Below are positions 1 to 64,000 of a stretch of DNA of 64,000 nucleotides, piece by piece. Under the pieces are notes generated by a model. It searched no databases and was not told the DNA's origin. It saw only the letters and a list, made by a program, of their open reading frames with translations. How positions within the stretch are numbered: the stretch's first letter is position 1; the number at the start of each line of letters is the position of its first letter. The translations under genes were made by a program, and so were the position numbers. This DNA is from Parapedobacter lycopersici. GTDB taxonomy: Bacteria > Bacteroidota > Bacteroidia > Sphingobacteriales > Sphingobacteriaceae. The stretch covers positions 310,001-374,000 of the forward strand of contig NZ_JAMSLW010000002.1 in the NCBI RefSeq assembly GCF_024643285.1, given 5' to 3'.

Positions 1-1
1 T

Positions 2-1333
2 TTCCTGGCTAACGCAATGCTTCCTTACTCGGGCCAGTTATTAAATACACAGGTATCATTGGCCGACTATTGGGATATCGGTGCTATACTTTTTATAGGC
101 TGCACCTCGCTTTCGCTTTGTGTGGTAGCGGGTGGATATCCCGGATGGATGCTGGCACATTTCTCACCTGCAAAACTCCTCCGTACCACGCTGTTTGTCC
201 CTCGCGCAGGAGGATTTGCCCTGCGGAAAGTATTGCTGGTGTCTCAATTTATCATCGCACAGTTGTTGATAATCTGTACAATCATAGGCATCCGACAGGT
301 AAACTACCTTTATGATAAAGAATTGGGATTTGATAAAACGGGCATTATAGCCGTCAATATGCCCAACGCTGAACATATTTTCAGGGAACGATTACGGAAT
401 AACCTCTTGCAACATCCAGCAATTAAAGAAGTAACATTCGGTTTAACTACGCCATCAAGTATTCATAACTGGTGGTGGGGACAGGTTAAATACCCAGGCC
501 TGATTCACGGTGAGGAGCAGTTTCGCCAGCAATTCGTCGATACGAATTATTTTAATTTTTTTAATATCGCTTTAATTGCGGGACGTAATTTTAATCAGGC
601 TGACACCACAAGAGCCGTCGCGATGATAAATGAAAAAGCCGCACACGAAATGGGGCATTTAAACGCGTCGGCAGCTATCGGAAACCGCATAGAAATGTGG
701 GGCGACACGTATGAGGTTACCGGGGTTGTCGATAACTACATTTCCCAAAGCCTAAAAGAAGACATTACACCACATATTTATTTTTACAATGGCCGCTTCT
801 TTACAGCCATGATCCGAATAGCTCCGGCAGAGCGCAGTGAGGCAATAGCGGCTATCCGCGAGGAATGGAAGCCGATTTTTCCAAACAACTTTTTTGAATA
901 CCGCTTCCTGGATGATGAGTTAAAAACCTTTTACAGCGGGGAAAACAAGTTTGCTGGCATGCTCTCCTTATTCACGGTAATAAGTGTGATAACCAGCTGT
1001 TTGGGGATATTCGGGTTGGTTTCGTTTATCTGCCGACGCAAAACGAAGGAAATTGGGATCCGTAAAGTGCTTGGCGCGTCAGTAGTTCATATCGTGCGGA
1101 TGCTGGCATCCGATTTTATGAAACTTATTGCTGTAGCTATTCTTATTGCCTCCCCTATTGCGTGGTGGGCTATGAATAAGTGGCTAACTGAATATACTTA
1201 CCGCGTGAATATAGCATGGTGGATTTTCGCTATTGCGGGATTGATAGCAGTTGTTGTTGTGACAATTACTGTAAGCTTCCAAACTATCCGGGCGGCCGTG
1301 GCCAACCCCGTGGACTCGTTGAGGGATGAATGA
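2..1333 (+). CDS. Two-unit FtsX/MacB-type ABC transporter permease, C-terminal part only (cut by window start)
   Basis: The frame is open from base 2, so the ATG at 17 is internal and about 350 N-terminal residues lie outside the window. What remains starts at the end of the first unit (AGGYPGW, equivalent to the AGSYPAF loop of the paralogues). It continues through the fifth TM segment (KVLLVSQFIIAQLLII), the second periplasmic domain and the last three TM segments, and ends NPVDSLRDE. The loop after the sixth TM reads CRRKTKEIGIRKVLGAS, where most paralogues have AEQRTKEIG. By family knowledge this is a mechanotransmission-type permease of the inner membrane, needing a separate ATPase; its substrate is unknown. 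The next permease follows 39 bp downstream, so co-transcription is likely. Confidence 0.9.
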   Translation, partial: FLANAMLPYSGQLLNTQVSLADYWDIGAILFIGCTSLSLCVVAGGYPGWMLAHFSPAKLLRTTLFVPRAGGFALRKVLLVSQFIIAQLLIICTIIGIRQVNYLYDKELGFDKTGIIAVNMPNAEHIFRERLRNNLLQHPAIKEVTFGLTTPSSIHNWWWGQVKYPGLIHGEEQFRQQFVDTNYFNFFNIALIAGRNFNQADTTRAVAMINEKAAHEMGHLNASAAIGNRIEMWGDTYEVTGVVDNYISQSLKEDITPHIYFYNGRFFTAMIRIAPAERSEAIAAIREEWKPIFPNNFFEYRFLDDELKTFYSGENKFAGMLSLFTVISVITSCLGIFGLVSFICRRKTKEIGIRKVLGASVVHIVRMLASDFMKLIAVAILIASPIAWWAMNKWLTEYTYRVNIAWWIFAIAGLIAVVVVTITVSFQTIRAAVANPVDSLRDE

Positions 1334-1372
1334 TGTTGCAATAAGCTATAAAGCGGTATAAAGCATACAACA

Positions 1373-3826
1373 ATGATAAAGAACTATTTAAAAATCGCCT
1401 GGCGGAACCTCGTGAAACACAAGTTGTATTCCGCTATTAAGATCGGGGGCTTTGCCTTTAGCATTGCCGCCTGCGTGTTAATCACTTTATTTATCCGGCA
1501 TGAAATCAGCTATGATCGCTCGTACCCCGATTCGGATCGACTTTACCGCGCGGTCATGTCCATCAACGATGACAAAGGCGATCCGCGAGAAGGCACCTCA
1601 TTTATGGCGCCTTTTGCGCCGACGATGAAAGCTAACTTCCCCGAGATTGAACACGCAGGACGGCTGTTACCCAATCCATTATTTGGCGCAGGGAGTAATC
1701 AGGTGTCCACGGCAGACAATCCGGAAAGCCTGCATGAAGACGGAATTGTATATGCCGACCAGGAATTGCTAAATGCCCTTCAGCTCCCCATGATTCAGGG
1801 CGATCCGCAACATGCCTTGGATGAGCCCAATACAGTGGTATTGACCGCGACTAAGGCAGGTAAATATTTTCCGGATGGAAACCCTGTCGGTAAGGTCATC
1901 TACCTGAACGACAACAAGGAAAAACCGTACACCATTAAGGGTGTGCTGGAAGATATTCCTAGCAATTCACACCTTTATGGTTTTGATTTTTTCCTTTCAC
2001 TGGCCGGAGAACCGTTTTACCCGGGAGAACAGACGAATTGGCTGGCCACCAATTACGTGACATACTTTAAGGTAAAATCCGGAACAGACTTGAATCAACT
2101 GGCAAAAAAAATGGTTTCGAGTGTCATGGATACCTATTATATTCCCGCCCTCCAGGGAGCCGGAATGCAGGTAGCTATAGCCCGGGTAAAATCAGCAAAA
2201 CTCATATTCCAGCCCGTATCGGATATTCATTTGCATTCGCATGAGATTGCGGATTACGATGTAACTACAAGGAACAGTGGCGACATCCGCTTTGTGTGGT
2301 TGTTTGGAGGTGTTGCCGGATTTATTCTGCTGATTGCCTGCGTCAATTTCATTAATTTGTCTACCGCCAAATCAGCCAGCCGTGCCAAGGAAATCGGTTT
2401 GCGGAAAGTAGTCGGGTCGTACCGCAGCGGGCTCATCCGGCAATTCCTGACCGAATCTACATTATATAGCCTGCTTTCCATTGCACTGGGCGTCCTGCTG
2501 GCGTGGCTGTCCTTGCCGCTTTTCAATCAGCTGGCCAACAAACAGCTGGTATTCCCTTGGGACAACCTGTGGCTGGCTCCCATCATTGGGCTATCCGTGA
2601 TCATTATTGGGCTGCTTTCAGGACTTTACCCGGCTTTTTACCTCTCGGGATTTAAGCCGGTGCAGGTGTTGAAAGGTCAATTGAGCCGGGGCGCTAAAAA
2701 TCCACTGCTGCGCAATGGGCTGGTGGTGTTTCAATTCACGACTTCCATCATTCTGATTGTGGGAACACTGATCATTAATAATCAGATGCAGTTTATCCTG
2801 AACAAAAAAATCGGGTTTGACAAAGATCAGGTGATGGTGATTCAAGGCACCCACACGCTCGGTGACCAGCTACAGACGCTGAAAGACGAGCTGGAAAAGC
2901 TTCCGGAAGTACAGCATGTTACGGTGGGCGATTACCTGCCTGTACAGATGGGTGGTGTAAAACGCAACGGCAACCCGATTTGGAATGAAGGGAGAATCAA
3001 TGAGGATGTTGCCGCCCAGGGACAGTTCTGGGAGGTAGATGATGATTATTTGCCGACGCTGGGCATCCAGCTGATTGACGGGCGCAACTTTGACAAAAAT
3101 AGAGCCGCTGATGCCGACGCGGCAATCATTAACCAACGGATGGCCAAATTACTCAACCTGGAAAACCCGGTTGGTAAACGCATCACCAACGGCGGGAAAA
3201 ATATGCTGGTTATCGGTGTGGTGGAGGATTTTAATTTTGAATCCATGCGTGATGAAGTGGGTGGGGTTGTCCTCGCGCTGGGTAATAGTCCCACGATGAT
3301 GGCAGTGAAGTTGAATGGGCAACACATGGCTGAATCAGTTGCGGGTATTTCCGCATTGTGGAAAGAATTTTCACCTAACCAGGCTATCCGGTTTACCTTC
3401 CTCGACGAAAGCTATGCCGCCATGTATGAGGGTGTGCAACGCACGGGAACGATTTTCACATGTTTTGCCGTATTGGCCATTATGATTGCCTGCTTAGGGT
3501 TGTTTGGCCTCGCTGCCTTTACCACCGAGCAGCGTACGAAGGAAATTGGTATCCGCAAGGTGCTCGGTGCATCGGTTACGGGCATCGTACAGCTCCTGTC
3601 AAAAGATTTTATACGACTTGTGTTGTTTGCCTTGGTCATCGCCTCGCCAATTGCCTGGTGGGCGATGAACCAATGGTTGCAGGATTTTGCTTACCGCATT
3701 GAGATCCGGTGGTGGGTATTTGTCCTGGCAGGGTCGGCGGCAGTGCTGATTGCATTGCTGACGGTAAGTTACCAGGCCGTAAGGGCAGCCGTAGCGAATC
3801 CGGTCAAGTCGTTACGCGACGAATGA
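1373..3826 (+). CDS. Two-unit FtsX/MacB-type ABC transporter permease
   Basis: 817 residues, the longest of the set. TM1 lies at about residues 22-42 and the first periplasmic (MacB_PCD-like) domain at 45-300. TM2-4 lie at about 305-425, TM5 at about 445-470, the second periplasmic domain at 475-690, and TM6-8 follow to the NPVKSLRDE end. The coupling loops read KSASRAKEIGLRKVVGS in the first unit and EQRTKEIGIRKVLGAS in the second. Having both FtsX units in one chain means a single protein could form the full permease. Its last 80 residues closely resemble those of the otherwise divergent paralogue at 27642. No ATPase is adjacent. The start is ATG at 1373, matching the MIKNYLKIAWRNL opening shared by the paralogues. 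The gap to the next permease is 80 bp. Confidence 0.93.
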   Translation: MIKNYLKIAWRNLVKHKLYSAIKIGGFAFSIAACVLITLFIRHEISYDRSYPDSDRLYRAVMSINDDKGDPREGTSFMAPFAPTMKANFPEIEHAGRLLPNPLFGAGSNQVSTADNPESLHEDGIVYADQELLNALQLPMIQGDPQHALDEPNTVVLTATKAGKYFPDGNPVGKVIYLNDNKEKPYTIKGVLEDIPSNSHLYGFDFFLSLAGEPFYPGEQTNWLATNYVTYFKVKSGTDLNQLAKKMVSSVMDTYYIPALQGAGMQVAIARVKSAKLIFQPVSDIHLHSHEIADYDVTTRNSGDIRFVWLFGGVAGFILLIACVNFINLSTAKSASRAKEIGLRKVVGSYRSGLIRQFLTESTLYSLLSIALGVLLAWLSLPLFNQLANKQLVFPWDNLWLAPIIGLSVIIIGLLSGLYPAFYLSGFKPVQVLKGQLSRGAKNPLLRNGLVVFQFTTSIILIVGTLIINNQMQFILNKKIGFDKDQVMVIQGTHTLGDQLQTLKDELEKLPEVQHVTVGDYLPVQMGGVKRNGNPIWNEGRINEDVAAQGQFWEVDDDYLPTLGIQLIDGRNFDKNRAADADAAIINQRMAKLLNLENPVGKRITNGGKNMLVIGVVEDFNFESMRDEVGGVVLALGNSPTMMAVKLNGQHMAESVAGISALWKEFSPNQAIRFTFLDESYAAMYEGVQRTGTIFTCFAVLAIMIACLGLFGLAAFTTEQRTKEIGIRKVLGASVTGIVQLLSKDFIRLVLFALVIASPIAWWAMNQWLQDFAYRIEIRWWVFVLAGSAAVLIALLTVSYQAVRAAVANPVKSLRDE

Positions 3827-3869
3827 TCGGGCATTGTTGCAATAATGAGTTACAATAACACACGGGTTG

Positions 3870-3906
3870 CTGACTACTGGTCGTTAACCACCGAACACGA
3901 AATAAA
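3870..3906 (+). repeat. Duplicated leader ahead of permease 3907 (copy 1)
   Basis: This leader shares CTGACYACYGGYC (3870-3882) and AACACGAAATAAA directly before the ATG with the leader of the next permease. The copies differ mainly by a few bases missing from the middle of the second. Confidence 0.7.
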
Positions 3907-6291
3907 ATGATAAAAAACTATTTCAAAATCGCTTGGCGGAACCTGGTGAAAAGCAAAGGATACAGCGCCATTAATATCGGCGGTCTTGCTGTGGGTATGG
4001 CAGTGGCCCTGCTCATTGGCCTTTGGGTACATGATGAGCTGACATTTGATCAGTACCATAAAAATTATGCCCACATTGCGCAGGTGATGCAGCATGCTAA
4101 CTTCAACGGCACTGTGCAGTCACAGACATCCAATCCGGGAGTAATGGGACCCGAGCTGCGCACTAAATACGGGAGTGATTTCAAGTATGTCGTCCAGGCT
4201 TCATGGCCGGGCAGCCATTTGCTTTCCGTCGGCGATAAGCACCTGACTCAAGACGGGATATACTTTGAACCGGACGGTCCGGAAATGCTTACGCTTAACA
4301 TGCTGGAAGGTACACGGGCTGGTTTAACAGATCCGCACTCCATTATGCTTTCCGCCTCCGCAGCCGAATCGATGTTCGGTAAGGAAGACCCGATGAATAA
4401 AACCATTACGCTTGACAGGCATTTTGAAGTAAAGGTTACCGGGGTTTATGAAGACCTGCCGGACAACACATCGTTCCGCAACTTGAAAATTATCATGCCG
4501 TGGGAATTGTGGTATATTCAGAACCCCTGGGGTAAAAACATGAACAATCCCTGGGGAAGCAATTTCAGCCAAACTTTTGTGCAAATCGCGGACCAGGCAA
4601 GTATGGAAGAGGTGTCTGCGAAAATTAAAAACGTCAAACTTGATAATGTCAACGAAGGAGCTAAAAAATACCAATGGGTAGTGTTCCTTCACCCGATGCA
4701 AAAATGGAATCTGTACAGCGAATTCAAGAACGGCGTGAATACCGGCGGAAACATCAGAAATGTCCGGCTGTTCGGCATCATCGGTGTGTTTGTGCTGTTG
4801 CTGGCCTGTATTAATTTCATGAACCTGGCAACTGCCCGGAGTGAAAAACGGGCGAAAGAAGTGGGCATCCGAAAAACGGTAGGCTCCTATCGCAGTCAAT
4901 TAGTATTCCAGTTTTTTGCGGAATCTTACCTAGTTGTATCACTTGCCTTCGTGCTGTCTCTGCTCCTTGCGCTGCTATTTCTACCCTTGTTTAATGATGT
5001 GGCGGGTAAGCATATGGCCATCCCCTGGTTAAGTCCGTTGTTCTGGTCGGCCAACCTGACCTTCATTTTGATTACCGGGTTGCTGGCGGGCAGTTACCCT
5101 GCGCTGTATCTTTCCTCTTTCCAGCCATTGAAAGTGCTGAAAGGAACGTTCCGCGTGGGCAGGTTTGCCACAGCGCCCCGAAAAGTGCTGGTCGTCGTGC
5201 AATTCGCGGTATCTGTCATGCTAATCATTGGGACAGTCATCGTTTACCAACAGATCCAATACGGCAAAGGCCGGCCCGTCGGGTATACCCGGACCGGCTT
5301 ATTAAACCTGAATCTACAGGATGAAATAAAAGATCACTTCGATGTGGTAAGGACAGAGCTGAAAAACGCAGGGGCAATCACGGAAATGGCAGGAAGTTTC
5401 AGTCCCTTAACGAGCGTCTGGAATACCAATGGCGGCTTTGAATGGGAAGGCAAGGACCCGAATTTAGCGGTCGATTTTCCAAACAACTCCGTATCCTATG
5501 ACTTTGGTAAAACCGTGGAGTGGGAAGTTAAGGCCGGTCGGGATTTCTCACGGGATTTTGCTACGGATTCGCTGGCATTCGTCATCAATGAATCGGCCGC
5601 CAAAATTATCGGATTTGATGAGCCCGTGGGAAAAACACTTCGGTGGGACGACGGTGTTTATACCATAATTGGCGTAGTAAAGGACATCCTGCAGGAATCG
5701 CCTTTTTTTCCGGTCCGGCCTACGGTATACCACCTGGGTGCCTCCGGCAACCTGTCAAACCTAGTGGTAAGACTGAACCCTGACCAAAGTACCTCCCAGT
5801 CAATACGCGCAATAGAAAAGATCTGGAAAAAATACACACCCACCGTGCCGTTTGATTACCAATTTGTAGATCAGGAATTCGGAAACAAGTTCATGGCGGA
5901 AGAACGGATCGGGAAGCTTTCTTCTTATTTCGCCGTTCTTGCCATTTTCATTTCCTGCCTGGGATTGTTTGGCATGGCAAGCTTTGTGGCGGAACAACGG
6001 ACCAAAGAAGTTGGCATCCGCAAAGTATTAGGCGCCAGCATTGCGAATCTTTGGGGGTTGCTTTCAAAAGAATTTGTGGTGCTCGTCATTGTGGCCTGCA
6101 TGATCGCTACCCCGATTGCTTATTACTACCTGCATAGTTGGCTTGCAGGTTATGATTACCGGGTCACAATCAGCTGGACCGTATTTGCGGTAGCCGCTGC
6201 TGCTGCGCTGGCTATCACGCTGGTGACAGTAAGTTTCCAGGCGATAAAAGCGGCGGTAGCTAACCCAGTCAAGTCTTTGCGCAACGAATAA
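3907..6291 (+). CDS. Two-unit FtsX/MacB-type ABC transporter permease
   Basis: 794 residues. TM1 lies at about 20-42, TM2-4 at about 287-400, TM5 at about 423-448 and TM6-8 from about 672; the end reads NPVKSLRNE. In its first periplasmic domain (for example ASWPGSHLLS, LPDNTSF) it is clearly closest to the permease at 37432 (ASWPGEHVLS, LPDNTSF), the one with an ATPase beside it. This makes the two a sibling pair 33 kb apart. The 37 bases before its ATG are nearly repeated before the next permease at 6521, so gene and leader were duplicated together. A 191-residue open frame on the opposite strand (4324-4899) is a shadow of this gene. It probably acts in the inner membrane, energised by an ATPase encoded elsewhere; substrate unknown. 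Confidence 0.93.
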   Translation: MIKNYFKIAWRNLVKSKGYSAINIGGLAVGMAVALLIGLWVHDELTFDQYHKNYAHIAQVMQHANFNGTVQSQTSNPGVMGPELRTKYGSDFKYVVQASWPGSHLLSVGDKHLTQDGIYFEPDGPEMLTLNMLEGTRAGLTDPHSIMLSASAAESMFGKEDPMNKTITLDRHFEVKVTGVYEDLPDNTSFRNLKIIMPWELWYIQNPWGKNMNNPWGSNFSQTFVQIADQASMEEVSAKIKNVKLDNVNEGAKKYQWVVFLHPMQKWNLYSEFKNGVNTGGNIRNVRLFGIIGVFVLLLACINFMNLATARSEKRAKEVGIRKTVGSYRSQLVFQFFAESYLVVSLAFVLSLLLALLFLPLFNDVAGKHMAIPWLSPLFWSANLTFILITGLLAGSYPALYLSSFQPLKVLKGTFRVGRFATAPRKVLVVVQFAVSVMLIIGTVIVYQQIQYGKGRPVGYTRTGLLNLNLQDEIKDHFDVVRTELKNAGAITEMAGSFSPLTSVWNTNGGFEWEGKDPNLAVDFPNNSVSYDFGKTVEWEVKAGRDFSRDFATDSLAFVINESAAKIIGFDEPVGKTLRWDDGVYTIIGVVKDILQESPFFPVRPTVYHLGASGNLSNLVVRLNPDQSTSQSIRAIEKIWKKYTPTVPFDYQFVDQEFGNKFMAEERIGKLSSYFAVLAIFISCLGLFGMASFVAEQRTKEVGIRKVLGASIANLWGLLSKEFVVLVIVACMIATPIAYYYLHSWLAGYDYRVTISWTVFAVAAAAALAITLVTVSFQAIKAAVANPVKSLRNE

Positions 6292-6490
6292 GCTGCGCAA
6301 CAGCAAGATCCCGAAGGGTTTGGGGATAAATGCATTGGGGGATGAGTGACCGGAGATACGGGGTCGGCGAACGGTGATCTGTGATCAGTAGTGAAAACAG
6401 GTGATGATTGAATAAGTAGAAACGACGTAGCACCAGGATAATAGCGTAAAAATAGCTGTAATTAACGGTTTGCAATAGCACGGTAGGTTA

Positions 6491-6520
6491 CTGACCACCG
6501 GCCAATGAACACGAAATAAA
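6491..6520 (+). repeat. Duplicated leader ahead of permease 6521 (copy 2)
   Basis: Second copy of the leader described at 3870, with CTGACCACCGGCC at 6491-6503 and AACACGAAATAAA ending at the ATG. It indicates a tandem duplication that included the 5' untranslated region. Confidence 0.7.
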
Positions 6521-8896
6521 ATGATAAAAAACTACCTAAAAACCGCACTTCGGAATCTAAGACGGCATAAGTCGTTCTCGCTACTGAATATTGCCGGGCT
6601 GTCTATTGGCATGGCGGCCAGCATTTTGATACTATTATGGGTACAGCATGAGAAAAGCTACGACCGCTTTCATGCACATGCCGGTCAGCTGTACCGGATC
6701 GCATCGATAGCCAGTGAAGATTTCCAGGCGGCGGTAAATCCAGCAGCCATGCCTGCGGGACTGCAGGCTGAAATCCCATTTATCAAGAATACTGTCCGGC
6801 TCAGCCATCCTTCTACCAATGTCTTTGAATACAACGACAGCAGGTTTGAGGAAAAAAATGGTTTTTATGTGGATTCCACATTTTTTGACGTGTTTTCCTT
6901 TCCGTTAGCCGCAGGCAGTGCCAATACCGTACTTCAGCGACCTGATGCCATCCTGATCACGGAAGATATGGCCAAAAAGTATTTTGGGAACGCCGATCCG
7001 ATTGGCAAAACACTGCGGAAAAATAACAGCGAATGGGTTACGGTAACCGGTGTACTGAAAAACCTGCCTTCCAACTCGCACCTCCAATTTGATTATATTA
7101 TGCCGATGGCCGCAATCGCCCACACGCATAATGACCTAATCAACAATGCGTGGGGTAACTTTAATTTCTATTCCTATCTGCTATTGGATGAAAGTTTCCA
7201 TCCTTCAGCTGCCAATCTGAAACAGTTTGAAGCGCAGATAAATGCCATCTACAAAGCGAATGCAAGCCCGACGAAAATAACCTTCAGGTTACAGCCCATC
7301 ACAGACATCCACCTCCACTCTCACCTTCAGGTAGAATTGCCCGGCAATGGCAATGTCCAGTATGTAAATATTCTCTTCGTGGTTGCCATCTTTATCCTGG
7401 CCATCGCCTGCATCAACTTTATGAACCTGTCTACGGCGCGTTCTGCAAGACGGGCCCGGGAAGTGGGATTGCGAAAGGTGGTGGGCGCAGCACGCTGGCA
7501 GCTGATTACCCAGTTCCTTGGCGAAGCCATTGTGATTGCGTGCTGCTCCCTGCTGATCGCCATCACCCTGGTTTGGCTGACGCTTCCGCTGTTCAATCAA
7601 TTGGCGGGAAAGGAACTGGAAATCAGTTTTGACGGAAAACTATGGTTCCTGCTAATCGGCATTGCGCTGGCGACCGGACTGGTTGCCGGCAGTTATCCGG
7701 CGCTGTTCCTATCCGGATTTCAGCCCATCAAGGTACTGAAAGGGAAGCTCAGGCTCGGCGGAAGCGCTAATTTACTTTTTAGAAATGTACTGGTTGTATT
7801 GCAATTTGTTGTGTCTATTGTATTAATTGTGGGTACCATCGTGGTCTATAATCAACTGGAATATATCAAAAAACGGAATGTCGGATTTGAAAAGTCAAAC
7901 CTGGTATATGTACCAATTAAGGGGGATTTAGCCAGCAAGCCCGATGCCTATCGGAACGAATTAAGCCGACTGTCGCTAACGGCGGATTTTACCATCATTG
8001 ACGATGTGCCTACCAACCTGACGACGGGCATCATGGACGTACAATGGGAAGGCAGGGACCCCGAGTCTTCCATCGTCATCCCCACATTAGATATCGATGA
8101 AAACTTTGTGGATGTTTTCCAGGTGGAGATGGCGGCCGGGCGGGCCTTCTCTCGGGAATTCAGCGGTGATTCAAGCAATTTTATCATTAATGAAAAGCTG
8201 GCAAGCATCATGGGACTGGATGCAGAAACAGCCGTCGGCAAGCCGCTGACTGTTTGGGGCCAGCAGGGCATGATCGTCGGCGTAACGAAGGATTTTAACT
8301 TTAAACCCATCCAGCAGGCGGTTGAGCCGATTATTATGGAATTCAACCGGTGGCCGTGGGACGGCAAAGCAGTCGTACGCACAAAACCAGGTGCTACAGA
8401 GGCCACTATCAAGGCACTGGAAAACATCCATACCAAGCTGGATCCTACATATCCCTTTTCGTATCACTTCCTCGATCAGGACCTGGAGAATCTTTACCGG
8501 GGAGAGCAGCGGCTTGGCAGTCTGTTCAACTTGTTCGCCGGCCTGGCTATCTTTATCTCCTGCCTGGGGTTGTACGGGCTGTCGGCCTTTATCGCTGAAC
8601 AACGGGTTAAGGAAATCGGTATCCGTAAAGTGCTGGGTGCTTCGGTGGGCAGTGTAGTCCAACTGTTGTCGCGGAATTTTGTTGGCCTGGTGATGATTGC
8701 CATCGTTATCGCTATTCCGGTTGCGTGGTACATGATGAATAGCTGGTTAATCAGCTTCGCCTATCGGATAGACATTGGATGGCCGGTATTTCTACTGGCG
8801 GCCACGATCGCCGTAGCGATCGCTCTGCTAACGGTAAGCTACGAATCGATCAAAGCGGCGGTAGCGAATCCGGTTGAGTCTTTACGCGACGAATAA
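6521..8896 (+). CDS. Two-unit FtsX/MacB-type ABC transporter permease
   Basis: 791 residues with the standard layout: TM1 at about 20-42, TM2-4 at about 280-400, TM5 at about 422-445, TM6-8 from about 665, ending NPVESLRDE. Coupling loops read RSARRAREVGLRKVVGA and EQRVKEIGIRKVLGAS. Its first periplasmic domain has the DSTFFDVFSFPLAAG block typical of MacB_PCD domains. A 229-bp gap separates it from the previous permease, long enough for its own promoter. I found no convincing copy there of the 30-bp operator seen upstream of five other permeases. The last 30 coding bases and the bases just after the stop resemble those of 17263 and 39831, a sign of recent duplication or gene conversion. Confidence 0.93.
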   Translation: MIKNYLKTALRNLRRHKSFSLLNIAGLSIGMAASILILLWVQHEKSYDRFHAHAGQLYRIASIASEDFQAAVNPAAMPAGLQAEIPFIKNTVRLSHPSTNVFEYNDSRFEEKNGFYVDSTFFDVFSFPLAAGSANTVLQRPDAILITEDMAKKYFGNADPIGKTLRKNNSEWVTVTGVLKNLPSNSHLQFDYIMPMAAIAHTHNDLINNAWGNFNFYSYLLLDESFHPSAANLKQFEAQINAIYKANASPTKITFRLQPITDIHLHSHLQVELPGNGNVQYVNILFVVAIFILAIACINFMNLSTARSARRAREVGLRKVVGAARWQLITQFLGEAIVIACCSLLIAITLVWLTLPLFNQLAGKELEISFDGKLWFLLIGIALATGLVAGSYPALFLSGFQPIKVLKGKLRLGGSANLLFRNVLVVLQFVVSIVLIVGTIVVYNQLEYIKKRNVGFEKSNLVYVPIKGDLASKPDAYRNELSRLSLTADFTIIDDVPTNLTTGIMDVQWEGRDPESSIVIPTLDIDENFVDVFQVEMAAGRAFSREFSGDSSNFIINEKLASIMGLDAETAVGKPLTVWGQQGMIVGVTKDFNFKPIQQAVEPIIMEFNRWPWDGKAVVRTKPGATEATIKALENIHTKLDPTYPFSYHFLDQDLENLYRGEQRLGSLFNLFAGLAIFISCLGLYGLSAFIAEQRVKEIGIRKVLGASVGSVVQLLSRNFVGLVMIAIVIAIPVAWYMMNSWLISFAYRIDIGWPVFLLAATIAVAIALLTVSYESIKAAVANPVESLRDE

Positions 8897-9280
8897 ATTA
8901 TGCAATAGCAAGGTCCTGTTTCCGGGACCGATTCGTTGGGGAAGGCTGTTGAACAGCTTTCCCTCTTCGATTGACATCCCTTTTTATCGGCTTTCCCAGC
9001 TGCTTGTCGACCCTAAACGTATCTTATCGATTCACAAACCACGACCCTGGGGGAATGGCTTTCTTTGTGAAAAAAATCGAAATGATGTGTCATCAAATTA
9101 TGCAAACCTCAACCTACGGGGAAACGGTTGAGCTACCCGCCCTGGCAGGTACTGAGCAGGCTGAAGTACCACCCCCATGCCCCTGTATCCACACAGGTCA
9201 GTGTCTACGTTCTCCGGCATACATACTGGATATGCCGGTTCTGGAAGCCCATATTCTTTTACTACTTGGAATTGACTGAT
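8897..9280. other. 384-bp gap between permease 6521 and the HExxH protein gene
   Basis: It holds the possible terminator at 8939-8963. Beyond that I see nothing I can support: open frames run through it on the + strand, but they have no recognisable protein character and no strong start. The promoter of the gene at 9281 must lie here but has no clear TAnnTTTG box. Confidence 0.5.
8939..8963 (+). terminator. Possible terminator hairpin after permease 6521
   Basis: The arms GGGAAGGCTGT and ACAGCTTTCCC can pair over 11 positions including one G-U, with a short loop. Only a weak pyrimidine stretch follows, so termination is possible but not certain. A smaller hairpin (GGTCC/GGACC) lies just before it. 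Confidence 0.45.
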
Positions 9281-10705
9281 ATGCGCCTTTTTACCATCGC
9301 AATAGTACTGTGTATGCTGACGATTAGTACCGAGGCCACATTAGCTAAACCAGCGGAACAGGATAGTACGACCGTGTATCCACTGCAAATCGACCTGCCT
9401 ATACTCGACCTGCCATTCCAGCGAGATGCGGCACGCGCGGGAGAATTGTTTGACAGTTATTCGATGCAGCAGGCACTGGCAGTGACACAGAACCTACACC
9501 GCGTTAACTACCACTTTAACAATAAACTCTGGCAGGGTATCATCCGTCCGGACAGCAAACGAAGGCACGTGTATAACCGTATTGCCGCTAACGTCACTTC
9601 CGGTCTGGTTGATTATGTATTTACCTACTACGGTATTGTACTCTCCGCACAATGGATGCACGAGGAATTCCACCGAGCCGGATTAACCATCAAAGGCATA
9701 TCGTCTTATGACGAAACGTATAACCGCTTCAATGGCGGATTTGCCAACGGGTCGGTGAGCCGCGTAAAGGACGAAGACCTCATCCGACTGAAAAAGGAGG
9801 TTCCCCAGGCGCTGGTCCGTAGCTTTGCCGCCGGTATTGAAAGCGAATTCCTGTTATTGCGGGGACTGCAGAAGGACAACTTTTTCAGTGGATCCAAGTA
9901 TGCCAATATTGCGTTGAACATCCTGCTCACCAAGCATGCGATCAACTATGTGAACCAATTCAAACAAAAAGACTATAATGCCAGCATCGACAGTATGAAT
10001 GCGCATGGGCTGGCCGTGGCCGACCGTGATTTCGTGGGCTGGGACTTTACCCCATGGGTATACGATCTGCACCGTCCGGATGAGCCTTACGAAGCCCGCG
10101 GCAGGCATCCGAGCGGTGTGGGGATAGACCGGGCGATCAAGACCACGTCACTGACCGACGAAGAGTATCGCTACCTGGAACGGATGGGCAGGATGCAATA
10201 TCTCAACTTCCTTTCACCGTTCATGATCGGAGTCAACCGCATCCGGCTGAATGACCAAACGGCATTCAACGTGGCCGTAAGGCATTACCTCAATTCTTTT
10301 GGATACGACCTAACGGCGGATTTTTTCATTGACCACCGCGAAAAGCAATACCTAGTCAGTCTGCATGGGTATCGTAACAAATACCGGTTGCTGCCGGGTG
10401 TTGAAGTGGAACGGAGCCCTTATGTGGTCCGTATCAATGGACAGAAACCTCTTTTATTGCAGCCGGCAGTGCTATTATGGTTGCAACCCAACGGCTTTTA
10501 TGACCGCAAAGCCCGGCCCGGCGGCCTGTTTCGTGTGCAGGGCTCCTATGCGCTGGATAACATCTGGCGCATTGTTGCAGTAGCTGAAGGAAAGACCAAT
10601 GGCTGGGTAGCGGGTAACCCTTACCTTGATGCGAAGGCCGGTTTCCGCTTCGGGGTATCGGCTTCTTTCAATACGGGGAGCAGACGCATCGCGACGCTGA
10701 TGTAA
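9281..10705 (+). CDS. Secreted protein of unknown function with an HExxH motif
   Basis: 474 residues. I place the start at the ATG at 9281 because it opens a signal peptide (basic start, hydrophobic residues 4-16, likely cleavage near ATLA). The frame is open further upstream to 9128, but that part is not protein-like. The striking feature is HEEFH at residues 127-131 with ESE at about 187-189, compatible with a gluzincin-type zinc site (HExxH plus a distant Glu). The motif is preceded by a hydrophobic stretch (YVFTYYGIVLSA) that may be membrane-associated. The C-terminal third is rich in aromatic, beta-prone segments and ends near GFRFGVSASF, resembling an outer-membrane strand. I do not recognise the family, and HExxH alone is weak evidence for a peptidase. 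The gene stands alone on the + strand, convergent with the lipoprotein at 10775. Confidence 0.75.
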   Translation: MRLFTIAIVLCMLTISTEATLAKPAEQDSTTVYPLQIDLPILDLPFQRDAARAGELFDSYSMQQALAVTQNLHRVNYHFNNKLWQGIIRPDSKRRHVYNRIAANVTSGLVDYVFTYYGIVLSAQWMHEEFHRAGLTIKGISSYDETYNRFNGGFANGSVSRVKDEDLIRLKKEVPQALVRSFAAGIESEFLLLRGLQKDNFFSGSKYANIALNILLTKHAINYVNQFKQKDYNASIDSMNAHGLAVADRDFVGWDFTPWVYDLHRPDEPYEARGRHPSGVGIDRAIKTTSLTDEEYRYLERMGRMQYLNFLSPFMIGVNRIRLNDQTAFNVAVRHYLNSFGYDLTADFFIDHREKQYLVSLHGYRNKYRLLPGVEVERSPYVVRINGQKPLLLQPAVLLWLQPNGFYDRKARPGGLFRVQGSYALDNIWRIVAVAEGKTNGWVAGNPYLDAKAGFRFGVSASFNTGSRRIATLM

Positions 10706-10774
10706 TGAGCGCCGACACAGGATGCCAAATGCGATACGCTGCTGTGCCGCTGCTTATTAAGCGCGCTGATGGCA

Positions 10775-11572
10775 TTACCGATACGGTTGCAATGCTTCCA
10801 CCAACTCCCGATAGTCCTTTCGTGTCAATCCCGGCCCATCGGTAATTTCCCATAGGGCACTTTGGATCAGGGTATAAATGATCCGCCACTCCGGTGTTTT
10901 ATAGTCTTCGTCGAACATTTCCTGCGGATTATAGTGCTGTGTGAGCCGTAGCTTGGGATAATCTTTCAGCAAATCCAGCAGTTTGCGGACGTTCGGGTCG
11001 GTTGTAACCATTCCCAGTCCGTACATGTCTTTGCCAATGGGATAGTCCTGCGTATCCCACTGCTGGTTTTCCTCCCAAGGGAATGCCATGGAATAGTTAA
11101 GACAACCCAGGCCAAGGTATACGGTAGTCGTGTCCGCGGGCGTACTGATATCCACATAAGTAGGTGGCACCTGAATGCGTACGGCAGATGTTAGGATACC
11201 ATTCTGTGTGCGCCCTTCATGCTTAAACAGGCAAATCAAACCACCCGGCACTTCGACGGTGACCGTTACGTTTAAGTTATTGACAAAGCTCACGTCGGCA
11301 TAAAACGTATTCAGGCTTCCGTATAGCAATCCCAGGTCCGGATCGAATGGCTTATCCGGTCGAGCCACCACTTCAATTCCCTGGGGCAGCTCCCAGGGTA
11401 TGCCTGAAGGGATGCCTCCTGTATCCCCTAAACCAGGCTGATCTTTCGATGAAGGGATGACAATATCCCAGTCGTTTCCTTCTTCCAGCGGATCGGGCAT
11501 GCCCGGACCTTCGCCTTTACCACAACCTACCAATAGCCAAATCATCGTGGTGTAATACATCCATTTATTCAT
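10775..11572 (-). CDS. Predicted lipoprotein of unknown function
   Basis: 265 residues. The N-terminus (TTMIWLLVGCGKG) is a short signal peptide with lipobox LVGC, so the mature protein should begin at Cys17 and be attached to a membrane, probably the outer one. A Gly/Pro/Asp-rich linker follows. The rest has mixed beta character and a C-terminal helical part (LIQSALWEITDG, YRELVEALQPYR). No domain is recognised. It starts only 5 bp after the stop of the OmpA-like gene upstream (11578), so the two almost certainly form one operon and may act together at the cell envelope. Confidence 0.8.
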   Translation of the reverse strand: MNKWMYYTTMIWLLVGCGKGEGPGMPDPLEEGNDWDIVIPSSKDQPGLGDTGGIPSGIPWELPQGIEVVARPDKPFDPDLGLLYGSLNTFYADVSFVNNLNVTVTVEVPGGLICLFKHEGRTQNGILTSAVRIQVPPTYVDISTPADTTTVYLGLGCLNYSMAFPWEENQQWDTQDYPIGKDMYGLGMVTTDPNVRKLLDLLKDYPKLRLTQHYNPQEMFDEDYKTPEWRIIYTLIQSALWEITDGPGLTRKDYRELVEALQPYR

Positions 11573-11577
11573 TGTTG

Positions 11578-12915
11578 TTATAATTTAATAAATTCCACTC
11601 TTCTGTTTTGTACCCGGCCCGCTGCGGTTTGGTTATCGGCTACCGGCTCAGCTTCGCCCTTGCCGCCTGTTTCCAACCTGTTGCCATCGATCCGGTATTC
11701 GGTCTGCAGCATTTCGCGCACGGCGGCGGCACGGTGTTCGCTGAGTTCAAGATTGGCTTTATCATCGCCCACTGCGTCTGTGTGGCCAATAATGCGGACA
11801 CGGATATCCGCGTGCTGGGTGAGTACGGCTGCAATGGCTTTCAGTACACCGGCAGATTCCGGTTTAACCGCCGCCGAACCGGTATCAAACAAAATGCCTG
11901 TCGTGCTGAATTTACCTTCCTCCACCAGTTTATGCCGGGTATCGGGCAACCCTCTGGAAATTTTGATATTGCCGAAATACACGCCGATCTGCTCGTCATT
12001 GTAGGGACTGCTACCCAGCTGGAAATACAATTGGTTAAACTCACCTGCTTTGGGGATGCCTTTTGGTACATCATATAATTTTTCGCCGTCCACCCAGATG
12101 CGCAGCCGCTCCTTCTGTCCCTGGATGGCGACGTGTGATACTTTCCCGTACCATTGGCGCACCGATTGATTCCTGGTGGGCGGACTATTGAAATACCGGC
12201 TATATTTCTCGTAACTCTCGAGCACGACATTTCCGGCATCGGCAAGCGGGGAGACTTCCATATAAAAAGATTTATCACCCTTCGGGTCGGACAAAAGTTT
12301 GTTGGAAGTCGCGGACTCGCTACCTGAAGCCAGCAGCCCAAACTGAAACGACGGTGGCAGCCAGCCTTTGAAATCGTACTGCAGTACCATGTCGAATTCC
12401 ACTGTAAAGTCAGGACCGAAAGGTTTTTCGTTATCTGTTAAGACAACCGTGCGCTGCGCCATGCGCAACCATTGGCCGGGAATCCCACCCAGGCTGACAA
12501 TCACCGAGCTACCGTTGCTATTCCATCCGGTCGGCAGCTCGCCGATGGCCTCTCCGGAAAAGTCGTTAGCGTACAATACCGAGTCGCCCGGAACAAAATC
12601 ATACTTGCTGAATGCTTGGATAGCTGTCGTTGGGTTATCGGTCGTGTCATTTCCGGATACCGCACGCTCACCTGCCGCGGGCTGGCCATCCGGCTCCTCG
12701 GTTTTCCCACCTTCCGTTGCCGATTCGATGGCCTTATCGACTCCTTTGGAGACCGCCTTTTCAGTTTCGTTCAATACTTTCTGCGTAGCAGCCTGTGCCG
12801 CCCGATCTTTGATTTTGCGAAGAATAGACTGCGCCTGCACCGCTGTCGGCACAGCGCCGAAAAGTACGGCCACCATTGCGGCAATTACCACTTTGTTCAC
12901 TGATAGATGCTTCAT
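11578..12915 (-). CDS. OmpA-family peptidoglycan-binding outer-membrane protein
   Basis: 445 residues from the ATG at 12915, chosen because it opens a clear signal peptide (MKHLSVNKVVIAAMVAVLF, ending near VQAQS). An upstream extension to 13005 in the same frame is not protein-like. After a helical, charged stretch (about 25-100) comes a beta-sandwich-like region (about 120-330, starting YANDFSGE) resembling concanavalin/LamG-type folds. The last 110 residues form an OmpA C-terminal domain: ILFDTGSAAVKP, IIGHTDAVGDD, LSEHRAAAVREML and the closing NRRVEF. This domain binds peptidoglycan. The combination of a jelly-roll-like part with OmpA is seen in Bacteroidetes envelope proteins. It is the first gene of an operon with the lipoprotein at 10775. 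Confidence 0.88.
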   Translation of the reverse strand: MKHLSVNKVVIAAMVAVLFGAVPTAVQAQSILRKIKDRAAQAATQKVLNETEKAVSKGVDKAIESATEGGKTEEPDGQPAAGERAVSGNDTTDNPTTAIQAFSKYDFVPGDSVLYANDFSGEAIGELPTGWNSNGSSVIVSLGGIPGQWLRMAQRTVVLTDNEKPFGPDFTVEFDMVLQYDFKGWLPPSFQFGLLASGSESATSNKLLSDPKGDKSFYMEVSPLADAGNVVLESYEKYSRYFNSPPTRNQSVRQWYGKVSHVAIQGQKERLRIWVDGEKLYDVPKGIPKAGEFNQLYFQLGSSPYNDEQIGVYFGNIKISRGLPDTRHKLVEEGKFSTTGILFDTGSAAVKPESAGVLKAIAAVLTQHADIRVRIIGHTDAVGDDKANLELSEHRAAAVREMLQTEYRIDGNRLETGGKGEAEPVADNQTAAGRVQNRRVEFIKL

Positions 12916-13145
12916 GACATTAAAATTAATAGTCACAAAGCTAGCTGCTCCGGTCAACGAGCGCCTCCCGTTTCGATAAACAGCAATATAACGGCATGAA
13001 CGCATTATAGCTTCGATGAAGCTCCGGTTCCACTTGTCAGTGTCTTTGTGGCTTCATCGACTCCATAAATCGTTTATCAAAAAGCAAGCAACGGAAAAGG
13101 ATCCGGTGTCAGAGAGCTGCCAGTGGATGGCATCGGACTCAACAG

Positions 13146-13739
13146 CTATTTCTGGCCAAGCGTCTTCCTGATCCGGCTTAGGCTGTCCTGGTGAATCGCC
13201 AAAAATGAAGCAATATATTTCAGGGGTACCTGCTGAATGACCTCCGGCTGGGTGTCCATTATTTTTTTATACCGTTCTTCTGCCGTCATACATATCGCAT
13301 CAATCTGGTTGTCCTGCAACCAGGTCAACAGCCGATCCATGATGGCCAAATCCATGTCATACATCCTGGGTATCGCTTGTTTTAATAACAGGGCGCGCTC
13401 CTTATCCCATACCAAGACATCGATTTCAGTCAGCGACTCCAACGCGCAGGTGGATAACTGTCCGCTCTGGAGGTATAGCGGCGTAGACAAAAAGTGATTT
13501 GTGGACACAATACCCAATGTGTGATCAACGCCCTTTTCCATCCGGTATAAGCGTGCAATACCGCTGTTCAGGAAGTACAGCGTATTAACCGCTTTGCCCT
13601 GCTCCATAATAACGGTGTGCGGTGGCAAAACCCGGTGCTGCGTATGGGAGCTGATGAATTTGAACTCATCAGGCGTGAATAGTATTCCATACTGTTGCGC
13701 AATGTGGCAGACATTTTCAAAATGTTTCCGCGGTATCAT
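13146..13739 (-). CDS. Crp/Fnr-family transcriptional regulator
   Basis: 197 residues from the ATG at 13739; a TTG one codon earlier is less likely. Residues of about 25-120 form a cyclic-nucleotide-binding-type beta roll (HTVIMEQGKAVNTLYFLNSG, then LYRMEKG). A long dimerisation helix follows, then a C-terminal winged helix-turn-helix (VPLKYIASFLAIHQDSLSRI). There are no clustered cysteines, so it is not an oxygen-sensing Fnr with an iron-sulphur centre. This is the common Bacteroidetes type whose ligand is usually unknown. It diverges from the LytTR regulator at 13877. A perfect 14-bp palindrome sits between them at 13807-13820 and may be its operator. Confidence 0.9.
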   Translation of the reverse strand: MIPRKHFENVCHIAQQYGILFTPDEFKFISSHTQHRVLPPHTVIMEQGKAVNTLYFLNSGIARLYRMEKGVDHTLGIVSTNHFLSTPLYLQSGQLSTCALESLTEIDVLVWDKERALLLKQAIPRMYDMDLAIMDRLLTWLQDNQIDAICMTAEERYKKIMDTQPEVIQQVPLKYIASFLAIHQDSLSRIRKTLGQK

Positions 13740-13806
13740 CAATAAATAGTTTATTATCAGTCTAGTACAGCACTAAAATACAAAAAAAAGTGAACCGGCG
13801 CAATTT

Positions 13807-13820
13807 CTGACATATGTCAG
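13807..13820. promoter_or_regulatory. Perfect 14-bp palindrome between crp-like and lytTR-like genes
   Basis: CTGACATATGTCAG is fully self-complementary. It lies 67 bp upstream of the Crp/Fnr ATG and 56 bp upstream of the LytTR ATG, just before the LytTR -7 box. The symmetry and position fit an operator for a dimeric regulator such as the Crp/Fnr protein; this assignment is inferred. Confidence 0.55.
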
Positions 13821-13842
13821 TTTAAGGCGTGGTCGCAGCGGA

Positions 13843-13850
13843 TAACTTTG
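13843..13850 (+). promoter_or_regulatory. -7 box (TAACTTTG) for the LytTR regulator gene
   Basis: It matches the Bacteroidetes housekeeping -7 consensus TAnnTTTG and lies 26 bp before the ATG at 13877. Confidence 0.6.
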
Positions 13851-13876
13851 TACAACCATTATAACGAATAAATACA

Positions 13877-14605
13877 ATGGGAAAACAGACCATATTGATT
13901 GTGGATAGCGATCCTTCCGTTAGGCTGTGGCTGCGGGAATACATCAAGCACCAGCCCTATCCGTTTGTATTCTGGGAATGCTGCAATGGCCTGGAAGCCG
14001 AAAAGTACATCAACGCCTTACAGCCGGACCTGGTATTTATCGCGGTGCAACTTCCTGGGAAAAGCGGCTTTGCGGTCATGGACTCCGCCGAATACCAACC
14101 ATCCGTGATCTTTACATCCACATCTACCCAAGATGCAGCGAAAGCATTCGAACATCAGGCAATTGACTACCTCATCAAACCATTGACAGCTGAGCGTGTA
14201 AAGCTCGCCCTGCAACGTTTTGATCATTGGCGGGGAGCTGCCCACAAAAAAAGTACTGCGAGCGAACCACAAATTAGTTATCCGGTACGGATCCTGGCAG
14301 AAAAAGGACAGCGGTTAACCAGTATACCTGTCAACAAGATTACGCACCTGAAAGCTGATAAAGATTATACCTGGATTCATATGCTAAACGGAGAATCCTA
14401 CCTGAGTACCACCGGCATCGGTCAGCTCGAACGTAAGTTGAATCCGCAATGCTTTATCCGGATTCATCGTTCTTATATCATTAACATCGATCACATACAG
14501 GAGTTGTATCGCGATATCAGTAAACTTTTTGTATCGCTGCCGAACGCCATTGAAATCAACGTTGGCCGCAATTACATTCCTGCCGTAAAGGAGCTTATTT
14601 TTTGA
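13877..14605 (+). CDS. LytTR-type response regulator with a degenerate receiver domain
   Basis: 242 residues. The receiver domain (about 5-115) keeps D10 and D12 of the acidic pocket (IVDSDPS), the Ser/Thr region (IFTSTST) and the conserved Lys (DYLIKPL, K101). At the phosphorylation position it reads FIAVQLPG, where active proteins have a D-I/V-Q-M-P-G pattern, so Ala56 replaces the acceptor Asp. It should not be phosphorylated in the usual way. The LytTR DNA-binding domain (about 135-240) is intact, with ITHLKADKDYTWIHM, FIRIHRSYIINI and the closing NYIPAVKEL. LytTR proteins bind direct repeats about one pair of helical turns apart. No histidine kinase is nearby. It is a candidate, not proven, to bind the 30-bp permease operators. 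Confidence 0.9.
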   Translation: MGKQTILIVDSDPSVRLWLREYIKHQPYPFVFWECCNGLEAEKYINALQPDLVFIAVQLPGKSGFAVMDSAEYQPSVIFTSTSTQDAAKAFEHQAIDYLIKPLTAERVKLALQRFDHWRGAAHKKSTASEPQISYPVRILAEKGQRLTSIPVNKITHLKADKDYTWIHMLNGESYLSTTGIGQLERKLNPQCFIRIHRSYIINIDHIQELYRDISKLFVSLPNAIEINVGRNYIPAVKELIF

Positions 14606-14608
14606 TCT

Positions 14609-14657
14609 TGATTTGGCAAAGACGAGGCGTTACCTTCGCTCAGTACTACCCAAATCA
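14609..14657. other. Inverted repeat in the convergent gap between lytTR-like and pit genes
   Basis: TGATTTGG (14609-14616) and CCAAATCA (14650-14657) are perfectly complementary across a 33-base loop, between two converging genes. It could help terminate either transcript, but there is no clear U-tract. Confidence 0.35.
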
Positions 14658-14681
14658 GAACAATTTTAATAGCGAGTATGT

Positions 14682-16922
14682 TTAGTTCTCAAACTTGTCG
14701 TAAATCTTACATATTCTGAAAAGTACAGCCTGGATATCCCGGCTCTGAAGGAAAATACTGGTCTGAAGCAGTGCCTGCTTACTGCCGATATCTTTGCGAC
14801 GGATAATATCCAACTCATTCCCGAAATTGATATTGATGAATTCCCGGATTTCATTCCTGCTTTGGCGAAGCAGGGGTAAATCGGGCCCATCTTCTTCGTT
14901 GAGCTCATTTATCGCCAGCCGGAAAAATTTATCCATCTTATCTCCCAGTCCCTCCAAAGTAACAATAAAACCATCGGCAAGCGGGGCATGCAGGTTTTCG
15001 ATATACTGTACGCTTTCCGCACTCATGAATTTTGCCGACTGGAGCATATCCTGTATGAGGTCGGCACCATGCACGATGACTTCGGCTGATCGGCGGTCTG
15101 CAGCACCTAGCTTCCGGATAGCCCGCAGGCTGTTACGCTTCAGCTTGTACGAGTATTTGATCAGGTCCATCAGTTCCCTATCGGTCTTCCGGATGGCCGA
15201 CACATCACCCGCCCGTATCCCGTTCAGCACCGTACTGTAATGCCCAGAGATTTCAATGATCATCGTCACCAGCATGTTCTTGCTGCGGATGTATACGTCG
15301 AGGTCTGGCTCTTCCAGCAAACTAAGTCTGCTTCTTTCGATTTTCGATTTCTGCTCTCGATTAGCGAATTTTATGTTGGACACAATGATGTAAACGAGCA
15401 CTACCCCCATCAATAGCCCGGTTGCCAACACTCCCTGAAAGATCACAAATACGAAAAAACCCGCTACCGAAAACGCAATCAACGCAGTGATAAACCACCC
15501 ACCTATTACGCTGAGCACACCGGTGACCCGATACACTGCCGATTCGCGCCCCCAAGCCCTATCGGCCAGTGAAGTCCCCATGGCTACCATAAATGTGACA
15601 TAAGTGGTAGACAGTGGCAGTTTCTGCGATGTTGCCCAAGCAATCAATATACTGGCCAATATCAAATTGGTTCCCGCCCGCACTAAATCGAAAGCGGGTG
15701 CATCCTCGTCAACCTGCGTAGCTTTGCTCAGCTTATCCCGTTCGAAACTCAGGTTGTATCGTCTTTTGACATTCCGTGGGATAACCGCATCGAATACATT
15801 TCCCAGCAGCATTGCAGTTTTGACCACCCTTCGCGATACGCTATTGGGTTTGAATCGGTCATCGTTGCCGTCATCACCTTGTTTACCAAGGTTTATTTCC
15901 GTCTCGGTTACCTTTTTCGCTTTCGCACTCAGCCAGAGTGTCAGCGCCATGACCACACCCGCTATCCCCAGCATATAATTGGGTACGATGACATCGCTTG
16001 TGGCCAGGTAATCTTGATACATTGCATCGGCCGGCACGCCGCTTCCTAACCAGTTTTGGTAGGCCAGCAACCCCGTAATTGGCACCCCAATGAAATTGAC
16101 GAGGTCATTACCTGCAAACGCCATGGCTAGGGAAAAGGTTCCCGCGAGCACAACGATTTTGAGTGGATTTATCCCATACTGCCGCTGGAGCCAAAAGCAT
16201 ATCCCCGTCGCGACGACCAGCACCAGCAACATCACAAAGACTACATTATCAAGGATCATCCCCACCCACTCGCCTTGTGCCAATGTGGTTCCCTTAAGCC
16301 CTTTGATCAACAAGAAATAAATGATAATCGCGATTCCTACACCAGAAAACAATACGCCTAAGCTTTTTATCCGCGTTTCATATTGGAATGTAAACGCAGC
16401 GCGCATAAAGAATTGAACAATAAGCCCGGTTGAAAATGCGATGAGAATAGACAGGAAAATCCCAGAGACAATGGAAAAAGTGCTGTCCATGTTGATGTAT
16501 TTCATCACTTCACCAATGGTTTCTCCCTTTTCAGCAGCAAACAGGAAGCCCATGATCATGGATGCGCCTAGTAATTCGAAGACAATGGAAACCGTTGTTG
16601 ACGTGGGCAGACCAAGCGAATTGAAAATATCGAGCAGTACGATATCAGCCAACATGACAGCCAGGAAAATCCACATAACCTTGTCGAATGTAAAATGTTG
16701 AGGCTGGAAAATCCCTTTCCGGGCAATTTCCATCATTCCGCTGGAAAAAAAACATCCGATCAGAATACCCGCCGAGGCGATGAGGATAATATTCCTGTAG
16801 GTAGTGACCTTACTGCCGATTGCTGAATTCAGGAAATTAACGGCATCATTACTGACACCCACAATCAAATCTGCGATAGCCAACACAAGTAGTACCGCAA
16901 CGATAAACAACATGTAATCCAT
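14682..16922 (-). CDS. Inorganic phosphate transporter of the Pit/PHO4 family with fused PhoU-like domain
   Basis: 746 residues. Two PHO4 signatures are visible: GVSNDAVNFLNSAIGS near residue 22 and AGNDLVNFIGVP in the second half. These mark the duplicated halves of a Pit permease in the inner membrane, which moves phosphate (often as a metal-phosphate complex) with protons or sodium. A GLPTSTTVS motif follows the first half. A further hydrophobic pair precedes a soluble, helical C-terminal part (about 540-746) resembling the DUF47/PhoU-like partner that is a separate gene (pitA-associated) in many bacteria; here both are in one chain. The promoter region faces the permease at 17263. A -7-like box (TACATTTTTG on the - strand) lies near 16951-16960. 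Confidence 0.9.
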   Translation of the reverse strand: MDYMLFIVAVLLVLAIADLIVGVSNDAVNFLNSAIGSKVTTYRNIILIASAGILIGCFFSSGMMEIARKGIFQPQHFTFDKVMWIFLAVMLADIVLLDIFNSLGLPTSTTVSIVFELLGASMIMGFLFAAEKGETIGEVMKYINMDSTFSIVSGIFLSILIAFSTGLIVQFFMRAAFTFQYETRIKSLGVLFSGVGIAIIIYFLLIKGLKGTTLAQGEWVGMILDNVVFVMLLVLVVATGICFWLQRQYGINPLKIVVLAGTFSLAMAFAGNDLVNFIGVPITGLLAYQNWLGSGVPADAMYQDYLATSDVIVPNYMLGIAGVVMALTLWLSAKAKKVTETEINLGKQGDDGNDDRFKPNSVSRRVVKTAMLLGNVFDAVIPRNVKRRYNLSFERDKLSKATQVDEDAPAFDLVRAGTNLILASILIAWATSQKLPLSTTYVTFMVAMGTSLADRAWGRESAVYRVTGVLSVIGGWFITALIAFSVAGFFVFVIFQGVLATGLLMGVVLVYIIVSNIKFANREQKSKIERSRLSLLEEPDLDVYIRSKNMLVTMIIEISGHYSTVLNGIRAGDVSAIRKTDRELMDLIKYSYKLKRNSLRAIRKLGAADRRSAEVIVHGADLIQDMLQSAKFMSAESVQYIENLHAPLADGFIVTLEGLGDKMDKFFRLAINELNEEDGPDLPLLRQSRNEIREFININFGNELDIIRRKDIGSKQALLQTSIFLQSRDIQAVLFRICKIYDKFEN

Positions 16923-17262
16923 AGAAGCTACTATCTACTTATTCGTATTGCAAAAATGTAAATTTATTGTTATCAGATAATTTCCAATAAGTTAAGTTAA
17001 TGTTAATAAAAACTAAGTAAAATACAAGGAAATGAATTTCCCTGATAAGGTAATTCCGTCCGCCCAACAGTATTTCATCACTCGGCCTGTAACCTTGTTT
17101 GCACAAAAAATACAAATTCCTTTGTTCGCATCCGAACAATATCTGTTCAATATCGAACACTTTCGCCAAAGCAATAAAAAATAACCCACTGATTCAAAAT
17201 AACTTACTAACTTGGCGTAATAACTGGGATAAGTTATTAACCAATAGCTGAAGCCTAAAGAT
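16923..17262. other. 340-bp divergent intergenic region (pit / permease 17263)
   Basis: AT-rich. It holds a -7-like box for the pit gene near 16951 on the - strand, operator copy A (17131-17160) and the TTGG core promoter (17208-17215) for the permease. Nothing else is recognised. Confidence 0.6.
17131..17160 (+). promoter_or_regulatory. 30-bp permease operator, copy A
   Basis: It carries half-sites CGAACA (positions 3-8), TGTTCA (14-19) and CGAACA (24-29), alternating in orientation. It aligns base for base with four other copies. The TTGG of the core promoter (TAACTTGG, 17208-17215) starts 81 bp after the operator start. The ATG of the permease at 17263 is 132 bp from the operator start. 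Confidence 0.75.
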
Positions 17263-19647
17263 ATGTTGAAGAACTATTTCAAAATCGCTATTCGTAACCT
17301 TTGGCGTACTAAATCATTCACGATACTCAATGTATTGGGGCTGGCCATCGGCATGGCCTCAGCAGCACTTATTCTCCTATGGGTGCATAGCGAATATACA
17401 TTTGATCGGTTTTATGCCAATACCGATCGGCTTTATAAAGCTTATAACCGAGATAGCTTTGATGGTCTTACGATCATGTGGGATAGGACGACAAACCCTT
17501 TGGGGCCGGCATTGAAAAAAGACTATCCTGAAGTGGAACGCACGTCCCGATATACAAAGGGAAACTTGTTGCTCAGTATAACTGATCATTCTTTTAGCCC
17601 TGATGGCGCGTATGCAGATAGCGGTTTTTTCTCCCTGTTTGATTTTGAGTTCATACATGGAAACAAGGGAAGTGCCCTGCATTCCGTCAGTGGCATCGTT
17701 ATTACTCAATCACTAGCCAAAAAGCTATTCGGCAGGAAAGACGCAATCGGAAAAATAATTACCGTAAACAATTCGGATAATTTCACCGTAACCCATGTTA
17801 TTAAGGATCTGCCGGATAACAGTCATTTCAGGAACGTCGAATATTTACTTCCATGGTCTTACCTGGAAAAACTGGGGTTATGGCTCCCCAAAGATTCATG
17901 GGCCAGAGGCCCTGCTACTACATTTGTACTATTAGATAAAAATGCGGATATCTTGGCCGTCAATACTAAAATCAATTCCATTTATAAAACGTATGCCGGT
18001 GAAGATATAGCATTGGCCGCCGATCGCGAAATCGTACTACACCCCGCTGAAAAATGGCACCTTTATGCAGAGCCTGTCAATGGCGAATTGATCGGTGGCC
18101 AACAACTTCGCATGGTTCAGCTTTTTATTGCCATTGCAGGATTCATTTTGCTGATTGCCTGTATTAATTTTATGAACCTGAGTACGGCCAGAAGCGAGAA
18201 ACGAGCGAAGGAAGTAGGCATTAGGAAGGTCATGGGAAGCCGTAAACATACATTAGTCGGCCAATTTCTAGGAGAATCTATCTTGTTGACCATTATAGCG
18301 GGAATATTAGCTTACCTTATACTGGTAATCAGCCTACCTGCATTTAACACGTTGGTACAAAAGGAGCTTTCGTTAGAGACCGATAACCCACATTTTTGGT
18401 TGCTGACGTTCGGCGTTATCCTGTTCACCGGTATCCTTGCCGGTAGCTACCCAGCATTTTTTCTATCTTCCTTCCGTCCTATCCATACCCTCAAAGGTAG
18501 CCAGTATGCCACTCAACATACGTTTTCGCCGCGCAAAATCCTGGTGGTATGCCAGTTTACCTTTTCCATTCTGCTGATTGCCTGTACCCTGATTATCCGA
18601 AATCAAATTGCTTATGGGCAGGCACGGGATACTGGTTACGATCGAAATAACTTAATCCGTGTTACCCTCACTGGAAAGATATCCGAAAACTACAATATCA
18701 TTCGACAACGGCTACTCGATGAAAGAGCGGCCATTGCTTTGACTAAATCCCTCGGCAGTATTACCGGATGGGGCAATGGTTCGTTTGGCTTTTCATGGCG
18801 GGGCAGTACAGAAGCAGACACGAAGCAGGTTTTCGTGGTATTAAGTACCGACATCGACTTCCAAGCGGCTATGGGTGTACAAATCGTACAAGGACGGGAC
18901 ATTGATGTTTATACGTATGCGACAGACTCTGCTGCTATCTTGCTGAATGAGGCTGCGGTAAAGGACATGCGATTGGAGCGTCCTATCGGGGAGGTAGTAC
19001 GGCACGGTGAAGAAGCATTTACAGTGGTCGGCGTGGTTGCTGATTTCATCATGGATTCACCGTATGAGCCGGTATGGCCGTTGATGGTCTTCGGTCCGCC
19101 AATGGGATTCAATTTCACGTACATCAAACTCAATCCGCAAAACAGCACTGCAGAAAACCTTACCATTGCGGAAAAGATTTTTAAAGAATACAACCCCGGC
19201 TACCCGTTCGAATATCAATTTGTCGACGAGGCCTATGCCCAAAACTTCAATGATGAGCAACAGATCGCTACGCTTACCGGACTTTTCTCCGGACTAACCA
19301 TTTTTATCTCGTGCTTGGGCCTTTTCGGTTTAGCCGCTTATATGGCCGAGCAGAGAAGCAAGGAAATAGGTATCCGGAAAGTGTTGGGTGCTACGATAAG
19401 CGGCATTGTCAGACTACTTTCAACCGAATTTGTAAAATTGGTGGCCATTGCCTTTATCATTGCATCGCCTATTGCCTACTACCTCATGAATCGATGGTTA
19501 CAGCATTTCGCGTACCGTATATCATTTGAATGGGATGTGTTTGCGATTACTGGGGCGCTGGCGGTAGCCATCGCGATAGTGACCGTTAGCTTTCAGGCGA
19601 TACGGGCTGCAATAGCCAATCCGGTCGAGTCTTTACGCGACGAATAA
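17263..19647 (+). CDS. Two-unit FtsX/MacB-type ABC transporter permease
   Basis: 794 residues. TM1 lies at about 20-42, TM2-4 at about 285-400, TM5 at about 425-448 and TM6-8 from about 670; it ends NPVESLRDE. Its first periplasmic domain pairs it with the permease at 30145 (NPLGPALKKDYPEVERTSR here, QPLGPALKNEFPEITRTSR there; LLPWSYLE and LIPWSYFE), so these two are siblings 13 kb apart. It stands alone between the Pit transporter and a TPR protein, preceded by operator copy A. The TPR gene follows 114 bp after its stop and may share the transcript. No ATPase is adjacent. The start at 17263 is set by the shared MLKNYFKIAIRNL opening. Confidence 0.93.
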   Translation: MLKNYFKIAIRNLWRTKSFTILNVLGLAIGMASAALILLWVHSEYTFDRFYANTDRLYKAYNRDSFDGLTIMWDRTTNPLGPALKKDYPEVERTSRYTKGNLLLSITDHSFSPDGAYADSGFFSLFDFEFIHGNKGSALHSVSGIVITQSLAKKLFGRKDAIGKIITVNNSDNFTVTHVIKDLPDNSHFRNVEYLLPWSYLEKLGLWLPKDSWARGPATTFVLLDKNADILAVNTKINSIYKTYAGEDIALAADREIVLHPAEKWHLYAEPVNGELIGGQQLRMVQLFIAIAGFILLIACINFMNLSTARSEKRAKEVGIRKVMGSRKHTLVGQFLGESILLTIIAGILAYLILVISLPAFNTLVQKELSLETDNPHFWLLTFGVILFTGILAGSYPAFFLSSFRPIHTLKGSQYATQHTFSPRKILVVCQFTFSILLIACTLIIRNQIAYGQARDTGYDRNNLIRVTLTGKISENYNIIRQRLLDERAAIALTKSLGSITGWGNGSFGFSWRGSTEADTKQVFVVLSTDIDFQAAMGVQIVQGRDIDVYTYATDSAAILLNEAAVKDMRLERPIGEVVRHGEEAFTVVGVVADFIMDSPYEPVWPLMVFGPPMGFNFTYIKLNPQNSTAENLTIAEKIFKEYNPGYPFEYQFVDEAYAQNFNDEQQIATLTGLFSGLTIFISCLGLFGLAAYMAEQRSKEIGIRKVLGATISGIVRLLSTEFVKLVAIAFIIASPIAYYLMNRWLQHFAYRISFEWDVFAITGALAVAIAIVTVSFQAIRAAIANPVESLRDE

Positions 19648-19761
19648 GTCGTGTAATGGCTAATTCCAAAGAATTTAGGATTGACACGCTATAGGGCGAA
19701 TAGTGGAGGAAATCCAGCGGAATTTCACAATAGTATTTTGGTATGTCGAATAAGATTTGTT

Positions 19762-20922
19762 ATGAAAAGAACCGCCTACATAATTAGTATACTTTGCCTA
19801 TGCTTCAATTGTTTCACCGTGTATGCGCAGCAGTCACAGCAACCCGACAACGACAAACTGCTTAAGCTTTACCAAACTCAACAATATCTGGAAGCTGCCG
19901 AATACCTCAAGACGTTTTACTCGGATACCGTGGCAGATCCAGCAGTATTGGATCGATTGGGGTACTGTTATCGAATGGCGGGCGCCTACGCACAAGCGGA
20001 GCCGTATTATCTCCGATTGTATACATTAGACAGCCTACAAGTTTCGACTTTATTGAATTTAGCCACCATTTATGTACAGCGCGGACTTTACGCACCAGCG
20101 ACAACTTATTATCAGCGGATTATTGCATTGGACACGGCCCACGTTACGGCTTATACGGCGCTTTCCGCGATGATGAGAAGGAAAGGTGACCTCCCATCGG
20201 CCTATGCTTATTTGGAACAGGCGAACCATCACCAATCATCAAATAGTGATATAGCCTATGATTTTGCTCAGCTGTGCATAACTTTCGAGCAATATGCCAA
20301 AGCTGACTCCGTTCTGGAGTTGGCACTGACGACAGATCCTGGTCATGGTCTGCTCCTGCTGGGCAAATTGCAGGTGGCCGAAAAATTGGAGAATTACAGC
20401 GATATGGTAACAATCGGAGAACAACTGGTTACACAGGGTGACGAAAGCCAGCAGGTAATGTCACTACTTTCCCGTGGATATTTTCATACTAATGATTTTG
20501 CAAGTTGTCAAGCAACTTACGAGCGATTGCTGGCCATTTACGAACAAATGGGGGAAATTGATTACTATTACCTTGCCATGGCCTATAAGGCAACTAAACA
20601 ATATAAAGAAGGTCTGGCCTGTATGGACAAGGTATTGGAGCTTGCCATCTCACCCAACACGGCCTTCTATTATGGCCGCATAGCCGACCTGCATGATCTC
20701 GCTAATCAACCATCGGCAGCCGCATCGAGTTATCTGCGCAGTTTCCAGTTTGAAACCATACCGCTCCACTATTATAGCCTCGCCGTTATTTATGATCATA
20801 AATTAAACAATCGCCACAATGCCCTTCGGTATTATCGGTTGTACCTCAAGCAAAACCCGCCGATAGAAGAAAATCAATATCGCCAATACGTACAGCAACG
20901 GATCAAAGAGCTGGAACCTTAG
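19762..20922 (+). CDS. Secreted tetratricopeptide-repeat protein
   Basis: 386 residues from the ATG at 19762, which opens a good signal peptide (MKRTAYIISILCLCF, cleavage near VYAQQ); an in-frame ATG at 19681 gives a non-signal-like extension. The mature protein is mostly helix pairs in the TPR pattern: LDRLGYCYRMAGAYAQAEPYYLRLY, LLNLATIYVQRGLYAPATTYYQRII and AYTALSAMMRRKGDLPSAYAYLEQA, with further weaker repeats to the end. TPR proteins serve as protein-binding scaffolds, here in the periplasm. Its place after permease 17263 suggests, but does not prove, a joint role. Base composition is like the neighbouring permease. Confidence 0.85.
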   Translation: MKRTAYIISILCLCFNCFTVYAQQSQQPDNDKLLKLYQTQQYLEAAEYLKTFYSDTVADPAVLDRLGYCYRMAGAYAQAEPYYLRLYTLDSLQVSTLLNLATIYVQRGLYAPATTYYQRIIALDTAHVTAYTALSAMMRRKGDLPSAYAYLEQANHHQSSNSDIAYDFAQLCITFEQYAKADSVLELALTTDPGHGLLLLGKLQVAEKLENYSDMVTIGEQLVTQGDESQQVMSLLSRGYFHTNDFASCQATYERLLAIYEQMGEIDYYYLAMAYKATKQYKEGLACMDKVLELAISPNTAFYYGRIADLHDLANQPSAAASSYLRSFQFETIPLHYYSLAVIYDHKLNNRHNALRYYRLYLKQNPPIEENQYRQYVQQRIKELEP

Positions 20923-20966
20923 CTATCAACATAAACCTCACCAGTTAACGGCCCCGTTATCGGTAT

Positions 20967-21827
20967 TCAGAAGGCCGTATTTGATTGCCTGATCTGGAGC
21001 TTATCAGGGTTGCGAACATATAACAGGCGGATAATTTCCGTTTCCGCTGTTTCAACGCATAACACCGAATCGAGTTCGCCTGTTAAACGGTGAATAAAAA
21101 GTATCGCCGGCCTGCCATTCACGAAGGCGGCCCGATATTCGAAGTCGTTAAATTTATTTTCCGGAAGTTGCATAACCCCAAAAAGAAATTTCAGCACCTT
21201 ATCCCGGCCGAGAAGCGGTTTGCGCGCGGCTTCTCGTTTGCCCCCCCCATCACTGAAAAATTCGACATCACTGCGGAGCACTGCTTCCAGTTGCGTACGG
21301 TCTTCACACTGCAATGAAAAAAGGAACGCATCGAGCAGCGAGCGATGCTTTGATGGATCAACGGGTTTGAATCGCTTCCGGCTAAGTTTCTTATGCGCAC
21401 GGTGCAACAACTGCCTGCAATTTTCCACTGACGTACCTATCAGCTCCGCGATATAATGGTATTCCTCGGAGAAACTTTCGCGCAGGATAAATACCGCACG
21501 TTCAACCGGGTTGAGGCGCTCAAGCAGGAAAAGCAGTCCGTATTCAAGTGTTGGAGGTGTTTCAAAATCGAGGGTGATATACGGCTCGGGCAGCCACGAC
21601 CCGATGTAGCTTTCCCGTTGCCTTTTCAACTCCTGAAGACGGTCAATACTTTGGTTAACCGTCATGCGTCCCAGATAAGCCTTTGGCTGTTTAACCCCTT
21701 TTACGGAAGTCCATTTTTCATAGACATCATGAACGACATCTTCCGCATCTGCCACAATACCCAGCATGTTGTAGGCAATATGGAAAAGGTATGGTCGAAG
21801 TGCAATAATTTCTGCTGTCAGTTCCAT
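20967..21827 (-). CDS. ECF41-type RNA polymerase sigma factor with SnoaL-like C-terminal extension
   Basis: 286 residues from the ATG at 21827; the longer frame to 22271 runs antisense-like through the next gene and is rejected. Region 2 covers about 10-75 (AYNMLGIVADAEDVVHDVYEKW) and region 4 about 95-150 (NPVERAVFILRESFSEEYHYIAELIG). The three hallmarks described for ECF41 are all present: WLPEP in the linker (78-82), DGGGK (193-197) and NPDKL (273-277) in the SnoaL-like extension. That extension modulates activity in place of a separate anti-sigma factor. As usual for ECF41, the gene sits with a carboxymuconolactone-decarboxylase-like gene, 19 bp upstream. The three Gly codons of DGGGK lie in a run of eight G (21241-21248), which could slip. 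Confidence 0.93.
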   Translation of the reverse strand: MELTAEIIALRPYLFHIAYNMLGIVADAEDVVHDVYEKWTSVKGVKQPKAYLGRMTVNQSIDRLQELKRQRESYIGSWLPEPYITLDFETPPTLEYGLLFLLERLNPVERAVFILRESFSEEYHYIAELIGTSVENCRQLLHRAHKKLSRKRFKPVDPSKHRSLLDAFLFSLQCEDRTQLEAVLRSDVEFFSDGGGKREAARKPLLGRDKVLKFLFGVMQLPENKFNDFEYRAAFVNGRPAILFIHRLTGELDSVLCVETAETEIIRLLYVRNPDKLQIRQSNTAF

Positions 21828-21846
21828 ATCATTTCCACAAAGATAG

Positions 21847-22407
21847 TCAGTTAGCTTTTCTTTTCGCGATATCGCAAAGCATATCCGAATGGATGTTGAG
21901 GCCAATATTGCCGATGTTGTAGTAAAACTCTGTGGCGACGACCCAAACGATTTCACAGATCGAGCGCTCGTCATAATGTCTGGCAAGTTCGGCAAACAGG
22001 CTGTGTTCCATTTTTCGGTCGCGCGCCAATTGGGTAACAAAATCAAGCAGTGCCCGCTCCTTATCACTGAAAAGCTCGCTGGTCTGATAACTGTCCAGTG
22101 CATCAAATTTTGCCTGGTCCATGGCAAACCTAATCGTTTGCGCCCGTCCGATATCGATGCAGAAATGGCAAACATTGATTCGTGCCACGCGTTCACGGAT
22201 AAGCATAACCGTTTCATCCGGCAATTGCAGCTTCTTATCGAGTTGGGCGATTTTCCCGGAGAAACTCCCAAAGCTGAGCGGAAGCCGGGCGGCCATTACT
22301 TTAATAGGTGTCAATACTTTCCCGAACCGTTTACGGGTGAAAAAATAAACAAGTTTCCAAAGCACGTTTTTAGGTGCTTCGATGGGTGTAAGAAATGGAG
22401 TATCCAT
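21847..22407 (-). CDS. Carboxymuconolactone decarboxylase / AhpD-like protein, ECF41 partner
   Basis: 186 residues from the ATG at 22407; a TTG three codons earlier is possible. The AhpD-like core has a helix ending in CHFC (Cys80 and Cys83), the CxxC pair that in AhpD-type proteins does thiol-disulphide chemistry, followed by IDIGRA. The C-terminal helices include EFYYNIGNIGLNI. The exact reaction is unknown. Partner genes of this class are the regular targets of ECF41 sigma factors, often linked to oxidative or envelope stress. It is the first gene of a two-gene operon with the sigma factor. Its upstream region has a good match to the ECF41 target promoter at 22445-22470. Confidence 0.92.
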   Translation of the reverse strand: MDTPFLTPIEAPKNVLWKLVYFFTRKRFGKVLTPIKVMAARLPLSFGSFSGKIAQLDKKLQLPDETVMLIRERVARINVCHFCIDIGRAQTIRFAMDQAKFDALDSYQTSELFSDKERALLDFVTQLARDRKMEHSLFAELARHYDERSICEIVWVVATEFYYNIGNIGLNIHSDMLCDIAKRKAN

Positions 22408-22444
22408 AATAGTCAACAGTGTTATATGTGTGCTGTAGACCGTA

Positions 22445-22470
22445 GACCGGAGGATGGTCGTTTTGTGACA
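22445..22470 (-). promoter_or_regulatory. ECF41-type promoter for the CMD-sigma operon
   Basis: On the - strand TGTCACA (22470-22464) is followed after 15 bases by GGTC (22448-22445). The known ECF41 target is TGTCACA, about 16 bases, CGTC. The -35 element is exact and the -10 matches 3 of 4. It lies 38 bp before the CMD start codon, so the sigma factor probably controls its own operon. Confidence 0.7.
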
Positions 22471-22505
22471 AAATAGGAGAGAAATAATCGATGAGCGTGC
22501 CCGCT

Positions 22506-22535
22506 TCCGAACAGAAGATGTCCGATATCGGACAG
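22506..22535 (+). promoter_or_regulatory. 30-bp permease operator, copy B
   Basis: Half-sites CGAACA, TGTCCG and CGGACA are at positions 3-8, 14-19 and 24-29. The middle and right ones form a perfect 16-bp palindrome (22519-22534). The core promoter TACTTTGG (22583-22590) has its TTGG 81 bp from the operator start. The permease ATG is 132 bp away, the same as for copy A. Confidence 0.8.
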
Positions 22536-22637
22536 TTTTTGCAATATATCCCCTAATAAGCTGCTGATTAAAAAAGGTTTATTACTTTGGCGTAATAACT
22601 GGGGGAAATATGATGTCTGATCTTGCGACCCTATATT

Positions 22638-25031
22638 ATGATAAGCCACTATCTCAAAACTACGTTTCGATACCTGTCCGAAAATAAGGGTTTTTCGATC
22701 ATTAATCTTTGCGGCCTGGCAATAGCGCTTTGTATCGTTTACCTCACCTTCTTTTACATACGGTTTGAATTAAGTTACGACCGGTTCCATACCAATGGTG
22801 AGCGTATTTATCGGGTCAGTACTGACATTGAATATACCTCGGGCACAACGCAAGAAACCAGTGCAGCCCCATTGGCGGGGGCGCTCCTGCAGCATTTTCC
22901 CGAAGTAGAAAATGCTGCCCGTCTATACCTCGACTATTTCATCATTTCCAAAGGTCAGGAGAATTTCGGTGAAGAAACCCTTTTCTATGCTGATTCCGCA
23001 GTGTTCGATGTATTTTCCTTTCCCCTGTTAAGGGGTAATAAGTCCACCGTTTTCGACGCCCCTTTTAACCTCGTCATTTCTGAGACCGCCGCCATTAAGT
23101 ACTTTGGCACGACAGACTGCCTGAACCAGACGCTGCTGCTCAGCGGAACGGTTACTGCCACCGTTACCGGCATAATGAAAGACATTCCATCCAATTCACA
23201 TATTCAAACCGATATGCTGCTGTCTGTATCGTCTTTGTTTTCCTTCCCTGCTAACAGGAACCGGCAGGAAAACTGGCAGCAGTTTGGTTTTCTCACCTAT
23301 GTGTTGCTCAAAGATAACATGGCAATAGCACCGTTCCAAAAAAAGCTTAATGCCTTTGCCCACTCGCTCCCGTTGACCGACCAGCAGCAGTACAGTTTTG
23401 TGATAGAACCTTTAAAGGACCTATACCATCACGGCAGCACCCGGGGCAATAAGGCAGGAACCACCGTTTCCGGTAATTATACCAACATTTATATTTTCGC
23501 TTTTGTAGCTTTTTTCGTGTTGTGTATTGCCTGTTTCAATTACATCAATTTAACCACGGCACTTTCCATAAAAAGAGCAAAAGAAATCGGCGTCAGGCAA
23601 GTTATGGGTGCTACTACTCGGCAGCTGGCGACACAGTTTTTTATGGATGCGCTGGTGCTTTCCACCCTGGGTTTCCTGGCCTCGGTCGCCCTGTCTGCTA
23701 TTGCGATCCCATGGTTTAATGAATTGGCCGGCAAAGCCATCATCAACAATTTTTCAACTTATCTGGCCTATCTTCCTTATGCGTTGGCCATTGCCCTTTC
23801 TACCGGAGTACTTGCTGGCATTTATCCAGCAATTTTCCTGTCCCGGTTCAAACCCATCACCACATTAAAAGGAAAATTCTCCGGCAGCAACCATGGTATG
23901 GTATTGCGGCGCAGCCTTGTCATTACACAGTTTGTCATTTACACACTCTTAACGGTAGCCACCCTTGTCATTTACCGGCAGGTTCATTTCATGCGTAATA
24001 CACAGCTGGGCTTTGAAAAAGCCCACAACATAGCTATTGATTTTCACTACGATACACGGATCAGAAACCATCAGGAGCATGTTAAGCAGTTGCTTACTGA
24101 AATACCGGGTGTAACCGCTGCAAGCTTTTCCGCGTATATCCCCGGCAAGCCCAACCGGGAATTCCCGACATCTATTGAGGGCAGCAACGGCACAATGGAA
24201 GAAATACAGTCCGATGCTTACTTTATCGACAGCGATTTCTTGCATCAATACGGCATCCAGGTCGTAGCTGGGCGCGGGTTTTCAGCAGCAGTTTCCGATG
24301 ATATTCGTACACGCATGCTGGTAAATGAAGCCTACGTCAAGCAGCTGGGCTACAGTAATCCTCAGGATATTATTGGCAAACGATTCAGTCAGCTGGGCAG
24401 CACCGGCGAAATCATTGGCGTGGTAAAGAACTTCCATTTCCAGTCTATGCGTGAAGAAATCCAGCCCCTTGCCATGCAGATCGCCCCTGGCTTTTTTACG
24501 TTTTTAACGCTTTCCATTTCACCGGGCAATATTCCCGCCACCCTCGAAGCGATCGAGCAGAAATGGCACGACATCGCACCAGGCCTTCCGTTGATTTATT
24601 CCTTTACAGATGAAACCTTTGACGCCCAGTATCAGGCAGAAGAACGTTTCGGCAAATTATTTGTCACGTTTGCCGGCTGCTCCATTTTTATTTCCTGTTT
24701 GGGTCTTTTGGGATTGGTATCTTTCAACACCCTGCAGCGCACCAAAGAAGTGGGTGTCCGGAAAGTACTGGGTGCATCCGTTTTTCAGGTAATTATATTG
24801 CTCACCCATGAGTATATCCGGCTGGTAGCAATTGCGTTCCTTCTGGCTGTTCCGCTCGCCTGGGTTGTTATGCATCAATGGCTTGTCAATTTTGCTTACC
24901 GCATTCAGATCCAGTGGTGGATGTTTCTGCTTACAGGAATCAGCGCGGTATTAATTGCCATACTCACCATTGGCTTGCTGGCGATACGGGCTGCTCGGGC
25001 AAACCCGGTAATCGCATTGCGGGATGAGTAA
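22638..25031 (+). CDS. Two-unit FtsX/MacB-type ABC transporter permease
   Basis: 797 residues from the ATG at 22638 (MISHYLKTTFRYL, matching the paralogue openings); a TTG at 22623 is less likely. TM1 lies at about 18-40, TM2-4 at about 284-400, TM5 at about 421-448 and TM6-8 from about 671. It ends NPVIALRDE, a slight departure from the usual tail. The first coupling loop reads SIKRAKEIGVRQVMGA and the second LQRTKEVGVRKVLGAS. It is one of the more divergent members. The next permease starts 55 bp downstream with no visible promoter between, so 22638 and 25087 are probably one operon driven from operator B. The gene is divergent from the ECF41 operon. Confidence 0.93.
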   Translation: MISHYLKTTFRYLSENKGFSIINLCGLAIALCIVYLTFFYIRFELSYDRFHTNGERIYRVSTDIEYTSGTTQETSAAPLAGALLQHFPEVENAARLYLDYFIISKGQENFGEETLFYADSAVFDVFSFPLLRGNKSTVFDAPFNLVISETAAIKYFGTTDCLNQTLLLSGTVTATVTGIMKDIPSNSHIQTDMLLSVSSLFSFPANRNRQENWQQFGFLTYVLLKDNMAIAPFQKKLNAFAHSLPLTDQQQYSFVIEPLKDLYHHGSTRGNKAGTTVSGNYTNIYIFAFVAFFVLCIACFNYINLTTALSIKRAKEIGVRQVMGATTRQLATQFFMDALVLSTLGFLASVALSAIAIPWFNELAGKAIINNFSTYLAYLPYALAIALSTGVLAGIYPAIFLSRFKPITTLKGKFSGSNHGMVLRRSLVITQFVIYTLLTVATLVIYRQVHFMRNTQLGFEKAHNIAIDFHYDTRIRNHQEHVKQLLTEIPGVTAASFSAYIPGKPNREFPTSIEGSNGTMEEIQSDAYFIDSDFLHQYGIQVVAGRGFSAAVSDDIRTRMLVNEAYVKQLGYSNPQDIIGKRFSQLGSTGEIIGVVKNFHFQSMREEIQPLAMQIAPGFFTFLTLSISPGNIPATLEAIEQKWHDIAPGLPLIYSFTDETFDAQYQAEERFGKLFVTFAGCSIFISCLGLLGLVSFNTLQRTKEVGVRKVLGASVFQVIILLTHEYIRLVAIAFLLAVPLAWVVMHQWLVNFAYRIQIQWWMFLLTGISAVLIAILTIGLLAIRAARANPVIALRDE

Positions 25032-25086
25032 CGGTCACGCACAGTTAAATGAAATCAAACCGGCATATCTAAAATAAACAATAGCC

Positions 25087-27435
25087 ATGCTAAACCATAC
25101 TTTACTCCTCATCTATCGAAACTTAAAACGGTACAGCGGTACATTTATCATCAATCTTATCGGTCTCTCGTGTGGCTTAGCCTGCGTGCTGATGATTTAC
25201 CTATGGGTAGCCGATGAACTAAGCTTTGATAAATACCATGAGCGTGTCGACAGGATTTATCAGGTCATGAGTAATACGGCTAGGGAAAACGGTATTGAAA
25301 CAAAAAAGGACACCCCACATTCACTGTCCGAAACCCTGGCCTCAGACATGCCGGCAGTTGAATACGCGGCCACCGTTACGCCGCCGCAGTTTTTCCCTGC
25401 ATTTAGCCTGTCCATTGATGACCGGCAGGTAAAAGCCATAGGAAAATTCGCCGGCACGGATTTCTTCCGGATTTTCTCCTATAAACTTATCGAGGGGAAT
25501 AGTCAACAAGTACTGACGAATCAACATGCTATCGTGTTGTCCAAAAGCCAGGCGATGAATCTGTTTGGCTCCACATCGCGTATTGTTGGCAAAACCGTTA
25601 CTTGGGAGGTCGCCGGTATCCAACGACAATGTGTAGTAACCGGTATGTTTGAGGATATTCCGGCAAACAGTTCCGAACATTTCGACTTCGTTTTACCCTT
25701 CTCCGATTTTTTGGCTATCATGGATATGGAGCCAAGCTGGAATCCTGAACCTTTTAATACCTATTTAGCGGTTAAAGAAGGAGTGGATGTTCATTCATTT
25801 GAGCAGAAGCTTAATACTTACATTGCCAATAAAAGCGATAATAACAGCACCGCTTACTTCCTTAAACCGTACGCTGATAATTACCTATACAGTAAATATG
25901 AAAATGGAAAGGTCGCAGGGGGAAGAATTGAATATGTGCGGATTTTTTCACTTATCGCTTTTTTTGTCCTGGTCATTTCGTCTATAAATTTCATGAATCT
26001 TACCACTGCCAAAGCGTCAAAAAGAGTTAAAGAAATTGGAATAAAAAAAGCGATGGGTGTAAAAAGAGGAATCATTATCGCCCAATTTTTACTGGAAGCA
26101 CTTGCCATAAGCATCTTGGCATTATTCATTGCATTCGTTATTACATTCGCTCTGTTACCACAATTTAACCAGATTACACAGAAAACGCTAAGCTTCCATT
26201 TTAACACCGACTTTTTACTGACAATTTTAGCTATTACTTTGGCTACCGGCTTCTTATCCGGCAGTTATCCCGCGTTATATCTATCGAATTTTAAACCTGT
26301 AACTGTATTGACAGGGAAGATCAGCAAAGGCAAAGGAGAATTATTTACAAGGCAGGGGCTGGTAATATTTCAGTTTGTACTCTCGATTATATTAATTGCA
26401 TCTGTTTTCGTACTCCATCAACAGTTGAATTATATTCAGAACAAGCACCTTGGGGTCAATAAAGACAATGTCGTTCATTTTGAATCGGGCGCTGTCTCCG
26501 AGGCCTTCCTCAATGAAATACGGAATTTACCCGGTGTATTGGATGCTTCGAATATGATCGGAAATTTTATTGTCAGTGATTTCTCATCCAAAGGTAGTAT
26601 TGCTTGGAACGGCAAGCAAATCCCCACACAATCATTCGGTGTAAATTACGGACTGATTGAGACGTTGGGGATAAAGGTTAAGGAAGGCCGATCATTTTCC
26701 AGGGATTTTAGTCGAGGCAACACCCAAGTTATTCTAAATGAAGCCGCTGTCAACACCATGGGCCTTAAGGAAGCTGTCGGCACAATCATCAGTGGTGGGC
26801 GAAATGACATTGAAATAATTGGCGTTGTCAACAACTTTCACTTTCAATCACTTCATGAGGCCATAATGCCCGCTCAAATTCGATTGGATACAACCGGGGC
26901 GACAACTTTTTTCGTGAAAATTGAGAACGACAGACAACAAGAAGCACTCCAGCGTTTAGCCGACCTTTATGAGAAATTCAATCCCGGTTTAACGTTTGAT
27001 TACGATTTTTTAGATCAGGACTATAAAGCACTATATGCCGGAGAACAGCGGATCTCTGTATTAGCGCGCTACTTCGCCGGGCTGGCGATCGTTATTTCCT
27101 GCCTCGGTCTTTTCGGGTTAGCTGCATTTTCCGCGGAGGCGAGATTCAGGGAAATAGCCGTCCGAAAAGTCCTGGGACTGAGTGTACCCGGTGTCGTTTG
27201 GTTATTATCAAAAGGGTTCTTAACGCTTCTGCTGATTGCCATTTGCATTGGTTTACCAATCAGCTACCTACTCATGTCCGGTTGGCTTCAAAACTTTGCA
27301 TTTCGGATCGATCTACAATGGACGTACTTTGTTGCTGCGGCATCACTTGTTGTGGTTGTCGCACTATTTACGGTCGTGATGCAATCGCTTAAAGCAGCAG
27401 TGGTTAATCCAGTGAAATCACTGCGGTCAGAGTAA
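25087..27435 (+). CDS. Two-unit FtsX/MacB-type ABC transporter permease, AT-richer member
   Basis: 782 residues, the shortest complete member. TM1 lies at about 20-42, TM2-4 at about 285-400, TM5 at about 423-447 and TM6-8 from about 658. The coupling loops are unusual: KASKRVKEIGIKKAMGV in the first unit and AEARFREIAVRKVLGLS in the second, where the others have EQRTKEIG. The tail is NPVKSLRSE. The reading frame is visibly richer in A and T than the other paralogues (for example around 26020-26070), which suggests a separate origin or relaxed codon choice. It is second in a likely operon with 22638. Function is inferred only from the family. Confidence 0.92.
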   Translation: MLNHTLLLIYRNLKRYSGTFIINLIGLSCGLACVLMIYLWVADELSFDKYHERVDRIYQVMSNTARENGIETKKDTPHSLSETLASDMPAVEYAATVTPPQFFPAFSLSIDDRQVKAIGKFAGTDFFRIFSYKLIEGNSQQVLTNQHAIVLSKSQAMNLFGSTSRIVGKTVTWEVAGIQRQCVVTGMFEDIPANSSEHFDFVLPFSDFLAIMDMEPSWNPEPFNTYLAVKEGVDVHSFEQKLNTYIANKSDNNSTAYFLKPYADNYLYSKYENGKVAGGRIEYVRIFSLIAFFVLVISSINFMNLTTAKASKRVKEIGIKKAMGVKRGIIIAQFLLEALAISILALFIAFVITFALLPQFNQITQKTLSFHFNTDFLLTILAITLATGFLSGSYPALYLSNFKPVTVLTGKISKGKGELFTRQGLVIFQFVLSIILIASVFVLHQQLNYIQNKHLGVNKDNVVHFESGAVSEAFLNEIRNLPGVLDASNMIGNFIVSDFSSKGSIAWNGKQIPTQSFGVNYGLIETLGIKVKEGRSFSRDFSRGNTQVILNEAAVNTMGLKEAVGTIISGGRNDIEIIGVVNNFHFQSLHEAIMPAQIRLDTTGATTFFVKIENDRQQEALQRLADLYEKFNPGLTFDYDFLDQDYKALYAGEQRISVLARYFAGLAIVISCLGLFGLAAFSAEARFREIAVRKVLGLSVPGVVWLLSKGFLTLLLIAICIGLPISYLLMSGWLQNFAFRIDLQWTYFVAAASLVVVVALFTVVMQSLKAAVVNPVKSLRSE

Positions 27436-27513
27436 GCTTCATTTGAGCCATTTACAGCTGGTTGCATGCTTATCGCTCAGCGATATAAAATCATTGAGGT
27501 GCTATTGCCCGCT

Positions 27514-27543
27514 TTCGAACAGAAGCTGTCCGATATCGGACAG
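27514..27543 (+). promoter_or_regulatory. 30-bp permease operator, copy C (26-bp perfect palindrome)
   Basis: Half-sites CGAACA, TGTCCG and CGGACA are in the same places as in copy B. Here the symmetry extends to a perfect 26-bp palindrome at 27522-27547, the strongest dyad of the five. The core promoter TACTTTGG (27591-27598) has its TTGG 81 bp from the operator start. The ATG is 128 bp away. Confidence 0.82.
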
Positions 27544-27641
27544 CTTCCACAATATATCACCGAATAACTCATTGATTAAAAACAGTTTATTACTTTGGTT
27601 CAATAAATGATTGTGACTCACGGGCCAACAAGACTCACAAC

Positions 27642-30050
27642 ATGCTACACTCCGTAAAAACTGCCATCCGTAGTCTACGTGCCGGGAAACTGTACACGTT
27701 AATTAATATATCCGGGCTTGTATTGGGGGTCACTGCCTGCTTGCTAATGTCTACCGTAGTATTAGACGAGTGGTCGTACGACAAGCAGTGGAGCCGTTCG
27801 GAAAACCTCTACCGAATGGTGTCTGTTAGTCCTGAAGGGTCATCATTTACACGAAAAAACGGTGCAGTGTATGCTGGCGTAGCACCTGCCTTAAAACAGG
27901 ATTTTTCGGAGGTTGAAGAATATGGGACGCTCTACCTACAACCCATAAACCTCAAAATAAATAAAGAAGACCCTATCCCGATCAAATTAAACATACTGCA
28001 CGCAGACAGTGCTGTCCAGTACCTATTAGACATTAATCTGCTTCATCATCAAAACCTCACGCCCGATGGGGTGATACAAAAAATCATCGTGTCAGAAACT
28101 TTCAAGGAAACGTACTTTCCAAATATGGATCCGGTGGGCAAGCGAATATACGATGTGCCGAACTATTCAGAGAAAGCAAATGAATACCTGATTGCCGGCG
28201 TAATGAAAGACCTTCCCGCAAACACCCATTTACGGAGTGACGTGGTGTTATTACAGGACCGGCAGGAAGAAGCACTGAACAAAGGAGATTGGGGAGTATT
28301 CGTACGGCATTATATACTTTTGCGCCCGGGCACAGACCGCCGGGGGTTTGAAGAAAAAATAAACCGATGGTACCAAGCACAGATGGAAGAACAGGACGTT
28401 ACCCAATTCGAACTTCAGCCAATTGGGGATGTATACCTGCATAGTGAAGATGTGCCGGCTTATCAAATCATCAAAGGCAACATCCGGCATAGCTATATCT
28501 TTTCCGTAGTTGCCTTGCTCCTATTATTGATTGCATGTATTAATTTTATTAACCTGAGTATCGCCAGGGTGAGCAGCCGCCTGAAAGAAACGGGCATGCG
28601 AAAGATACTGGGGGCATCCAGACGACAACTTATTGCACAGTTTCTCCTCGAAGCCCTGCTTACTTTTGGAATCGCGGGATGCATTGCTATATGCGTATAT
28701 TACGGCTGTATTCCGTTCGTGGAACAGTATATCGGTCACCCGTTGGCCATCACCCTTGGTGTCAGCTGGACGTATATATTGGGAACAGCAGGCTTCTTAC
28801 TTTGCATATGCTTATTCGCCGGCTTATATCCCGCGTGGTTCATTTCCGGATTCAAAGCCGCGGGAAGCATCAACAAGCTCATAACTTATGGAAATACCAA
28901 TCAAGGATGGCTAAGGAAAAGCCTGGTTGTGGCGCAGTTCAGTATTTCAATTATCGTGTTGGTTGCCATGCTGGTCGTACAGCGGCAGATACACTTTATG
29001 AAGAACAAGGACGTGGGCTATCAGGCCGACGGATTAATCAGCATCAACCATGTTACATGGGATGGTAAAACCGACGTGATCCAAACGGAACTGCAAAAGC
29101 ATCCGGATATTTTATCCGTAAGTTTCAGCAGCTGGCTACCCACACAGGGAGCAGGTTATATGACCCGGAATGTCACTGATCCGAACGATCCGAATAAAAA
29201 AATCGAAGTGTGGTTTATTGCCGGTGATCCCAACCTTGCTGAAACACTCGGATTACGGCTGAAGGAGGGTCGTTACCTACAAACCGATCGTACAGCAGAT
29301 GCCATTGACGCCAATGACCTCGAAGCTGAAGCAAAGGCGATACGGCCAGGCATCATGACAGCCAGTACGGCCCACCTGTTGGGCGTGTCGGAGCTAAACC
29401 AACCCCTTGCAGACGCACGGATTCTGCCGGTTGGTATTGTGGAGGAATTTAACAGCCTGTCTTTGCACCGGGCAACCGAACCCACGGTCATCCTGGGGTA
29501 TCGAGACCCGAAGTCTGGGGCAATGCTGATCCGGGCCAGACCGGGCACCGAGCAGCGGGTCATGCGTGCCATCGGGGATATTTGGAATCAGCTATATCCC
29601 GAAAAGCTGCTGGACATGAAACTCGTTAAAGAAACGCTGGCCGCACAATATGAAACAGAGGAAAAATTACGGACATTATTCAGCCTGTTCAGTGGGCTCA
29701 CCATGTTATTGGCGGCGTTGGGCATATTCGGTCTGATTGTACAGGCCGTGGGCTTGCGCACCAAGGAGATCGGCATCCGTAAAGTACTTGGCGCATCAGT
29801 AAGCGGCATTTTACAGCTGCTTTCAAAAGATTTTGTCAAATTAGTATTGCTCGCCCTGGTCATCGCCTCACCTATTGCCTGGTGGGCGATGAACCGGTGG
29901 CTACAGGGCTTTGCTTACCGTATTGACGTGGAATGGTGGATATTTGTCGTGGCCGGATTGGCAGCAGTGGTCATCGCATTGCTAACAGTTAGTTTCCAGA
30001 CCATAAAAGCCGCAGTAGCCAATCCAGTCGACTCACTACGGGATGAGTAA
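27642..30050 (+). CDS. Two-unit FtsX/MacB-type ABC transporter permease, divergent N-terminal part
   Basis: 802 residues. TM1 lies at about 20-42, TM2-4 at about 282-400, TM5 at about 425-448 and TM6-8 from about 678. The N-terminal two thirds is the most divergent of the set (opening MLHSVKTAIRSLRAGKLY, first coupling loop RVSSRLKETGMRKILGA). The second periplasmic domain has an insertion rich in Ala, Asp and Glu around residues 545-570. By contrast, the last 100 residues from RTKEIGIRKVLGAS onward are close to those of 1373, at DNA level too (ATTGCCTGGTGGGCGATGAA occurs in both). This mosaic look suggests recombination between paralogues. It probably forms an operon with 30145, 94 bp downstream, under operator C. 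Confidence 0.92.
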   Translation: MLHSVKTAIRSLRAGKLYTLINISGLVLGVTACLLMSTVVLDEWSYDKQWSRSENLYRMVSVSPEGSSFTRKNGAVYAGVAPALKQDFSEVEEYGTLYLQPINLKINKEDPIPIKLNILHADSAVQYLLDINLLHHQNLTPDGVIQKIIVSETFKETYFPNMDPVGKRIYDVPNYSEKANEYLIAGVMKDLPANTHLRSDVVLLQDRQEEALNKGDWGVFVRHYILLRPGTDRRGFEEKINRWYQAQMEEQDVTQFELQPIGDVYLHSEDVPAYQIIKGNIRHSYIFSVVALLLLLIACINFINLSIARVSSRLKETGMRKILGASRRQLIAQFLLEALLTFGIAGCIAICVYYGCIPFVEQYIGHPLAITLGVSWTYILGTAGFLLCICLFAGLYPAWFISGFKAAGSINKLITYGNTNQGWLRKSLVVAQFSISIIVLVAMLVVQRQIHFMKNKDVGYQADGLISINHVTWDGKTDVIQTELQKHPDILSVSFSSWLPTQGAGYMTRNVTDPNDPNKKIEVWFIAGDPNLAETLGLRLKEGRYLQTDRTADAIDANDLEAEAKAIRPGIMTASTAHLLGVSELNQPLADARILPVGIVEEFNSLSLHRATEPTVILGYRDPKSGAMLIRARPGTEQRVMRAIGDIWNQLYPEKLLDMKLVKETLAAQYETEEKLRTLFSLFSGLTMLLAALGIFGLIVQAVGLRTKEIGIRKVLGASVSGILQLLSKDFVKLVLLALVIASPIAWWAMNRWLQGFAYRIDVEWWIFVVAGLAAVVIALLTVSFQTIKAAVANPVDSLRDE

Positions 30051-30144
30051 TGAATGCTGAAGACGACCACAAAATAAATAAATTAAAAAAACGCTAAAAT
30101 CCGCTCGATTTACTGGGATACAGTAACGCAAAAACAAACAGATA

Positions 30145-32511
30145 ATGTTACGAAACTACATAAAAATTGCCTGGCGAAACTTAGGAAAAAACAAAGGATA
30201 CTCCGCGCTCAACATCGGCGGACTGGCTATCGGTATGGCGGCAGCGTTACTCATTTTACTGTGGGTACAGCACGAGTTAAGCTTTGACATGTTTCACAGT
30301 AAACGCGATCGATTATATATGGCCGGAAACCAGGCAAATATCAACGGTACAATTTCTACCTGGTTTGCCACGCCGCAGCCGCTCGGACCGGCACTCAAAA
30401 ACGAATTCCCTGAAATCACACGTACAAGTAGGCATTACGATCTGGGAAACTCTGTGCTCCTTACCGTCGATGAGAAGAAGCTGATGCCCAAGGGCGCCAT
30501 CATAGATTCCACATTCCTGTCCATGTTCAGCATTGATCTTTTGGCTGGGGATCGCACATCCGCGCTCCGGAACCCAAACGATCTCGTCATCAGTGCCTCG
30601 CTGGCCAATCGGCTCTTCGGCCGTACCGATGTGATTGGCGAAACCGTCAAGCTGGACACCGCTGATCTGGCAACAATAACCGGCATAATGGCCGATATCC
30701 CCGACAACTCCCGTTTCCGTGGCATCGAATACTTGATTCCCTGGAGTTATTTTGAACAGATCGGATACACAGATAATTATTGGGGCAATAATTCCGTCAC
30801 GAATTACGTCGAACTGGCTCCTAAGGCTTCCATCGATGCCGTCAATGCTAAAATACGAGACATTACCATCAGGCACAGCAATGGTACGCAGCAGACCGAC
30901 GTATTCCTGCATGCGTTGCCCGACTGGTGGCTCCGATCTACGTTCGAAAATGGACATATTGCCGGAGGTCGGATTGAGATGGTCAGCCTGTTTGCGGTCA
31001 TCGCCGGGTTCATCCTGCTTATTGCCTGCATCAATTTCACGAACCTCAGCACGGCACGGAGTGAAAAACGCGCCCGCGAGGTAGGTATCCGCAAAATGGC
31101 AGGGGCATACCGGCAATCCCTTATCGGGCAATTCCTAAGCGAATCGATTCTGATCGCGGCCATTTCCGGATTATTCGCCATCGCTATGGTGCTGATGGCG
31201 TTACCGGCCTTTAATACCCTCGTGGAGCGACAACTGGCGATTGATTTTACGAACGGCGGCTTTTGGCTGGCAATGATTGGGTTCATTCTCCTGACGGGCA
31301 TACTGGCAGGCAGCTATCCGGCATTCTTCTTATCGGCATTCAATCCTACAACCGTACTGAAAGGCACGTTCAGAAAAATGCACACGGCTTTCAATCCCCG
31401 CAAAGTACTCGTCGTAGTCCAATTTGCTATTGCAATTGCGCTTATTGTGGGCACAATTGTGATTCATCGCCAGATCCAGCATGGGCAGTCCCGCGATCAG
31501 GGATATGACCAAAGTCAGGTCGTCTATTTGCTGGAGCAGGGACAAATAGCAAAAAACAGCCAATTGATTAAACAAGCTTTGTTAAATGAAGGCATAGCGG
31601 AGTCAGTAACCCGCAGTCTTTCGCCGATTACAGAGGGTTGGAGCAGCACCTGGGGAATTGGATGGCCGGGCAAACAGGCGGATGACCGGACGATGTTCGA
31701 CCGCCTTTTTGCCGATGAACACCCGGTGCGCACATTTGGTCTTTCCTTAATTGAAGGCCGGGACTTTGACCCCTCCCAATACCAAACAGATTCTTCGGGT
31801 GTGCTGCTGAACGAAACTGCGGTAAAGGCCATGGGATTTGAGCGTCCTGTTGGCCAGGTGATCCAGGATAATGGTAAGGATTGGCACGTGGTAGGTGTGG
31901 TGAAAGATTTTATCATGGGCTCCCCCTTCAGCCCGGTTGCCCCGTTGGTCATTGAGGGCGCGGGTGGATTTTTCAATGTGCTGCACATTAAGCTTAGCCC
32001 TACACTCGGTACAGCCGAGGCAATACGCAGGACAGCGGATGTGTTTAAGCGCTATAACCCCGACTATCCATTTGAATATACATTCGTGGACCAGGCTTAT
32101 GCCGAAAAGTTCGCCGAAACGAAGCGGACAGGTACATTGGCCGGGCTATTTGCCTTTCTCACCGTTTTCATTTCCTGCCTCGGGCTATTCGGGTTAGCAG
32201 CCTATATGGCCGAAAACAGGACCAAGGAAATCGGCGTACGCAAGGTGCTGGGTGCATCGGTGTTGTCAATTACCAGGCTGCTGTCCCGGGAGTTTATTTT
32301 ACTGGTATTGATTGCCTGCCTGGTGGCGTTTCCCATAGCTTATTGGGGGATGGATAAATTCCTCCAAACGTTCGATTACCGGATTTCAATGGGTTGGGAG
32401 GTATTCGCCTTAGCAGGTGTTGGGGCATTGCTGTTGGCGCTGGCCACGGTGAGTTCTCAGGCCATCAAAGCGGCCATGGCCAACCCGGTCGAGTCGTTGC
32501 GCGACGAGTAA
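30145..32511 (+). CDS. Two-unit FtsX/MacB-type ABC transporter permease
   Basis: 788 residues. TM1 lies at about 20-42, TM2-4 at about 281-400, TM5 at about 419-443 and TM6-8 from about 664; it ends NPVESLRDE. It is the sibling of 17263 (see QPLGPALKNEFPEITRTSR, LIPWSYFE, EYTFVDQAYAEKF). The second coupling loop is AENRTKEIGVRKVLGAS. A 272-residue frame on the opposite strand (30313-31131) is a shadow. The 94-bp gap before it has no TAnnTTTG box that I can support, so it is likely read through from 27642. A sequence like ATTTACTGGGATA at 30109-30121 might be a weak promoter. Confidence 0.93.
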   Translation: MLRNYIKIAWRNLGKNKGYSALNIGGLAIGMAAALLILLWVQHELSFDMFHSKRDRLYMAGNQANINGTISTWFATPQPLGPALKNEFPEITRTSRHYDLGNSVLLTVDEKKLMPKGAIIDSTFLSMFSIDLLAGDRTSALRNPNDLVISASLANRLFGRTDVIGETVKLDTADLATITGIMADIPDNSRFRGIEYLIPWSYFEQIGYTDNYWGNNSVTNYVELAPKASIDAVNAKIRDITIRHSNGTQQTDVFLHALPDWWLRSTFENGHIAGGRIEMVSLFAVIAGFILLIACINFTNLSTARSEKRAREVGIRKMAGAYRQSLIGQFLSESILIAAISGLFAIAMVLMALPAFNTLVERQLAIDFTNGGFWLAMIGFILLTGILAGSYPAFFLSAFNPTTVLKGTFRKMHTAFNPRKVLVVVQFAIAIALIVGTIVIHRQIQHGQSRDQGYDQSQVVYLLEQGQIAKNSQLIKQALLNEGIAESVTRSLSPITEGWSSTWGIGWPGKQADDRTMFDRLFADEHPVRTFGLSLIEGRDFDPSQYQTDSSGVLLNETAVKAMGFERPVGQVIQDNGKDWHVVGVVKDFIMGSPFSPVAPLVIEGAGGFFNVLHIKLSPTLGTAEAIRRTADVFKRYNPDYPFEYTFVDQAYAEKFAETKRTGTLAGLFAFLTVFISCLGLFGLAAYMAENRTKEIGVRKVLGASVLSITRLLSREFILLVLIACLVAFPIAYWGMDKFLQTFDYRISMGWEVFALAGVGALLLALATVSSQAIKAAMANPVESLRDE

Positions 32512-32565
32512 GTCGCATAACTGTTAGACTCGCTGCGGGATGGGCAGTAAGCCCCCCTGCCCGTA

Positions 32566-32595
32566 ACCGAACAGTTGCTGTTCATATACGAACAG
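32566..32595 (+). promoter_or_regulatory. 30-bp permease operator, copy D
   Basis: Half-sites CGAACA, TGTTCA and CGAACA are at positions 3-8, 14-19 and 24-29. The TTGG of the core promoter (TACATTGG, 32644-32651) is 82 bp from the operator start, one base more than in the other four. The ATG is 301 bp away, so spacing to the promoter is kept while spacing to the gene is not. Confidence 0.75.
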
Positions 32596-32708
32596 ATGAC
32601 ATATTATAATTCCGTCAAAAAATATTGATTATCAATAAGTTAATACATTGGCACAATTTCTATCACTAAAGAGACAGGTTAAATAAATAATGTGTTAATA
32701 GTTGGGAT

Positions 32709-32798
32709 CGCAGGAAAAGAGGGGTCTGCATTGCCACAGGCCAAGTATTGTTACCGGAAATATTATTTCGATAAGAAACAGTCACCTCCTTTCCTGCG
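32709..32798 (+). other. Long inverted repeat in the leader of permease 32867
   Basis: Bases 32709-32728 and 32779-32798 are complementary at 17 of 20 positions, with a 50-base loop. In the transcript this would form a stable stem-loop about 70 bases before the start codon. It could control translation or mRNA stability. No U-tract follows, so it is unlikely to be a terminator. Confidence 0.5.
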
Positions 32799-32866
32799 TC
32801 TATTTAACTTGTAGCAAGTCTTAAATGGGCAAAAACAAGCGTTAACCGCCGATAGAACAGATAATC

Positions 32867-35272
32867 ATGTTAAAAAACTACTTCAAAACCGCTTGGCGGA
32901 ACCTGATCAGGCAGCGTGTTTTTTCCGTAATCAACATTGTGGGACTGGCTATCGGTCTGGCAACATGCCTCCTCATCAGCCTATTTGTAATAGACGAATT
33001 GAGTTACGACCGCTTCAACGAAAAAGCGGACCGCATTGTGCGCGTCGTGTTTAAGGGGACGGTCCGTGGTGGTGCCATCAATGAGGCCCATGTCATGCCT
33101 CCCGTGGCCCAGGCACTGAAGGCGGAATATCCCGAAGTTGAGGAAGCAACCCGGATCCGCCGCGCGGGCAAGCCATTTTTTGAAGTGGATGATAAGCTGT
33201 TTTACGAGGAAGAAACCGCCTTTGCCGACGCCAATATTTTCGATGTCTTTACACTGCCCATGCTCCATGGCGACCCGAAAACAGCGTTAACCGAACCTTA
33301 CAGCGTCGTGATCACCGAGCGGGTGGCGAAAAAATACTTCGGAAAGGAAGATGCGGTCGGACAGGAGATCCGTATCAGGGACGACGAAATGCCACTTAAA
33401 GTAACCGGCGTCATCAAAAACATACCCCGGAATTCACACTTCCATTTCGACCTGTTCGCATCCATGGCTTCATTTCCGAATGCCAATTCCACCTCGTGGA
33501 TGGAATCTGAGTTTTTCACTTACCTCGTACTGCGTCCCGGCTATGATTACAAAACGCTCGAAGCCAAACTGCCAGCCGTGTTTGAAAAATACATCAGCCC
33601 GCAGTTCCCCGAAGCGTTCGGCATGAGTTATACCGACTACCGCAAAGCCGGCAATGAAATCGGCCTCCGGCTGCAGCCGCTTACCGATATCCACCTGCAT
33701 TCGGATTTCGCGTACGACCTCAGTGCGCCGGGTGATATCCGGTATGTCTATATCTTTGGCGCCGTTGCCCTGTTTATGCTGTTAATTGCCGGCATCAATT
33801 TCATGAACCTTGCTACCGCCGGGGCATCCAAAAGAGCCAGGGAGGTGGGTGTACGTAAGGTGCTGGGCTCTGGCCGGCGGGTACTGGCCTATCAGTTCCT
33901 CACCGAATCCATCCTGATTGTTTTTATCAGCCTCCTACTGGCCATAGGTATTGTGGTTGCTGCACTGCCCCTCTTCAACCAGCTTTTGGAGGAAACATTC
34001 ACGCTGGATTTTCTGGGCAATGGCTGGGTACTTTCCGCGTTGCTGCTGCTTGGCCTGGTTGTCGGCATCCTATCGGGCAGTTATCCTGCTTTTTTCCTAT
34101 CGGCCTTTAAACCGGTAGCCGTATTGAAAGGAAAGCTGACACCCGATAATAAAGCCATTGGCCTGCGCAGCGGCCTGGTGGTGTTTCAGTTTTTTATTTC
34201 CATCGTGCTCATTTTCTGTACGATGGTCGTATACCGGCAGCTGCAATACATCCAGCATAAAAAGCTGGGATATGATAAGGAGCAGGTATTGGTCCTCCAG
34301 ACGTGGCCGTTGGGTGCCAACGAGGCAGCGTTTAAGCAGCAGCTGCTGCAGGATGCGCGGGTGATTAATGTAACCAGCTCCTCCTATGTGCCCGCGGGAG
34401 CTTCGGGCAACAATAATTTTTTTGTTCATCCTTTCGGGAATCCTTCGGATGGGGTGAAAACCTTACGGTACGACGTGGACGACCACTATCTCCAGACACT
34501 TGGGATCGAACTGAAGGCCGGCCGTAATTTTTCACCGGAATACGGCACCGATTCAGCAGCCGTTATTATCAACGAAGCGGCAGCCGTAGCATTTGGCTGG
34601 AAAGACAATGCGCTGGGGCAGGCGCTGGCAAGTCAGGAAAATAAAGCGCTAAGGGTCATCGGCGTAGTAAAGGATTTCCATTTTAAGTCGCTGCATGAGC
34701 CGATTACACCGCTGGTTATGATGATGAATGCAGGTTCTGGCAACCTCATCGTTAAGATTAAGGCCGGTGACACCGAAGGCTTTCTTCACACGCTTGAAGG
34801 GCGGTATAGTGCCTTCAACCCCGATATACCGCTTAGCTATTCTTTTCTGGATGACCGCATCACCAACACCTACCGGATGGAAATGAAAACAGGGGATATC
34901 CTGGGTATATTCGCCGGACTGACCATCTTTGTGGCTTGCCTGGGATTATTCGGGTTGGCTACATTTATGACCAGTCAGCGCACAAAAGAAATTGGAATAC
35001 GGAAAGTGCTCGGCGCATCGGTAAGCCAAGTGGTGGGTATGCTCTCCTCCACGTTTGTCAAGCTGGTGCTGATTGCGTTCCTTGTGGCAACACCCATTGC
35101 ATGGTGGATCATGAACACGTGGCTGGAAACGTTCGCTTATCGCATCGAAACACAGCTTTGGATAGCGGTATCGGCAGGCGTAATGACGCTGGCCATTGCC
35201 CTACTGACCGTTGGTTGGCAAGCGGTCAAAGCGGCCACGGCCAACCCGGTCGAATCTTTACGGGATGAGTAG
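32867..35272 (+). CDS. Two-unit FtsX/MacB-type ABC transporter permease
   Basis: 801 residues. TM1 lies at about 20-42, TM2-4 at about 293-410, TM5 at about 433-458 and TM6-8 from about 675; it ends NPVESLRDE. In the first domain it shares the MacB_PCD blocks FADANIFDVFTLPML and SVVITERVAKKYFGKEDAVG with family members. The coupling loops are GASKRAREVGVRKVLGS and TSQRTKEIGIRKVLGAS. It is a single gene under operator D, with an unusually long structured leader. Its 3' end is followed by the yceI gene on the other strand, whose terminator lies about 40 bp away. Substrate unknown. Confidence 0.93.
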   Translation: MLKNYFKTAWRNLIRQRVFSVINIVGLAIGLATCLLISLFVIDELSYDRFNEKADRIVRVVFKGTVRGGAINEAHVMPPVAQALKAEYPEVEEATRIRRAGKPFFEVDDKLFYEEETAFADANIFDVFTLPMLHGDPKTALTEPYSVVITERVAKKYFGKEDAVGQEIRIRDDEMPLKVTGVIKNIPRNSHFHFDLFASMASFPNANSTSWMESEFFTYLVLRPGYDYKTLEAKLPAVFEKYISPQFPEAFGMSYTDYRKAGNEIGLRLQPLTDIHLHSDFAYDLSAPGDIRYVYIFGAVALFMLLIAGINFMNLATAGASKRAREVGVRKVLGSGRRVLAYQFLTESILIVFISLLLAIGIVVAALPLFNQLLEETFTLDFLGNGWVLSALLLLGLVVGILSGSYPAFFLSAFKPVAVLKGKLTPDNKAIGLRSGLVVFQFFISIVLIFCTMVVYRQLQYIQHKKLGYDKEQVLVLQTWPLGANEAAFKQQLLQDARVINVTSSSYVPAGASGNNNFFVHPFGNPSDGVKTLRYDVDDHYLQTLGIELKAGRNFSPEYGTDSAAVIINEAAAVAFGWKDNALGQALASQENKALRVIGVVKDFHFKSLHEPITPLVMMMNAGSGNLIVKIKAGDTEGFLHTLEGRYSAFNPDIPLSYSFLDDRITNTYRMEMKTGDILGIFAGLTIFVACLGLFGLATFMTSQRTKEIGIRKVLGASVSQVVGMLSSTFVKLVLIAFLVATPIAWWIMNTWLETFAYRIETQLWIAVSAGVMTLAIALLTVGWQAVKAATANPVESLRDE

Positions 35273-35310
35273 CTACTGCAAGATGCCATCGGCAGCGTAC
35301 CGGTTATCAT

Positions 35311-35342
35311 AAAAAAAAGCCACCCCGGAAATCCGGGATGGC
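35311..35342 (-). terminator. Rho-independent terminator of the yceI gene
   Basis: Read on the - strand, GCCATCCCGGA and TCCGGGGTGGC form an 11-position stem with one mismatch around a short loop. It is followed by a run of eight T (35318-35311). Confidence 0.85.
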
Positions 35343-35369
35343 ATACGATATTAATAAAATTAACGATGA

Positions 35370-36053
35370 TCAGTTTACCGGGGCAGCGGCAATATCAACA
35401 CCTACCTCAAAATCCTTCGCTACAATCCAATCGGCAGGATCCGCCTCGGCAGTACCGAATTTAAGTCCCCATGCCGTACGATCTACCGTGAATTTGGCAG
35501 AAACGGATGCGACATTATTTTCTACTGCAATCCGGGCAGGGAAAGAAATATTGATGGTGCTATCCAACAGTGTCAGGTTACCACTAACGGTTTTGTTTGC
35601 TCCCTCCACCGCACTGCTTGCTGCTGTACCGGCTAAATCGGCAATGGATGTAACCTCAAAAATAGCCGTAGGGTGTGCTTCCGCATGGAAGAAGTCAGCG
35701 CTTTTTAAATGGGCCTGCAGGTCCTCCACCTTCTTATCGGCTTCCGTTACTGAAGCAGGGTCTACCCATAGGGAATTCACATCAATGGTAAATGTTCCGG
35801 CAGTAACCTGGTCACCGTCAACCGTCAGTTCGCCGGATTGGATGTTGAGTGTGCCCCACCGTGGTGCAAACCCGCCTTTATGGTAAGCCTTCCAGTTTAC
35901 GTTGCTGCTGTCCAGGTTAAGTGCATACGTAGCGCCCTGTCCTTCTGCAACGGCTTGCTTGGAATCGGTAGTCGCTTTGTCTGCACCGGGGTTGTTGCAG
36001 GAAAGGGCAAAACATGCAGCCCCTACAAAAAGTAATGTGTTAAAATGCTTCAT
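35370..36053 (-). CDS. YceI-family lipoprotein
   Basis: 227 residues. The N-terminus (MKHFNTLLFVGAACFALSCNN) is a lipoprotein signal with lipobox ALSC, so the protein is anchored to a membrane. The body is a YceI domain: an eight-strand lipocalin-like barrel with YALNLDSSNVNWKAYH near residue 45, GTFTIDVNSLW, the HLKSADFFHAEAHPTAIFEVT block typical of the family (about 115-135), and FTVDRTAWGLKFG near the end. YceI proteins bind isoprenoid or fatty-amide lipids, and the family is linked to stress and lipid transport. A box GATTTTTG on the - strand (36088-36081) is one base off the -7 consensus. The gene ends in the terminator at 35311-35342. Confidence 0.92.
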   Translation of the reverse strand: MKHFNTLLFVGAACFALSCNNPGADKATTDSKQAVAEGQGATYALNLDSSNVNWKAYHKGGFAPRWGTLNIQSGELTVDGDQVTAGTFTIDVNSLWVDPASVTEADKKVEDLQAHLKSADFFHAEAHPTAIFEVTSIADLAGTAASSAVEGANKTVSGNLTLLDSTINISFPARIAVENNVASVSAKFTVDRTAWGLKFGTAEADPADWIVAKDFEVGVDIAAAPVN

Positions 36054-36537
36054 TGTGTTTTCTGATGATTAAAATTTCTGCAAAAATCGGCAATTCAATT
36101 TAATTGTTTAAACATCTTTTTGTAATTTTATTAGTCATTTCCACTCACGGTTCTGTTTCATGCCCCCCGGGAAATGTCATCCAGCATATCAGAATGGGAA
36201 AATACAAACGTCAGAACCGGCAGACTAAAGGTCACCAGCCTGCCCTTCGGGCAGCCATTGGAAGTCTTTCGGGTAATGTTCGGGAGTTCTTCGAGTCGGC
36301 TTCGAGGCGTGTTCGACTGTTGTTCGACCTTGCTTCGGGACTTGTTCGACACGGCTTCGACTCCGCTTCGACCGCGCTTCGGGGCTCTTCGCAGTGCAAT
36401 CCGTTGCGTTCCGAAGACCTTCGGAAGATTCCCGAAGAGGTCCCGAATAAATCCCGAAGCAGGGTCGAAGCCGTATCGAAGCCTGCTGCACCGGTACCCG
36501 AACAGCGTTGAACCGCTATCCTTTTGCGATGCCGCGG
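36054..36537. other. 484-bp region without genes, carrying the 11-bp array
   Basis: It contains the yceI promoter area (36081-36088), a small hairpin CTGCCC/GGGCAG at 36240-36254 and the TTCG array at 36263-36502. Open frames in several phases run through the array, but they arise from its repetitive make-up and have no protein features I can support. Confidence 0.7.
36263..36502. repeat. Degenerate 11-bp periodic TTCG array that inverts in the middle
   Basis: TTCG starts at 36268 and recurs at 279, 290, 301, 312, 323, 334, 345, 356, 367 and 378, an exact 11-bp step, with one more at 388. Units fit the pattern four variable bases, S, TTCG, R, S. After about 20 bases the opposite orientation follows: CGAA at 36412, 433, 444, 455, 466, 477 and 499, again in steps of 11 (422 degenerate, 488 missing). 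Eleven bases is not a multiple of three, so this is not a protein repeat. It is close to one DNA turn, so all TTCG cores in an arm face the same side of the helix. It lies between phnA and yceI. I do not recognise a named family. Confidence 0.85.
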
Positions 36538-37107
36538 TTAATTCTGCCTTTTAAGGTATTTCGTCAAGATCACGATCAGCTGCCCTTCCACCCGTCCTTC
36601 CACCTGCTCGGGATTGTCTTCTACCAAACGGATGTTTTTGACTACGGTGCCCAGCTTAGCATTAATGGAGCTGCCTTTCACATCCAGGGTTTTGGTAATC
36701 ACCACGGAATCGCCGTTTTGCAGCACATTGCCATGGCTGTCTTTATGCACAACTGCTCCGGGCTGCTCGTCGGGATCTCCCCCGGCCTTTGCCCAGGCCA
36801 GCGTTTCATCGTCAAGGTAAAGCATATCCAGGTTATCGGCTGCCCAGCTTTCATTGCGTAACCGGTTAAGCATGCGCCATGCCAGTACCTGTATGGCCGG
36901 TACTTCGCTCCACATGGTTTCCGACAAAAAATGCCAGTAATGGTCTACCATCGGGGTATTGTTGTCGATCTGCATTCGACACGACTGGCAAATGGCTACT
37001 TCATTATCGGAATAACGGTCGGGAAGCACATGATAGGTCGCAATGTCCGCGGCCGACCCGCATAATTCGCATTTCCCACCACTTCTCTCGTTTAATTTCG
37101 CATTCAT
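36538..37107 (-). CDS. PhnA/YjdM-family zinc-ribbon protein
   Basis: 189 residues. The N-terminal zinc ribbon has two CxxC pairs (CELCG near residue 13 and CQSCR near 40), separated by a His/Asp-rich loop. The C-terminal part (about 115-185) is the PhnA domain: KDSHGNVLQNGDSVVITKTLDVKGSS, then GTVVKNIRLVEDNPEQVEGRVEG, a small SH3-like barrel. The gene was once linked to phosphonate use in E. coli, but the family's function is not settled. It stands as a single gene. A -7 box TAAGTTTG lies on the - strand at 37140-37133, 26 bp before the start. The 11-bp array begins just after its stop. Confidence 0.92.
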   Translation of the reverse strand: MNAKLNERSGGKCELCGSAADIATYHVLPDRYSDNEVAICQSCRMQIDNNTPMVDHYWHFLSETMWSEVPAIQVLAWRMLNRLRNESWAADNLDMLYLDDETLAWAKAGGDPDEQPGAVVHKDSHGNVLQNGDSVVITKTLDVKGSSINAKLGTVVKNIRLVEDNPEQVEGRVEGQLIVILTKYLKRQN

Positions 37108-37132
37108 GATACAGGTTCATTTATTTGAGGCG

Positions 37133-37140
37133 CAAACTTA
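37133..37140 (-). promoter_or_regulatory. -7 box (TAAGTTTG) of the phnA-like gene
   Basis: It is an exact TAnnTTTG match on the - strand, followed by GCG as is common after this box, 26 bp before the start codon at 37107. Confidence 0.6.
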
Positions 37141-37198
37141 GATAAATTCGCTTTAAGCAGCAAGACAGGTCGCGTGAGGGTCATGGACACTGTTCCCC

Positions 37199-37228
37199 AA
37201 CGGACAACGGGTGTTCGAAAATGAACGC
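37199..37228 (+). promoter_or_regulatory. 30-bp permease operator, copy E
   Basis: It is the most degenerate copy but aligns without gaps: CGGACA at positions 3-8, TGTTCG at 14-19 and GAAC at 25-28. The TTGG of the core promoter (TATTTTTGG, 37275-37283) is 81 bp from the operator start, as for copies A-C. The remaining leader to the ATG at 37432 is about 140 bases. Confidence 0.65.
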
Positions 37229-37431
37229 TTATTTTTCACTATAAAAATAAAATACACTCATTATAAGTTATTTATATTTTTGGTGCAGTTCATGTAATCC
37301 ACTTTCGGTCGATGCAACGGTGCGAATCCGGTGTCGTCTTTTGAAGTGGTTGGCAAAAAAACGGGCTGACTTTACGGGAAGGGCATCACCGAACGGGGCT
37401 GACGGCAGGGCTAACATTAAGGGTTTAAAAC

Positions 37432-39831
37432 ATGATCAAAACCTATTTCAAAATTGCCTGGAGGAACCTGGCAAAAAACAAAAAGTCGGCTATCATCAAT
37501 ATCGTCGGACTGGCGCTTGGCATGGCGGTCTTCATCCTTATTGCCCTGTGGGTGTGGGATGAATTATCCTTTGACAAATACCACGAAAACTACGACCGCA
37601 TTGGTCAGGTAGTGCAAACGCAGACGTTCAGCGGTGAGCAGTATCGAAATGTTGCCGTACCGTTTCCTTTGGGTGAAGAACTGAAAACCCAATACGGGGA
37701 TTATTTCCAATACGTAACCATGGCTTCCTGGCCCGGCGAACATGTGCTCTCACAGGCAGACAAGCTTATTTCGGAACATGGCATTTTCATGGATGCCGAA
37801 GCACCCCGGATGCTTTCCTTAGCAATTGTCGAGGGGAGCATCGATGGCCTGGCAAATCCCAACAGCATCATGCTGGCCGAGTCGACTGCTAAAGCGATAT
37901 TCGGCGATGAAAATCCATTGGAAAAGGTGCTGAAAATCAACCAGCAGCTCAGTGTTACGGTAACAGCTGTTTACCAAGATTTACCTGATAACACTTCATT
38001 CGCCAACATCAGGTTTATCGCGCCTTGGGCATTATACGTTACGTCTGAAAGCTGGATTCTTAATCAGCGGTCAAACTGGGATAACAATTCATTCCAGCTC
38101 TTTGTCCAATTAAGGAATGGGGTAACCCTCGAAACCGTAAACCGCAGCATCGTCGACGTTAAACGCAATCGTGTTGATGAGGAGCGGAAGAAACTCAATC
38201 CCCTGATTGCCATTCAACCGATGAAAGACTGGCATTTGAAAAGCGAAGGGATTATGCGGTATCCCGGTGAGCGGGGCGGCTCCATCAAATACGTCCGGCT
38301 ATTCAGCGTCATTGGTGTATTTGTGCTGTTGCTGGCCTGCATCAATTTCATGAACCTGAGCACCGCCCGTTCCGAGAAACGGGCAAAAGAGGTGGGTATC
38401 CGGAAAACCGTCGGATCGCCCCGGCAGCAATTGATCCTCCAATTTTTAAGTGAATCGGTGTTAACTGCCTGCATGGCTTTTCTATTTGCTATTTTGCTTG
38501 TATTCGTGCTACTCCCCTGGTTTAACGGGGTGGCTGGGAAAAAGCTGGAAATTCTCTGGACGAATGGATGGTTCTGGGTGGCCGGCATCGTGTTTTCGCT
38601 GTTTACGGGAATCATTGCCGGGAGCTATCCCGCCTTTTATCTCTCGTCGTTTAACCCGCTGACGGTACTCAAGGGCACCTTCCGTATCGGTTGGATGGCG
38701 GGGCTACCCCGCAAAATACTGGTAGTGGTTCAGTTTTCGGTGTCCGTGGCCCTCATCATTGGCACCATTGTGGTTTTCCGGCAAATCCAGCACACCAAAG
38801 ACCGGCCGGTGGGATATAACCGTGACCGGTTGATGATGGTCGAAATGAAAACATCGGATTTCTATGGAAAATTCGATGTCTTACGCAGCCAGCTTAAAGA
38901 AAAGGGGGCCATTGAGGAACTGTCGGAATCTTCCAGCCCGATGACTGCCGTCTGGTCTAATCAAGGCGGGTTCACCTGGCCGGGGAAAGATCCGGCACTG
39001 CAAACCGATGTTGCAACGATCTGGGTGACACATGAATTCGGGAAAACTGTAGACTGGCAGATCAGGGAAGGACGCGACTTTTCCAGGGAATTCGGCACGG
39101 ATTCCACAGCCGTGATTATCAACGAGGCTGCAGCAAAATACATGGGTGTTGCAGACCCCGTAGGCATGACCATCACAGCTGGTGATCTGGGCGGTGGGGA
39201 CTATCATATCATCGGGGTCGTCAATGACCTGATCATGGACTCCCCCTTCCAACCGGTGAAGCAAACCTTCTATTTCATGAATTACGGCATGGTAAATTGG
39301 ATAAACCTGAAACTCAATGCGCGGAAAAGTACAGCCGAATGCCTCGCACTGATCGAGCAGACGTTCAGGGAAGTAATCCCCAATGCGCCGTTTGAGTACC
39401 AGTTTGTGGATGAAGGCTATGCGGCCAAATTCGCACAGGAGGAGCGCATTGGCAAGCTGGCCACGTTCTTTGCCACATTAGCTATCGTGATCAGCTGCCT
39501 GGGTATTTTCGGGCTCGCCTCTTTCGTAGCGGAGCAGCGCACCAAGGAAATCGGGATACGGAAGGTCGTAGGGGCCAGTATCTTCCAATTGTGGCGGTTG
39601 CTTTCCACAAATTTCGTTATACTCGTACTGATTTCTTGTCTCGTTGCAAGTCCGGTAGCTTATTATTTCCTGGAGGACTGGCTGCAGAATTACGAATACC
39701 GGGCGACCATTCCCTGGTGGGTATTTGCCGTCGCCATGGGTGGCGCACTGCTGATCACGATGCTGATTGTCAGCCTGCAGACGATACGCGCAGCGAGAAT
39801 GAATCCGGTCGAGTCTTTACGCGACGAATAA
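37432..39831 (+). CDS. Two-unit FtsX/MacB-type ABC transporter permease paired with an ATPase
   Basis: 799 residues. TM1 lies at about 20-42, TM2-4 at about 288-405, TM5 at about 427-450 and TM6-8 from about 673; it ends NPVESLRDE. It is the sibling of 3907. The coupling loops are RSEKRAKEVGIRKTVGS and AEQRTKEIGIRKVVGAS. It is the only permease of the eleven with an ATPase gene next to it, 95 bp downstream on the same strand. The pair therefore most likely makes one complete transporter: a single chain with both permease units plus an ATPase dimer. It is preceded by operator E. Whether the system exports a compound or acts on lipids or lipoproteins like MacB or LolCDE cannot be told from sequence. 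Confidence 0.94.
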   Translation: MIKTYFKIAWRNLAKNKKSAIINIVGLALGMAVFILIALWVWDELSFDKYHENYDRIGQVVQTQTFSGEQYRNVAVPFPLGEELKTQYGDYFQYVTMASWPGEHVLSQADKLISEHGIFMDAEAPRMLSLAIVEGSIDGLANPNSIMLAESTAKAIFGDENPLEKVLKINQQLSVTVTAVYQDLPDNTSFANIRFIAPWALYVTSESWILNQRSNWDNNSFQLFVQLRNGVTLETVNRSIVDVKRNRVDEERKKLNPLIAIQPMKDWHLKSEGIMRYPGERGGSIKYVRLFSVIGVFVLLLACINFMNLSTARSEKRAKEVGIRKTVGSPRQQLILQFLSESVLTACMAFLFAILLVFVLLPWFNGVAGKKLEILWTNGWFWVAGIVFSLFTGIIAGSYPAFYLSSFNPLTVLKGTFRIGWMAGLPRKILVVVQFSVSVALIIGTIVVFRQIQHTKDRPVGYNRDRLMMVEMKTSDFYGKFDVLRSQLKEKGAIEELSESSSPMTAVWSNQGGFTWPGKDPALQTDVATIWVTHEFGKTVDWQIREGRDFSREFGTDSTAVIINEAAAKYMGVADPVGMTITAGDLGGGDYHIIGVVNDLIMDSPFQPVKQTFYFMNYGMVNWINLKLNARKSTAECLALIEQTFREVIPNAPFEYQFVDEGYAAKFAQEERIGKLATFFATLAIVISCLGIFGLASFVAEQRTKEIGIRKVVGASIFQLWRLLSTNFVILVLISCLVASPVAYYFLEDWLQNYEYRATIPWWVFAVAMGGALLITMLIVSLQTIRAARMNPVESLRDE

Positions 39832-39926
39832 GCGAATAATGAGATCCTTTACGTGATGAGTAATCTGGGATGGATGACAGACTTCCGATTATCGGATTAA
39901 AAATAGCCGATACCAAATAAAACAAC

Positions 39927-40592
39927 ATGATCGAATTAAAAAACATCTTCAAATGGTACAAGGTTGGGGGAAACCGGGCCTTCGTACTCAAAGACATTAA
40001 CCTGCGCATCGCCGCAGGCGAGTTTGTATCTATTATGGGCCCATCGGGTTCTGGCAAATCCACCTTGCTTCACATCCTGGGGCTACTTGACGAGCCCGAT
40101 GAAGGCGAATATATCTTCCTGGACGAAAATGTGCTCGGCCTAAAGGAAAAGCAGCGATCCGCGCTATATAAACAACACATTGGCTTCGTGTTTCAGGCTT
40201 ATCACCTCATTGACGAACTCACCGTATACGAAAATATTGAAACGCCATTGATCTATAAAAACTTCAAAAGCAGTGAACGAAAAGCCATCGTGGCTGAAAT
40301 GCTCGACCGTTTTGGCATCGTGGGTAAAAAGGACCTGTTCCCGACCCAGCTGTCCGGCGGCCAGCAGCAGCTGGTGGGCATTGCCCGGGCACTGGCCATC
40401 AAGCCCAAATTACTGCTCGCAGATGAGCCTACCGGCAACCTCAACTCCAAGCAGGGTGAAAGCATTATGGAGCTGTTTAAGCAGCTTAATGAAGAAGACG
40501 GGGTAACCATCATTCAGGTGACGCACTCCGAAAAGAATGCCGAATACGGCAACCGGATCATTGAATTACTGGATGGGCAGCTGGTTAGTTAG
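39927..40592 (+). CDS. LolD/MacB-type ABC transporter ATPase
   Basis: 221 residues, the normal length for a stand-alone ATPase of this class. Walker A is GPSGSGKST (about 38-46), the Q-loop is in FVFQAYH, the signature is LSGGQQQ, Walker B is LLLADEP and the H-loop His is in VTHSEKN. The D-loop reads GNLNS, where LolD and MacB usually have GNLDS, so Asn replaces the conserved Asp. It hydrolyses ATP on the cytoplasmic side to drive an FtsX-type permease. It is the only ATPase in a window with eleven such permeases, so it may serve several of them. Its last 8 bases overlap the 3' end of the converging lipoprotein gene at 40585. Confidence 0.95.
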
Positions 40593-41667
40593 TTCCGTCA
40601 GCTGATCCGTTGGCGGCAGCGCCCTGACCACGGGCATCCAGAAACAGCCCTGCGGGTGTGCGGTTTTGGGAGAATCCGTCGACCACCGCATTGGGTGCCA
40701 CGTTGCCGCTGTCGTCCAAGTTGAAACGCAGCACGGCCCCATTCCCGCCGGCATCGGCAACATAGATCGATTGTTTACCTTCCCGTGGATCGATGGCCAC
40801 GTCAACAGGAGAGATCAACCCGGTGCGGGTTCCCCTGAGCACCCGGGTGGGTGTCACTGTTGCCGAAGGTTCTGATAGCAGTGCCTTGGCGTTTTCAATC
40901 ACATAAATTCCGCCGTCCGTGCCCGATGCACCGTAATCCGCCAAGACCAGCAGGTCAAGTTCCTCGGAAAATGCAATACCCCGGATACTGGCAGAACCTT
41001 CCACCGTCAGCGTGGAAAGCGGTGAAAAATCCGCTACGAGGGAGTCTGTCTTCGAAAGATTGCCATACATGGACACGCCTCCGTTCTGGCCGGTGCGGGC
41101 TACCAGCAGGCTGTCTTTCCACATGGCAAGGCCCCACGGGCGCATGTCCCCCAGCCGGAATACTTTGCTGGGCCTGGCGTAGCCGTTCCGGTTCAGCGGC
41201 TGGAAAAAGGCATAAATCGAGGTCGGATTCACGTTGTTGACAACGTACAGGTACTGCGAGGTGTTATGGTACCAAAGGCCGCGCATGGCCGTCAGCTCCC
41301 GAAAGCCGATATTACCCGACCCCTGCGGGATACCTAAGTCGCTCACCGTCATGATGCGAATGATGGTATCCTGCGCCGACGCCTGGAAAACCCGTCCGGC
41401 AAAGGGGTTAAAATGCACGCCCCTGCCACCCTTTACACTGGCATCGTAATCGATCGACACCTCCATTTCCGTTGTATCCGCCGGGTCTATGATACTCAGG
41501 TTCTTAAACGGCTCCAGCGTTTCGTCGGGTTGGTAATTCTCAAAGGACACATACAGGCGGGATATTGGCCGCTGCGGCAGCACCGGCTCGTCATCGTTGC
41601 GCATACATCCGCCGAAAATCGCCAGCACGGTAAGCATCACCAGCAGAAAACCAATCGATTTCTTCAT
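40585..41667 (-). CDS. Predicted beta-propeller lipoprotein
   Basis: 360 residues from the ATG at 41667, which opens a lipoprotein signal (MKKSIGFLLVMLTVLAIFGGC, lipobox FGGC); the longer frame to 41826 is rejected. The mature part is made of repeated short beta motifs of the NHL/six-blade type: ELTAMRGLWYHNTSQYLYVVNN, MRPWGLAMWKDSLLVAR, RGIAFSEELDLLVLADYG, SPVDVAIDPREGKQSIYVADAGG and RTPAGLFLDARG. Such propellers bind ligands or partner proteins; no catalytic residues are evident. It is a single gene, converging on the ATPase gene. Confidence 0.85.
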   Translation of the reverse strand: MKKSIGFLLVMLTVLAIFGGCMRNDDEPVLPQRPISRLYVSFENYQPDETLEPFKNLSIIDPADTTEMEVSIDYDASVKGGRGVHFNPFAGRVFQASAQDTIIRIMTVSDLGIPQGSGNIGFRELTAMRGLWYHNTSQYLYVVNNVNPTSIYAFFQPLNRNGYARPSKVFRLGDMRPWGLAMWKDSLLVARTGQNGGVSMYGNLSKTDSLVADFSPLSTLTVEGSASIRGIAFSEELDLLVLADYGASGTDGGIYVIENAKALLSEPSATVTPTRVLRGTRTGLISPVDVAIDPREGKQSIYVADAGGNGAVLRFNLDDSGNVAPNAVVDGFSQNRTPAGLFLDARGQGAAANGSADGTN

Positions 41668-41890
41668 GCAAAGGTATTTTTGCAAACTTAGCCAAACCTC
41701 CTTTGATATGCAAGTACCCAAAAACCGCAAATGGGATGATCGGGCGCCATCGTGCAGGGTACAATTTCTCTGTGTTGCCCAAGATGCCGCATGGGAGGCG
41801 AAAAGCCTCCTGTACGAATTCACCAAACCCGGAGATTCTACGTTGCAATATTTTCAGTAATATTGCAGGGTGAAACAAGGAAAGATCAAG

Positions 41891-42547
41891 ATGACTGATA
41901 CCGCATTTACCCGAGAAAAACTGGAGCTGCCCAACGGCGAGAAAAAACTGTTGCTCCACTCCTGCTGTGCCCCCTGTTCCGGCGAAGTAATGGAGGCGCT
42001 GATTGCATCGGAAATTGATTTTACCATTTATTTTTACAACCCGAACATCCACCCCCGCAAGGAATACGACCTGCGCAAGGAAGAAAATATCCGGTTTGCC
42101 GAAAAATACAACATCCCGTTTGTGGATGCGGACTACGATGCGGATAACTGGTACGCCCGCGCCAAGGGGATGGAACATGAACCTGAACGTGGTGTCCGTT
42201 GCACGATGTGCTTTGACATGCGCTTTGAGCGTACGGCACTTTACGCCCATGAAAACGGCTTTCCGGTGATCACCAGTTCGCTTGGGATTTCCCGCTGGAA
42301 AAATTTCGACCAGATTAACGATTGCGGATTACGGGCTGCTGCGCATTATCCGGGCATCAGTTACTGGACCTACAACTGGCGCAAAAAGGGAGGTTCCTCA
42401 CGGATGCTTGACATCAGCAAGCGCGAGAAATTTTACATGCAGGAATATTGCGGATGCGCCTATTCGCTGCGCGACACCAACCATTGGCGGCTCGAAAACG
42501 GCCGGGAGCGCATTGAGCTTGGCAAACAATATTACGGGGAAGAATAA
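41891..42547 (+). CDS. queH: Epoxyqueuosine reductase QueH
   Basis: 218 residues from the ATG at 41891, which has a purine-rich AAGGAAAG before it; the GTG at 41870 is less likely. It is a QueH (DUF208) protein: [15 protein letters not shown] near the N-terminus, [32 protein letters not shown] with the CxxC pair, [16 protein letters not shown], and a C-terminal EYCGCAYS. The clustered cysteines bind iron-sulphur and a second metal. The enzyme reduces epoxyqueuosine to queuosine in the wobble base of tRNAs with GUN anticodons, as the unrelated QueG does elsewhere. It is a single gene upstream of the yceD-rpmF operon. Confidence 0.95.
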
Positions 42548-42554
42548 AATCCCC

Positions 42555-42615
42555 GCGGCGTAATAACCGGTTTTGCTTTACGCCGCCGTGCGACAGGGCG
42601 TTTATGCACCTGTCG
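42555..42615. other. Two strong inverted repeats after queH
   Basis: GCGGCGTAA (42555-42563) pairs perfectly with TTACGCCGC (42578-42586). CGACAGG (42591-42597) pairs perfectly with CCTGTCG (42609-42615). No T-run follows on the + strand. Together they may terminate queH or form the start of a structured RNA ahead of yceD. Confidence 0.45.
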
Positions 42616-42700
42616 GTGATTCCAACCGGACGAACCGGCTGTCCTTTTACGCAGCGATATACATGCTTTAAAAAAAGTTTTATATCTCCTATTTTATATT

Positions 42701-42708
42701 TACCTTTG
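42701..42708 (+). promoter_or_regulatory. -7 box (TACCTTTG) of the yceD-rpmF operon
   Basis: Exact TAnnTTTG followed by CA, 20 bp before the GTG start of yceD, so the untranslated leader is very short. Confidence 0.65.
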
Positions 42709-42727
42709 CAGGCTCAATTGTGGGATA

Positions 42728-43270
42728 GTGAAGTACCTGAAAAAATATCGGATCCCCTTTTCGGGGCTGGCGTTGGGCTCACACGATTTTGAGTTTGACA
42801 TTGACCGCGCGTTCTTTGATTGTTATGAATACTCGATCGTAAAAGACGGTAATCTCCGGGTACAGGTTAACCTACTCAAACAGGAGAACATGATGGTCCT
42901 GCAGTTTCACATCACCGGGACGGTTTCCCTGCAATGTGATGTGTGCCTGGCTGATTTTCCGGCGAAGACCGATATTCAGGAGCGGGTTATCGTTAAATTT
43001 ACGGACGAGGACCTGTCGGAAAACACGGATGAGATCATCGTGCTTTCCAAACATGAGCATGAACTGGATATTGCGGGGCTGCTGTACGAATTCATCAACG
43101 TATCCGTACCGCACTACAGCAAGTGCAGCGAGCAGGGCGACAACATAACATGTGACCCCGAGGCGCTGGCCAAATTGGACGGCCTGGCAACAAATCAAAA
43201 CCAGGAAGAAGAAACTAGTAAACAAACAGACCCCCGTTGGGAGGCATTGAAGCATATAAAATACAATTAA
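42728..43270 (+). CDS. yceD: YceD/DUF177 family protein (23S rRNA accumulation)
   Basis: 180 residues with a GTG start at 42728 (KYLKKYRIPFSGL, the usual opening of Bacteroidetes homologues). The DUF177 core has CDVCLADF (a CxxC pair, about residues 74-77) and later a second pair of cysteines in HYSKCSEQGDNITC. The end, DPRWEALKHIKYN, is the conserved DPRW..L tail. YceD supports accumulation of 23S rRNA, and its gene sits before rpmF in most bacteria, as here (13 bp gap). It heads the run yceD-rpmF-plsX-fabH. Confidence 0.93.
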   Translation: MKYLKKYRIPFSGLALGSHDFEFDIDRAFFDCYEYSIVKDGNLRVQVNLLKQENMMVLQFHITGTVSLQCDVCLADFPAKTDIQERVIVKFTDEDLSENTDEIIVLSKHEHELDIAGLLYEFINVSVPHYSKCSEQGDNITCDPEALAKLDGLATNQNQEEETSKQTDPRWEALKHIKYN

Positions 43271-43283
43271 ATAACAATACGAG

Positions 43284-43475
43284 ATGGCACATCCAAAACG
43301 TAAGACATCCAAATCACGGAGAGACAAAAGAAGAACACATTATAAAGCGGAACGTCCCAGCTTGACCACTTGTAAGGAGACCGGTGCAGTGCACCTTCCC
43401 CATCGTGCATATTTGGTAGATGGTAACCTGTATTACAACGGCAAACTGATTATCGAAAACACCACCAGCGCCTAA
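43284..43475 (+). CDS. rpmF: 50S ribosomal protein L32
   Basis: 63 residues, full length. It has the basic N-terminus [19 protein letters not shown] and the later [18 protein letters not shown]. Only one Cys is present, so this is the zinc-free form of L32 rather than the four-cysteine form. It is a component of the large ribosomal subunit. It follows yceD by 13 bp and precedes plsX by 102 bp. Confidence 0.97.
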
Positions 43476-43577
43476 GTTGATCTTTCAAAAAATTGAACAT
43501 CCCATAACGTGTAACTAATTTTTTATGCGTTACTTTGGGGTGTTTTTGCGTATTATTGGATTGAAAAACAATAACGG

Positions 43578-44516
43578 ATGAAGATCGGTTTAGATATATT
43601 GGGTGGTGACTTTGCGCCGGAAGCAACAATACAGGGAGCCATCCTGGCATCAAAACAATTAGCCGACGGACAACAGCTCGTGCTCATCGGCGACGAGCAG
43701 ATTGCTAAACAACACATCGAACAAGCAGGGGGAAATCCTGCTTTTTTTGAATACGTTCATGCGCCCGACCAGATCGGGATGAATGAACACCCTACCAAAG
43801 CCATCGCCCAAAAACCAAATTCAAGCATCAGCGTGGGATTCCAGCTGCTCAAAGAGGGTGCGATTGACTCCTTTGCTTCCGCCGGAAATACCGGCGCCAT
43901 GCTGGTAGGTGCTGTGTTCAGTGTCAAAACCATTCCCGGCGTTCTCCGGCCGGCCATTGCCACGAATGTCCCCAAGATTAAACAGGGGTTCGGTATCCTG
44001 CTGGATGTTGGGGCTAATGCCGACTGTAAGCCTGAAATGCTTCCGCAGTTCGGACTGCTGGGCAGCTTGTTTGCCGAGCATGTGTATGGTATCCAGTCGC
44101 CTGCCGTAGGATTGCTCAACATCGGCGAAGAAGAGGAAAAGGGGAATATGCTTACACTGGGGGCGTACCCCCTGATGAAAGACAATAAACGCATCAATTT
44201 TATTGGTAATGTAGAAAGCCGCGAACTGTTCAGCGATAAAGCCGACGTGGTGGTCTGCGACGGATTTGCGGGCAACGTGGTGCTTAAGCTGGCGGAATCG
44301 TTTTATATGCTGACCCGGAAAAAAGGATTCAGTGATTCTTTTTTCGATCGGTTCAATTATGAACAATACGGCGGAAGCCCGGTACTGGGGGTAAATGCTC
44401 CTGTTATCATCGGACACGGGATTTCCAGTCCGGAAGCTATCAAAAACATGGTTTTGCTCTCCAAAAACATGATTGAGTCCGAGATTATTGAAAAAATCAA
44501 ATCCGCTTTCAACTAA
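43578..44516 (+). CDS. plsX: Phosphate acyltransferase PlsX
   Basis: 312 residues. The start [15 protein letters not shown] has the family's glycine-rich opening. [43 protein letters not shown] and [12 protein letters not shown] are all present. PlsX makes acyl-phosphate from acyl-ACP, the first step of membrane glycerolipid synthesis with PlsY. It ends 4 bp before fabH. A second promoter may lie in the 102-bp gap after rpmF (TTACTTTGG near 43530). Confidence 0.96.
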
Positions 44517-44520
44517 AACT

Positions 44521-45516
44521 ATGTCAAAAATTCACGCTGCCATTACGGCTGTAAACGGGTATGTGCCTGACTATATCCTCACCAACCAGGAACTGGAAAC
44601 CATGGTCGACACCAACGACGAATGGATTACAACCCGTACCGGCATCAAAGAACGCCGGATACTGAAAGGTGAGGGCAAGGCTACATCCGACATGGCGGTA
44701 CCCGCAGTAAAGGGGTTGCTGGAAAAAAGGGGCATCGGTGCCGAAGAAATTGACCTGATCGTTTTCTGCACCTGTACGCCGGACATGCCCTTTCCTTCGA
44801 CGGCCAATATCCTGGCTGATAAAATAGGCGCCGTTAATGCCTGGGGATTTGATCTGCAGGCCGCGTGCTCGGGGTTTATTTACGGATTAACCACCGGTGC
44901 CCAGTTCATTGAATCGGGCATGCACAAAAAAGTACTCGTGGTGGGTGGCGACAAAATGTCGTCTATCATCAACTATAAGGACCGTACAACCTGCATCATC
45001 TTCGGTGACGGGTGCGGTGCAGTGCTGCTGGAACCGAACACCGAAGAACTCGGCGTAATGGACTCCATCCTTAAGAGCGATGGATCGGGCTGCCCCTACC
45101 TTAACATCAAAGCCGGCGGGTCTCTCCATCCCGCGTCGCATGAAACGGTCGACGCCGGTATGCACTACGCTTACCAGGAAGGCCGCACGGTATTTAAGTT
45201 CGCCGTAACCAACATGGCTGATGTGGCCGCGGAAATCATGGAACGCAACCGCCTTACCGCCGATGACGTCACCTGGCTGGTGCCGCACCAGGCCAATAAG
45301 CGCATCATCGATGCAACAGCCGAACGCATGGGACTGGATGAAGACAAAGTGATGGTCAATATCCAGCGTTATGGCAATACCACGGCAGGCACTATACCAC
45401 TCTGCCTGTGGGAATGGGAAAATCAGCTTAAAAAGGGGGATACCCTCATCCTGGCCGCATTCGGCGGGGGGTTCACCTGGGGAGCGGTTTACCTGAAATG
45501 GGCCTACGGAGCCTGA
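44521..45516 (+). CDS. fabH: Beta-ketoacyl-ACP synthase III FabH
   Basis: 331 residues from the ATG at 44521, 4 bp after plsX; the longer frame from 44473 overlaps plsX and is not used. The catalytic triad of KAS III is present: Cys116 in QAACSGF, His in [10 protein letters not shown] and Asn in [11 protein letters not shown]. It condenses acetyl-CoA (or a branched primer in iso-fatty-acid producers such as many Bacteroidetes) with malonyl-ACP to start fatty-acid synthesis. Its place between plsX and accB-accC joins initiation with malonyl-CoA supply. Confidence 0.97.
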
Positions 45517-45586
45517 CCAGGGTAAACGGGGAGGACCCAATACCTCCCGCAAAGCCCATTGCAATGGAAAATAAATCCGGTATTTA

Positions 45587-45618
45587 TTGTTGAATAACGG
45601 ATTAGATTAATATTTTTG
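45587..45618 (+). promoter_or_regulatory. Promoter of accB-accC
   Basis: TTGTTG (45587-45592), 18 bases, then TATTTTTG (45611-45618), a good pair of Bacteroidetes -33 and -7 elements, 25 bp before the accB start. Confidence 0.7.
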
Positions 45619-45642
45619 AGTTATTATCAAACCTGCTGAATA

Positions 45643-46119
45643 ATGAGTATGGACATCAAACAGATTCAAGATCTGATCAAATTTGTCGCCAAGTCAGGCG
45701 TCAATGAAGTAGCTATCGAAGAGAAGGATTTCAAGATTACAATAAAAACAAACAAAGAGCCGACGTATGTGACGGCTACCATCCCCACTGCTGCTGCCCT
45801 GCCGCAGCAGGTTGCTGCCCCCGTTTCGGAGCCGGCAGCACAGGCAGACAATACCCCGGTAAAGGAAGATCTGTCCAATTACGTTACCATCAAATCACCG
45901 ATGATCGGCACATTTTACCGTGCAGCCGGACCGGATAAACCGACATTTGCCAATGTTGGCGATGACATCAGCGTAGGTAAAGTCGTTTGCATTATCGAAG
46001 CCATGAAGCTCTTCAATGAAATTGAATCGGAAGTTTCCGGAAGAATTGTGAAGGTGCTGGTTGACGACGCCCAGCCGGTGGAATACGATCAGCCGCTGTT
46101 TTTGGTTGAACCGAAATAA
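45643..46119 (+). CDS. accB: Acetyl-CoA carboxylase biotin carboxyl carrier protein
   Basis: 158 residues. A short N-terminal helical part (IQDLIKFVAKSGVNEVAIEE) is followed by an Ala/Pro/Gln-rich linker (about 45-75) and the biotinyl domain (80-158), with the biotin-accepting Lys122 in IIEAMKLFNEIES. It carries the carboxyl group from the AccC-charged biotin to the carboxyltransferase. It has its own promoter and is followed 71 bp later by accC. The carboxyltransferase genes are not in this window. Confidence 0.96.
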   Translation: MSMDIKQIQDLIKFVAKSGVNEVAIEEKDFKITIKTNKEPTYVTATIPTAAALPQQVAAPVSEPAAQADNTPVKEDLSNYVTIKSPMIGTFYRAAGPDKPTFANVGDDISVGKVVCIIEAMKLFNEIESEVSGRIVKVLVDDAQPVEYDQPLFLVEPK

Positions 46120-46190
46120 GGTTACACTTGCTAAAACCATTTTCATAGGACAGGCGCCAAATGGGTCTGTACTGATTTATCGCTAAATAC

Positions 46191-47531
46191 ATGTTCAAAA
46201 AGATACTAATAGCCAACAGGGGTGAAATTGCATTGCGCATTATCCGCACTTGCCGCGAAATGGGTATCAAAAGCGTAGCCGTATATTCCACGGCCGACCG
46301 TGATAGCCTGCATGTGCGCTTCGCCGACGAGGCCGTCTGCATCGGCCCGCCGCCAAGCAAAGACTCTTACCTCAACATACCCAATATTATTTCGGCAGCT
46401 GAGCTGACCAATGCCGACGCCATCCACCCGGGCTACGGATTCCTTTCGGAAAATGCCCGTTTCTCATCCATCTGCAACCAATACGGGATCAAATTTATCG
46501 GTGCAACTGCCGAACAGATTGAACAGATGGGCGATAAGGCCTCCGCTAAGGAGACCATGAAAAAAGCCGGTGTACCGACCATTCCGGGTTCGGATGGCCT
46601 GGTAAAGGATATTGCTGCAGGCATCGCCATCGCTAACGAGATCGGCTACCCCGTGATATTAAAAGCCACGGCAGGCGGCGGCGGACGTGGCATGCGCATC
46701 GTGTGGAAAGATGAGGAGTTTGAACCGGCCTGGGATTCTGCCCGGCAGGAAGCGGGCGCCGCTTTCGGCAACGACGGAATTTACCTGGAAAAATTCGTTG
46801 AAGACCCCCGGCATATCGAAATACAGGTGGTGGGCGACCAGTACGGAACCGTATGTCACCTGTCGGAACGCGACTGCTCCATCCAGCGGCGACACCAGAA
46901 ACTGATTGAAGAGGCGCCTTCGCCCTTTATCACACCTGAACTGCGCAAAGCGATGGGCGAAGCCGCTATTAAAGGGGCTAAGGCCGTCAATTACGAAGGT
47001 GCGGGCACGATCGAATTTCTGGTAGACAAACACCGCAATTTCTATTTCATGGAAATGAATACCCGTATCCAGGTGGAACACCCGGTTACGGAGGAGGTAA
47101 TTAATTTCGACCTGATTAAGGAACAGATCAAGGTGGCGGCGGGCATTCCCATCTCGGGTACCAACTACGAGCCCACCATGCACGCCATCGAATGCCGCAT
47201 CAACGCCGAGGATCCGTTTAACAATTTCCGGCCATCGCCCGGAAAAATCACCAACTTCCATTCGCCCGGCGGTCATGGTGTACGCCTGGATACCCACGCG
47301 TATTCCGGATACGTGATTCCGCCTAATTACGATTCCATGATTGCCAAACTGATCTGTGTGGCACAAACCCGCGAGGAGGCGATAAGCACGATGGAACGGG
47401 CACTGAGCGAATTTATCATCGAAGGGGTGGAAACCACGATTCCGCTGCACCTGCGGTTGATGCGCGACCCGAATTTCAGAGCCGGCAATTTCACCACCAA
47501 ATTTATGGAGACCTTTGATTTAAGTGAATAA
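46191..47531 (+). CDS. accC: Biotin carboxylase subunit of acetyl-CoA carboxylase
   Basis: 446 residues, the typical length. Residues of about 1-115 form the biotin carboxylase N-terminal domain ([26 protein letters not shown]). The ATP-grasp domain follows with the glycine-rich loop [12 protein letters not shown] and the metal and bicarbonate site [15 protein letters not shown]. The C-terminal domain has [20 protein letters not shown]. It uses ATP and bicarbonate to carboxylate the biotin on AccB. It is cytoplasmic and part of the accB-accC operon. Confidence 0.97.
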
Positions 47532-47571
47532 TACCGGATGTATCCGGAAAAAGGCGGGCTAATACGTTATC

Positions 47572-48456
47572 ATGAGTAAATTGTCTGGAAAAAACCTGAT
47601 CGATACCATTAAGCAGAAGGGCAAGAACCTGGAAGCTGAAATGTCTTTTTTTGACCACCTGGAAGTATTGCGCTGGCACCTGGTCCGCTCGGCCATCGCT
47701 GTCATGGTCTTCATGATCCTCGCTTTTGCATTTTATGATTTTATCTTCGACGATATCATCATGGGACCGAAAAGCGGTGATTTCTGGACGTACCGGATGA
47801 TGTGTAAAATTGCCGAGGTGTTTAATACGCCCGGATTTTGCGTTACGGAAGTGCCGGGCACGATCATCAATACCCAGATGGCCGGACAGTTTATCATGCA
47901 GATCAACTCCTCGCTGATTATAGCGCTGGTACTTGGTTTTCCCTACCTGCTGTATGAGGTATGGCTGTTTGTGAAACCTGCCCTCACCGACGTTGAACGC
48001 AAGTCTGCCAGTGGTTTCGTGTTTTACGCAACCCTGCTGTTTGTCATCGGTGTACTGTTCGGGTATTATGTCGTTGTACCGCTGGCGGTTAATTTCCTCG
48101 CCAACTTCTCCATCAGCGATGACATTTCCAACACCATTACGATTGACAATTACCTGTCGTTTGTGGCTACATTGACACTGGGCTGTGGCATTGTGTTCGA
48201 ATTGCCGATCATCGTCTTTATCCTGTCGAAAATTGGTATACTTACTCCGCAGTTCATGCGCGCATCCCGGCGGTATGCCGTGGTACTTATCCTGCTGATT
48301 GCCGCAATGATTACCCCTACCCCGGATATTATCACCATGCTGACCGTGAGTTTCCCGATGTTTTTACTCTATGAACTGAGTATTGTTGTGGCGACCCGCG
48401 TGCATAAACGTAAAATGAAACAAGACCTCGATTTTTACCGGGGTGAAGACAATTAA
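47572..48456 (+). CDS. tatC: Sec-independent protein translocase TatC
   Basis: 294 residues with six predicted TM segments. The conserved cytoplasmic start FFDHLEVLRWHLVRS corresponds to the twin-arginine signal recognition surface. A longer than usual first periplasmic loop (about 55-100, with two Cys) is followed by SLIIALVLGFPYLLYEVWLFVKPAL and, near the end, RRYAVVLILLIAAMITPTPD, both typical. TatC recognises folded proteins with twin-arginine signals. No tatA or tatB is adjacent. It lies 40 bp after accC and 10 bp before rpiB, probably in the same transcript. Confidence 0.96.
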   Translation: MSKLSGKNLIDTIKQKGKNLEAEMSFFDHLEVLRWHLVRSAIAVMVFMILAFAFYDFIFDDIIMGPKSGDFWTYRMMCKIAEVFNTPGFCVTEVPGTIINTQMAGQFIMQINSSLIIALVLGFPYLLYEVWLFVKPALTDVERKSASGFVFYATLLFVIGVLFGYYVVVPLAVNFLANFSISDDISNTITIDNYLSFVATLTLGCGIVFELPIIVFILSKIGILTPQFMRASRRYAVVLILLIAAMITPTPDIITMLTVSFPMFLLYELSIVVATRVHKRKMKQDLDFYRGEDN

Positions 48457-48466
48457 TCCTTCAACG

Positions 48467-48907
48467 ATGACAAAAGTGAAAACCGTGGCTATCGGTGGCG
48501 ACCATGCGGGTTTTGATTACAAGGCCCAATTGGTACAGCACTTGGAAAAAGCCGGATATACAGTCAGGGATTTTGGTACAGCCAGTGCGGATTCGGTAGA
48601 TTATCCCGACTTTGCCCACCCGGTGGCAACCGCGGTGGAAACCGGGGCGTCCGAACTGGGTGTGCTGATTTGCGGCAGCGCAAATGGTGTGGCCATTACG
48701 GCCAATAAACACCAGGGCATCCGGGCGGCAATCTGCTGGCAGGAAGAGCTCGCTGCACTGGCACGCCAGCACAACGATGCCAATATCGTATGTATTCCGG
48801 CCCGGTTTATCGACATCGAATTGGCAAAAGCCATCGTTGACCTGTTTCTGAGCACCGATTTTGAAGGTGGCCGGCATAACAACCGCGTCCGGAAAATATC
48901 GTGCTGA
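48467..48907 (+). CDS. rpiB: Ribose-5-phosphate isomerase B
   Basis: 146 residues from the ATG at 48467, 10 bp after the tatC stop; the longer frame from 48443 overlaps tatC. The family motifs are IGGDHAGFDYKAQL at the start, VDYPDFAHPVA, the active-site region LICGSANGVAITANK with its Cys, and ARQHNDANIVCIPARFI. It interconverts ribose 5-phosphate and ribulose 5-phosphate in the pentose phosphate pathway. Confidence 0.95.
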   Translation: MTKVKTVAIGGDHAGFDYKAQLVQHLEKAGYTVRDFGTASADSVDYPDFAHPVATAVETGASELGVLICGSANGVAITANKHQGIRAAICWQEELAALARQHNDANIVCIPARFIDIELAKAIVDLFLSTDFEGGRHNNRVRKISC

Positions 48908-48943
48908 GCATAAACGCGATACCCAACAAAATACTGTCAATAC

Positions 48944-50512
48944 ATGAAAAGCTTACTGCCTTTACTTTTCCTCATTCCTGCGTGTTACGGATGCATTATG
49001 GCGCAGGATCCGGTACAGCAATACGCTGCCGAGATTACCCCGGAAACAGCGAAAGCACACCTTACCACGCTCGCTTCGGCCGCTTTTGAAGGCCGCGGTA
49101 CAGGCGAGGAGGGTGGCGAGAAAGCGGCCGCTTACCTAGCGGAAGAATTCCGTAAACTCGGACTCACCGGACCGGTATCCGGCTCGTACTACCAGCCTGT
49201 TGAGTTAACCAGGAATGTGGCTAAGGGCGAATTACGGATCAACGGAACCGAATTTACCAATGGTAAGGATTTTTACCTGATTGCGCCCGGACCTGAAACG
49301 ACTGTCAACACCCGGGAGATTGTATTTATTGGCTACGGCATCAGCGATGCGAAGTATGACGACCTTAACGGCGTGGATATTGCAGGTAAGGTGGTGCTGG
49401 TCATCAATGACGGCGAACCGATGGATGCGCGTGGCCGTTCCCTCATCACGGGTACTGACGCACCTTCCGAATGGGCTACCTCCCGTACCAAAAGACTCCA
49501 GAACGTGCTCTCGAAGCAACCTAAACTGGTATTGGCGGTATCCAATGGGCTCGCCGAGGCGTTGGCGCGTATGGGGGGACAGACCACCCGGCCGCGCATT
49601 ACGCTGGCAGAAGACCGCACGCAGCAAAACGCGGCCACAACTGCGGTGGCCAACATCAGCCCGGAAATGGCGGATGCTTTATTGCAGCAGGCCCGTACCA
49701 CCCTGGGTACGTTAACCAAAAAAATTACACGCAGGAAAAAAAGCCAGTCTGCCACCTTCGCGGTAACTGATTTCAGTGCCACGTTCGGGTCGTCCTCCGA
49801 ACCTTTCACATCTAATAATGTATTGGGCTACCTCGAAGGGACGGACCTGAAGAATGAGTTACTGGTGATCTCCGCGCATTACGACCACGAGGGCAACCAG
49901 GACGGCGAGATCTTTTTTGGTGCCGACGACAATGCATCAGGCACGACGGGCGTATTGGAAGTGGCCCGCGCTTTTGCCAAGGCAAAAGCGGAAGGACACG
50001 GACCGCGCCGCAGCATCCTCTTTATTGGGTTTACCGCCGAAGAAAAAGGGCTGCTCGGATCCAATTACTACGGACAGCACCCGGTTTTCCCATTGGAAAA
50101 TACAGTCGTTAACCTCAACATGGACATGATCGGCCGCATAGACGATAAACACCTTCAGGGGAATCATAACTATGTTCATGTTATCGGGGCCGACAAGCTG
50201 AGCTCCGAGCTTCATGCCATCAATGAAAAGGCCAATGCGACTTACACGCAAATGGAGCTGGATTACATGTACAACGATCCCCGGGATCCCATGCGGATCT
50301 ACTATCGCTCGGATCAGTATAATTTTGCCAAGTACGGCATTCCGGTGATTTTCTATTTCAGCGGACTGCATCCCGATTATCATACACCGGCGGATACACC
50401 TGATAAGATCAATTTCGAGATGCTGACGAAACGGGCGAAATTAGCCTTCTACACGGCCTGGGAAGTAGCCAACCGCAACAACCGGCTGGTGGTGGATTCC
50501 AATAAGCAGTAA
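48944..50512 (+). CDS. Secreted M28-family zinc aminopeptidase
   Basis: 522 residues. A signal peptide (MKSLLPLLFLIPACYGC, cleavage near MAQD; a lipobox-like CYGC is possible) is followed by a protease-associated-type insert (about 130-260). The M28 catalytic domain has all its metal ligands: His and Asp in SAHYDHEG and FGADDNASGT, the catalytic Glu pair in FTAEEKGLLGS, Asp in NMDMIGR and the last His in PDYHTPAD. It removes N-terminal residues from peptides in the periplasm or outside the cell. It follows rpiB by 36 bp and ends 1 bp short of the converging DUF819 gene. Confidence 0.94.
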   Translation: MKSLLPLLFLIPACYGCIMAQDPVQQYAAEITPETAKAHLTTLASAAFEGRGTGEEGGEKAAAYLAEEFRKLGLTGPVSGSYYQPVELTRNVAKGELRINGTEFTNGKDFYLIAPGPETTVNTREIVFIGYGISDAKYDDLNGVDIAGKVVLVINDGEPMDARGRSLITGTDAPSEWATSRTKRLQNVLSKQPKLVLAVSNGLAEALARMGGQTTRPRITLAEDRTQQNAATTAVANISPEMADALLQQARTTLGTLTKKITRRKKSQSATFAVTDFSATFGSSSEPFTSNNVLGYLEGTDLKNELLVISAHYDHEGNQDGEIFFGADDNASGTTGVLEVARAFAKAKAEGHGPRRSILFIGFTAEEKGLLGSNYYGQHPVFPLENTVVNLNMDMIGRIDDKHLQGNHNYVHVIGADKLSSELHAINEKANATYTQMELDYMYNDPRDPMRIYYRSDQYNFAKYGIPVIFYFSGLHPDYHTPADTPDKINFEMLTKRAKLAFYTAWEVANRNNRLVVDSNKQ

Positions 50513-50513
50513 A

Positions 50514-51761
50514 TTACGGGGCAATCCATTGCATAAGAATGGCCGACAGGTAACCGCCGTATGTTCCAACGGCATACCCCAGCACGGCCATCAGTACACC
50601 TATGGGTACCAGTGCCGGATGAAATGCCCCCGCGGCAACAGATGCCGAAGCAACACCCCCGATATTGCTCATGCTGCCTACCGCAAAGAAAAAGAACGGT
50701 GCACGGATAAGCTTTGCCACGACTACCATGATGGCCACATGGAACAGCAGCCAGGTGACACCGACCAAGAAGAGCCCCGGATTGTCCAATACAGCGAAAA
50801 TGTTGATCTGCATGCCGATCGTGGCAACCAACACGTAGAGAAAGACGGTAGCCAAACGGGAGGCCCCGACCTGCTCCAGCCGGCGGGCTTTGGTAAATGA
50901 AAGCCCAATACCCATTAGTGTTGCAAGAAAAATAAGCCAGAAAAAACTGGACGTTAGGCTGAACCGGTCGAGTTGCGGTGCATTTTCAGCAATGTAACTC
51001 GCGATCGGTCCCGACAACAGGTGCGAAATCCCTGTCACACCAAAGGCCACCCCCAGCATGATAATGTAATCCTTGACCTCGGGAGTTTTGTCTTCCGTCC
51101 CCCGCAGGGTTTCCATTCGCGCGGTCAGCTCTTCTACTTCATTGCCTTCTACTTTAAAATAACGATCGAGCTGTTTATGTTTATCGGCGCCGTAGAGTAT
51201 CAGCGCCATCCATCCGTACGCCACAAATACATCCACCGCCACGACGGCTGCAAAAATTTCAGGAGGCGGTTCAAAAATACGGAACAGGGCGGCCTGGTTG
51301 GCCCCGCCCCCGATCCACGAGCCGGCCAGGGTAGCCAAACCTTTCCATACTTCGCCACCTACAACCTGGGGGGCAAACAGCGAAAAGATCCAGACAGCAA
51401 GCGGACCACCCAGGATAATGCCGATCATACCGGCGAAAAAAAGCAGGCCCATTTTTTTGCGGAGCTTCCAGATTTCCCGGAAATTCATATTCAGTGTAAA
51501 CAATACGAGACATGCCGGCAGTAGGTAGTTCGAGCTCATGTCATATAGCTGCGAATCGCTACCGGATATCACCCCGAACGAGTTGAACAGACCGGGGACA
51601 AAATAGCAAAGCAACAGGGGGGGCAGGATCGAATAAAACTTTTTTAACCCCGGGTGGTTACTGTTAGCGGTATAAAAGATAATGGCAAGTATCACCATTA
51701 ATAATCCAAATATGCCGCCATCCTGTTGAATCCAGGCGGTGTTCGTTACGGTTTCATCCAT
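50514..51761 (-). CDS. DUF819-family (YjcL-like) integral membrane protein
   Basis: 415 residues, with about eleven hydrophobic segments. Family blocks visible include DMSSNYLLPACLVLFTLNMNF, LAGSWIGGGANQAAL (a glycine-rich re-entrant-like loop) and VGSMSNIGGVASASVAAGAFHPALVPIGVLMAVLGYAVGTYGG at the end. A soluble loop lies in the middle (about 215-250, rich in Glu and Lys). The pattern of two glycine-rich loops resembles secondary transporters, but the substrate of DUF819 proteins is unknown to me. It is a single gene, divergent from the FG-GAP protein gene at 51872. Confidence 0.9.
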   Translation of the reverse strand: MDETVTNTAWIQQDGGIFGLLMVILAIIFYTANSNHPGLKKFYSILPPLLLCYFVPGLFNSFGVISGSDSQLYDMSSNYLLPACLVLFTLNMNFREIWKLRKKMGLLFFAGMIGIILGGPLAVWIFSLFAPQVVGGEVWKGLATLAGSWIGGGANQAALFRIFEPPPEIFAAVVAVDVFVAYGWMALILYGADKHKQLDRYFKVEGNEVEELTARMETLRGTEDKTPEVKDYIIMLGVAFGVTGISHLLSGPIASYIAENAPQLDRFSLTSSFFWLIFLATLMGIGLSFTKARRLEQVGASRLATVFLYVLVATIGMQINIFAVLDNPGLFLVGVTWLLFHVAIMVVVAKLIRAPFFFFAVGSMSNIGGVASASVAAGAFHPALVPIGVLMAVLGYAVGTYGGYLSAILMQWIAP

Positions 51762-51830
51762 GGTTTATCAGCTAAATGCATTTGGGTTTATATACCAAAG
51801 GTAATAAAAAGGGATAAGTATAAAATTATT

Positions 51831-51838
51831 TACTTTTG
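51831..51838 (+). promoter_or_regulatory. -7 box (TACTTTTG) of the FG-GAP protein gene
   Basis: Exact TAnnTTTG. The bases after it (CGTAATAACGG) closely match those after the TTGG of operators A and B, which argues that those also are housekeeping-type promoters. Confidence 0.6.
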
Positions 51839-51871
51839 CGTAATAACGGAAACGCACCAATCTCAACAACC

Positions 51872-53101
51872 ATGAAGACAATTCATCTCCGCCAGACAAC
51901 CGCAAAATGCATGTTTATCATTGCCGCCGCCACGACCTCCCTCTACGGTTGCGCCGTTGCACAGTCCGATGAAACCGCTTACTTCCGCGACGTAACCGCT
52001 ACCCATGTGCCTGCCGATCCGGACGCCCATGCATTGGATGCTGCATTGGCCGACGTGGATAACGATGGCGACCTGGACGTAATACTGGCATTGGAGGCCG
52101 CACCCAACCGCCTGTATATAAACGACGGAAATGGGGTGCTGACTTGGAAAAAGGGAGCTTTCACCGAGGTGTCTCACGATATGGAGCATATCCGGATCGC
52201 GGACATGGATAACGACGGTATCCTCGATTGCATCTTCGTTGCGGAGGATGACCAGAACCACGAATACTACCTGGGTAATAGCGACGGCACCTTCCGGGAT
52301 GTAAGCGACAGGTTGCCTGCCAAAAGCGAAGGAAATGGACTGGATGTGGGCGATGTGGATGGTGATGGCCTGCCCGATATTGTTGTTGGGAATTCAGGGG
52401 CGGCTGCCCAGAATTTCCTCTGGATCAACGATCCGGACCGGCCGGGTTATTTCATTGACCGGACGAAAACGCACCTTCCTGCGGTGGAAGACCAGACCCA
52501 AAGCATTAAACTGGCCGACCTGGACGGTGACGGCGACCTGGATATGGTGATCGGCAATGAAGTGCCTCCCAACCGGCTGCTGCTCAACGATGGCCAGGGC
52601 CGTTTCACCGAGCATGCGGATCAGCTGGACTTACCCACACCTCTGCACACCCGTGAGGTGCTCGTTTTTGATGTCGATAATGATGGCGACCTGGATATTG
52701 TATTTGCCAACCTGACCAGCAATGGCGGAGAACGGGACAAGGATCCGCGTACACGGTTGCTCCTTAATGACGGCAATGCCCGTTTCACTGATGTAACCGA
52801 ATCGCAGCTGCCCAATAATACCTTTTCCACTTACGCGGCTGCACCTTTTGATATTGACCGGGACGGACATCCAGACCTGTTGCTGAGTGCGATGAAAATT
52901 CCACCGTTCGAAGCCATGCAGGTACACGCCTACCGTAACGACGGCAAGGGAAATTTCACCGATGTAACCGGCGAAGTAATCCCCGAAACTACCGTGGGAA
53001 GAAGCTGGGGGATTGCCGTCGGCGATCTGAATGGTGATGGGCTGCCGGATGTCTTTATAGGCGGCTGGGGCTCCCAGGCCAGGTTGCTGTTGGCTAGGTA
53101 A
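51872..53101 (+). CDS. Secreted FG-GAP/VCBS repeat protein
   Basis: 409 residues from the ATG at 51872; the frame upstream to 51836 overlaps the promoter. The signal peptide ends near SLYGCAVAQ, where YGC might also be a lipobox. The mature chain holds seven calcium-binding-type repeats: DVDNDGDLDVIL, DMDNDGILDCIF, DVDGDGLPDIVV, DLDGDGDLDMVI, DVDNDGDLDIVF, DIDRDGHPDLLL and DLNGDGLPDVFI. These are blades of an integrin-alpha-like seven-blade propeller, so the propeller is probably complete. Roles include adhesion and polymer binding; no catalytic site is visible. Confidence 0.92.
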   Translation: MKTIHLRQTTAKCMFIIAAATTSLYGCAVAQSDETAYFRDVTATHVPADPDAHALDAALADVDNDGDLDVILALEAAPNRLYINDGNGVLTWKKGAFTEVSHDMEHIRIADMDNDGILDCIFVAEDDQNHEYYLGNSDGTFRDVSDRLPAKSEGNGLDVGDVDGDGLPDIVVGNSGAAAQNFLWINDPDRPGYFIDRTKTHLPAVEDQTQSIKLADLDGDGDLDMVIGNEVPPNRLLLNDGQGRFTEHADQLDLPTPLHTREVLVFDVDNDGDLDIVFANLTSNGGERDKDPRTRLLLNDGNARFTDVTESQLPNNTFSTYAAAPFDIDRDGHPDLLLSAMKIPPFEAMQVHAYRNDGKGNFTDVTGEVIPETTVGRSWGIAVGDLNGDGLPDVFIGGWGSQARLLLAR

Positions 53102-53217
53102 TCGCGCTGTACGGCCGTGAAAAACAGTCGGAATTCCCCGGACTGCACTGCCATTGGCCGGACGGAAGCACTTTCGATCCGGATTTTAGTTGATTGTGTA
53201 TTTTTCTTGATATTCCG

Positions 53218-53225
53218 TATTTTTG
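53218..53225 (+). promoter_or_regulatory. -7 box (TATTTTTG) of trhO
   Basis: Exact TAnnTTTG, 47 bp before the start codon, with TTG at 53194-53196 as a possible -33 element. Confidence 0.6.
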
Positions 53226-53272
53226 TACCCGATTAAACATTAAACGCCGTTTGCAGCGGTATCAATGAACTG

Positions 53273-54253
53273 ATGAAAAAATACCAGACCCTGCTGTACT
53301 ATTGCTACAGCCCGATTACCCACGCGGAACAGTTTGCCGCGGATCACCTTTTATTCTGTCAGTCCCTCAATCTGGTCGGCCGGATTATCGTTGCCGATGA
53401 AGGACTAAATGGTACGGTCTCCGGTACTCCGGAAGCGTGCCGGACTTACATGGATGCGCTACATGCCGACGAGCGGTTCGCACATACAGACTTCAAGATT
53501 GACGAGGTTGACCAGCCGTCATTCATCAAAATGCACTGTCGTTACAAACCGGAGATTGTGCATTCCGGACTACGCGACCCGAAAGTCATTGACCCGAATA
53601 CGGAAACAGGCAAACACCTGGAGCCTGCCGAATTTATGGAGATGAAAGACCGTGATGACGTGATTGTGCTGGATGTACGCTCCAACTATGAACACCAGGT
53701 CGGCCGGTTTAAGAATGCCGTAACACTCGATATCGAAAACTTCCGTGAATTCCCCCAAAAGATCAATGAGCTTGCGCAGTACCGGGATAAAAAAATCCTG
53801 ACCTACTGCACCGGCGGAATCAAATGTGAAAAGGCCTCCGCACTGCTCCTGAAGGAGGGGTTTAAGGACGTGTACCAGCTGCATGGCGGCATTATCAAAT
53901 ATGGCAAGGAAGCCGGCGGGAAAGACTTTGACGGTAAATGCTATGTTTTTGATAACCGGGTAACCGTGGACGTGAACCACGTTAACCCAAAGGTTATTTC
54001 ACAATGCCTGAACTGCGGCGCGCAGACCGACCGGATGATTAACTGCGCCAACCCGGAATGCAACGAGCACTTCACCCAATGCGAAGCCTGCGGGTGGAGC
54101 ATGGAAGGCTGCTGTTCAGATACCTGTACAACGCATCCCAGAAAGCGCCCTTATGATGGTACGGGATATTATGTAAAACTGCCGCAGCCGGTCAATACGG
54201 AGAAGCTCAGCAAGCGCAAACAACAGCAGGCAATGCCGTCTTCATCGCTTTAA
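53273..54253 (+). CDS. trhO: tRNA uridine-34 hydroxylase TrhO (rhodanese family)
   Basis: 326 residues. The N-terminal ferredoxin-like domain carries RIIVADEGLNGTVSG and the middle rhodanese domain carries the active-site Cys in YCTGGIKCEKASA (about residue 182). The C-terminal tail has several CxxC-like pairs (CLNCG, CEACG and others) that probably bind zinc. TrhO (YceA) hydroxylates uridine 34 of tRNAs, a step toward 5-carboxymethoxy or methoxy modification. It is followed 15 bp later by a DUF486 gene. Confidence 0.95.
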   Translation: MKKYQTLLYYCYSPITHAEQFAADHLLFCQSLNLVGRIIVADEGLNGTVSGTPEACRTYMDALHADERFAHTDFKIDEVDQPSFIKMHCRYKPEIVHSGLRDPKVIDPNTETGKHLEPAEFMEMKDRDDVIVLDVRSNYEHQVGRFKNAVTLDIENFREFPQKINELAQYRDKKILTYCTGGIKCEKASALLLKEGFKDVYQLHGGIIKYGKEAGGKDFDGKCYVFDNRVTVDVNHVNPKVISQCLNCGAQTDRMINCANPECNEHFTQCEACGWSMEGCCSDTCTTHPRKRPYDGTGYYVKLPQPVNTEKLSKRKQQQAMPSSSL

Positions 54254-54268
54254 CCACCACGACATACA

Positions 54269-54640
54269 ATGCGCGCGCTCACGGTCATTCTGATGCTATG
54301 TGCATCAAACGTGTTTATGACATTGGCCTGGTATGGCCACCTGCGTTTTAAGGACATGGAGTGGGGTAAAAGCCTTGGGCTCTTCGCGATTATTCTCATC
54401 AGCTGGGCCATTGCGCTGGTGGAATATTCTTTTCAGGTGCCTGCCAACCGACTGGGCTTCCGCGGAAACGGCGGGCCATTTAGTCTCATGCAGCTCAAAA
54501 TCGTGCAGGAGGCGCTTTCCATTGGGATTTTTCTGCTATTTGCCCTGCTGTTATTCAAAACGGAACGGATCGCATGGAACCATGCGGTCGCCTTTGCGCT
54601 TATTATACTGGCTGTGTTTTTTGCGTTTCTGAAGAAGTGA
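54269..54640 (+). CDS. DUF486 (DMT-type) small membrane protein
   Basis: 123 residues with four predicted TM segments (TVILMLCASNVFMTLAWY, LFAIILISWAIALVEYSF, VQEALSIGIFLLFALLLF and HAVAFALIILAVFFAF) and the family block QVPANRLG. DUF486 proteins resemble half-size drug/metabolite transporters and probably act as dimers; the substrate is unknown. It follows trhO by 15 bp, so is likely co-transcribed. Its 3' end overlaps the converging trmB gene by 38 bp. Confidence 0.92.
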   Translation: MRALTVILMLCASNVFMTLAWYGHLRFKDMEWGKSLGLFAIILISWAIALVEYSFQVPANRLGFRGNGGPFSLMQLKIVQEALSIGIFLLFALLLFKTERIAWNHAVAFALIILAVFFAFLKK

Positions 54641-55301
54641 CTTCGTTGCCACCAGCAAAACGCCATTTCAGGTAATTGATGTTTTTGTCGCTGACGAGGT
54701 ATTTCCTTTCATAATAGGTTTTGATGGCAAGCACCTCATCCACGAAATCGGAACGGTAAAGGTCCGTCGTTTGCACCAGTGGCTCCAGTCCGAGCTCCGT
54801 TAATTTTTCCAGCGTATATGCATGCAACCCATCATTGTCTGTTTTAAGGTGCATGTTTGCGCCTGGACGGAGTACCTGCTGGTACCGGGCCAGAAAAGAC
54901 GGGGCCGTTAGTCGCTTTTTTTCCCTGCTTTGCTGCGGCTGTGGATCGGGGAACGTGATCCAGATTTCGTGCACCTCCCCGCGATCGAAATAGTCGAGCA
55001 GTGTTTCGATCTGAATACGGAGAAACGCGACATTGGGAATGTGTTCTTCCAGCGCCGTTTTCGCACCACGCCAGATACGGTTGCCTTTGTAATCAACGCC
55101 GATGAAGTTTTTCTCCGGGAACAGCTTTGCCATATTCACCGTATACTCGCCCTTGCCACAGGCCAGTTCGAGTACCAGGGGGTTTGCATTGCCAAAATAA
55201 CCGGATGCCCACCGGCCCTTTAATTCCCTGCCTTCGTCCAGCTGAAAGACATTGCTAAACGAATTAATTTCTGCAAACTTGCGTAATTTGTCCTTTCCCA
55301 T
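54603..55301 (-). CDS. trmB: tRNA (guanine-N7)-methyltransferase TrmB
   Basis: 232 residues. The SAM-binding motif is VLELACGKGEYTVNMA (about residues 43-58), followed by NFIGVDYKGNRIW. The tRNA-handling motif WITFPDPQPQQSREKKR is typical of Bacteroidetes TrmB. The C-terminal LKTDNDGLHAYTLEKL completes the family pattern. It methylates G46 of tRNA. It is a single gene; its last 38 bases overlap the DUF486 gene on the other strand. Confidence 0.96.
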   Translation of the reverse strand: MGKDKLRKFAEINSFSNVFQLDEGRELKGRWASGYFGNANPLVLELACGKGEYTVNMAKLFPEKNFIGVDYKGNRIWRGAKTALEEHIPNVAFLRIQIETLLDYFDRGEVHEIWITFPDPQPQQSREKKRLTAPSFLARYQQVLRPGANMHLKTDNDGLHAYTLEKLTELGLEPLVQTTDLYRSDFVDEVLAIKTYYERKYLVSDKNINYLKWRFAGGNEVTSSETQKTQPV

Positions 55302-55402
55302 AAATATGGCGCAAAAATAGGCTTATATTCCGGCTAAAAAAAGTTTTCCCGCCGACGTCGCCGTGCGCGCTTTTTCGGGTCGTGTATACCGAACAAATTG
55401 GC

Positions 55403-55410
55403 TATTTTTG
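55403..55410 (+). promoter_or_regulatory. -7 box (TATTTTTG) of the GDP-L-fucose synthase gene
   Basis: Exact TAnnTTTG. It lies after the GTG at 55382 that would open the longest frame, so translation must begin downstream, at the GTG at 55427. Confidence 0.65.
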
Positions 55411-55426
55411 TATCAAAAGGGTATTT

Positions 55427-56362
55427 GTGGAAAAAGAGGCTAAAATATACATCGCGGGCCATCGGGGTATGGTGGGCTCGGCTATCCACCGGAAGTTAAG
55501 CGGAATGGGGTTCCGCAATTTCGTACTGCGCACCTCTGCGGAACTGGATTTACGCGATCAGCAGGCAGTGGCCGGGTTCTTTGCCACGGAAAAACCGGAT
55601 TACGTATTCCTTGCAGCGGCCAAAGTGGGTGGCATATGGGCAAATAATACCTACCGGGCTGATTTCCTCTATGAAAACCTGGCAATTCAGAATAATGTCA
55701 TCCATGAATCGTATGTCCATGGTGTCAAAAAATTACTGTTTCTGGGTTCCAGCTGTATCTATCCCAAGTTCGCTCCCCAGCCAATCCGGGAAGAGTACCT
55801 GTTGACCGGGTTACTGGAGCCCACCAATGAGCCGTATGCCATTGCCAAAATTGCCGGCATTAAGCTCTGCCAGGCCTACCACGATCAGTATGGCTGTAAT
55901 TTTATATCGGTGATGCCTACAAACCTGTATGGCTATCAGGATAATTACCATCCCGAAAACGCGCATGTGCTACCCGCACTGATCCGGCGCTTCCACGAAG
56001 CTAAGCGCAGCCATCAACCCAGCGTGACCATCTGGGGTACCGGAACGCCAAAACGGGAATTCCTGTTTTCGGACGACCTGGCAGATGCTTGTGTGTTTTT
56101 GATGGAACGTTATGATAGTCCGGAATTGATCAATATCGGGACAGGTGCCGACATCAGTATCCGGGAACTGGCACATATGATACAGGACATTGTAGGGTAT
56201 TCGGGCGACCTGCTGTTTGACACGTCCAAGCCGGACGGGACGCCCCGCAAATTAATGGATGTGAGTAAATTGCACGAACTCGGATGGTATCATACGGTTG
56301 ACCTGAAAGCCGGCATCGAGCTGGCTTACGGTGATTTCCTGAAACGGTTTGATGCTCAGTAG
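55427..56362 (+). CDS. fcl: GDP-L-fucose synthase
   Basis: 311 residues with a GTG start at 55427, chosen because a -7 box lies at 55403-55410 and because this gives the normal family length. It is an NAD(P)-binding extended [17 protein letters not shown] with the GxxGxxG pattern, the catalytic Ser in [15 protein letters not shown], and Tyr and Lys in [10 protein letters not shown]. The family block [27 protein letters not shown] follows, then [16 protein letters not shown]. It converts GDP-4-keto-6-deoxymannose to GDP-L-fucose for surface glycans. No gmd gene is adjacent. Its last 7 bases overlap the gene at 56356. Confidence 0.96.
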
Positions 56363-56823
56363 GTCTCGCTGTCGGGTGGAATTCCGTAATCAGAGTGCCT
56401 GGCCTTACCTTTTTTTCGTTTCGCCGGTTGGATAAAATGCGTTACCTTGTCGATTACCCCCGCCAGCGTATCCCGGTTTAACACACTTGCCGCCTGCTGG
56501 GAAAGCAGCGTAACCAATGCCCGTTTAATGAATCCTGCCCTGCGCAGGAAAAAGCGGTTAAGGACTACCGGGAAACCAATCCGGAGCACCCTGGTAATCC
56601 AGTCTTCGTCGCCCTTGCGTTTCGCAAAGACACTTTTGGCCAGATCAACCCCCGGTACCCAGGAGATGGCCGACTTAACAAACCGGACAGGGGCTTCAAT
56701 CTTCTCGTTGAATAGTATGTATTGATCGTTCAGATAGCTTTCCTGCTCCCGGGTTAGTACTTTAAGCCGGTCGATTTCCAGCCGCAGATCCGCCAGGTCC
56801 TTAATTTTGCTTTCCTTGCTCAT
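56356..56823 (-). CDS. Hypothetical protein of the YtxH/holin cluster
   Basis: 155 residues. The N-terminal half is helical and coiled-coil-prone ([25 protein letters not shown]). The middle contains amphipathic rather than clear TM segments ([26 protein letters not shown]). The tail is basic and polar. I recognise no domain. Its start overlaps the end of the holin-like gene by 23 bp, which makes translational coupling likely. The three-gene set is common in Bacteroidetes and is thought to concern envelope stress, but this is only association. Confidence 0.8.
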
Positions 56824-57187
56824 CGTCTTCGGTTATTTCATCATTCCATTTCTGCAGAAAACGCTTAATGGAGAGGTTCATAAATAAGCGCTCCAAGCGG
56901 TTTTCAACGAGTGAGACCAATATAATGAGCAGTACGAAAATACCACCGGTGGCCAAAAATCCCAATGAGGAGCTGCCCAGCAGCTCACTCAGGTAGAAAC
57001 CAAGCGCCAAACTCAGAAAGAAAATGACGAAGATGGCAAAAACTGCTTTAATACCGTCGACGAGTAAGCTGGCGATAAGCCGCGAAGAACGCTCCACCAG
57101 CCGAAGCTTGGCCAGCTTAAACCGCGTATCAATGTATTCCTTGCTCTTTTGAAATACACCCTTAATCGAAAACTTTTTATCCTCCAT
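56801..57187 (-). CDS. Phage-holin-family (DUF1469-like) membrane protein
   Basis: 128 residues. A helical N-terminal part (IDTRFKLAKLRLVERSSRLIASLLVDG) is followed by two TM segments (AVFAIFVIFFLSLALGFYLSELLG and LGFLATGGIFVLLIILVSLV) and a charged tail. This is the pattern of the chromosomal holin-X or YqjE-type family. Despite the name these are not phage lysis genes in this setting; they are small inner-membrane proteins of unknown role. It lies 144 bp after the ytxH-like gene and overlaps the next gene by 23 bp. Confidence 0.85.
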   Translation of the reverse strand: MEDKKFSIKGVFQKSKEYIDTRFKLAKLRLVERSSRLIASLLVDGIKAVFAIFVIFFLSLALGFYLSELLGSSSLGFLATGGIFVLLIILVSLVENRLERLFMNLSIKRFLQKWNDEITEDDEQGKQN

Positions 57188-57331
57188 TTGCTTGGGTCAA
57201 GGTATTACTGATTCAGATGATGTGAGTTGCTATGCGTTACTTAACCCGCATAGCACACCCATGGAACAGTCCCGAAGGAAACCATCGCTGCCTGCGCCAC
57301 TCGTGGCATAGGGCCGAGCCCTTTTCTATAT

Positions 57332-57601
57332 TCAGGCGTGCTCTTCCAGCGCTTCCTCAACGGTATGCGCATTTTTGCTCAACTTGGTTTTCACCATCGC
57401 CAGCATCTTTTCTTTAAAATCATTCAGGTGATCCATTTGTTCCGCACTGCGTTCCTTCAATGCATCACCGAGATCTTTTAATGAATCATTCAGCTTGTCA
57501 CGTGTTTCAGATCCCTTGTCAGGTGCAAACAAAATCCCTAGCGCTGCTCCTGCAGCTAATCCGGCCAGCAATGCTGCTACTACTTTCGTGTTATCACTCA
57601 T
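57332..57601 (-). CDS. YtxH-domain protein
   Basis: 89 residues. The N-terminal membrane segment VVAALLAGLAAGAALGILFAPDKGSETR is the YtxH signature (glycine-rich TM followed by LFAPxKG). A long amphipathic helix with Lys and Glu follows. Relatives are general-stress proteins of unknown mechanism. It is the first gene of the small - strand cluster and is preceded by an AT-rich leader. Confidence 0.9.
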   Translation of the reverse strand: MSDNTKVVAALLAGLAAGAALGILFAPDKGSETRDKLNDSLKDLGDALKERSAEQMDHLNDFKEKMLAMVKTKLSKNAHTVEEALEEHA

Positions 57602-57953
57602 AACTTTATTGTGTTTTGAATTGAATACAAGTCGTTTTTTTATGTTTGATCCAGCATGTCCCTTTACCTAAGCACCGCGTCGGTTAACACCTGGCTAGCT
57701 GACGGACGGCGTATGGCTTTTAAGACAGCTCCTTGCTAAATATACAAACAAATAAGCAAATCGTTTGCCAAAAAACGAAAAACATCGGCCCGTATCCGCA
57801 TTTGCCTATGTGCCTGATGCATTTATCATTCGTGGCATAAATATTGCGTACTGACAATATTACAGAAGAGAAATAATTTAAAAGTCCAAAGATGCGGGCA
57901 TTGTTATTTACCTTATCTTTGTGGCGTAAAACCGTACGATTACACCCTTTTAT
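57602..57953. other. 352-bp divergent intergenic region (ytxH-like / wecA-like)
   Basis: AT-rich. It contains the -7 box of the + strand gene at 57914-57921 and, near 57602-57650, the probable promoter of the ytxH-like gene, without a clear consensus box. Nothing else is supported. Confidence 0.5.
57914..57921 (+). promoter_or_regulatory. -7 box (TATCTTTG) of the WecA/TagO-like gene
   Basis: Exact TAnnTTTG, 32 bp before the start codon at 57954. Confidence 0.6.
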
Positions 57954-59141
57954 ATGATAGACATTTACTTGGTCATTTTTTCTTTTTTGTTTTCGTGCGT
58001 GATCACGTTGTATGCAGTTCCTTCGATGATCAAACTGGCGTATCAGAAGCGCCTGTTTGATGATCCGGCACTTGAGGAGCGAAAAATACACAAGTATCGT
58101 ACGCCAAATCTGGGAGGAATTGCCGTATTGACGTCTTTCGCTTTTACCGCCTGCCTATGCATCTCCGGCAACCTCTTACCTTATGCCAATTACATTTTTG
58201 CATCGGGTCTGCTCATTTTTTTGGTGGGCTTGAAAGACGACCTTGCTGCATTGAATCCCTATAAAAAATTCCTTGCCCAATCCATTACCGCGCTGATTGT
58301 TGTCTATTTTGCCGATATCCGGCTGACAAGCTTCTACGGGGTATTTGGCATCCAGGATATTCATCCCGTAATCAGTTACCTGTTTTCCAGTCTGCTCATC
58401 GTATTTATCATTAATGCATTTAACCTCATCGATGGTATCAATGGGTTGCTGGGCAGCGTAAGCGTGATTGTGAGCCTGACGTTCGGTTACGTTTTTTTCC
58501 GGATGGAAGAGCACGGCCTGGCGCTGCTTGCGATAAGCATGGCAGGTTCTATTTTAGGGTTTTTACGCTACAACGCTGGCCGGGCCCGTATTTTTATGGG
58601 GGATGCCGGTGCCTATACCATTGGGTTTATCATCTCTGTGTTGGCGATTCAGTTTATTGAGCTGAACAAAGCGCAGGATGCCGGGCTGACCGGTTCATTT
58701 GTACAGTCGGTGCCGGCGGTAGCCATCGCTATCCTCATCATTCCGATATTTGACACCTTGCGGGTGGTCGTGATCCGTCTGTCCCAGGGTAAGTCGCCGT
58801 TTATAGCCGACCGCAATCACCTGCATCACCGGCTGCTGGACACCGGCATGAATCATACGCAGGCCACACTGGTACTTTCGGGTTTCAATCTGCTGATTAT
58901 CGGCTTTGCATTATCTTTCCAGCATATTGGTACCATTGAGTTGCTGTTGTTTATTGGGCTCATGGCACTACTCCTGAATACCATGCTCTGGTTATATGAT
59001 GTACGGCAGGCCATTATGCAGTCCCAGGCGCAGGCAGCTGACGAAGTAGATAACGAAAAAATCTATCAGTTGCGTGACCACGCGCGTGAAATGACAGAAG
59101 GACCCCTGCAGCAATACGAAGAGAAACAGCACCAAAACTAA
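57954..59141 (+). CDS. Undecaprenyl-phosphate sugar-1-phosphate transferase (WecA/TagO type)
   Basis: 395 residues with about eleven TM segments. It belongs to the MraY/WecA family: DDPALEERKIHKYRTPNLGG at the first cytoplasmic loop, the DD pair in LVGLKDDLAALN, NAFNLIDGINGLLGS, ARIFMGDAGAY, and the HIHH-like DRNHLHHRLL that marks the WecA/TagO branch rather than MraY. It transfers a sugar phosphate, probably GlcNAc-1-P, from UDP-sugar to undecaprenyl phosphate at the inner membrane. This starts synthesis of surface polysaccharide. The C-terminal tail (about 350-395) is a charged cytoplasmic extension. The nearby GDP-fucose synthase fits a glycan theme. Confidence 0.93.
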   Translation: MIDIYLVIFSFLFSCVITLYAVPSMIKLAYQKRLFDDPALEERKIHKYRTPNLGGIAVLTSFAFTACLCISGNLLPYANYIFASGLLIFLVGLKDDLAALNPYKKFLAQSITALIVVYFADIRLTSFYGVFGIQDIHPVISYLFSSLLIVFIINAFNLIDGINGLLGSVSVIVSLTFGYVFFRMEEHGLALLAISMAGSILGFLRYNAGRARIFMGDAGAYTIGFIISVLAIQFIELNKAQDAGLTGSFVQSVPAVAIAILIIPIFDTLRVVVIRLSQGKSPFIADRNHLHHRLLDTGMNHTQATLVLSGFNLLIIGFALSFQHIGTIELLLFIGLMALLLNTMLWLYDVRQAIMQSQAQAADEVDNEKIYQLRDHAREMTEGPLQQYEEKQHQN

Positions 59142-59230
59142 GCTAGGCGGCGTACAGCCCCGTTTCATTTTCCCCGTCTTTTTCTTTTAGTCTTTTTTCC
59201 TTAGCTTTAGGGAAAATATCAGCTAAACCT

Positions 59231-60769
59231 ATGCTTATCAAAACTTATGGGAGTGCCGTACAGGGCATTGAGGCCACTACGGTTTCCGTGGAAGTCCATA
59301 TTTCCGCGGGAATTAAATATTATATCGTCGGACTACCCGACAACGCCGTTAAGGAAAGTCTACGCAGGATTGAAAGTGCGTTAACTGCATCCGGGTTCCG
59401 GATGCCAAGGCAAAAGATTGTCATTAACCTCGCCCCTGCCGATATCCGCAAGGAAGGATCTGCGTACGACCTAGCCATTGCCATCGGTATACTGGCTGCT
59501 TCCGGCCAGCTTGTTTCCGATACATTGGCGTCATTCCTCATATTGGGTGAGCTGTCGCTTGACGGCACCATACAACCAATAAGGGGGGCGTTACCCATTG
59601 CTATTCAGGCCCGGCAGGACGGGTTCAAGGGTATACTGCTACCGGAGGCTAATGCCCGTGAAGCCGCCGTCGTCAGCGGCTTGGAGGTGTATGGCATGAA
59701 AAATATAAAAGCAGTAGCCGACTTCATCGCCGGTGCCAGCCGGCCCGGCCCGCTATCCGTGGATAACGACTCCCTTTTTCTGGAAAAAGCAGATCATTAC
59801 GACAATGACTTTGCCGATGTCCGAGGCCAGGAGCACATCAAACGGGCATTGGAAATTGCCGCTGCCGGTGGGCATAATGCCGTGCTGATTGGTCCACCCG
59901 GATCAGGAAAAACAATGCTTGCCAAACGACTGCCCACTATATTACCCCCGTTAAGTTTTGAAGAAGCGCTGGAGACCACGAAAATACATTCGGTCTCGGG
60001 TAAACTTACCAACACTGCAGCGCTGATGACCGTTAGGCCATTCCGTTCGCCGCATCACACCATCAGTGACGTTGCGCTGGTAGGCGGCGGTGCCAATCCG
60101 CAGCCTGGGGAAATTTCGTTATCGCACAACGGCGTGCTTTTTCTGGATGAATTACCCGAATTCAGACGGGCCGTACTGGAGGTGCTGCGCCAGCCGCTGG
60201 AGTCGCGTCAGATCACGATATCCCGCGCCCGCTTTGCGGTAGTGTATCCGGCAAGTTTCATGTTGATCGCGGCGATGAATCCCTGTCCCTGCGGATTTCA
60301 TAACCACCCCGAAAAAACGTGCGTATGCCATCCCGGGATAGTGCAGAAATACCTGGGCCGGATATCCGGCCCTTTAATGGACCGTATTGATCTCCATATT
60401 GAAGTAACCCCAGTTGATTTCAATGCATTGACCACGCCGCAAAAGACGGAAAAAAGCGCAACGATACGCGAGCGGGTTGTATGTGCACGGAAAATACAGA
60501 CACGGCGGTTCAGTGCCTATCCCCATATCCATTGCAATGCCCAGATGGGCCCGCGGCTGGTACGTGACATCTGCTCGATTGACAAGGCCGGGCAGGCGTT
60601 ACTGAAAACAGCTATGGAACGGCTGGGGCTGTCGGCGAGAGCATACGATCGCATACTGAAAGTATCACGCACCATTGCCGACATGGCCGGAAGTGATGGA
60701 ATAGCGACCGAACACCTGGCTGAAGCCATCCAGCTGCGCAGCCTCGACCGGGAGAACTGGGCAAATTAA
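59231..60769 (+). CDS. YifB/ComM-family AAA+ ATPase (Mg-chelatase-like)
   Basis: 512 residues. An N-terminal Lon-protease-like domain (about 1-165, VYGMKNI; GLPDNAVKESLRRIE) precedes the AAA+ core. Walker A is GPPGSGKTMLAKRL (about 220), Walker B is in FLDELPEF, and the family's NPCPCGFHNHPEKTC cysteine motif follows. A C-terminal helical lid has LSARAYDRILKVSRTIADM. ComM homologues are hexameric helicases that aid branch migration during uptake and integration of DNA in natural transformation. It is a single gene, ending 3 bp from the converging symporter gene. Confidence 0.95.
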   Translation: MLIKTYGSAVQGIEATTVSVEVHISAGIKYYIVGLPDNAVKESLRRIESALTASGFRMPRQKIVINLAPADIRKEGSAYDLAIAIGILAASGQLVSDTLASFLILGELSLDGTIQPIRGALPIAIQARQDGFKGILLPEANAREAAVVSGLEVYGMKNIKAVADFIAGASRPGPLSVDNDSLFLEKADHYDNDFADVRGQEHIKRALEIAAAGGHNAVLIGPPGSGKTMLAKRLPTILPPLSFEEALETTKIHSVSGKLTNTAALMTVRPFRSPHHTISDVALVGGGANPQPGEISLSHNGVLFLDELPEFRRAVLEVLRQPLESRQITISRARFAVVYPASFMLIAAMNPCPCGFHNHPEKTCVCHPGIVQKYLGRISGPLMDRIDLHIEVTPVDFNALTTPQKTEKSATIRERVVCARKIQTRRFSAYPHIHCNAQMGPRLVRDICSIDKAGQALLKTAMERLGLSARAYDRILKVSRTIADMAGSDGIATEHLAEAIQLRSLDRENWAN

Positions 60770-60772
60770 CAA

Positions 60773-62440
60773 TTACCAGAAAATGGTATAAATGGCAACC
60801 AGCAATCCGGCGATGATCAATGAACCGGCGAGAAAGGCCGGGTGTACCTTAAACATACTCCGGTCTACCTGAAGTCCATTCGGCACAACACCCCGTCTGT
60901 TTTCCCACACACTGATCAGGTACATACCAATCACGCAGAACACAAAGACAATCCCCATCCGGTCAATAAACGGAATTTCATAAACACCGGACCCGTTGGG
61001 TACCGCAAAACCATAAGGATACAAGAAGTCCAGGTTTACCCAGTCCGGGATAAACTTCAGGACCACCGATAGGGCAAAGCCACCTATCGTAGCAAAAAGT
61101 GCCGCATTGGAGGTTGTCTTCCGCCAGAAGAACCCAAGAATAAACATGGCAAAGATACCGGGCGATACAAAACCCGTATATTCCTGGATATACTGAAATC
61201 CACCCTTTTCAATACCGAGATGCGGGGCAATGATCACAGCCAGCACCATGGTAAATACAATGGTAATCTTTCCAATGTTGACGAGTTTTCGCTCGTCCGC
61301 TTCTTTATCAAACAATTTCTTGTAAATATCCAATGAGAAAATCGTGGCTATGCTATTGGATTTTCCGGCCAATGAAGCGACAACCGCAGCAGTAAGTGCT
61401 GCAAACGCCAGTCCCTTAAGACCCACAGGGAGCAGGTTGAGTAATACGGGATAAGCTTTGTCGGCGCGGACGACGCCGTTTACCAGCATATCTGCCTGGA
61501 AGAACCCTTCGTTGTACAGCACCCATGCCGCGATACCGGGCAACACCACAATAACCGGCATCAGCATCTTCAGAAACGCGGCAAAGAGAATACCGTTCCG
61601 CGCCGTCTTCAGGTCGGCACCCAACGCACGCTGGGTAATGTATTGATTACATCCCCAGTAGTTCAGGTTGACAATCCACATACCTCCTATTAATACGGAC
61701 AGTCCCGGCAAACTGATATAGTGTTCCTGATCTTTGGTGAAAATCATGTCAAAATGTGACGGGGCTTTTTCATACAGCAGGCCCAGCCCTTTCCATATAC
61801 CCGCCGTTTGATAATGGTCGGCCACCATATCCAAGGCAAGGTAAGTAGTGGCCAGTCCACCAAGGATCAGCACCAGCACCTGTAAGACATCTGTATAACC
61901 AATTACCTTCATCCCCCCCAGGGTAATGAATATTGCAAAAATGGCAATCCCGTACATGCATACGTTGAAGTTGATCGCTGAAATGGAAGAAACGGCCAGC
62001 GCACCCAGGTAAAGAATGGAAGTCAGGTTAACAACGATATACAAAAGCAGCCAAAACACGGCCATAATGGTACTCACCGTTCCGTTATACCGCTGAGCGA
62101 GAAACTGCGGCATGGTATAGATCTTGTTTTTGAGGTAAACAGGGATAAAGAACACGGCCACGATGAGCAGGGTCGCCGCCGCCAGCCACTCATAGGCCGC
62201 GATGGCCAGCCCCAGCTTAAACCCGTCGCCACTCATGCCGATAAACTGTTCAGCGGAAATGTTGGACGCGATCAGCGATGCGCCGATGGCCCACCAAGTG
62301 AGCGACCCTTCAGCCAGAAAGTAATCTTTTGTATTCAGCGCTTTGGCCTTCTTACGGTAGTAAATCCATAAGCCATATCCTGAAACAACAATAAAATAGG
62401 TCAAAAAAACCAGGTAATCTGAAAACGCTAACGTATGCAT
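60773..62440 (-). CDS. Sodium/sugar symporter (SSS family, SGLT-like)
   Basis: 555 residues with about fourteen TM segments. SSS signatures are ISAEQFIGMSGDGFKLGLAIAAYEW in the first third, LGGMKVIGYTDVLQVLVLILGGL (the classic GG..xxxxTDVxQ motif) and AALTAAVVASLAGKSNSIATIFSLDIYKKL. It imports a sugar with sodium across the inner membrane. The substrate is not fixed by sequence; glucose or galactose-type sugars are usual for the branch. No catabolic genes are adjacent. Confidence 0.93.
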   Translation of the reverse strand: MHTLAFSDYLVFLTYFIVVSGYGLWIYYRKKAKALNTKDYFLAEGSLTWWAIGASLIASNISAEQFIGMSGDGFKLGLAIAAYEWLAAATLLIVAVFFIPVYLKNKIYTMPQFLAQRYNGTVSTIMAVFWLLLYIVVNLTSILYLGALAVSSISAINFNVCMYGIAIFAIFITLGGMKVIGYTDVLQVLVLILGGLATTYLALDMVADHYQTAGIWKGLGLLYEKAPSHFDMIFTKDQEHYISLPGLSVLIGGMWIVNLNYWGCNQYITQRALGADLKTARNGILFAAFLKMLMPVIVVLPGIAAWVLYNEGFFQADMLVNGVVRADKAYPVLLNLLPVGLKGLAFAALTAAVVASLAGKSNSIATIFSLDIYKKLFDKEADERKLVNIGKITIVFTMVLAVIIAPHLGIEKGGFQYIQEYTGFVSPGIFAMFILGFFWRKTTSNAALFATIGGFALSVVLKFIPDWVNLDFLYPYGFAVPNGSGVYEIPFIDRMGIVFVFCVIGMYLISVWENRRGVVPNGLQVDRSMFKVHPAFLAGSLIIAGLLVAIYTIFW

Positions 62441-62588
62441 TGGCAGGCCTTTAAATTGGTTATAACGGACTACTAATGTAACTATTAATTACAAGATTCC
62501 AATAGGATGTGGTATGATTTTCCGGCAAATACGGGATCTGACACAGCCGGTCAGGACAGGGAACAAGCGTTAAGCAAACACGATGCGG

Positions 62589-63212
62589 TTACGCAAATTG
62601 TTCGATAAAATGCTGGATAACCCAGGGATAAAAAAGTATGGTAAGTACAATGCCAAAAACAGCACCGTAAAAGTGAGCATCGTGATTGATGCCGTCCCGT
62701 GCATTCTTTGAAGCCCAGACACAATAGCCCAGGAACAGGATCCCGAATAACCAGGCAGGCATGGGAATAATCAGGAATACCCCAAGCATCATCTTCGGAT
62801 CGAACAGGATGAAGCTGAACAGCACCGCGCATATTGCGCCGGAGGCACCCAGGCTGTAGTAGGAAGGGTTATTCCGTTCTTTATACACCGTACCCACGTC
62901 GCTCAGCACCAATCCAAGTACATAGATGATCGCAAACTGCAAATGCCCCCAGCTGCTCAGGTTTGCCAATAGGGCCTCCAGTGAAAAACCGAAAAAATAA
63001 AAGGTCAGCATATTGAACAGCAGGTGTCCCCAATCGCGGTGAATCAGTCCGCTGGTCAGCAAGGTATGTAACTGTTTCCCCTTGCTTACCGTGTAGGGAT
63101 GCAGCATAAACCGTTCGTAAAACTGATGATTTGAAAATGTGTAAATGCTGGTGGCGATGGTAAAGGCAAAAATAATGCTGGCCACCGGGGTTCCGATCAG
63201 GTATTGTTCCAT
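62589..63212 (-). CDS. Rhomboid-family intramembrane serine protease
   Basis: 207 residues with six TM segments. HRDWGHLLFNMLTFYFFG gives the His and Asn of the oxyanion region, GASGAICAVLFSF contains the nucleophile Ser (about residue 122) and HDAHFYGAVFG contains the catalytic His. All elements of an active rhomboid are present. It cleaves single-pass membrane proteins inside the bilayer; the substrate is unknown. It lies between the symporter and a radical-SAM gene, all on the - strand, with 43 bp to the latter. Confidence 0.94.
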   Translation of the reverse strand: MEQYLIGTPVASIIFAFTIATSIYTFSNHQFYERFMLHPYTVSKGKQLHTLLTSGLIHRDWGHLLFNMLTFYFFGFSLEALLANLSSWGHLQFAIIYVLGLVLSDVGTVYKERNNPSYYSLGASGAICAVLFSFILFDPKMMLGVFLIIPMPAWLFGILFLGYCVWASKNARDGINHDAHFYGAVFGIVLTILFYPWVIQHFIEQFA

Positions 63213-63255
63213 TAAAACTGCTTAAGCTGTCGAAAATAACAAAAAAATCCGGCTA

Positions 63256-63999
63256 TTAAAAAAGTTCCAGCTGTCGCCCAGTACGGGGCGTAAACAGATC
63301 CAGCCGGAGCGGCGGCAAACCCGCATCGGGCATGTAACGGCTCAGGCCAAGCCGGAACAGCTGGTTGATGCTATCGGCTTCCTTGCCTTCACCACGCATC
63401 CGGATACCCCACCGGCTGTCGTTGAGCTTTCCGCCGTGACAGGCCGCGATACCGTGAAGCACCTTTTCTGCGCGTTCAGGATAAGCCTTGTGCACCCAGT
63501 CCACGAACAGTTCGCCAATCGCACCGTTCAGCCGGACAATGGTATAAGAGGCGGCCCGGGCACCGTGAGCAGCCGCTGCCTCAATAACCGCCGGCATTTC
63601 GTTGCTGTTGAGGCCGGGGACGATGGGCGCACACATGAGCATGACCGGTATCCCGGCGTCGCTTAGCTTCCGCATTACAGTAAGCCGTCCCTTGGCAGTG
63701 ACCGTCCGGGGTTCCATTTTCATCCGCAGTTCTTCATCCAGTGAGTTGAGGGTCACGGCCACCTGAACAAGCTGTAGCCGGGCCAATTCGGCCAACAGGT
63801 CGATGTCACGCAACACGAGGCTATTCTTGCTGATGATGGAAACTGGGTGCCTGTAATCCAGCATCACCTCCAGAATGGACCGGGTAATTTTCAGTTTGCG
63901 TTCAACCGGCTGGTAACAGTCGGTATTCCCGGAAAGCATGATCACCGACGGCTTGTATCCCTTGGCGTTGAACTGCTTTTCCAACAGGGCCGCGGCGTT
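63256..63999 (-). CDS. PA0069-family radical SAM protein, C-terminal part (cut by window end)
   Basis: 247 residues are visible. The frame stays open to the window edge and the TTG at 63984 is internal, so the N-terminus with the CxxxCxxC iron-sulphur motif lies outside. Visible blocks include VIMLSGNTDCYQPVERKLKITR, VSIISKNSLVLRDIDLL, VAVTLNSLDEELRMKMEPRT, PVMLMCAPIVPGLN and ASYTIVRLNGAI, which follow the barrel of the PA0069/SplB-like family. The reaction is not established for this family; a DNA or nucleic-acid repair-like role has been suggested by resemblance to spore photoproduct lyase. Confidence 0.9.
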   Translation of the reverse strand, partial: NAAALLEKQFNAKGYKPSVIMLSGNTDCYQPVERKLKITRSILEVMLDYRHPVSIISKNSLVLRDIDLLAELARLQLVQVAVTLNSLDEELRMKMEPRTVTAKGRLTVMRKLSDAGIPVMLMCAPIVPGLNSNEMPAVIEAAAAHGARAASYTIVRLNGAIGELFVDWVHKAYPERAEKVLHGIAACHGGKLNDSRWGIRMRGEGKEADSINQLFRLGLSRYMPDAGLPPLRLDLFTPRTGRQLELF

Positions 64000-64000
64000 C

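Follow-up and report, generated by a model that had tools for sequence, protein, structure and literature searches.

Our results indicate, with high confidence, that a 37-bp block repeated in front of five permease promoters is a sigma-54 enhancer, through which a two-component pair encoded at C12:297308-299982 would switch on an array of genes for pumps resembling peptide exporters. The window is the whole 64-kb stretch of DNA that was analysed, and positions given without a contig name refer to it. The enhancer, the promoter geometry, the family of the regulator, its linkage to the exporter genes, the co-occurrence of site and regulator, and the conservation of the arrangement can all be seen directly in the sequences.

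An earlier note on this DNA had described five 30-bp blocks, and these are present where it placed them, with CGRACA at positions 3-8, TGTYCR at 14-19 and GRAC at 25-28 in all five. The distance from the operator start to TTGG is 81, 81, 81, 82 and 81 bp, as reported, and that to the ATG varies from 128 to 301 bp, provided that translation of the second gene begins at ATG 22638. Instead of the three half-sites previously counted there are four, the extra one lying 8 bp further upstream, and alignment of the five window sites gives a full element of 37 bp, TGYYC(G)-N4-CGRACA-N5-TGTYCR-N4-YGRACA. A scan for the inner palindrome found it twice at each promoter, and the two TGTYCG-N4-CGRACA copies have a constant spacing of 21 bp. 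With up to 5 mismatches, the 37-bp pattern matches exactly five places in the window (mean of 0.02 matches in order-1 Markov simulations), which are listed here with the genes around them.

17123..17159, plus strand: predicted enhancer 1, two palindromes 21 bp apart; would drive the permease gene 17263-19647 and probably the TPR gene 19681-20922
22498..22534, plus strand: predicted enhancer 2; would drive the permease genes 22638-25031 and 25087-27435
27506..27542, plus strand: predicted enhancer 3; would drive the permease genes 27642-30050 and 30145-32511
32558..32594, plus strand: predicted enhancer 4; would drive the permease gene 32867-35272
37191..37227, plus strand: predicted enhancer 5, the weakest match; would drive the permease gene 37432-39831 and the ATPase gene 39927-40592
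17..8896, plus strand: additional permeases, part of the large gene run upstream, which begins with the adaptor gene at C12:301819
17263..19647, plus strand: duplicated MacB_PCD/FtsX permease of 794 aa, with about 8 transmembrane segments and two large periplasmic loops
19681..20922, plus strand: TPR protein, 34 bp after the permease and likely on the same transcript
22638..25031, plus strand: MacB_PCD/FtsX permease; the reading frame opens at TTG 22623, ATG 22638 being the likelier start
25087..27435, plus strand: MacB_PCD/FtsX permease
27642..30050, plus strand: MacB_PCD/FtsX permease, with a MacB_PCD match at C12:337696-338364
30145..32511, plus strand: MacB_PCD/FtsX permease
32867..35272, plus strand: MacB_PCD/FtsX permease
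37432..39831, plus strand: MacB_PCD/FtsX permease
39927..40592, plus strand: ABC ATPase; best NCBIfam model DarD, 245 bits, below the cut-off of 375

The permeases at 17..8896 have no operator of their own within the window. In or near the permease array there are also a sigma-70-family gene with regions 2 and 4 (20967-22271) and a LytTR response regulator gene (13877-14605), and no link to the operator was found for either.

The TTGG regarded earlier as a core promoter corresponds to the -24 element of a sigma-54 promoter, GG-N10-TG. Judged from the alignments, the promoters appear to belong to the sigma-54 -24/-12 class and not to the TAnnTTTG type of Bacteroidota that had been proposed. With this assignment, the operator shifts from the -91 to -61 given originally to about -116 to -80, where enhancer-binding proteins bind; tandem dyads of the NtrC family are expected about 80-150 bp upstream. 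The GG pair lies about 90-93 bases after the operator start at all sites of this genome. The predicted promoters of the window are as follows.

17212..17227, plus strand: TTGGCGTAATAACTGG, class deduced from the promoters of relatives
22587..22602, plus strand: TTGGCGTAATAACTGG
27595..27610, plus strand: TTGGTTCAATAAATGA
32648..32663, plus strand: TTGGCACAATTTCTAT, strong -24 and poor -12 element
37280..37295, plus strand: TTGGTGCAGTTCATGT

GG-N10-TG fits four of these five promoters, the exception being that of the 32558 operator. A point against the sigma-54 class is that their -12 elements are poor (CTGG, CTGG, ATGA, CTAT and ATGT, where the consensus is TTGC); the -12 box, degenerate in the window, is often TTGT, TTGA or TTGC in relatives. 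A window scan with the generic sigma-54 consensus TTGGCAC-N5-TTGC, allowing up to 2 mismatches, recovered none of the five promoters and gave fewer matches than shuffled sequences, and the class was revealed only through the aligned sites and the relatives. The genome encodes one RpoN (E 7e-56), in which the RpoN box ARRTVAKYR is intact.

The candidate regulator and its kinase are encoded about 10 kb upstream of the window, in a cluster ordered kinase, activator, tolC, operator (C12:301594), adaptor, permease and ATPase.

C12:297308-298627: histidine kinase gene
C12:298630-299982: sigma-54 activator gene, beyond tolC
C12:300164-301498, minus strand: tolC gene
C12:301819-303069, plus strand: adaptor gene, followed by a permease and an ATPase gene

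The activator comprises a PF00072 receiver, a PF00158 AAA+ sigma-54 activation domain and a PF02954 Fis-type HTH, all above cut-off, and matches the NtrC1, NtrC and ZraR structures over its full length. The response-regulator domain in PDB 2qr3 matches its receiver with 131 bits over 130 residues, and may come from an orthologue. Four activators with strong sigma-54 domains are found in this genome, and only one sits in the exporter cluster; five weaker PF00158 matches are probably other AAA+ proteins, given their low scores.

The GAFTGA loop of such activators contacts sigma-54. The cluster activator has GAFTDA instead; the loop is GAFTDA or GAYTDA in all 24 aligned orthologues and mostly GAFTDA in a wider set, three members of which have GSFTGA or GAFTGA. 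GSFTGA is the loop in two of this genome's three other activators. The GAFTDA variant counts against a role at sigma-54 promoters, although the conservation of the -24/-12 boxes argues that it may well work. In the kinase, a single hydrophobic stretch (residues 6-55) probably forms two transmembrane helices with almost no periplasmic loop. Such a kinase might sense within the membrane or through a transporter, as Bce-type systems do, although this is speculation.

The genome was searched with degenerate patterns. The strict pattern, which allows up to 3 mismatches, matches eight places, against none for a reversed control pattern; a 36-bp degenerate form, also with up to 3 mismatches, recovered the five window sites, C12:26360, C12:301594 and C17:222626. 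One more site, C19:78188, was matched on one strand with three mismatches, and the remaining three-mismatch matches look like chance. At C12:301594 a single palindromic site has a TGGCA -24 box at equal distance on both sides, and is thus likely to serve the divergent tolC and adaptor promoters. An isolated permease gene (C17:220102-222498) has the C17:222626 operator and a -24 box at the same distance. Two sites precede hydrolase genes: C12:26360-26396 lies before a gene with a weak match to C45 autoproteolytic acyltransferases/hydrolases, and C19:78187-78223 before a gene for a D-aminopeptidase-like serine hydrolase of the beta-lactamase fold. These two sites hint that one signal may set off the breakdown of peptide-like compounds as well as their efflux. 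The permease regulon proposed earlier thus stands as far as it went and was incomplete, as it also takes in the genes for the adaptor, TolC and the two hydrolases, joined in relatives by that of the regulator itself.

Among 61 genomes of the family, the strict site occurs 108 times in 19, and the reversed control in none. Activator orthologues of 49-72% identity are present in 31 of the 61, and 17 of the 19 genomes with the strict site carry one of at least 49% identity (Fisher p = 6e-5). In 14 genomes the orthologue is present and the strict site absent, several of them having variant sites. Most of the sites examined (62 of 75) precede permease, ATPase, adaptor, TolC or activator genes; for the other 13, neither a transporter nor a regulator gene lies within 800 bp, which speaks against the reading. 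TGG is found at +86 to +94 in 57 of 66 directed promoters, mostly at 88-91, against a background of 8.8%. Both site and spacing are kept in relatives, as the check proposed in the earlier note required. In several genera sites lie directly upstream of the activator gene, which suggests that the activator may be autoregulated.

The constant spacing and the position upstream of the promoter support the original reading of an activator-type site. Both would also fit an ordinary class I activator acting on a sigma-70-type Bacteroidota promoter, yet TAnnTTTG is nearly absent downstream of the sites (one case in 66 promoters, near offset 110), GG-N10-TG is concentrated at a single offset (40 of 58 family promoters there vs 7 of 121 elsewhere, p = 8e-19) and the linked regulator is a sigma-54 AAA+ activator; a class I site is accordingly very improbable. 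It is somewhat less improbable, and still unlikely, that the promoters are of the sigma-54 class and the palindromes, which by themselves name no binder, are bound by another protein, either one of the three other activators or a repressor whose site overlaps an unseen enhancer. Two assemblies have sites and no orthologue. One (G015) has 11 sites and lacks activator, kinase and adaptor, all present in sister genomes, which fits one lost or unassembled segment; the other (G045) has two operator sites and, in place of the pair, only the C-terminal part of the kinase (G045:C51:131418-131906, L248), and its regulon seems to be decaying or badly assembled. Against a different binder, the operator adjoins the orthologue gene in several genera, the two co-occur, and the other three activators are unlinked to the cluster.

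The resemblance of the five sites might also be functionless shared ancestry of duplicated permease flanks. The promoters at 22498 and 27506 are indeed, from their sequences, apparent recent duplicates, 95% identical in the operator and 73% in the spacer. However, the 32558 spacer is only 27-39% identical to those of the other window promoters, against 57-70% for its operator, so that flank duplication fails to explain the set, as the earlier note had held. The same site also stands before the non-homologous genes for TolC, adaptor, ATPase, hydrolases and regulator, and its geometry is kept across the phylum; shared ancestry as the whole explanation can hardly be credited. Nor is there any appreciable likelihood of a mobile or repeated REP-like element or an RNA structure: inverted repeats do recur many times per genome, but conservation covers the half-sites and leaves out the loops, the copies fall short of near-identity, and their location relative to the -24 box is fixed. 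An Rfam search of the window gave no match, so the leader RNAs are not known elements.

The enhancer reading extends beyond the family. We compared 80 activator loci from Sphingobacteriaceae, Chitinophagaceae, Flavobacteriaceae, Cyclobacteriaceae, Hymenobacter, Spirosoma, Parabacteroides, Phocaeicola and a few non-Bacteroidota MAGs; the kinase gene is adjacent in 78, an ATPase in 54, a permease in 53 and an adaptor in 48. Across Bacteroidota the regulator-kinase pair is divergent to the adaptor-ATPase-permease genes, and a version of this regulator-pump module recurs throughout the phylum. The strict operator is absent from most distant regulator loci, where looser half-sites with a spacing of 21-22 bp recovered variant operators. 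A tandem site could be read beside a transporter gene in 28 of the 80 loci, with TGG at 89-92 bp in 21 and at 101-102 bp in 6; these two distance classes differ by one helical turn. As a deviation that counts against the reading, adaptor promoters frequently lack one base between the boxes, with GG-N9-G(C) in place of N10.

Upstream of the activator gene, relatives of the Mucilaginibacter and Chitinophagaceae type (L170, L171, L173, L174, L176, L177, L180, L183 and L232) carry a GTATC/GTAAC-type sequence in one half of each palindrome, with the 21-22 bp spacing and the -24 distance retained. Nature has here altered the operator, and changes in the HTH could be compared with this shift. Activator-kinase pairs of 48-52% identity also occur in Acidobacteria, Zixibacteria and Latescibacterota MAGs (L200, L224, L225, L227 and L228), with tandem sites and exporter genes in L200 and L224, which suggests either that the module has moved between phyla or that the contigs are mis-binned.

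From these data we infer binding by the cluster regulator, activation and a physiological role as follows. The pair consists of a membrane histidine kinase and an NtrC-family response regulator. Once phosphorylated, the regulator would place two dimers on the tandem palindromes, both on the same face of the DNA at a separation of 21 bp or two helical turns, and assemble its AAA+ ring. It would then contact the sigma-54 RNA polymerase poised at the TTGG-N10-TG promoter, where the -24 box begins about 88-92 bp from the first base of the enhancer. The switch would turn on the adaptor, TolC, the ATPases, most or all of the 14 duplicated permeases and the two hydrolase genes, and its target would be a DarBCD/MacAB-like exporter. 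The closest models for the adaptor, ATPase and permease are DarC, DarD and DarB/ADOP, and by this analogy alone the likeliest role, which we hold at roughly even odds, is to export peptide-like or envelope-active compounds or to protect the cell from them. More tentatively, the whole may be a phylum-wide GAFTDA sigma-54 system that uses rigid, helix-phased spacing (about 90 or 101 bp) and no flexible looping, in which membrane-active peptides induce a combinatorial DarBCD-like permease array together with peptide-type hydrolases, and in which the kinase, nearly devoid of an extracytoplasmic sensor, may take its signal from the transporters themselves.

Many FtsX/MacB-like permeases of Bacteroidota that are still unassigned thus gain a predicted common regulator, a readable DNA code and the question of an inducer. 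The promoters form a natural sigma-54 series in which the enhancer distance is fixed by helical turns, useful for studying the short-range reach between AAA+ activator and polymerase. Bacteroidota that carry the regulator live in soil, in water and in the gut, among them Parabacteroides and Phocaeicola, for which the efflux of peptides and drugs is of importance.

The system resembles the NtrC, ZraSR, AtoSC and PrsK/PrsR regulons in joining a receiver, an AAA+ domain and a Fis-type HTH with an adjacent cognate kinase gene, and NtrC-family sigma-54 regulons generally in its tandem palindromic enhancer upstream of a -24/-12 promoter. The activator is homologous to the AtoC, ZraR and PrsR models, below the NCBIfam equivalog cut-offs; its best model is PEP_resp_reg (357 bits vs a cut-off of 502.6). 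It departs from these regulons in having GAFTDA for GAFTGA, its own operator TGTYCG-N4-CGRACA and a permease array as target. In classical sigma-54 systems the distance between enhancer and promoter is loosely variable, whereas here it is fixed at one or two helical positions; such rigid phasing is not what sigma-54 enhancers usually show, and of all the features it is the one of greatest interest.

The exporter shares with the darobactin exporter DarBCD a separate duplicated permease, adaptor and ATPase, although many permeases accompany each adaptor here. Identity with DarBCD was rejected, as all scores are below the curated cut-offs (permease 135 of 700 bits for DarB, adaptor 184 of 450 for DarC, ATPase 300 of 375 for DarD). 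The permeases also resemble ADOP (TIGR03434) and MacAB-TolC, with two FtsX and two MacB_PCD domains in about 800 aa; unlike these, the cluster has a single adaptor and a single TolC for about 13 permeases. They are not ADOP itself (290.7 bits over the whole length vs a cut-off of 622) nor MacB, since they carry no ATPase domain and the ATPases are separate, unfused genes.

A search of open-access papers found no description of the regulator, the enhancer or the geometry, and to that extent the statement that no such system had been described holds for site and regulator. It does not hold for sigma-54 control of FtsX-family permeases, which has been predicted: COG0577 permeases are enriched among predicted sigma-54 targets in Bacteroidia, in what was called the first such link (PMC12316311, 2025). 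The same sigma factor and permease class appear there and here. That prediction is a COG-level enrichment of promoter predictions which, in the available part of the paper, names no activator, enhancer sequence, gene module or spacing rule, and we therefore rate the present system, within that bound, as new among sigma-54 two-component systems and unusual in its fixed geometry.

Follow-up and report, generated by a model that had tools for sequence, protein, structure and literature searches.

Convergent 11-bp word arrays dispersed in Parapedobacter lycopersici and related genomes: a probable platform for head-to-tail assembly of a small winged-HTH protein

In the intergenic region between a YceI-like gene and a YjdM/PhnA gene of Parapedobacter lycopersici, the four-base word TTCG recurs at 11-bp steps and then continues as its complement CGAA, raising the question of what keeps so short a word at so regular a pitch and reverses its direction midway. 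A scan of the window (the whole 64,000-nt stretch of DNA analysed) recovered the eleven TTCG words in exact 11-bp phase (36268, 36279 and onward to 36378) that a sequence-only reading of this DNA had described, and none arose in 100 shuffles; the outermost TTCG of this major arm stands two steps upstream of the phased run. The CGAA words reported for the opposite arm were likewise recovered (starts at 36433, 36444, 36455, 36466 and 36477, with 36499 two steps on), together with a further one at 36412. When periods from 6 to 29 were tried, runs appeared only at 11 and at 22, the double step, and a three-word pattern gave 12 matches in the window, all inside the array, compared with a mean of 0.00 across 100 dinucleotide shuffles. 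The gap between the arms, put at about 20 bases in the sequence-only reading, measures about 30 bases from the last phased TTCG to the first CGAA, or 51 when the phased CGAA run is taken as its end. An imperfect palindrome, GTGCAATCCGTTGCGT, lies within it. A second palindrome, CTGCCCTTCGGGCAG, at the outer end may or may not be part of the array. The features are collected in Table 1.

Table 1. Features of the array and its immediate context, in window coordinates
Feature	Position	Strand	Remark
Major arm, TTCG words	36246..36391	+	36246 and 36268-36378 in 11-bp phase, 36388 one base off
Tip, imperfect palindrome GTGCAATCCGTTGCGT between the arms	36394..36409	.	GCAA...TTGC tip in 18/22 own-genome copies
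Minor arm, CGAA words (minus-strand TTCG)	36412..36502	-	36433-36477 in 11-bp phase, plus 36412 and 36499
Short perfect palindrome CTGCCCTTCGGGCAG at the outer end, centred on the outermost TTCG	36240..36254	+	seen in the sequence
Flanking gene, YjdM/PhnA domain protein (context)	36538..37107	-	stop codon about 35 bp from the minor arm
Flanking gene, YceI-like protein (context)	35370..36053	-	start about 190 bp from the major arm

It had been suggested that each arm presents its cores on one face of the DNA. Over 11 steps such a geometry needs underwound or protein-shaped DNA, because 11 bp slightly exceeds the turn of relaxed B-DNA (10.5 bp). A similarity to permease operators through the hexamer TGTTCG, which had been noted as possibly fortuitous, does look like chance, as TGTTCG is not enriched in the window (39 observed versus 32.9 expected).

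The array is not a local curiosity, a reading that would have held if no further arrays had turned up in the genome or in relatives. The genome holding the window (labelled G000; L-numbers denote individual array or module loci) contains about 22 dispersed copies, the window copy included, most with at least seven words in a row, and a four-word pattern matches 97 + 78 times there versus 0 + 2 for its reversed control; with strict search patterns, these copy counts are lower bounds. Since unit order and the tip are common to the copies, they are related by descent. Across them TTCG is kept in 229 of the 233 phased major-arm units and in 111 of the 142 phased minor-arm units, and outer words that lack a partner in the opposite arm are kept as well. 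Between the most distant pairs of copies the word differs by 0-5% and the spacers by 20-45%, in a comparison whose word columns are those with the phased word in at least one copy, which somewhat favours the word. The edges of the word, for which G or C before it and a purine followed by G or C after it had been proposed, proved to be conserved too: among 201 distinct G000 units, position 5 is a purine in 97%, position 6 is G or C in 84% and position 11 is G or C in 78%. Measured from the last TTCG through the first CGAA, the distance in nearly all compact copies is either 16-17 or 26-28 bp, two lengths one step apart; this agrees better with separate reading of the words on the two arms of duplex DNA than with a paired stem. 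By our own gene calls, based on codon usage, all 22 copies lie outside called genes, 15 between tandem genes (where the array usually lies close to the stop codon of the gene upstream), 3 between convergent and 4 between divergent ones. The genes next to them are ordinary and include those for ribosomal protein S1 and for isoleucyl- and leucyl-type tRNA synthetases.

The convergent layout is found in 47 of 201 Sphingobacteriaceae genomes, representing 10 of 25 genera, while over the same genomes the divergent control occurs in 1 and the reversed control in 2, so the question of whether the arms always converge can be answered affirmatively; across the phylum the convergent pattern is present in 8 of 395 genomes. 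Between genera the spacers are completely different and the word, the step and the convergent layout unchanged, and between sister species the number of copies varies strongly. No account of such arrays was found in the literature searched.

The 11-bp step is also shared by arrays of other words, namely TACC, GTAC, TTGC and TACG. Plain tandem repeats were the dominant result of an initial contig scan. When 720 kb of loci, most of them chosen for TTCG arrays, were scanned without a preset word, runs of at least six units with variable spacers came up only at periods 11 and 22, besides one poly-T run at period 7; the finds of GTAC and GGTA in these loci are incidental. GTAC arrays show the same two-arm anatomy with a tip of the GCAA...TTGC type, and none of them has an HTH gene assigned to it, which counts against a platform for such a protein. 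In Sphingobacterium, nine loci (L388, L389, L390, L397-L399, L406, L408 and L409) carry GTAC at exact 11-bp steps in two arms around the tip TTACGCAACnGTTGCGTAA, and the GTAC arrays of this genus adjoin TTCG arrays. In front of rpsA, a site that holds a TTCG array in G000, genomes G002 (L436) and G004 (L434) have GGTA(A/T) arrays at 11-bp steps.

A candidate reader of these words is provided by a recurrent module, found in Parapedobacter, Sphingobacterium and Olivibacter as well as in further genera of the family, in which a gene for a small BldC/Xis-like helix-turn-helix (HTH) protein is followed by an array and then by a DUF6266 gene. The HTH protein has about 100 residues with an HTH_17 domain and matches excisionase-type families. 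Searching by the HTH revealed modules with TACC arrays in genomes without strict-pattern TTCG arrays, as well as TTGC in G164. An independent search by DUF6266 over the 201 genomes supplied 119 further upstream regions; among 132 such regions with enough sequence, a word was phased at least six times at period 11 in 31 and at period 22 in 7, no other period within 8 to 23 appeared in them, and none remained after shuffling. An HTH gene of the module family lies upstream in 26 of the 31 period-11 regions. DUF6266 (PF19781) genes are themselves multicopy in the family, reaching 15 or more per genome, and most copies have no upstream array; the family is not named in the literature searched.

Among modules whose arrays have at least five words, the word changes with one residue of the recognition helix, X in the motif T-Y-X-R. 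Where X is Y or F the word is TTCG in all 15 modules, and S goes with TTCG in 2; where X is K the word is TACC in 5 of 6 modules and where X is R in 4 of 4, so that all nine TACC modules have K or R; N with TTGC and L with TACG are represented by one module each. The exception is L574, in which K accompanies TTCG, and two unclear loci (L595 and L602) have A at this position. Fisher tests of the association give p values of 2e-6 per locus, 8e-6 per genome and 0.03 per genus, which lends the rule moderate phylogenetic weight at the genus level, and part of the correlation could stem from common ancestry of the modules. Position X was picked after the first 11 TTCG, 2 TACC and 1 TTGC modules had been seen; about half of the modules came later, when the DUF6266-based search added TTCG, TACC and TACG modules along with the K-TTCG exception. 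On the HTH tree, the pairing of TACC with a basic residue occurs in two separate clades, with about five changes of the word and about five of the residue class. Moreover, G005, G090 and G164 each have a pair of modules that differ in the residue and, correspondingly, in the word, indicating that the word follows the protein rather than genome composition.

G000 encodes one clear member of this HTH family, an intact protein of 99 aa (G000:C16:379209-379508) in which X is F and which is nested among the TTCG-readers on the HTH tree. Its gene lies about 2 kb from the single DUF6266 gene of the genome; no array was found between the two, and the window copy is not adjacent to the HTH gene. An AlphaFold model (pLDDT 80) predicts a long N-terminal helix and a winged HTH with F62 in the recognition helix. 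The nearest solved folds are RacA-DNA (5i44, the best Foldseek match) and BldC-DNA (6ama/6amk), followed by Xis and TorI, with weak E-values and probabilities near 1. This protein is the best candidate binder in G000.

Taken together, the array is probably a dispersed duplex-DNA platform on which subunits of a small winged HTH of BldC/Xis/MerR-like type line up head to tail, each taking up 11 bp. Each subunit would read one TTCG word at the fixed pitch, and the two polar arms would converge on the palindromic tip, where both filaments would end; the resulting nucleoprotein filament would comprise 5 to 14 subunits on each arm. The recognition helix would set the word, such that K or R in place of the Y or F of the TTCG-readers leads to TACC arrays at the same step, and the HTH of G000 would act in trans on the window copy. 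Computation establishes the anatomy, the word constraint, the exclusivity of the 11-bp period, word swapping, HTH-gene association and helix-residue co-variation; we infer the binding itself, the filament and the action in trans. A platform for cooperative protein binding, one of the options that the sequence-only reading had offered, thus appears to be the best supported, by way of a module HTH whose recognition helix co-varies with the word. In relation to the operators of BldC/Xis-like HTH_17 filament proteins, the features found are a small winged HTH encoded in the genome, fixed-pitch repeats with a conserved word, and a word that follows the helix, L574 excepted.

Three other explanations have to be weighed against this platform. 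The arms might fold onto each other, as a structured RNA or a DNA cruciform, into a long hairpin in which each A-form turn (11 bp) contains one UUCG/CGAA helix and which would serve in transcripts as a terminator, stabiliser or processing site. This account, which seems rather improbable, would explain why the arms always converge, why many G000 copies come directly after stop codons, and why, with wobble allowed, pairing of the GCAA...TTGC tip is possible in 18 of 18 copies; the last statistic is not significant, because fewer than one broken pair is expected anyway. The predicted plus-strand fold of the window array also beats shuffles (z -6.2), as any TTCG...CGAA arrangement would. What decides is covariation: spacer complementarity between the arms of one copy (0.497) shows no excess over that between copies (0.525), and in a register fixed at the tip only the innermost unit is slightly in excess (4.37 versus 3.83 of 7, p 0.03), units 2 and 3 from the tip falling below the between-copy level. 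The arms look complementary near the tip, but with the signal beyond the first unit removed by this comparison, a selected RNA hairpin or cruciform is not supported, and the structured RNA proposed in the sequence-only reading has no covariation support beyond that unit. Partnerless outer words are kept, the direction of arrays relative to neighbouring genes is mixed, no Rfam match exceeds the gathering score, and word swapping in step with an HTH residue would be unexpected for a hairpin. Minor-arm variants lean towards G-U-compatible changes, which speaks against the platform and hints weakly that one of the strands may pair when single-stranded. A Rho-type (rut) reading was also discarded, the words GGTA and GTAC lacking the YC rule.

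Somewhat less improbable, yet still unlikely, is a selfish interspersed repeat comparable to REP, MITE or Rickettsia palindromic elements, in which the 11-bp words would be transposase or recombinase sites of no benefit to the cell. Dispersed copies whose number varies strongly between sister species, relatives without a TTCG copy at rpsA, the 16 copies in frame within N-terminal extensions of TlpA/SusC genes and the excisionase-like family of the module HTH all agree with it, and it is compatible with the filament explanation at the level of binding. Against it, neither a target duplication nor a clean empty site was found (at rpsA the comparison offers no clean boundary because the upstream gene of the relatives differs), and long-term conservation of the word over the spacers needs either continuing selection or continuing activity. 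Mobilisation of the RAYT/REP type was rejected on the absence of the Y1/RAYT transposase (PF01797) from G000 and from 8 of the 12 array-rich genomes tested. Only at one locus, L425 (G162:C27:35334-37445), was a TTCG array seen near Y1-transposase genes, two of which lie about 0.5 kb downstream of the array. A slippage product, that is, a plain minisatellite with spacers drifting by chance, deserves very little credence: it would account for the exact period and the head-to-tail units, but slippage makes whole units alike, whereas here only four positions, plus the purine and G/C edges, are kept, the arms are inverted and unit order is common to copies at different places. Such position-specific constraint disfavours the minisatellite reading.

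Several known systems resemble the proposed platform in part. Among them are the operators of BldC in Streptomyces, a small winged HTH of HTH_17/MerR-like fold (the fold match 6ama/6amk) that binds direct repeats head to tail in variable number (PMC5859096) and coats longer sites with one subunit per DNA turn (PMC5859096, PMC11963761). BldC repeats are 9 bp at whiI, few (2-4) and AT-rich, in contrast to the 11-bp pitch and up to 14 units of the present arrays, which further differ in their two convergent arms, dispersed copies and sharp 4-bp word changing between lineages. CarH/CarA operators share 11-bp direct repeats read by a MerR-type DNA-binding domain, CarH binding tandem repeats of the form nnnnTnnACAn (PMC9304148), but comprise three or four repeats at a promoter and involve a cobalamin-binding domain, which the HTH of the long arrays lacks. 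At L495 (G162), 11-bp units ending in ACA lie between the HTH and DUF6266 genes, their word resembling the CarH repeat. The excisionase-like HTH_17 family also links the arrays to phage Xis and to RdfS of integrative and conjugative elements, which form head-to-tail filaments (PMC11963761); these proteins differ in acting at att sites, RdfS without a consensus motif. RacA has a MerR-like fold (5i44) and sites dispersed over the chromosome but binds as a symmetric dimer (PMC5859096), while the 99-aa G000 protein has only an N-terminal helix besides its winged HTH. Like REP/BIME elements and REPINs, the arrays are dispersed palindromic intergenic repeats in genome-specific families; unlike REP/RAYT systems, they lack the GTAG/CGTC tag and, in G000, a RAYT, and they consist of long arms with 11-bp words. 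The BrickBuilt MITE of Porphyromonas gingivalis is another Bacteroidota repeat containing a tandem array, with 23-nt units and IS5-type ends (PMC4596501), unlike the 11-bp arrays described here.

For the cell, the platform might control or insulate the operons next to it, organise the nucleoid, or do no more than propagate as a selfish repeat. A wider proposal, advanced tentatively and with somewhat less than even confidence, is that Sphingobacteriaceae possess an addressable DNA-coating system, in which one recognition-helix position in a family of small, filament-forming winged-HTH proteins would select the 4-bp word that is read every 11 bp along convergent arms. Tens of arrays carrying the matching word would be spread over the chromosome, and each genome would have a private word, sometimes two. 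In the known head-to-tail winged-HTH filaments (BldC, Xis and RdfS) the sites are short or without a clear consensus, making the reading rule hard to see; here the arrays are long, number in the dozens and repeat a sharp word at constant pitch, and word and helix residue change in pairs, so that proteins of 100 residues and DNAs of 150 bp would suffice to test it directly. In a large bacterial group, the dispersed copies would also be a level of chromosome organisation, or of selfish DNA, that has not been described before.

The open frames through the array had been regarded as by-products of a step that is not a multiple of three, and a conserved coding frame had been named as the finding that would exclude a role at the DNA level. 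For the window copy and 20 of the 22 copies in G000 this view holds, conserved frames being absent; at 16 loci in front of TlpA/SusC genes, two of them G000 copies (L080 and L088), an uninterrupted frame runs through the array. The array is thus tolerated in the 5' part of genes if the frame stays open. The loci in question are L080, L088, L094, L095, L098-L100, L107, L390, L398, L399, L402, L405, L406, L408 and L409, at which the array lies within an N-terminal extension of up to about 300 codons that leads from a start motif, such as MKQNL or M..FYKGG, to a TlpA-like or SusC-like signal peptide. Among paralogues with an array-bearing extension, the leader is common and the mature protein differs.
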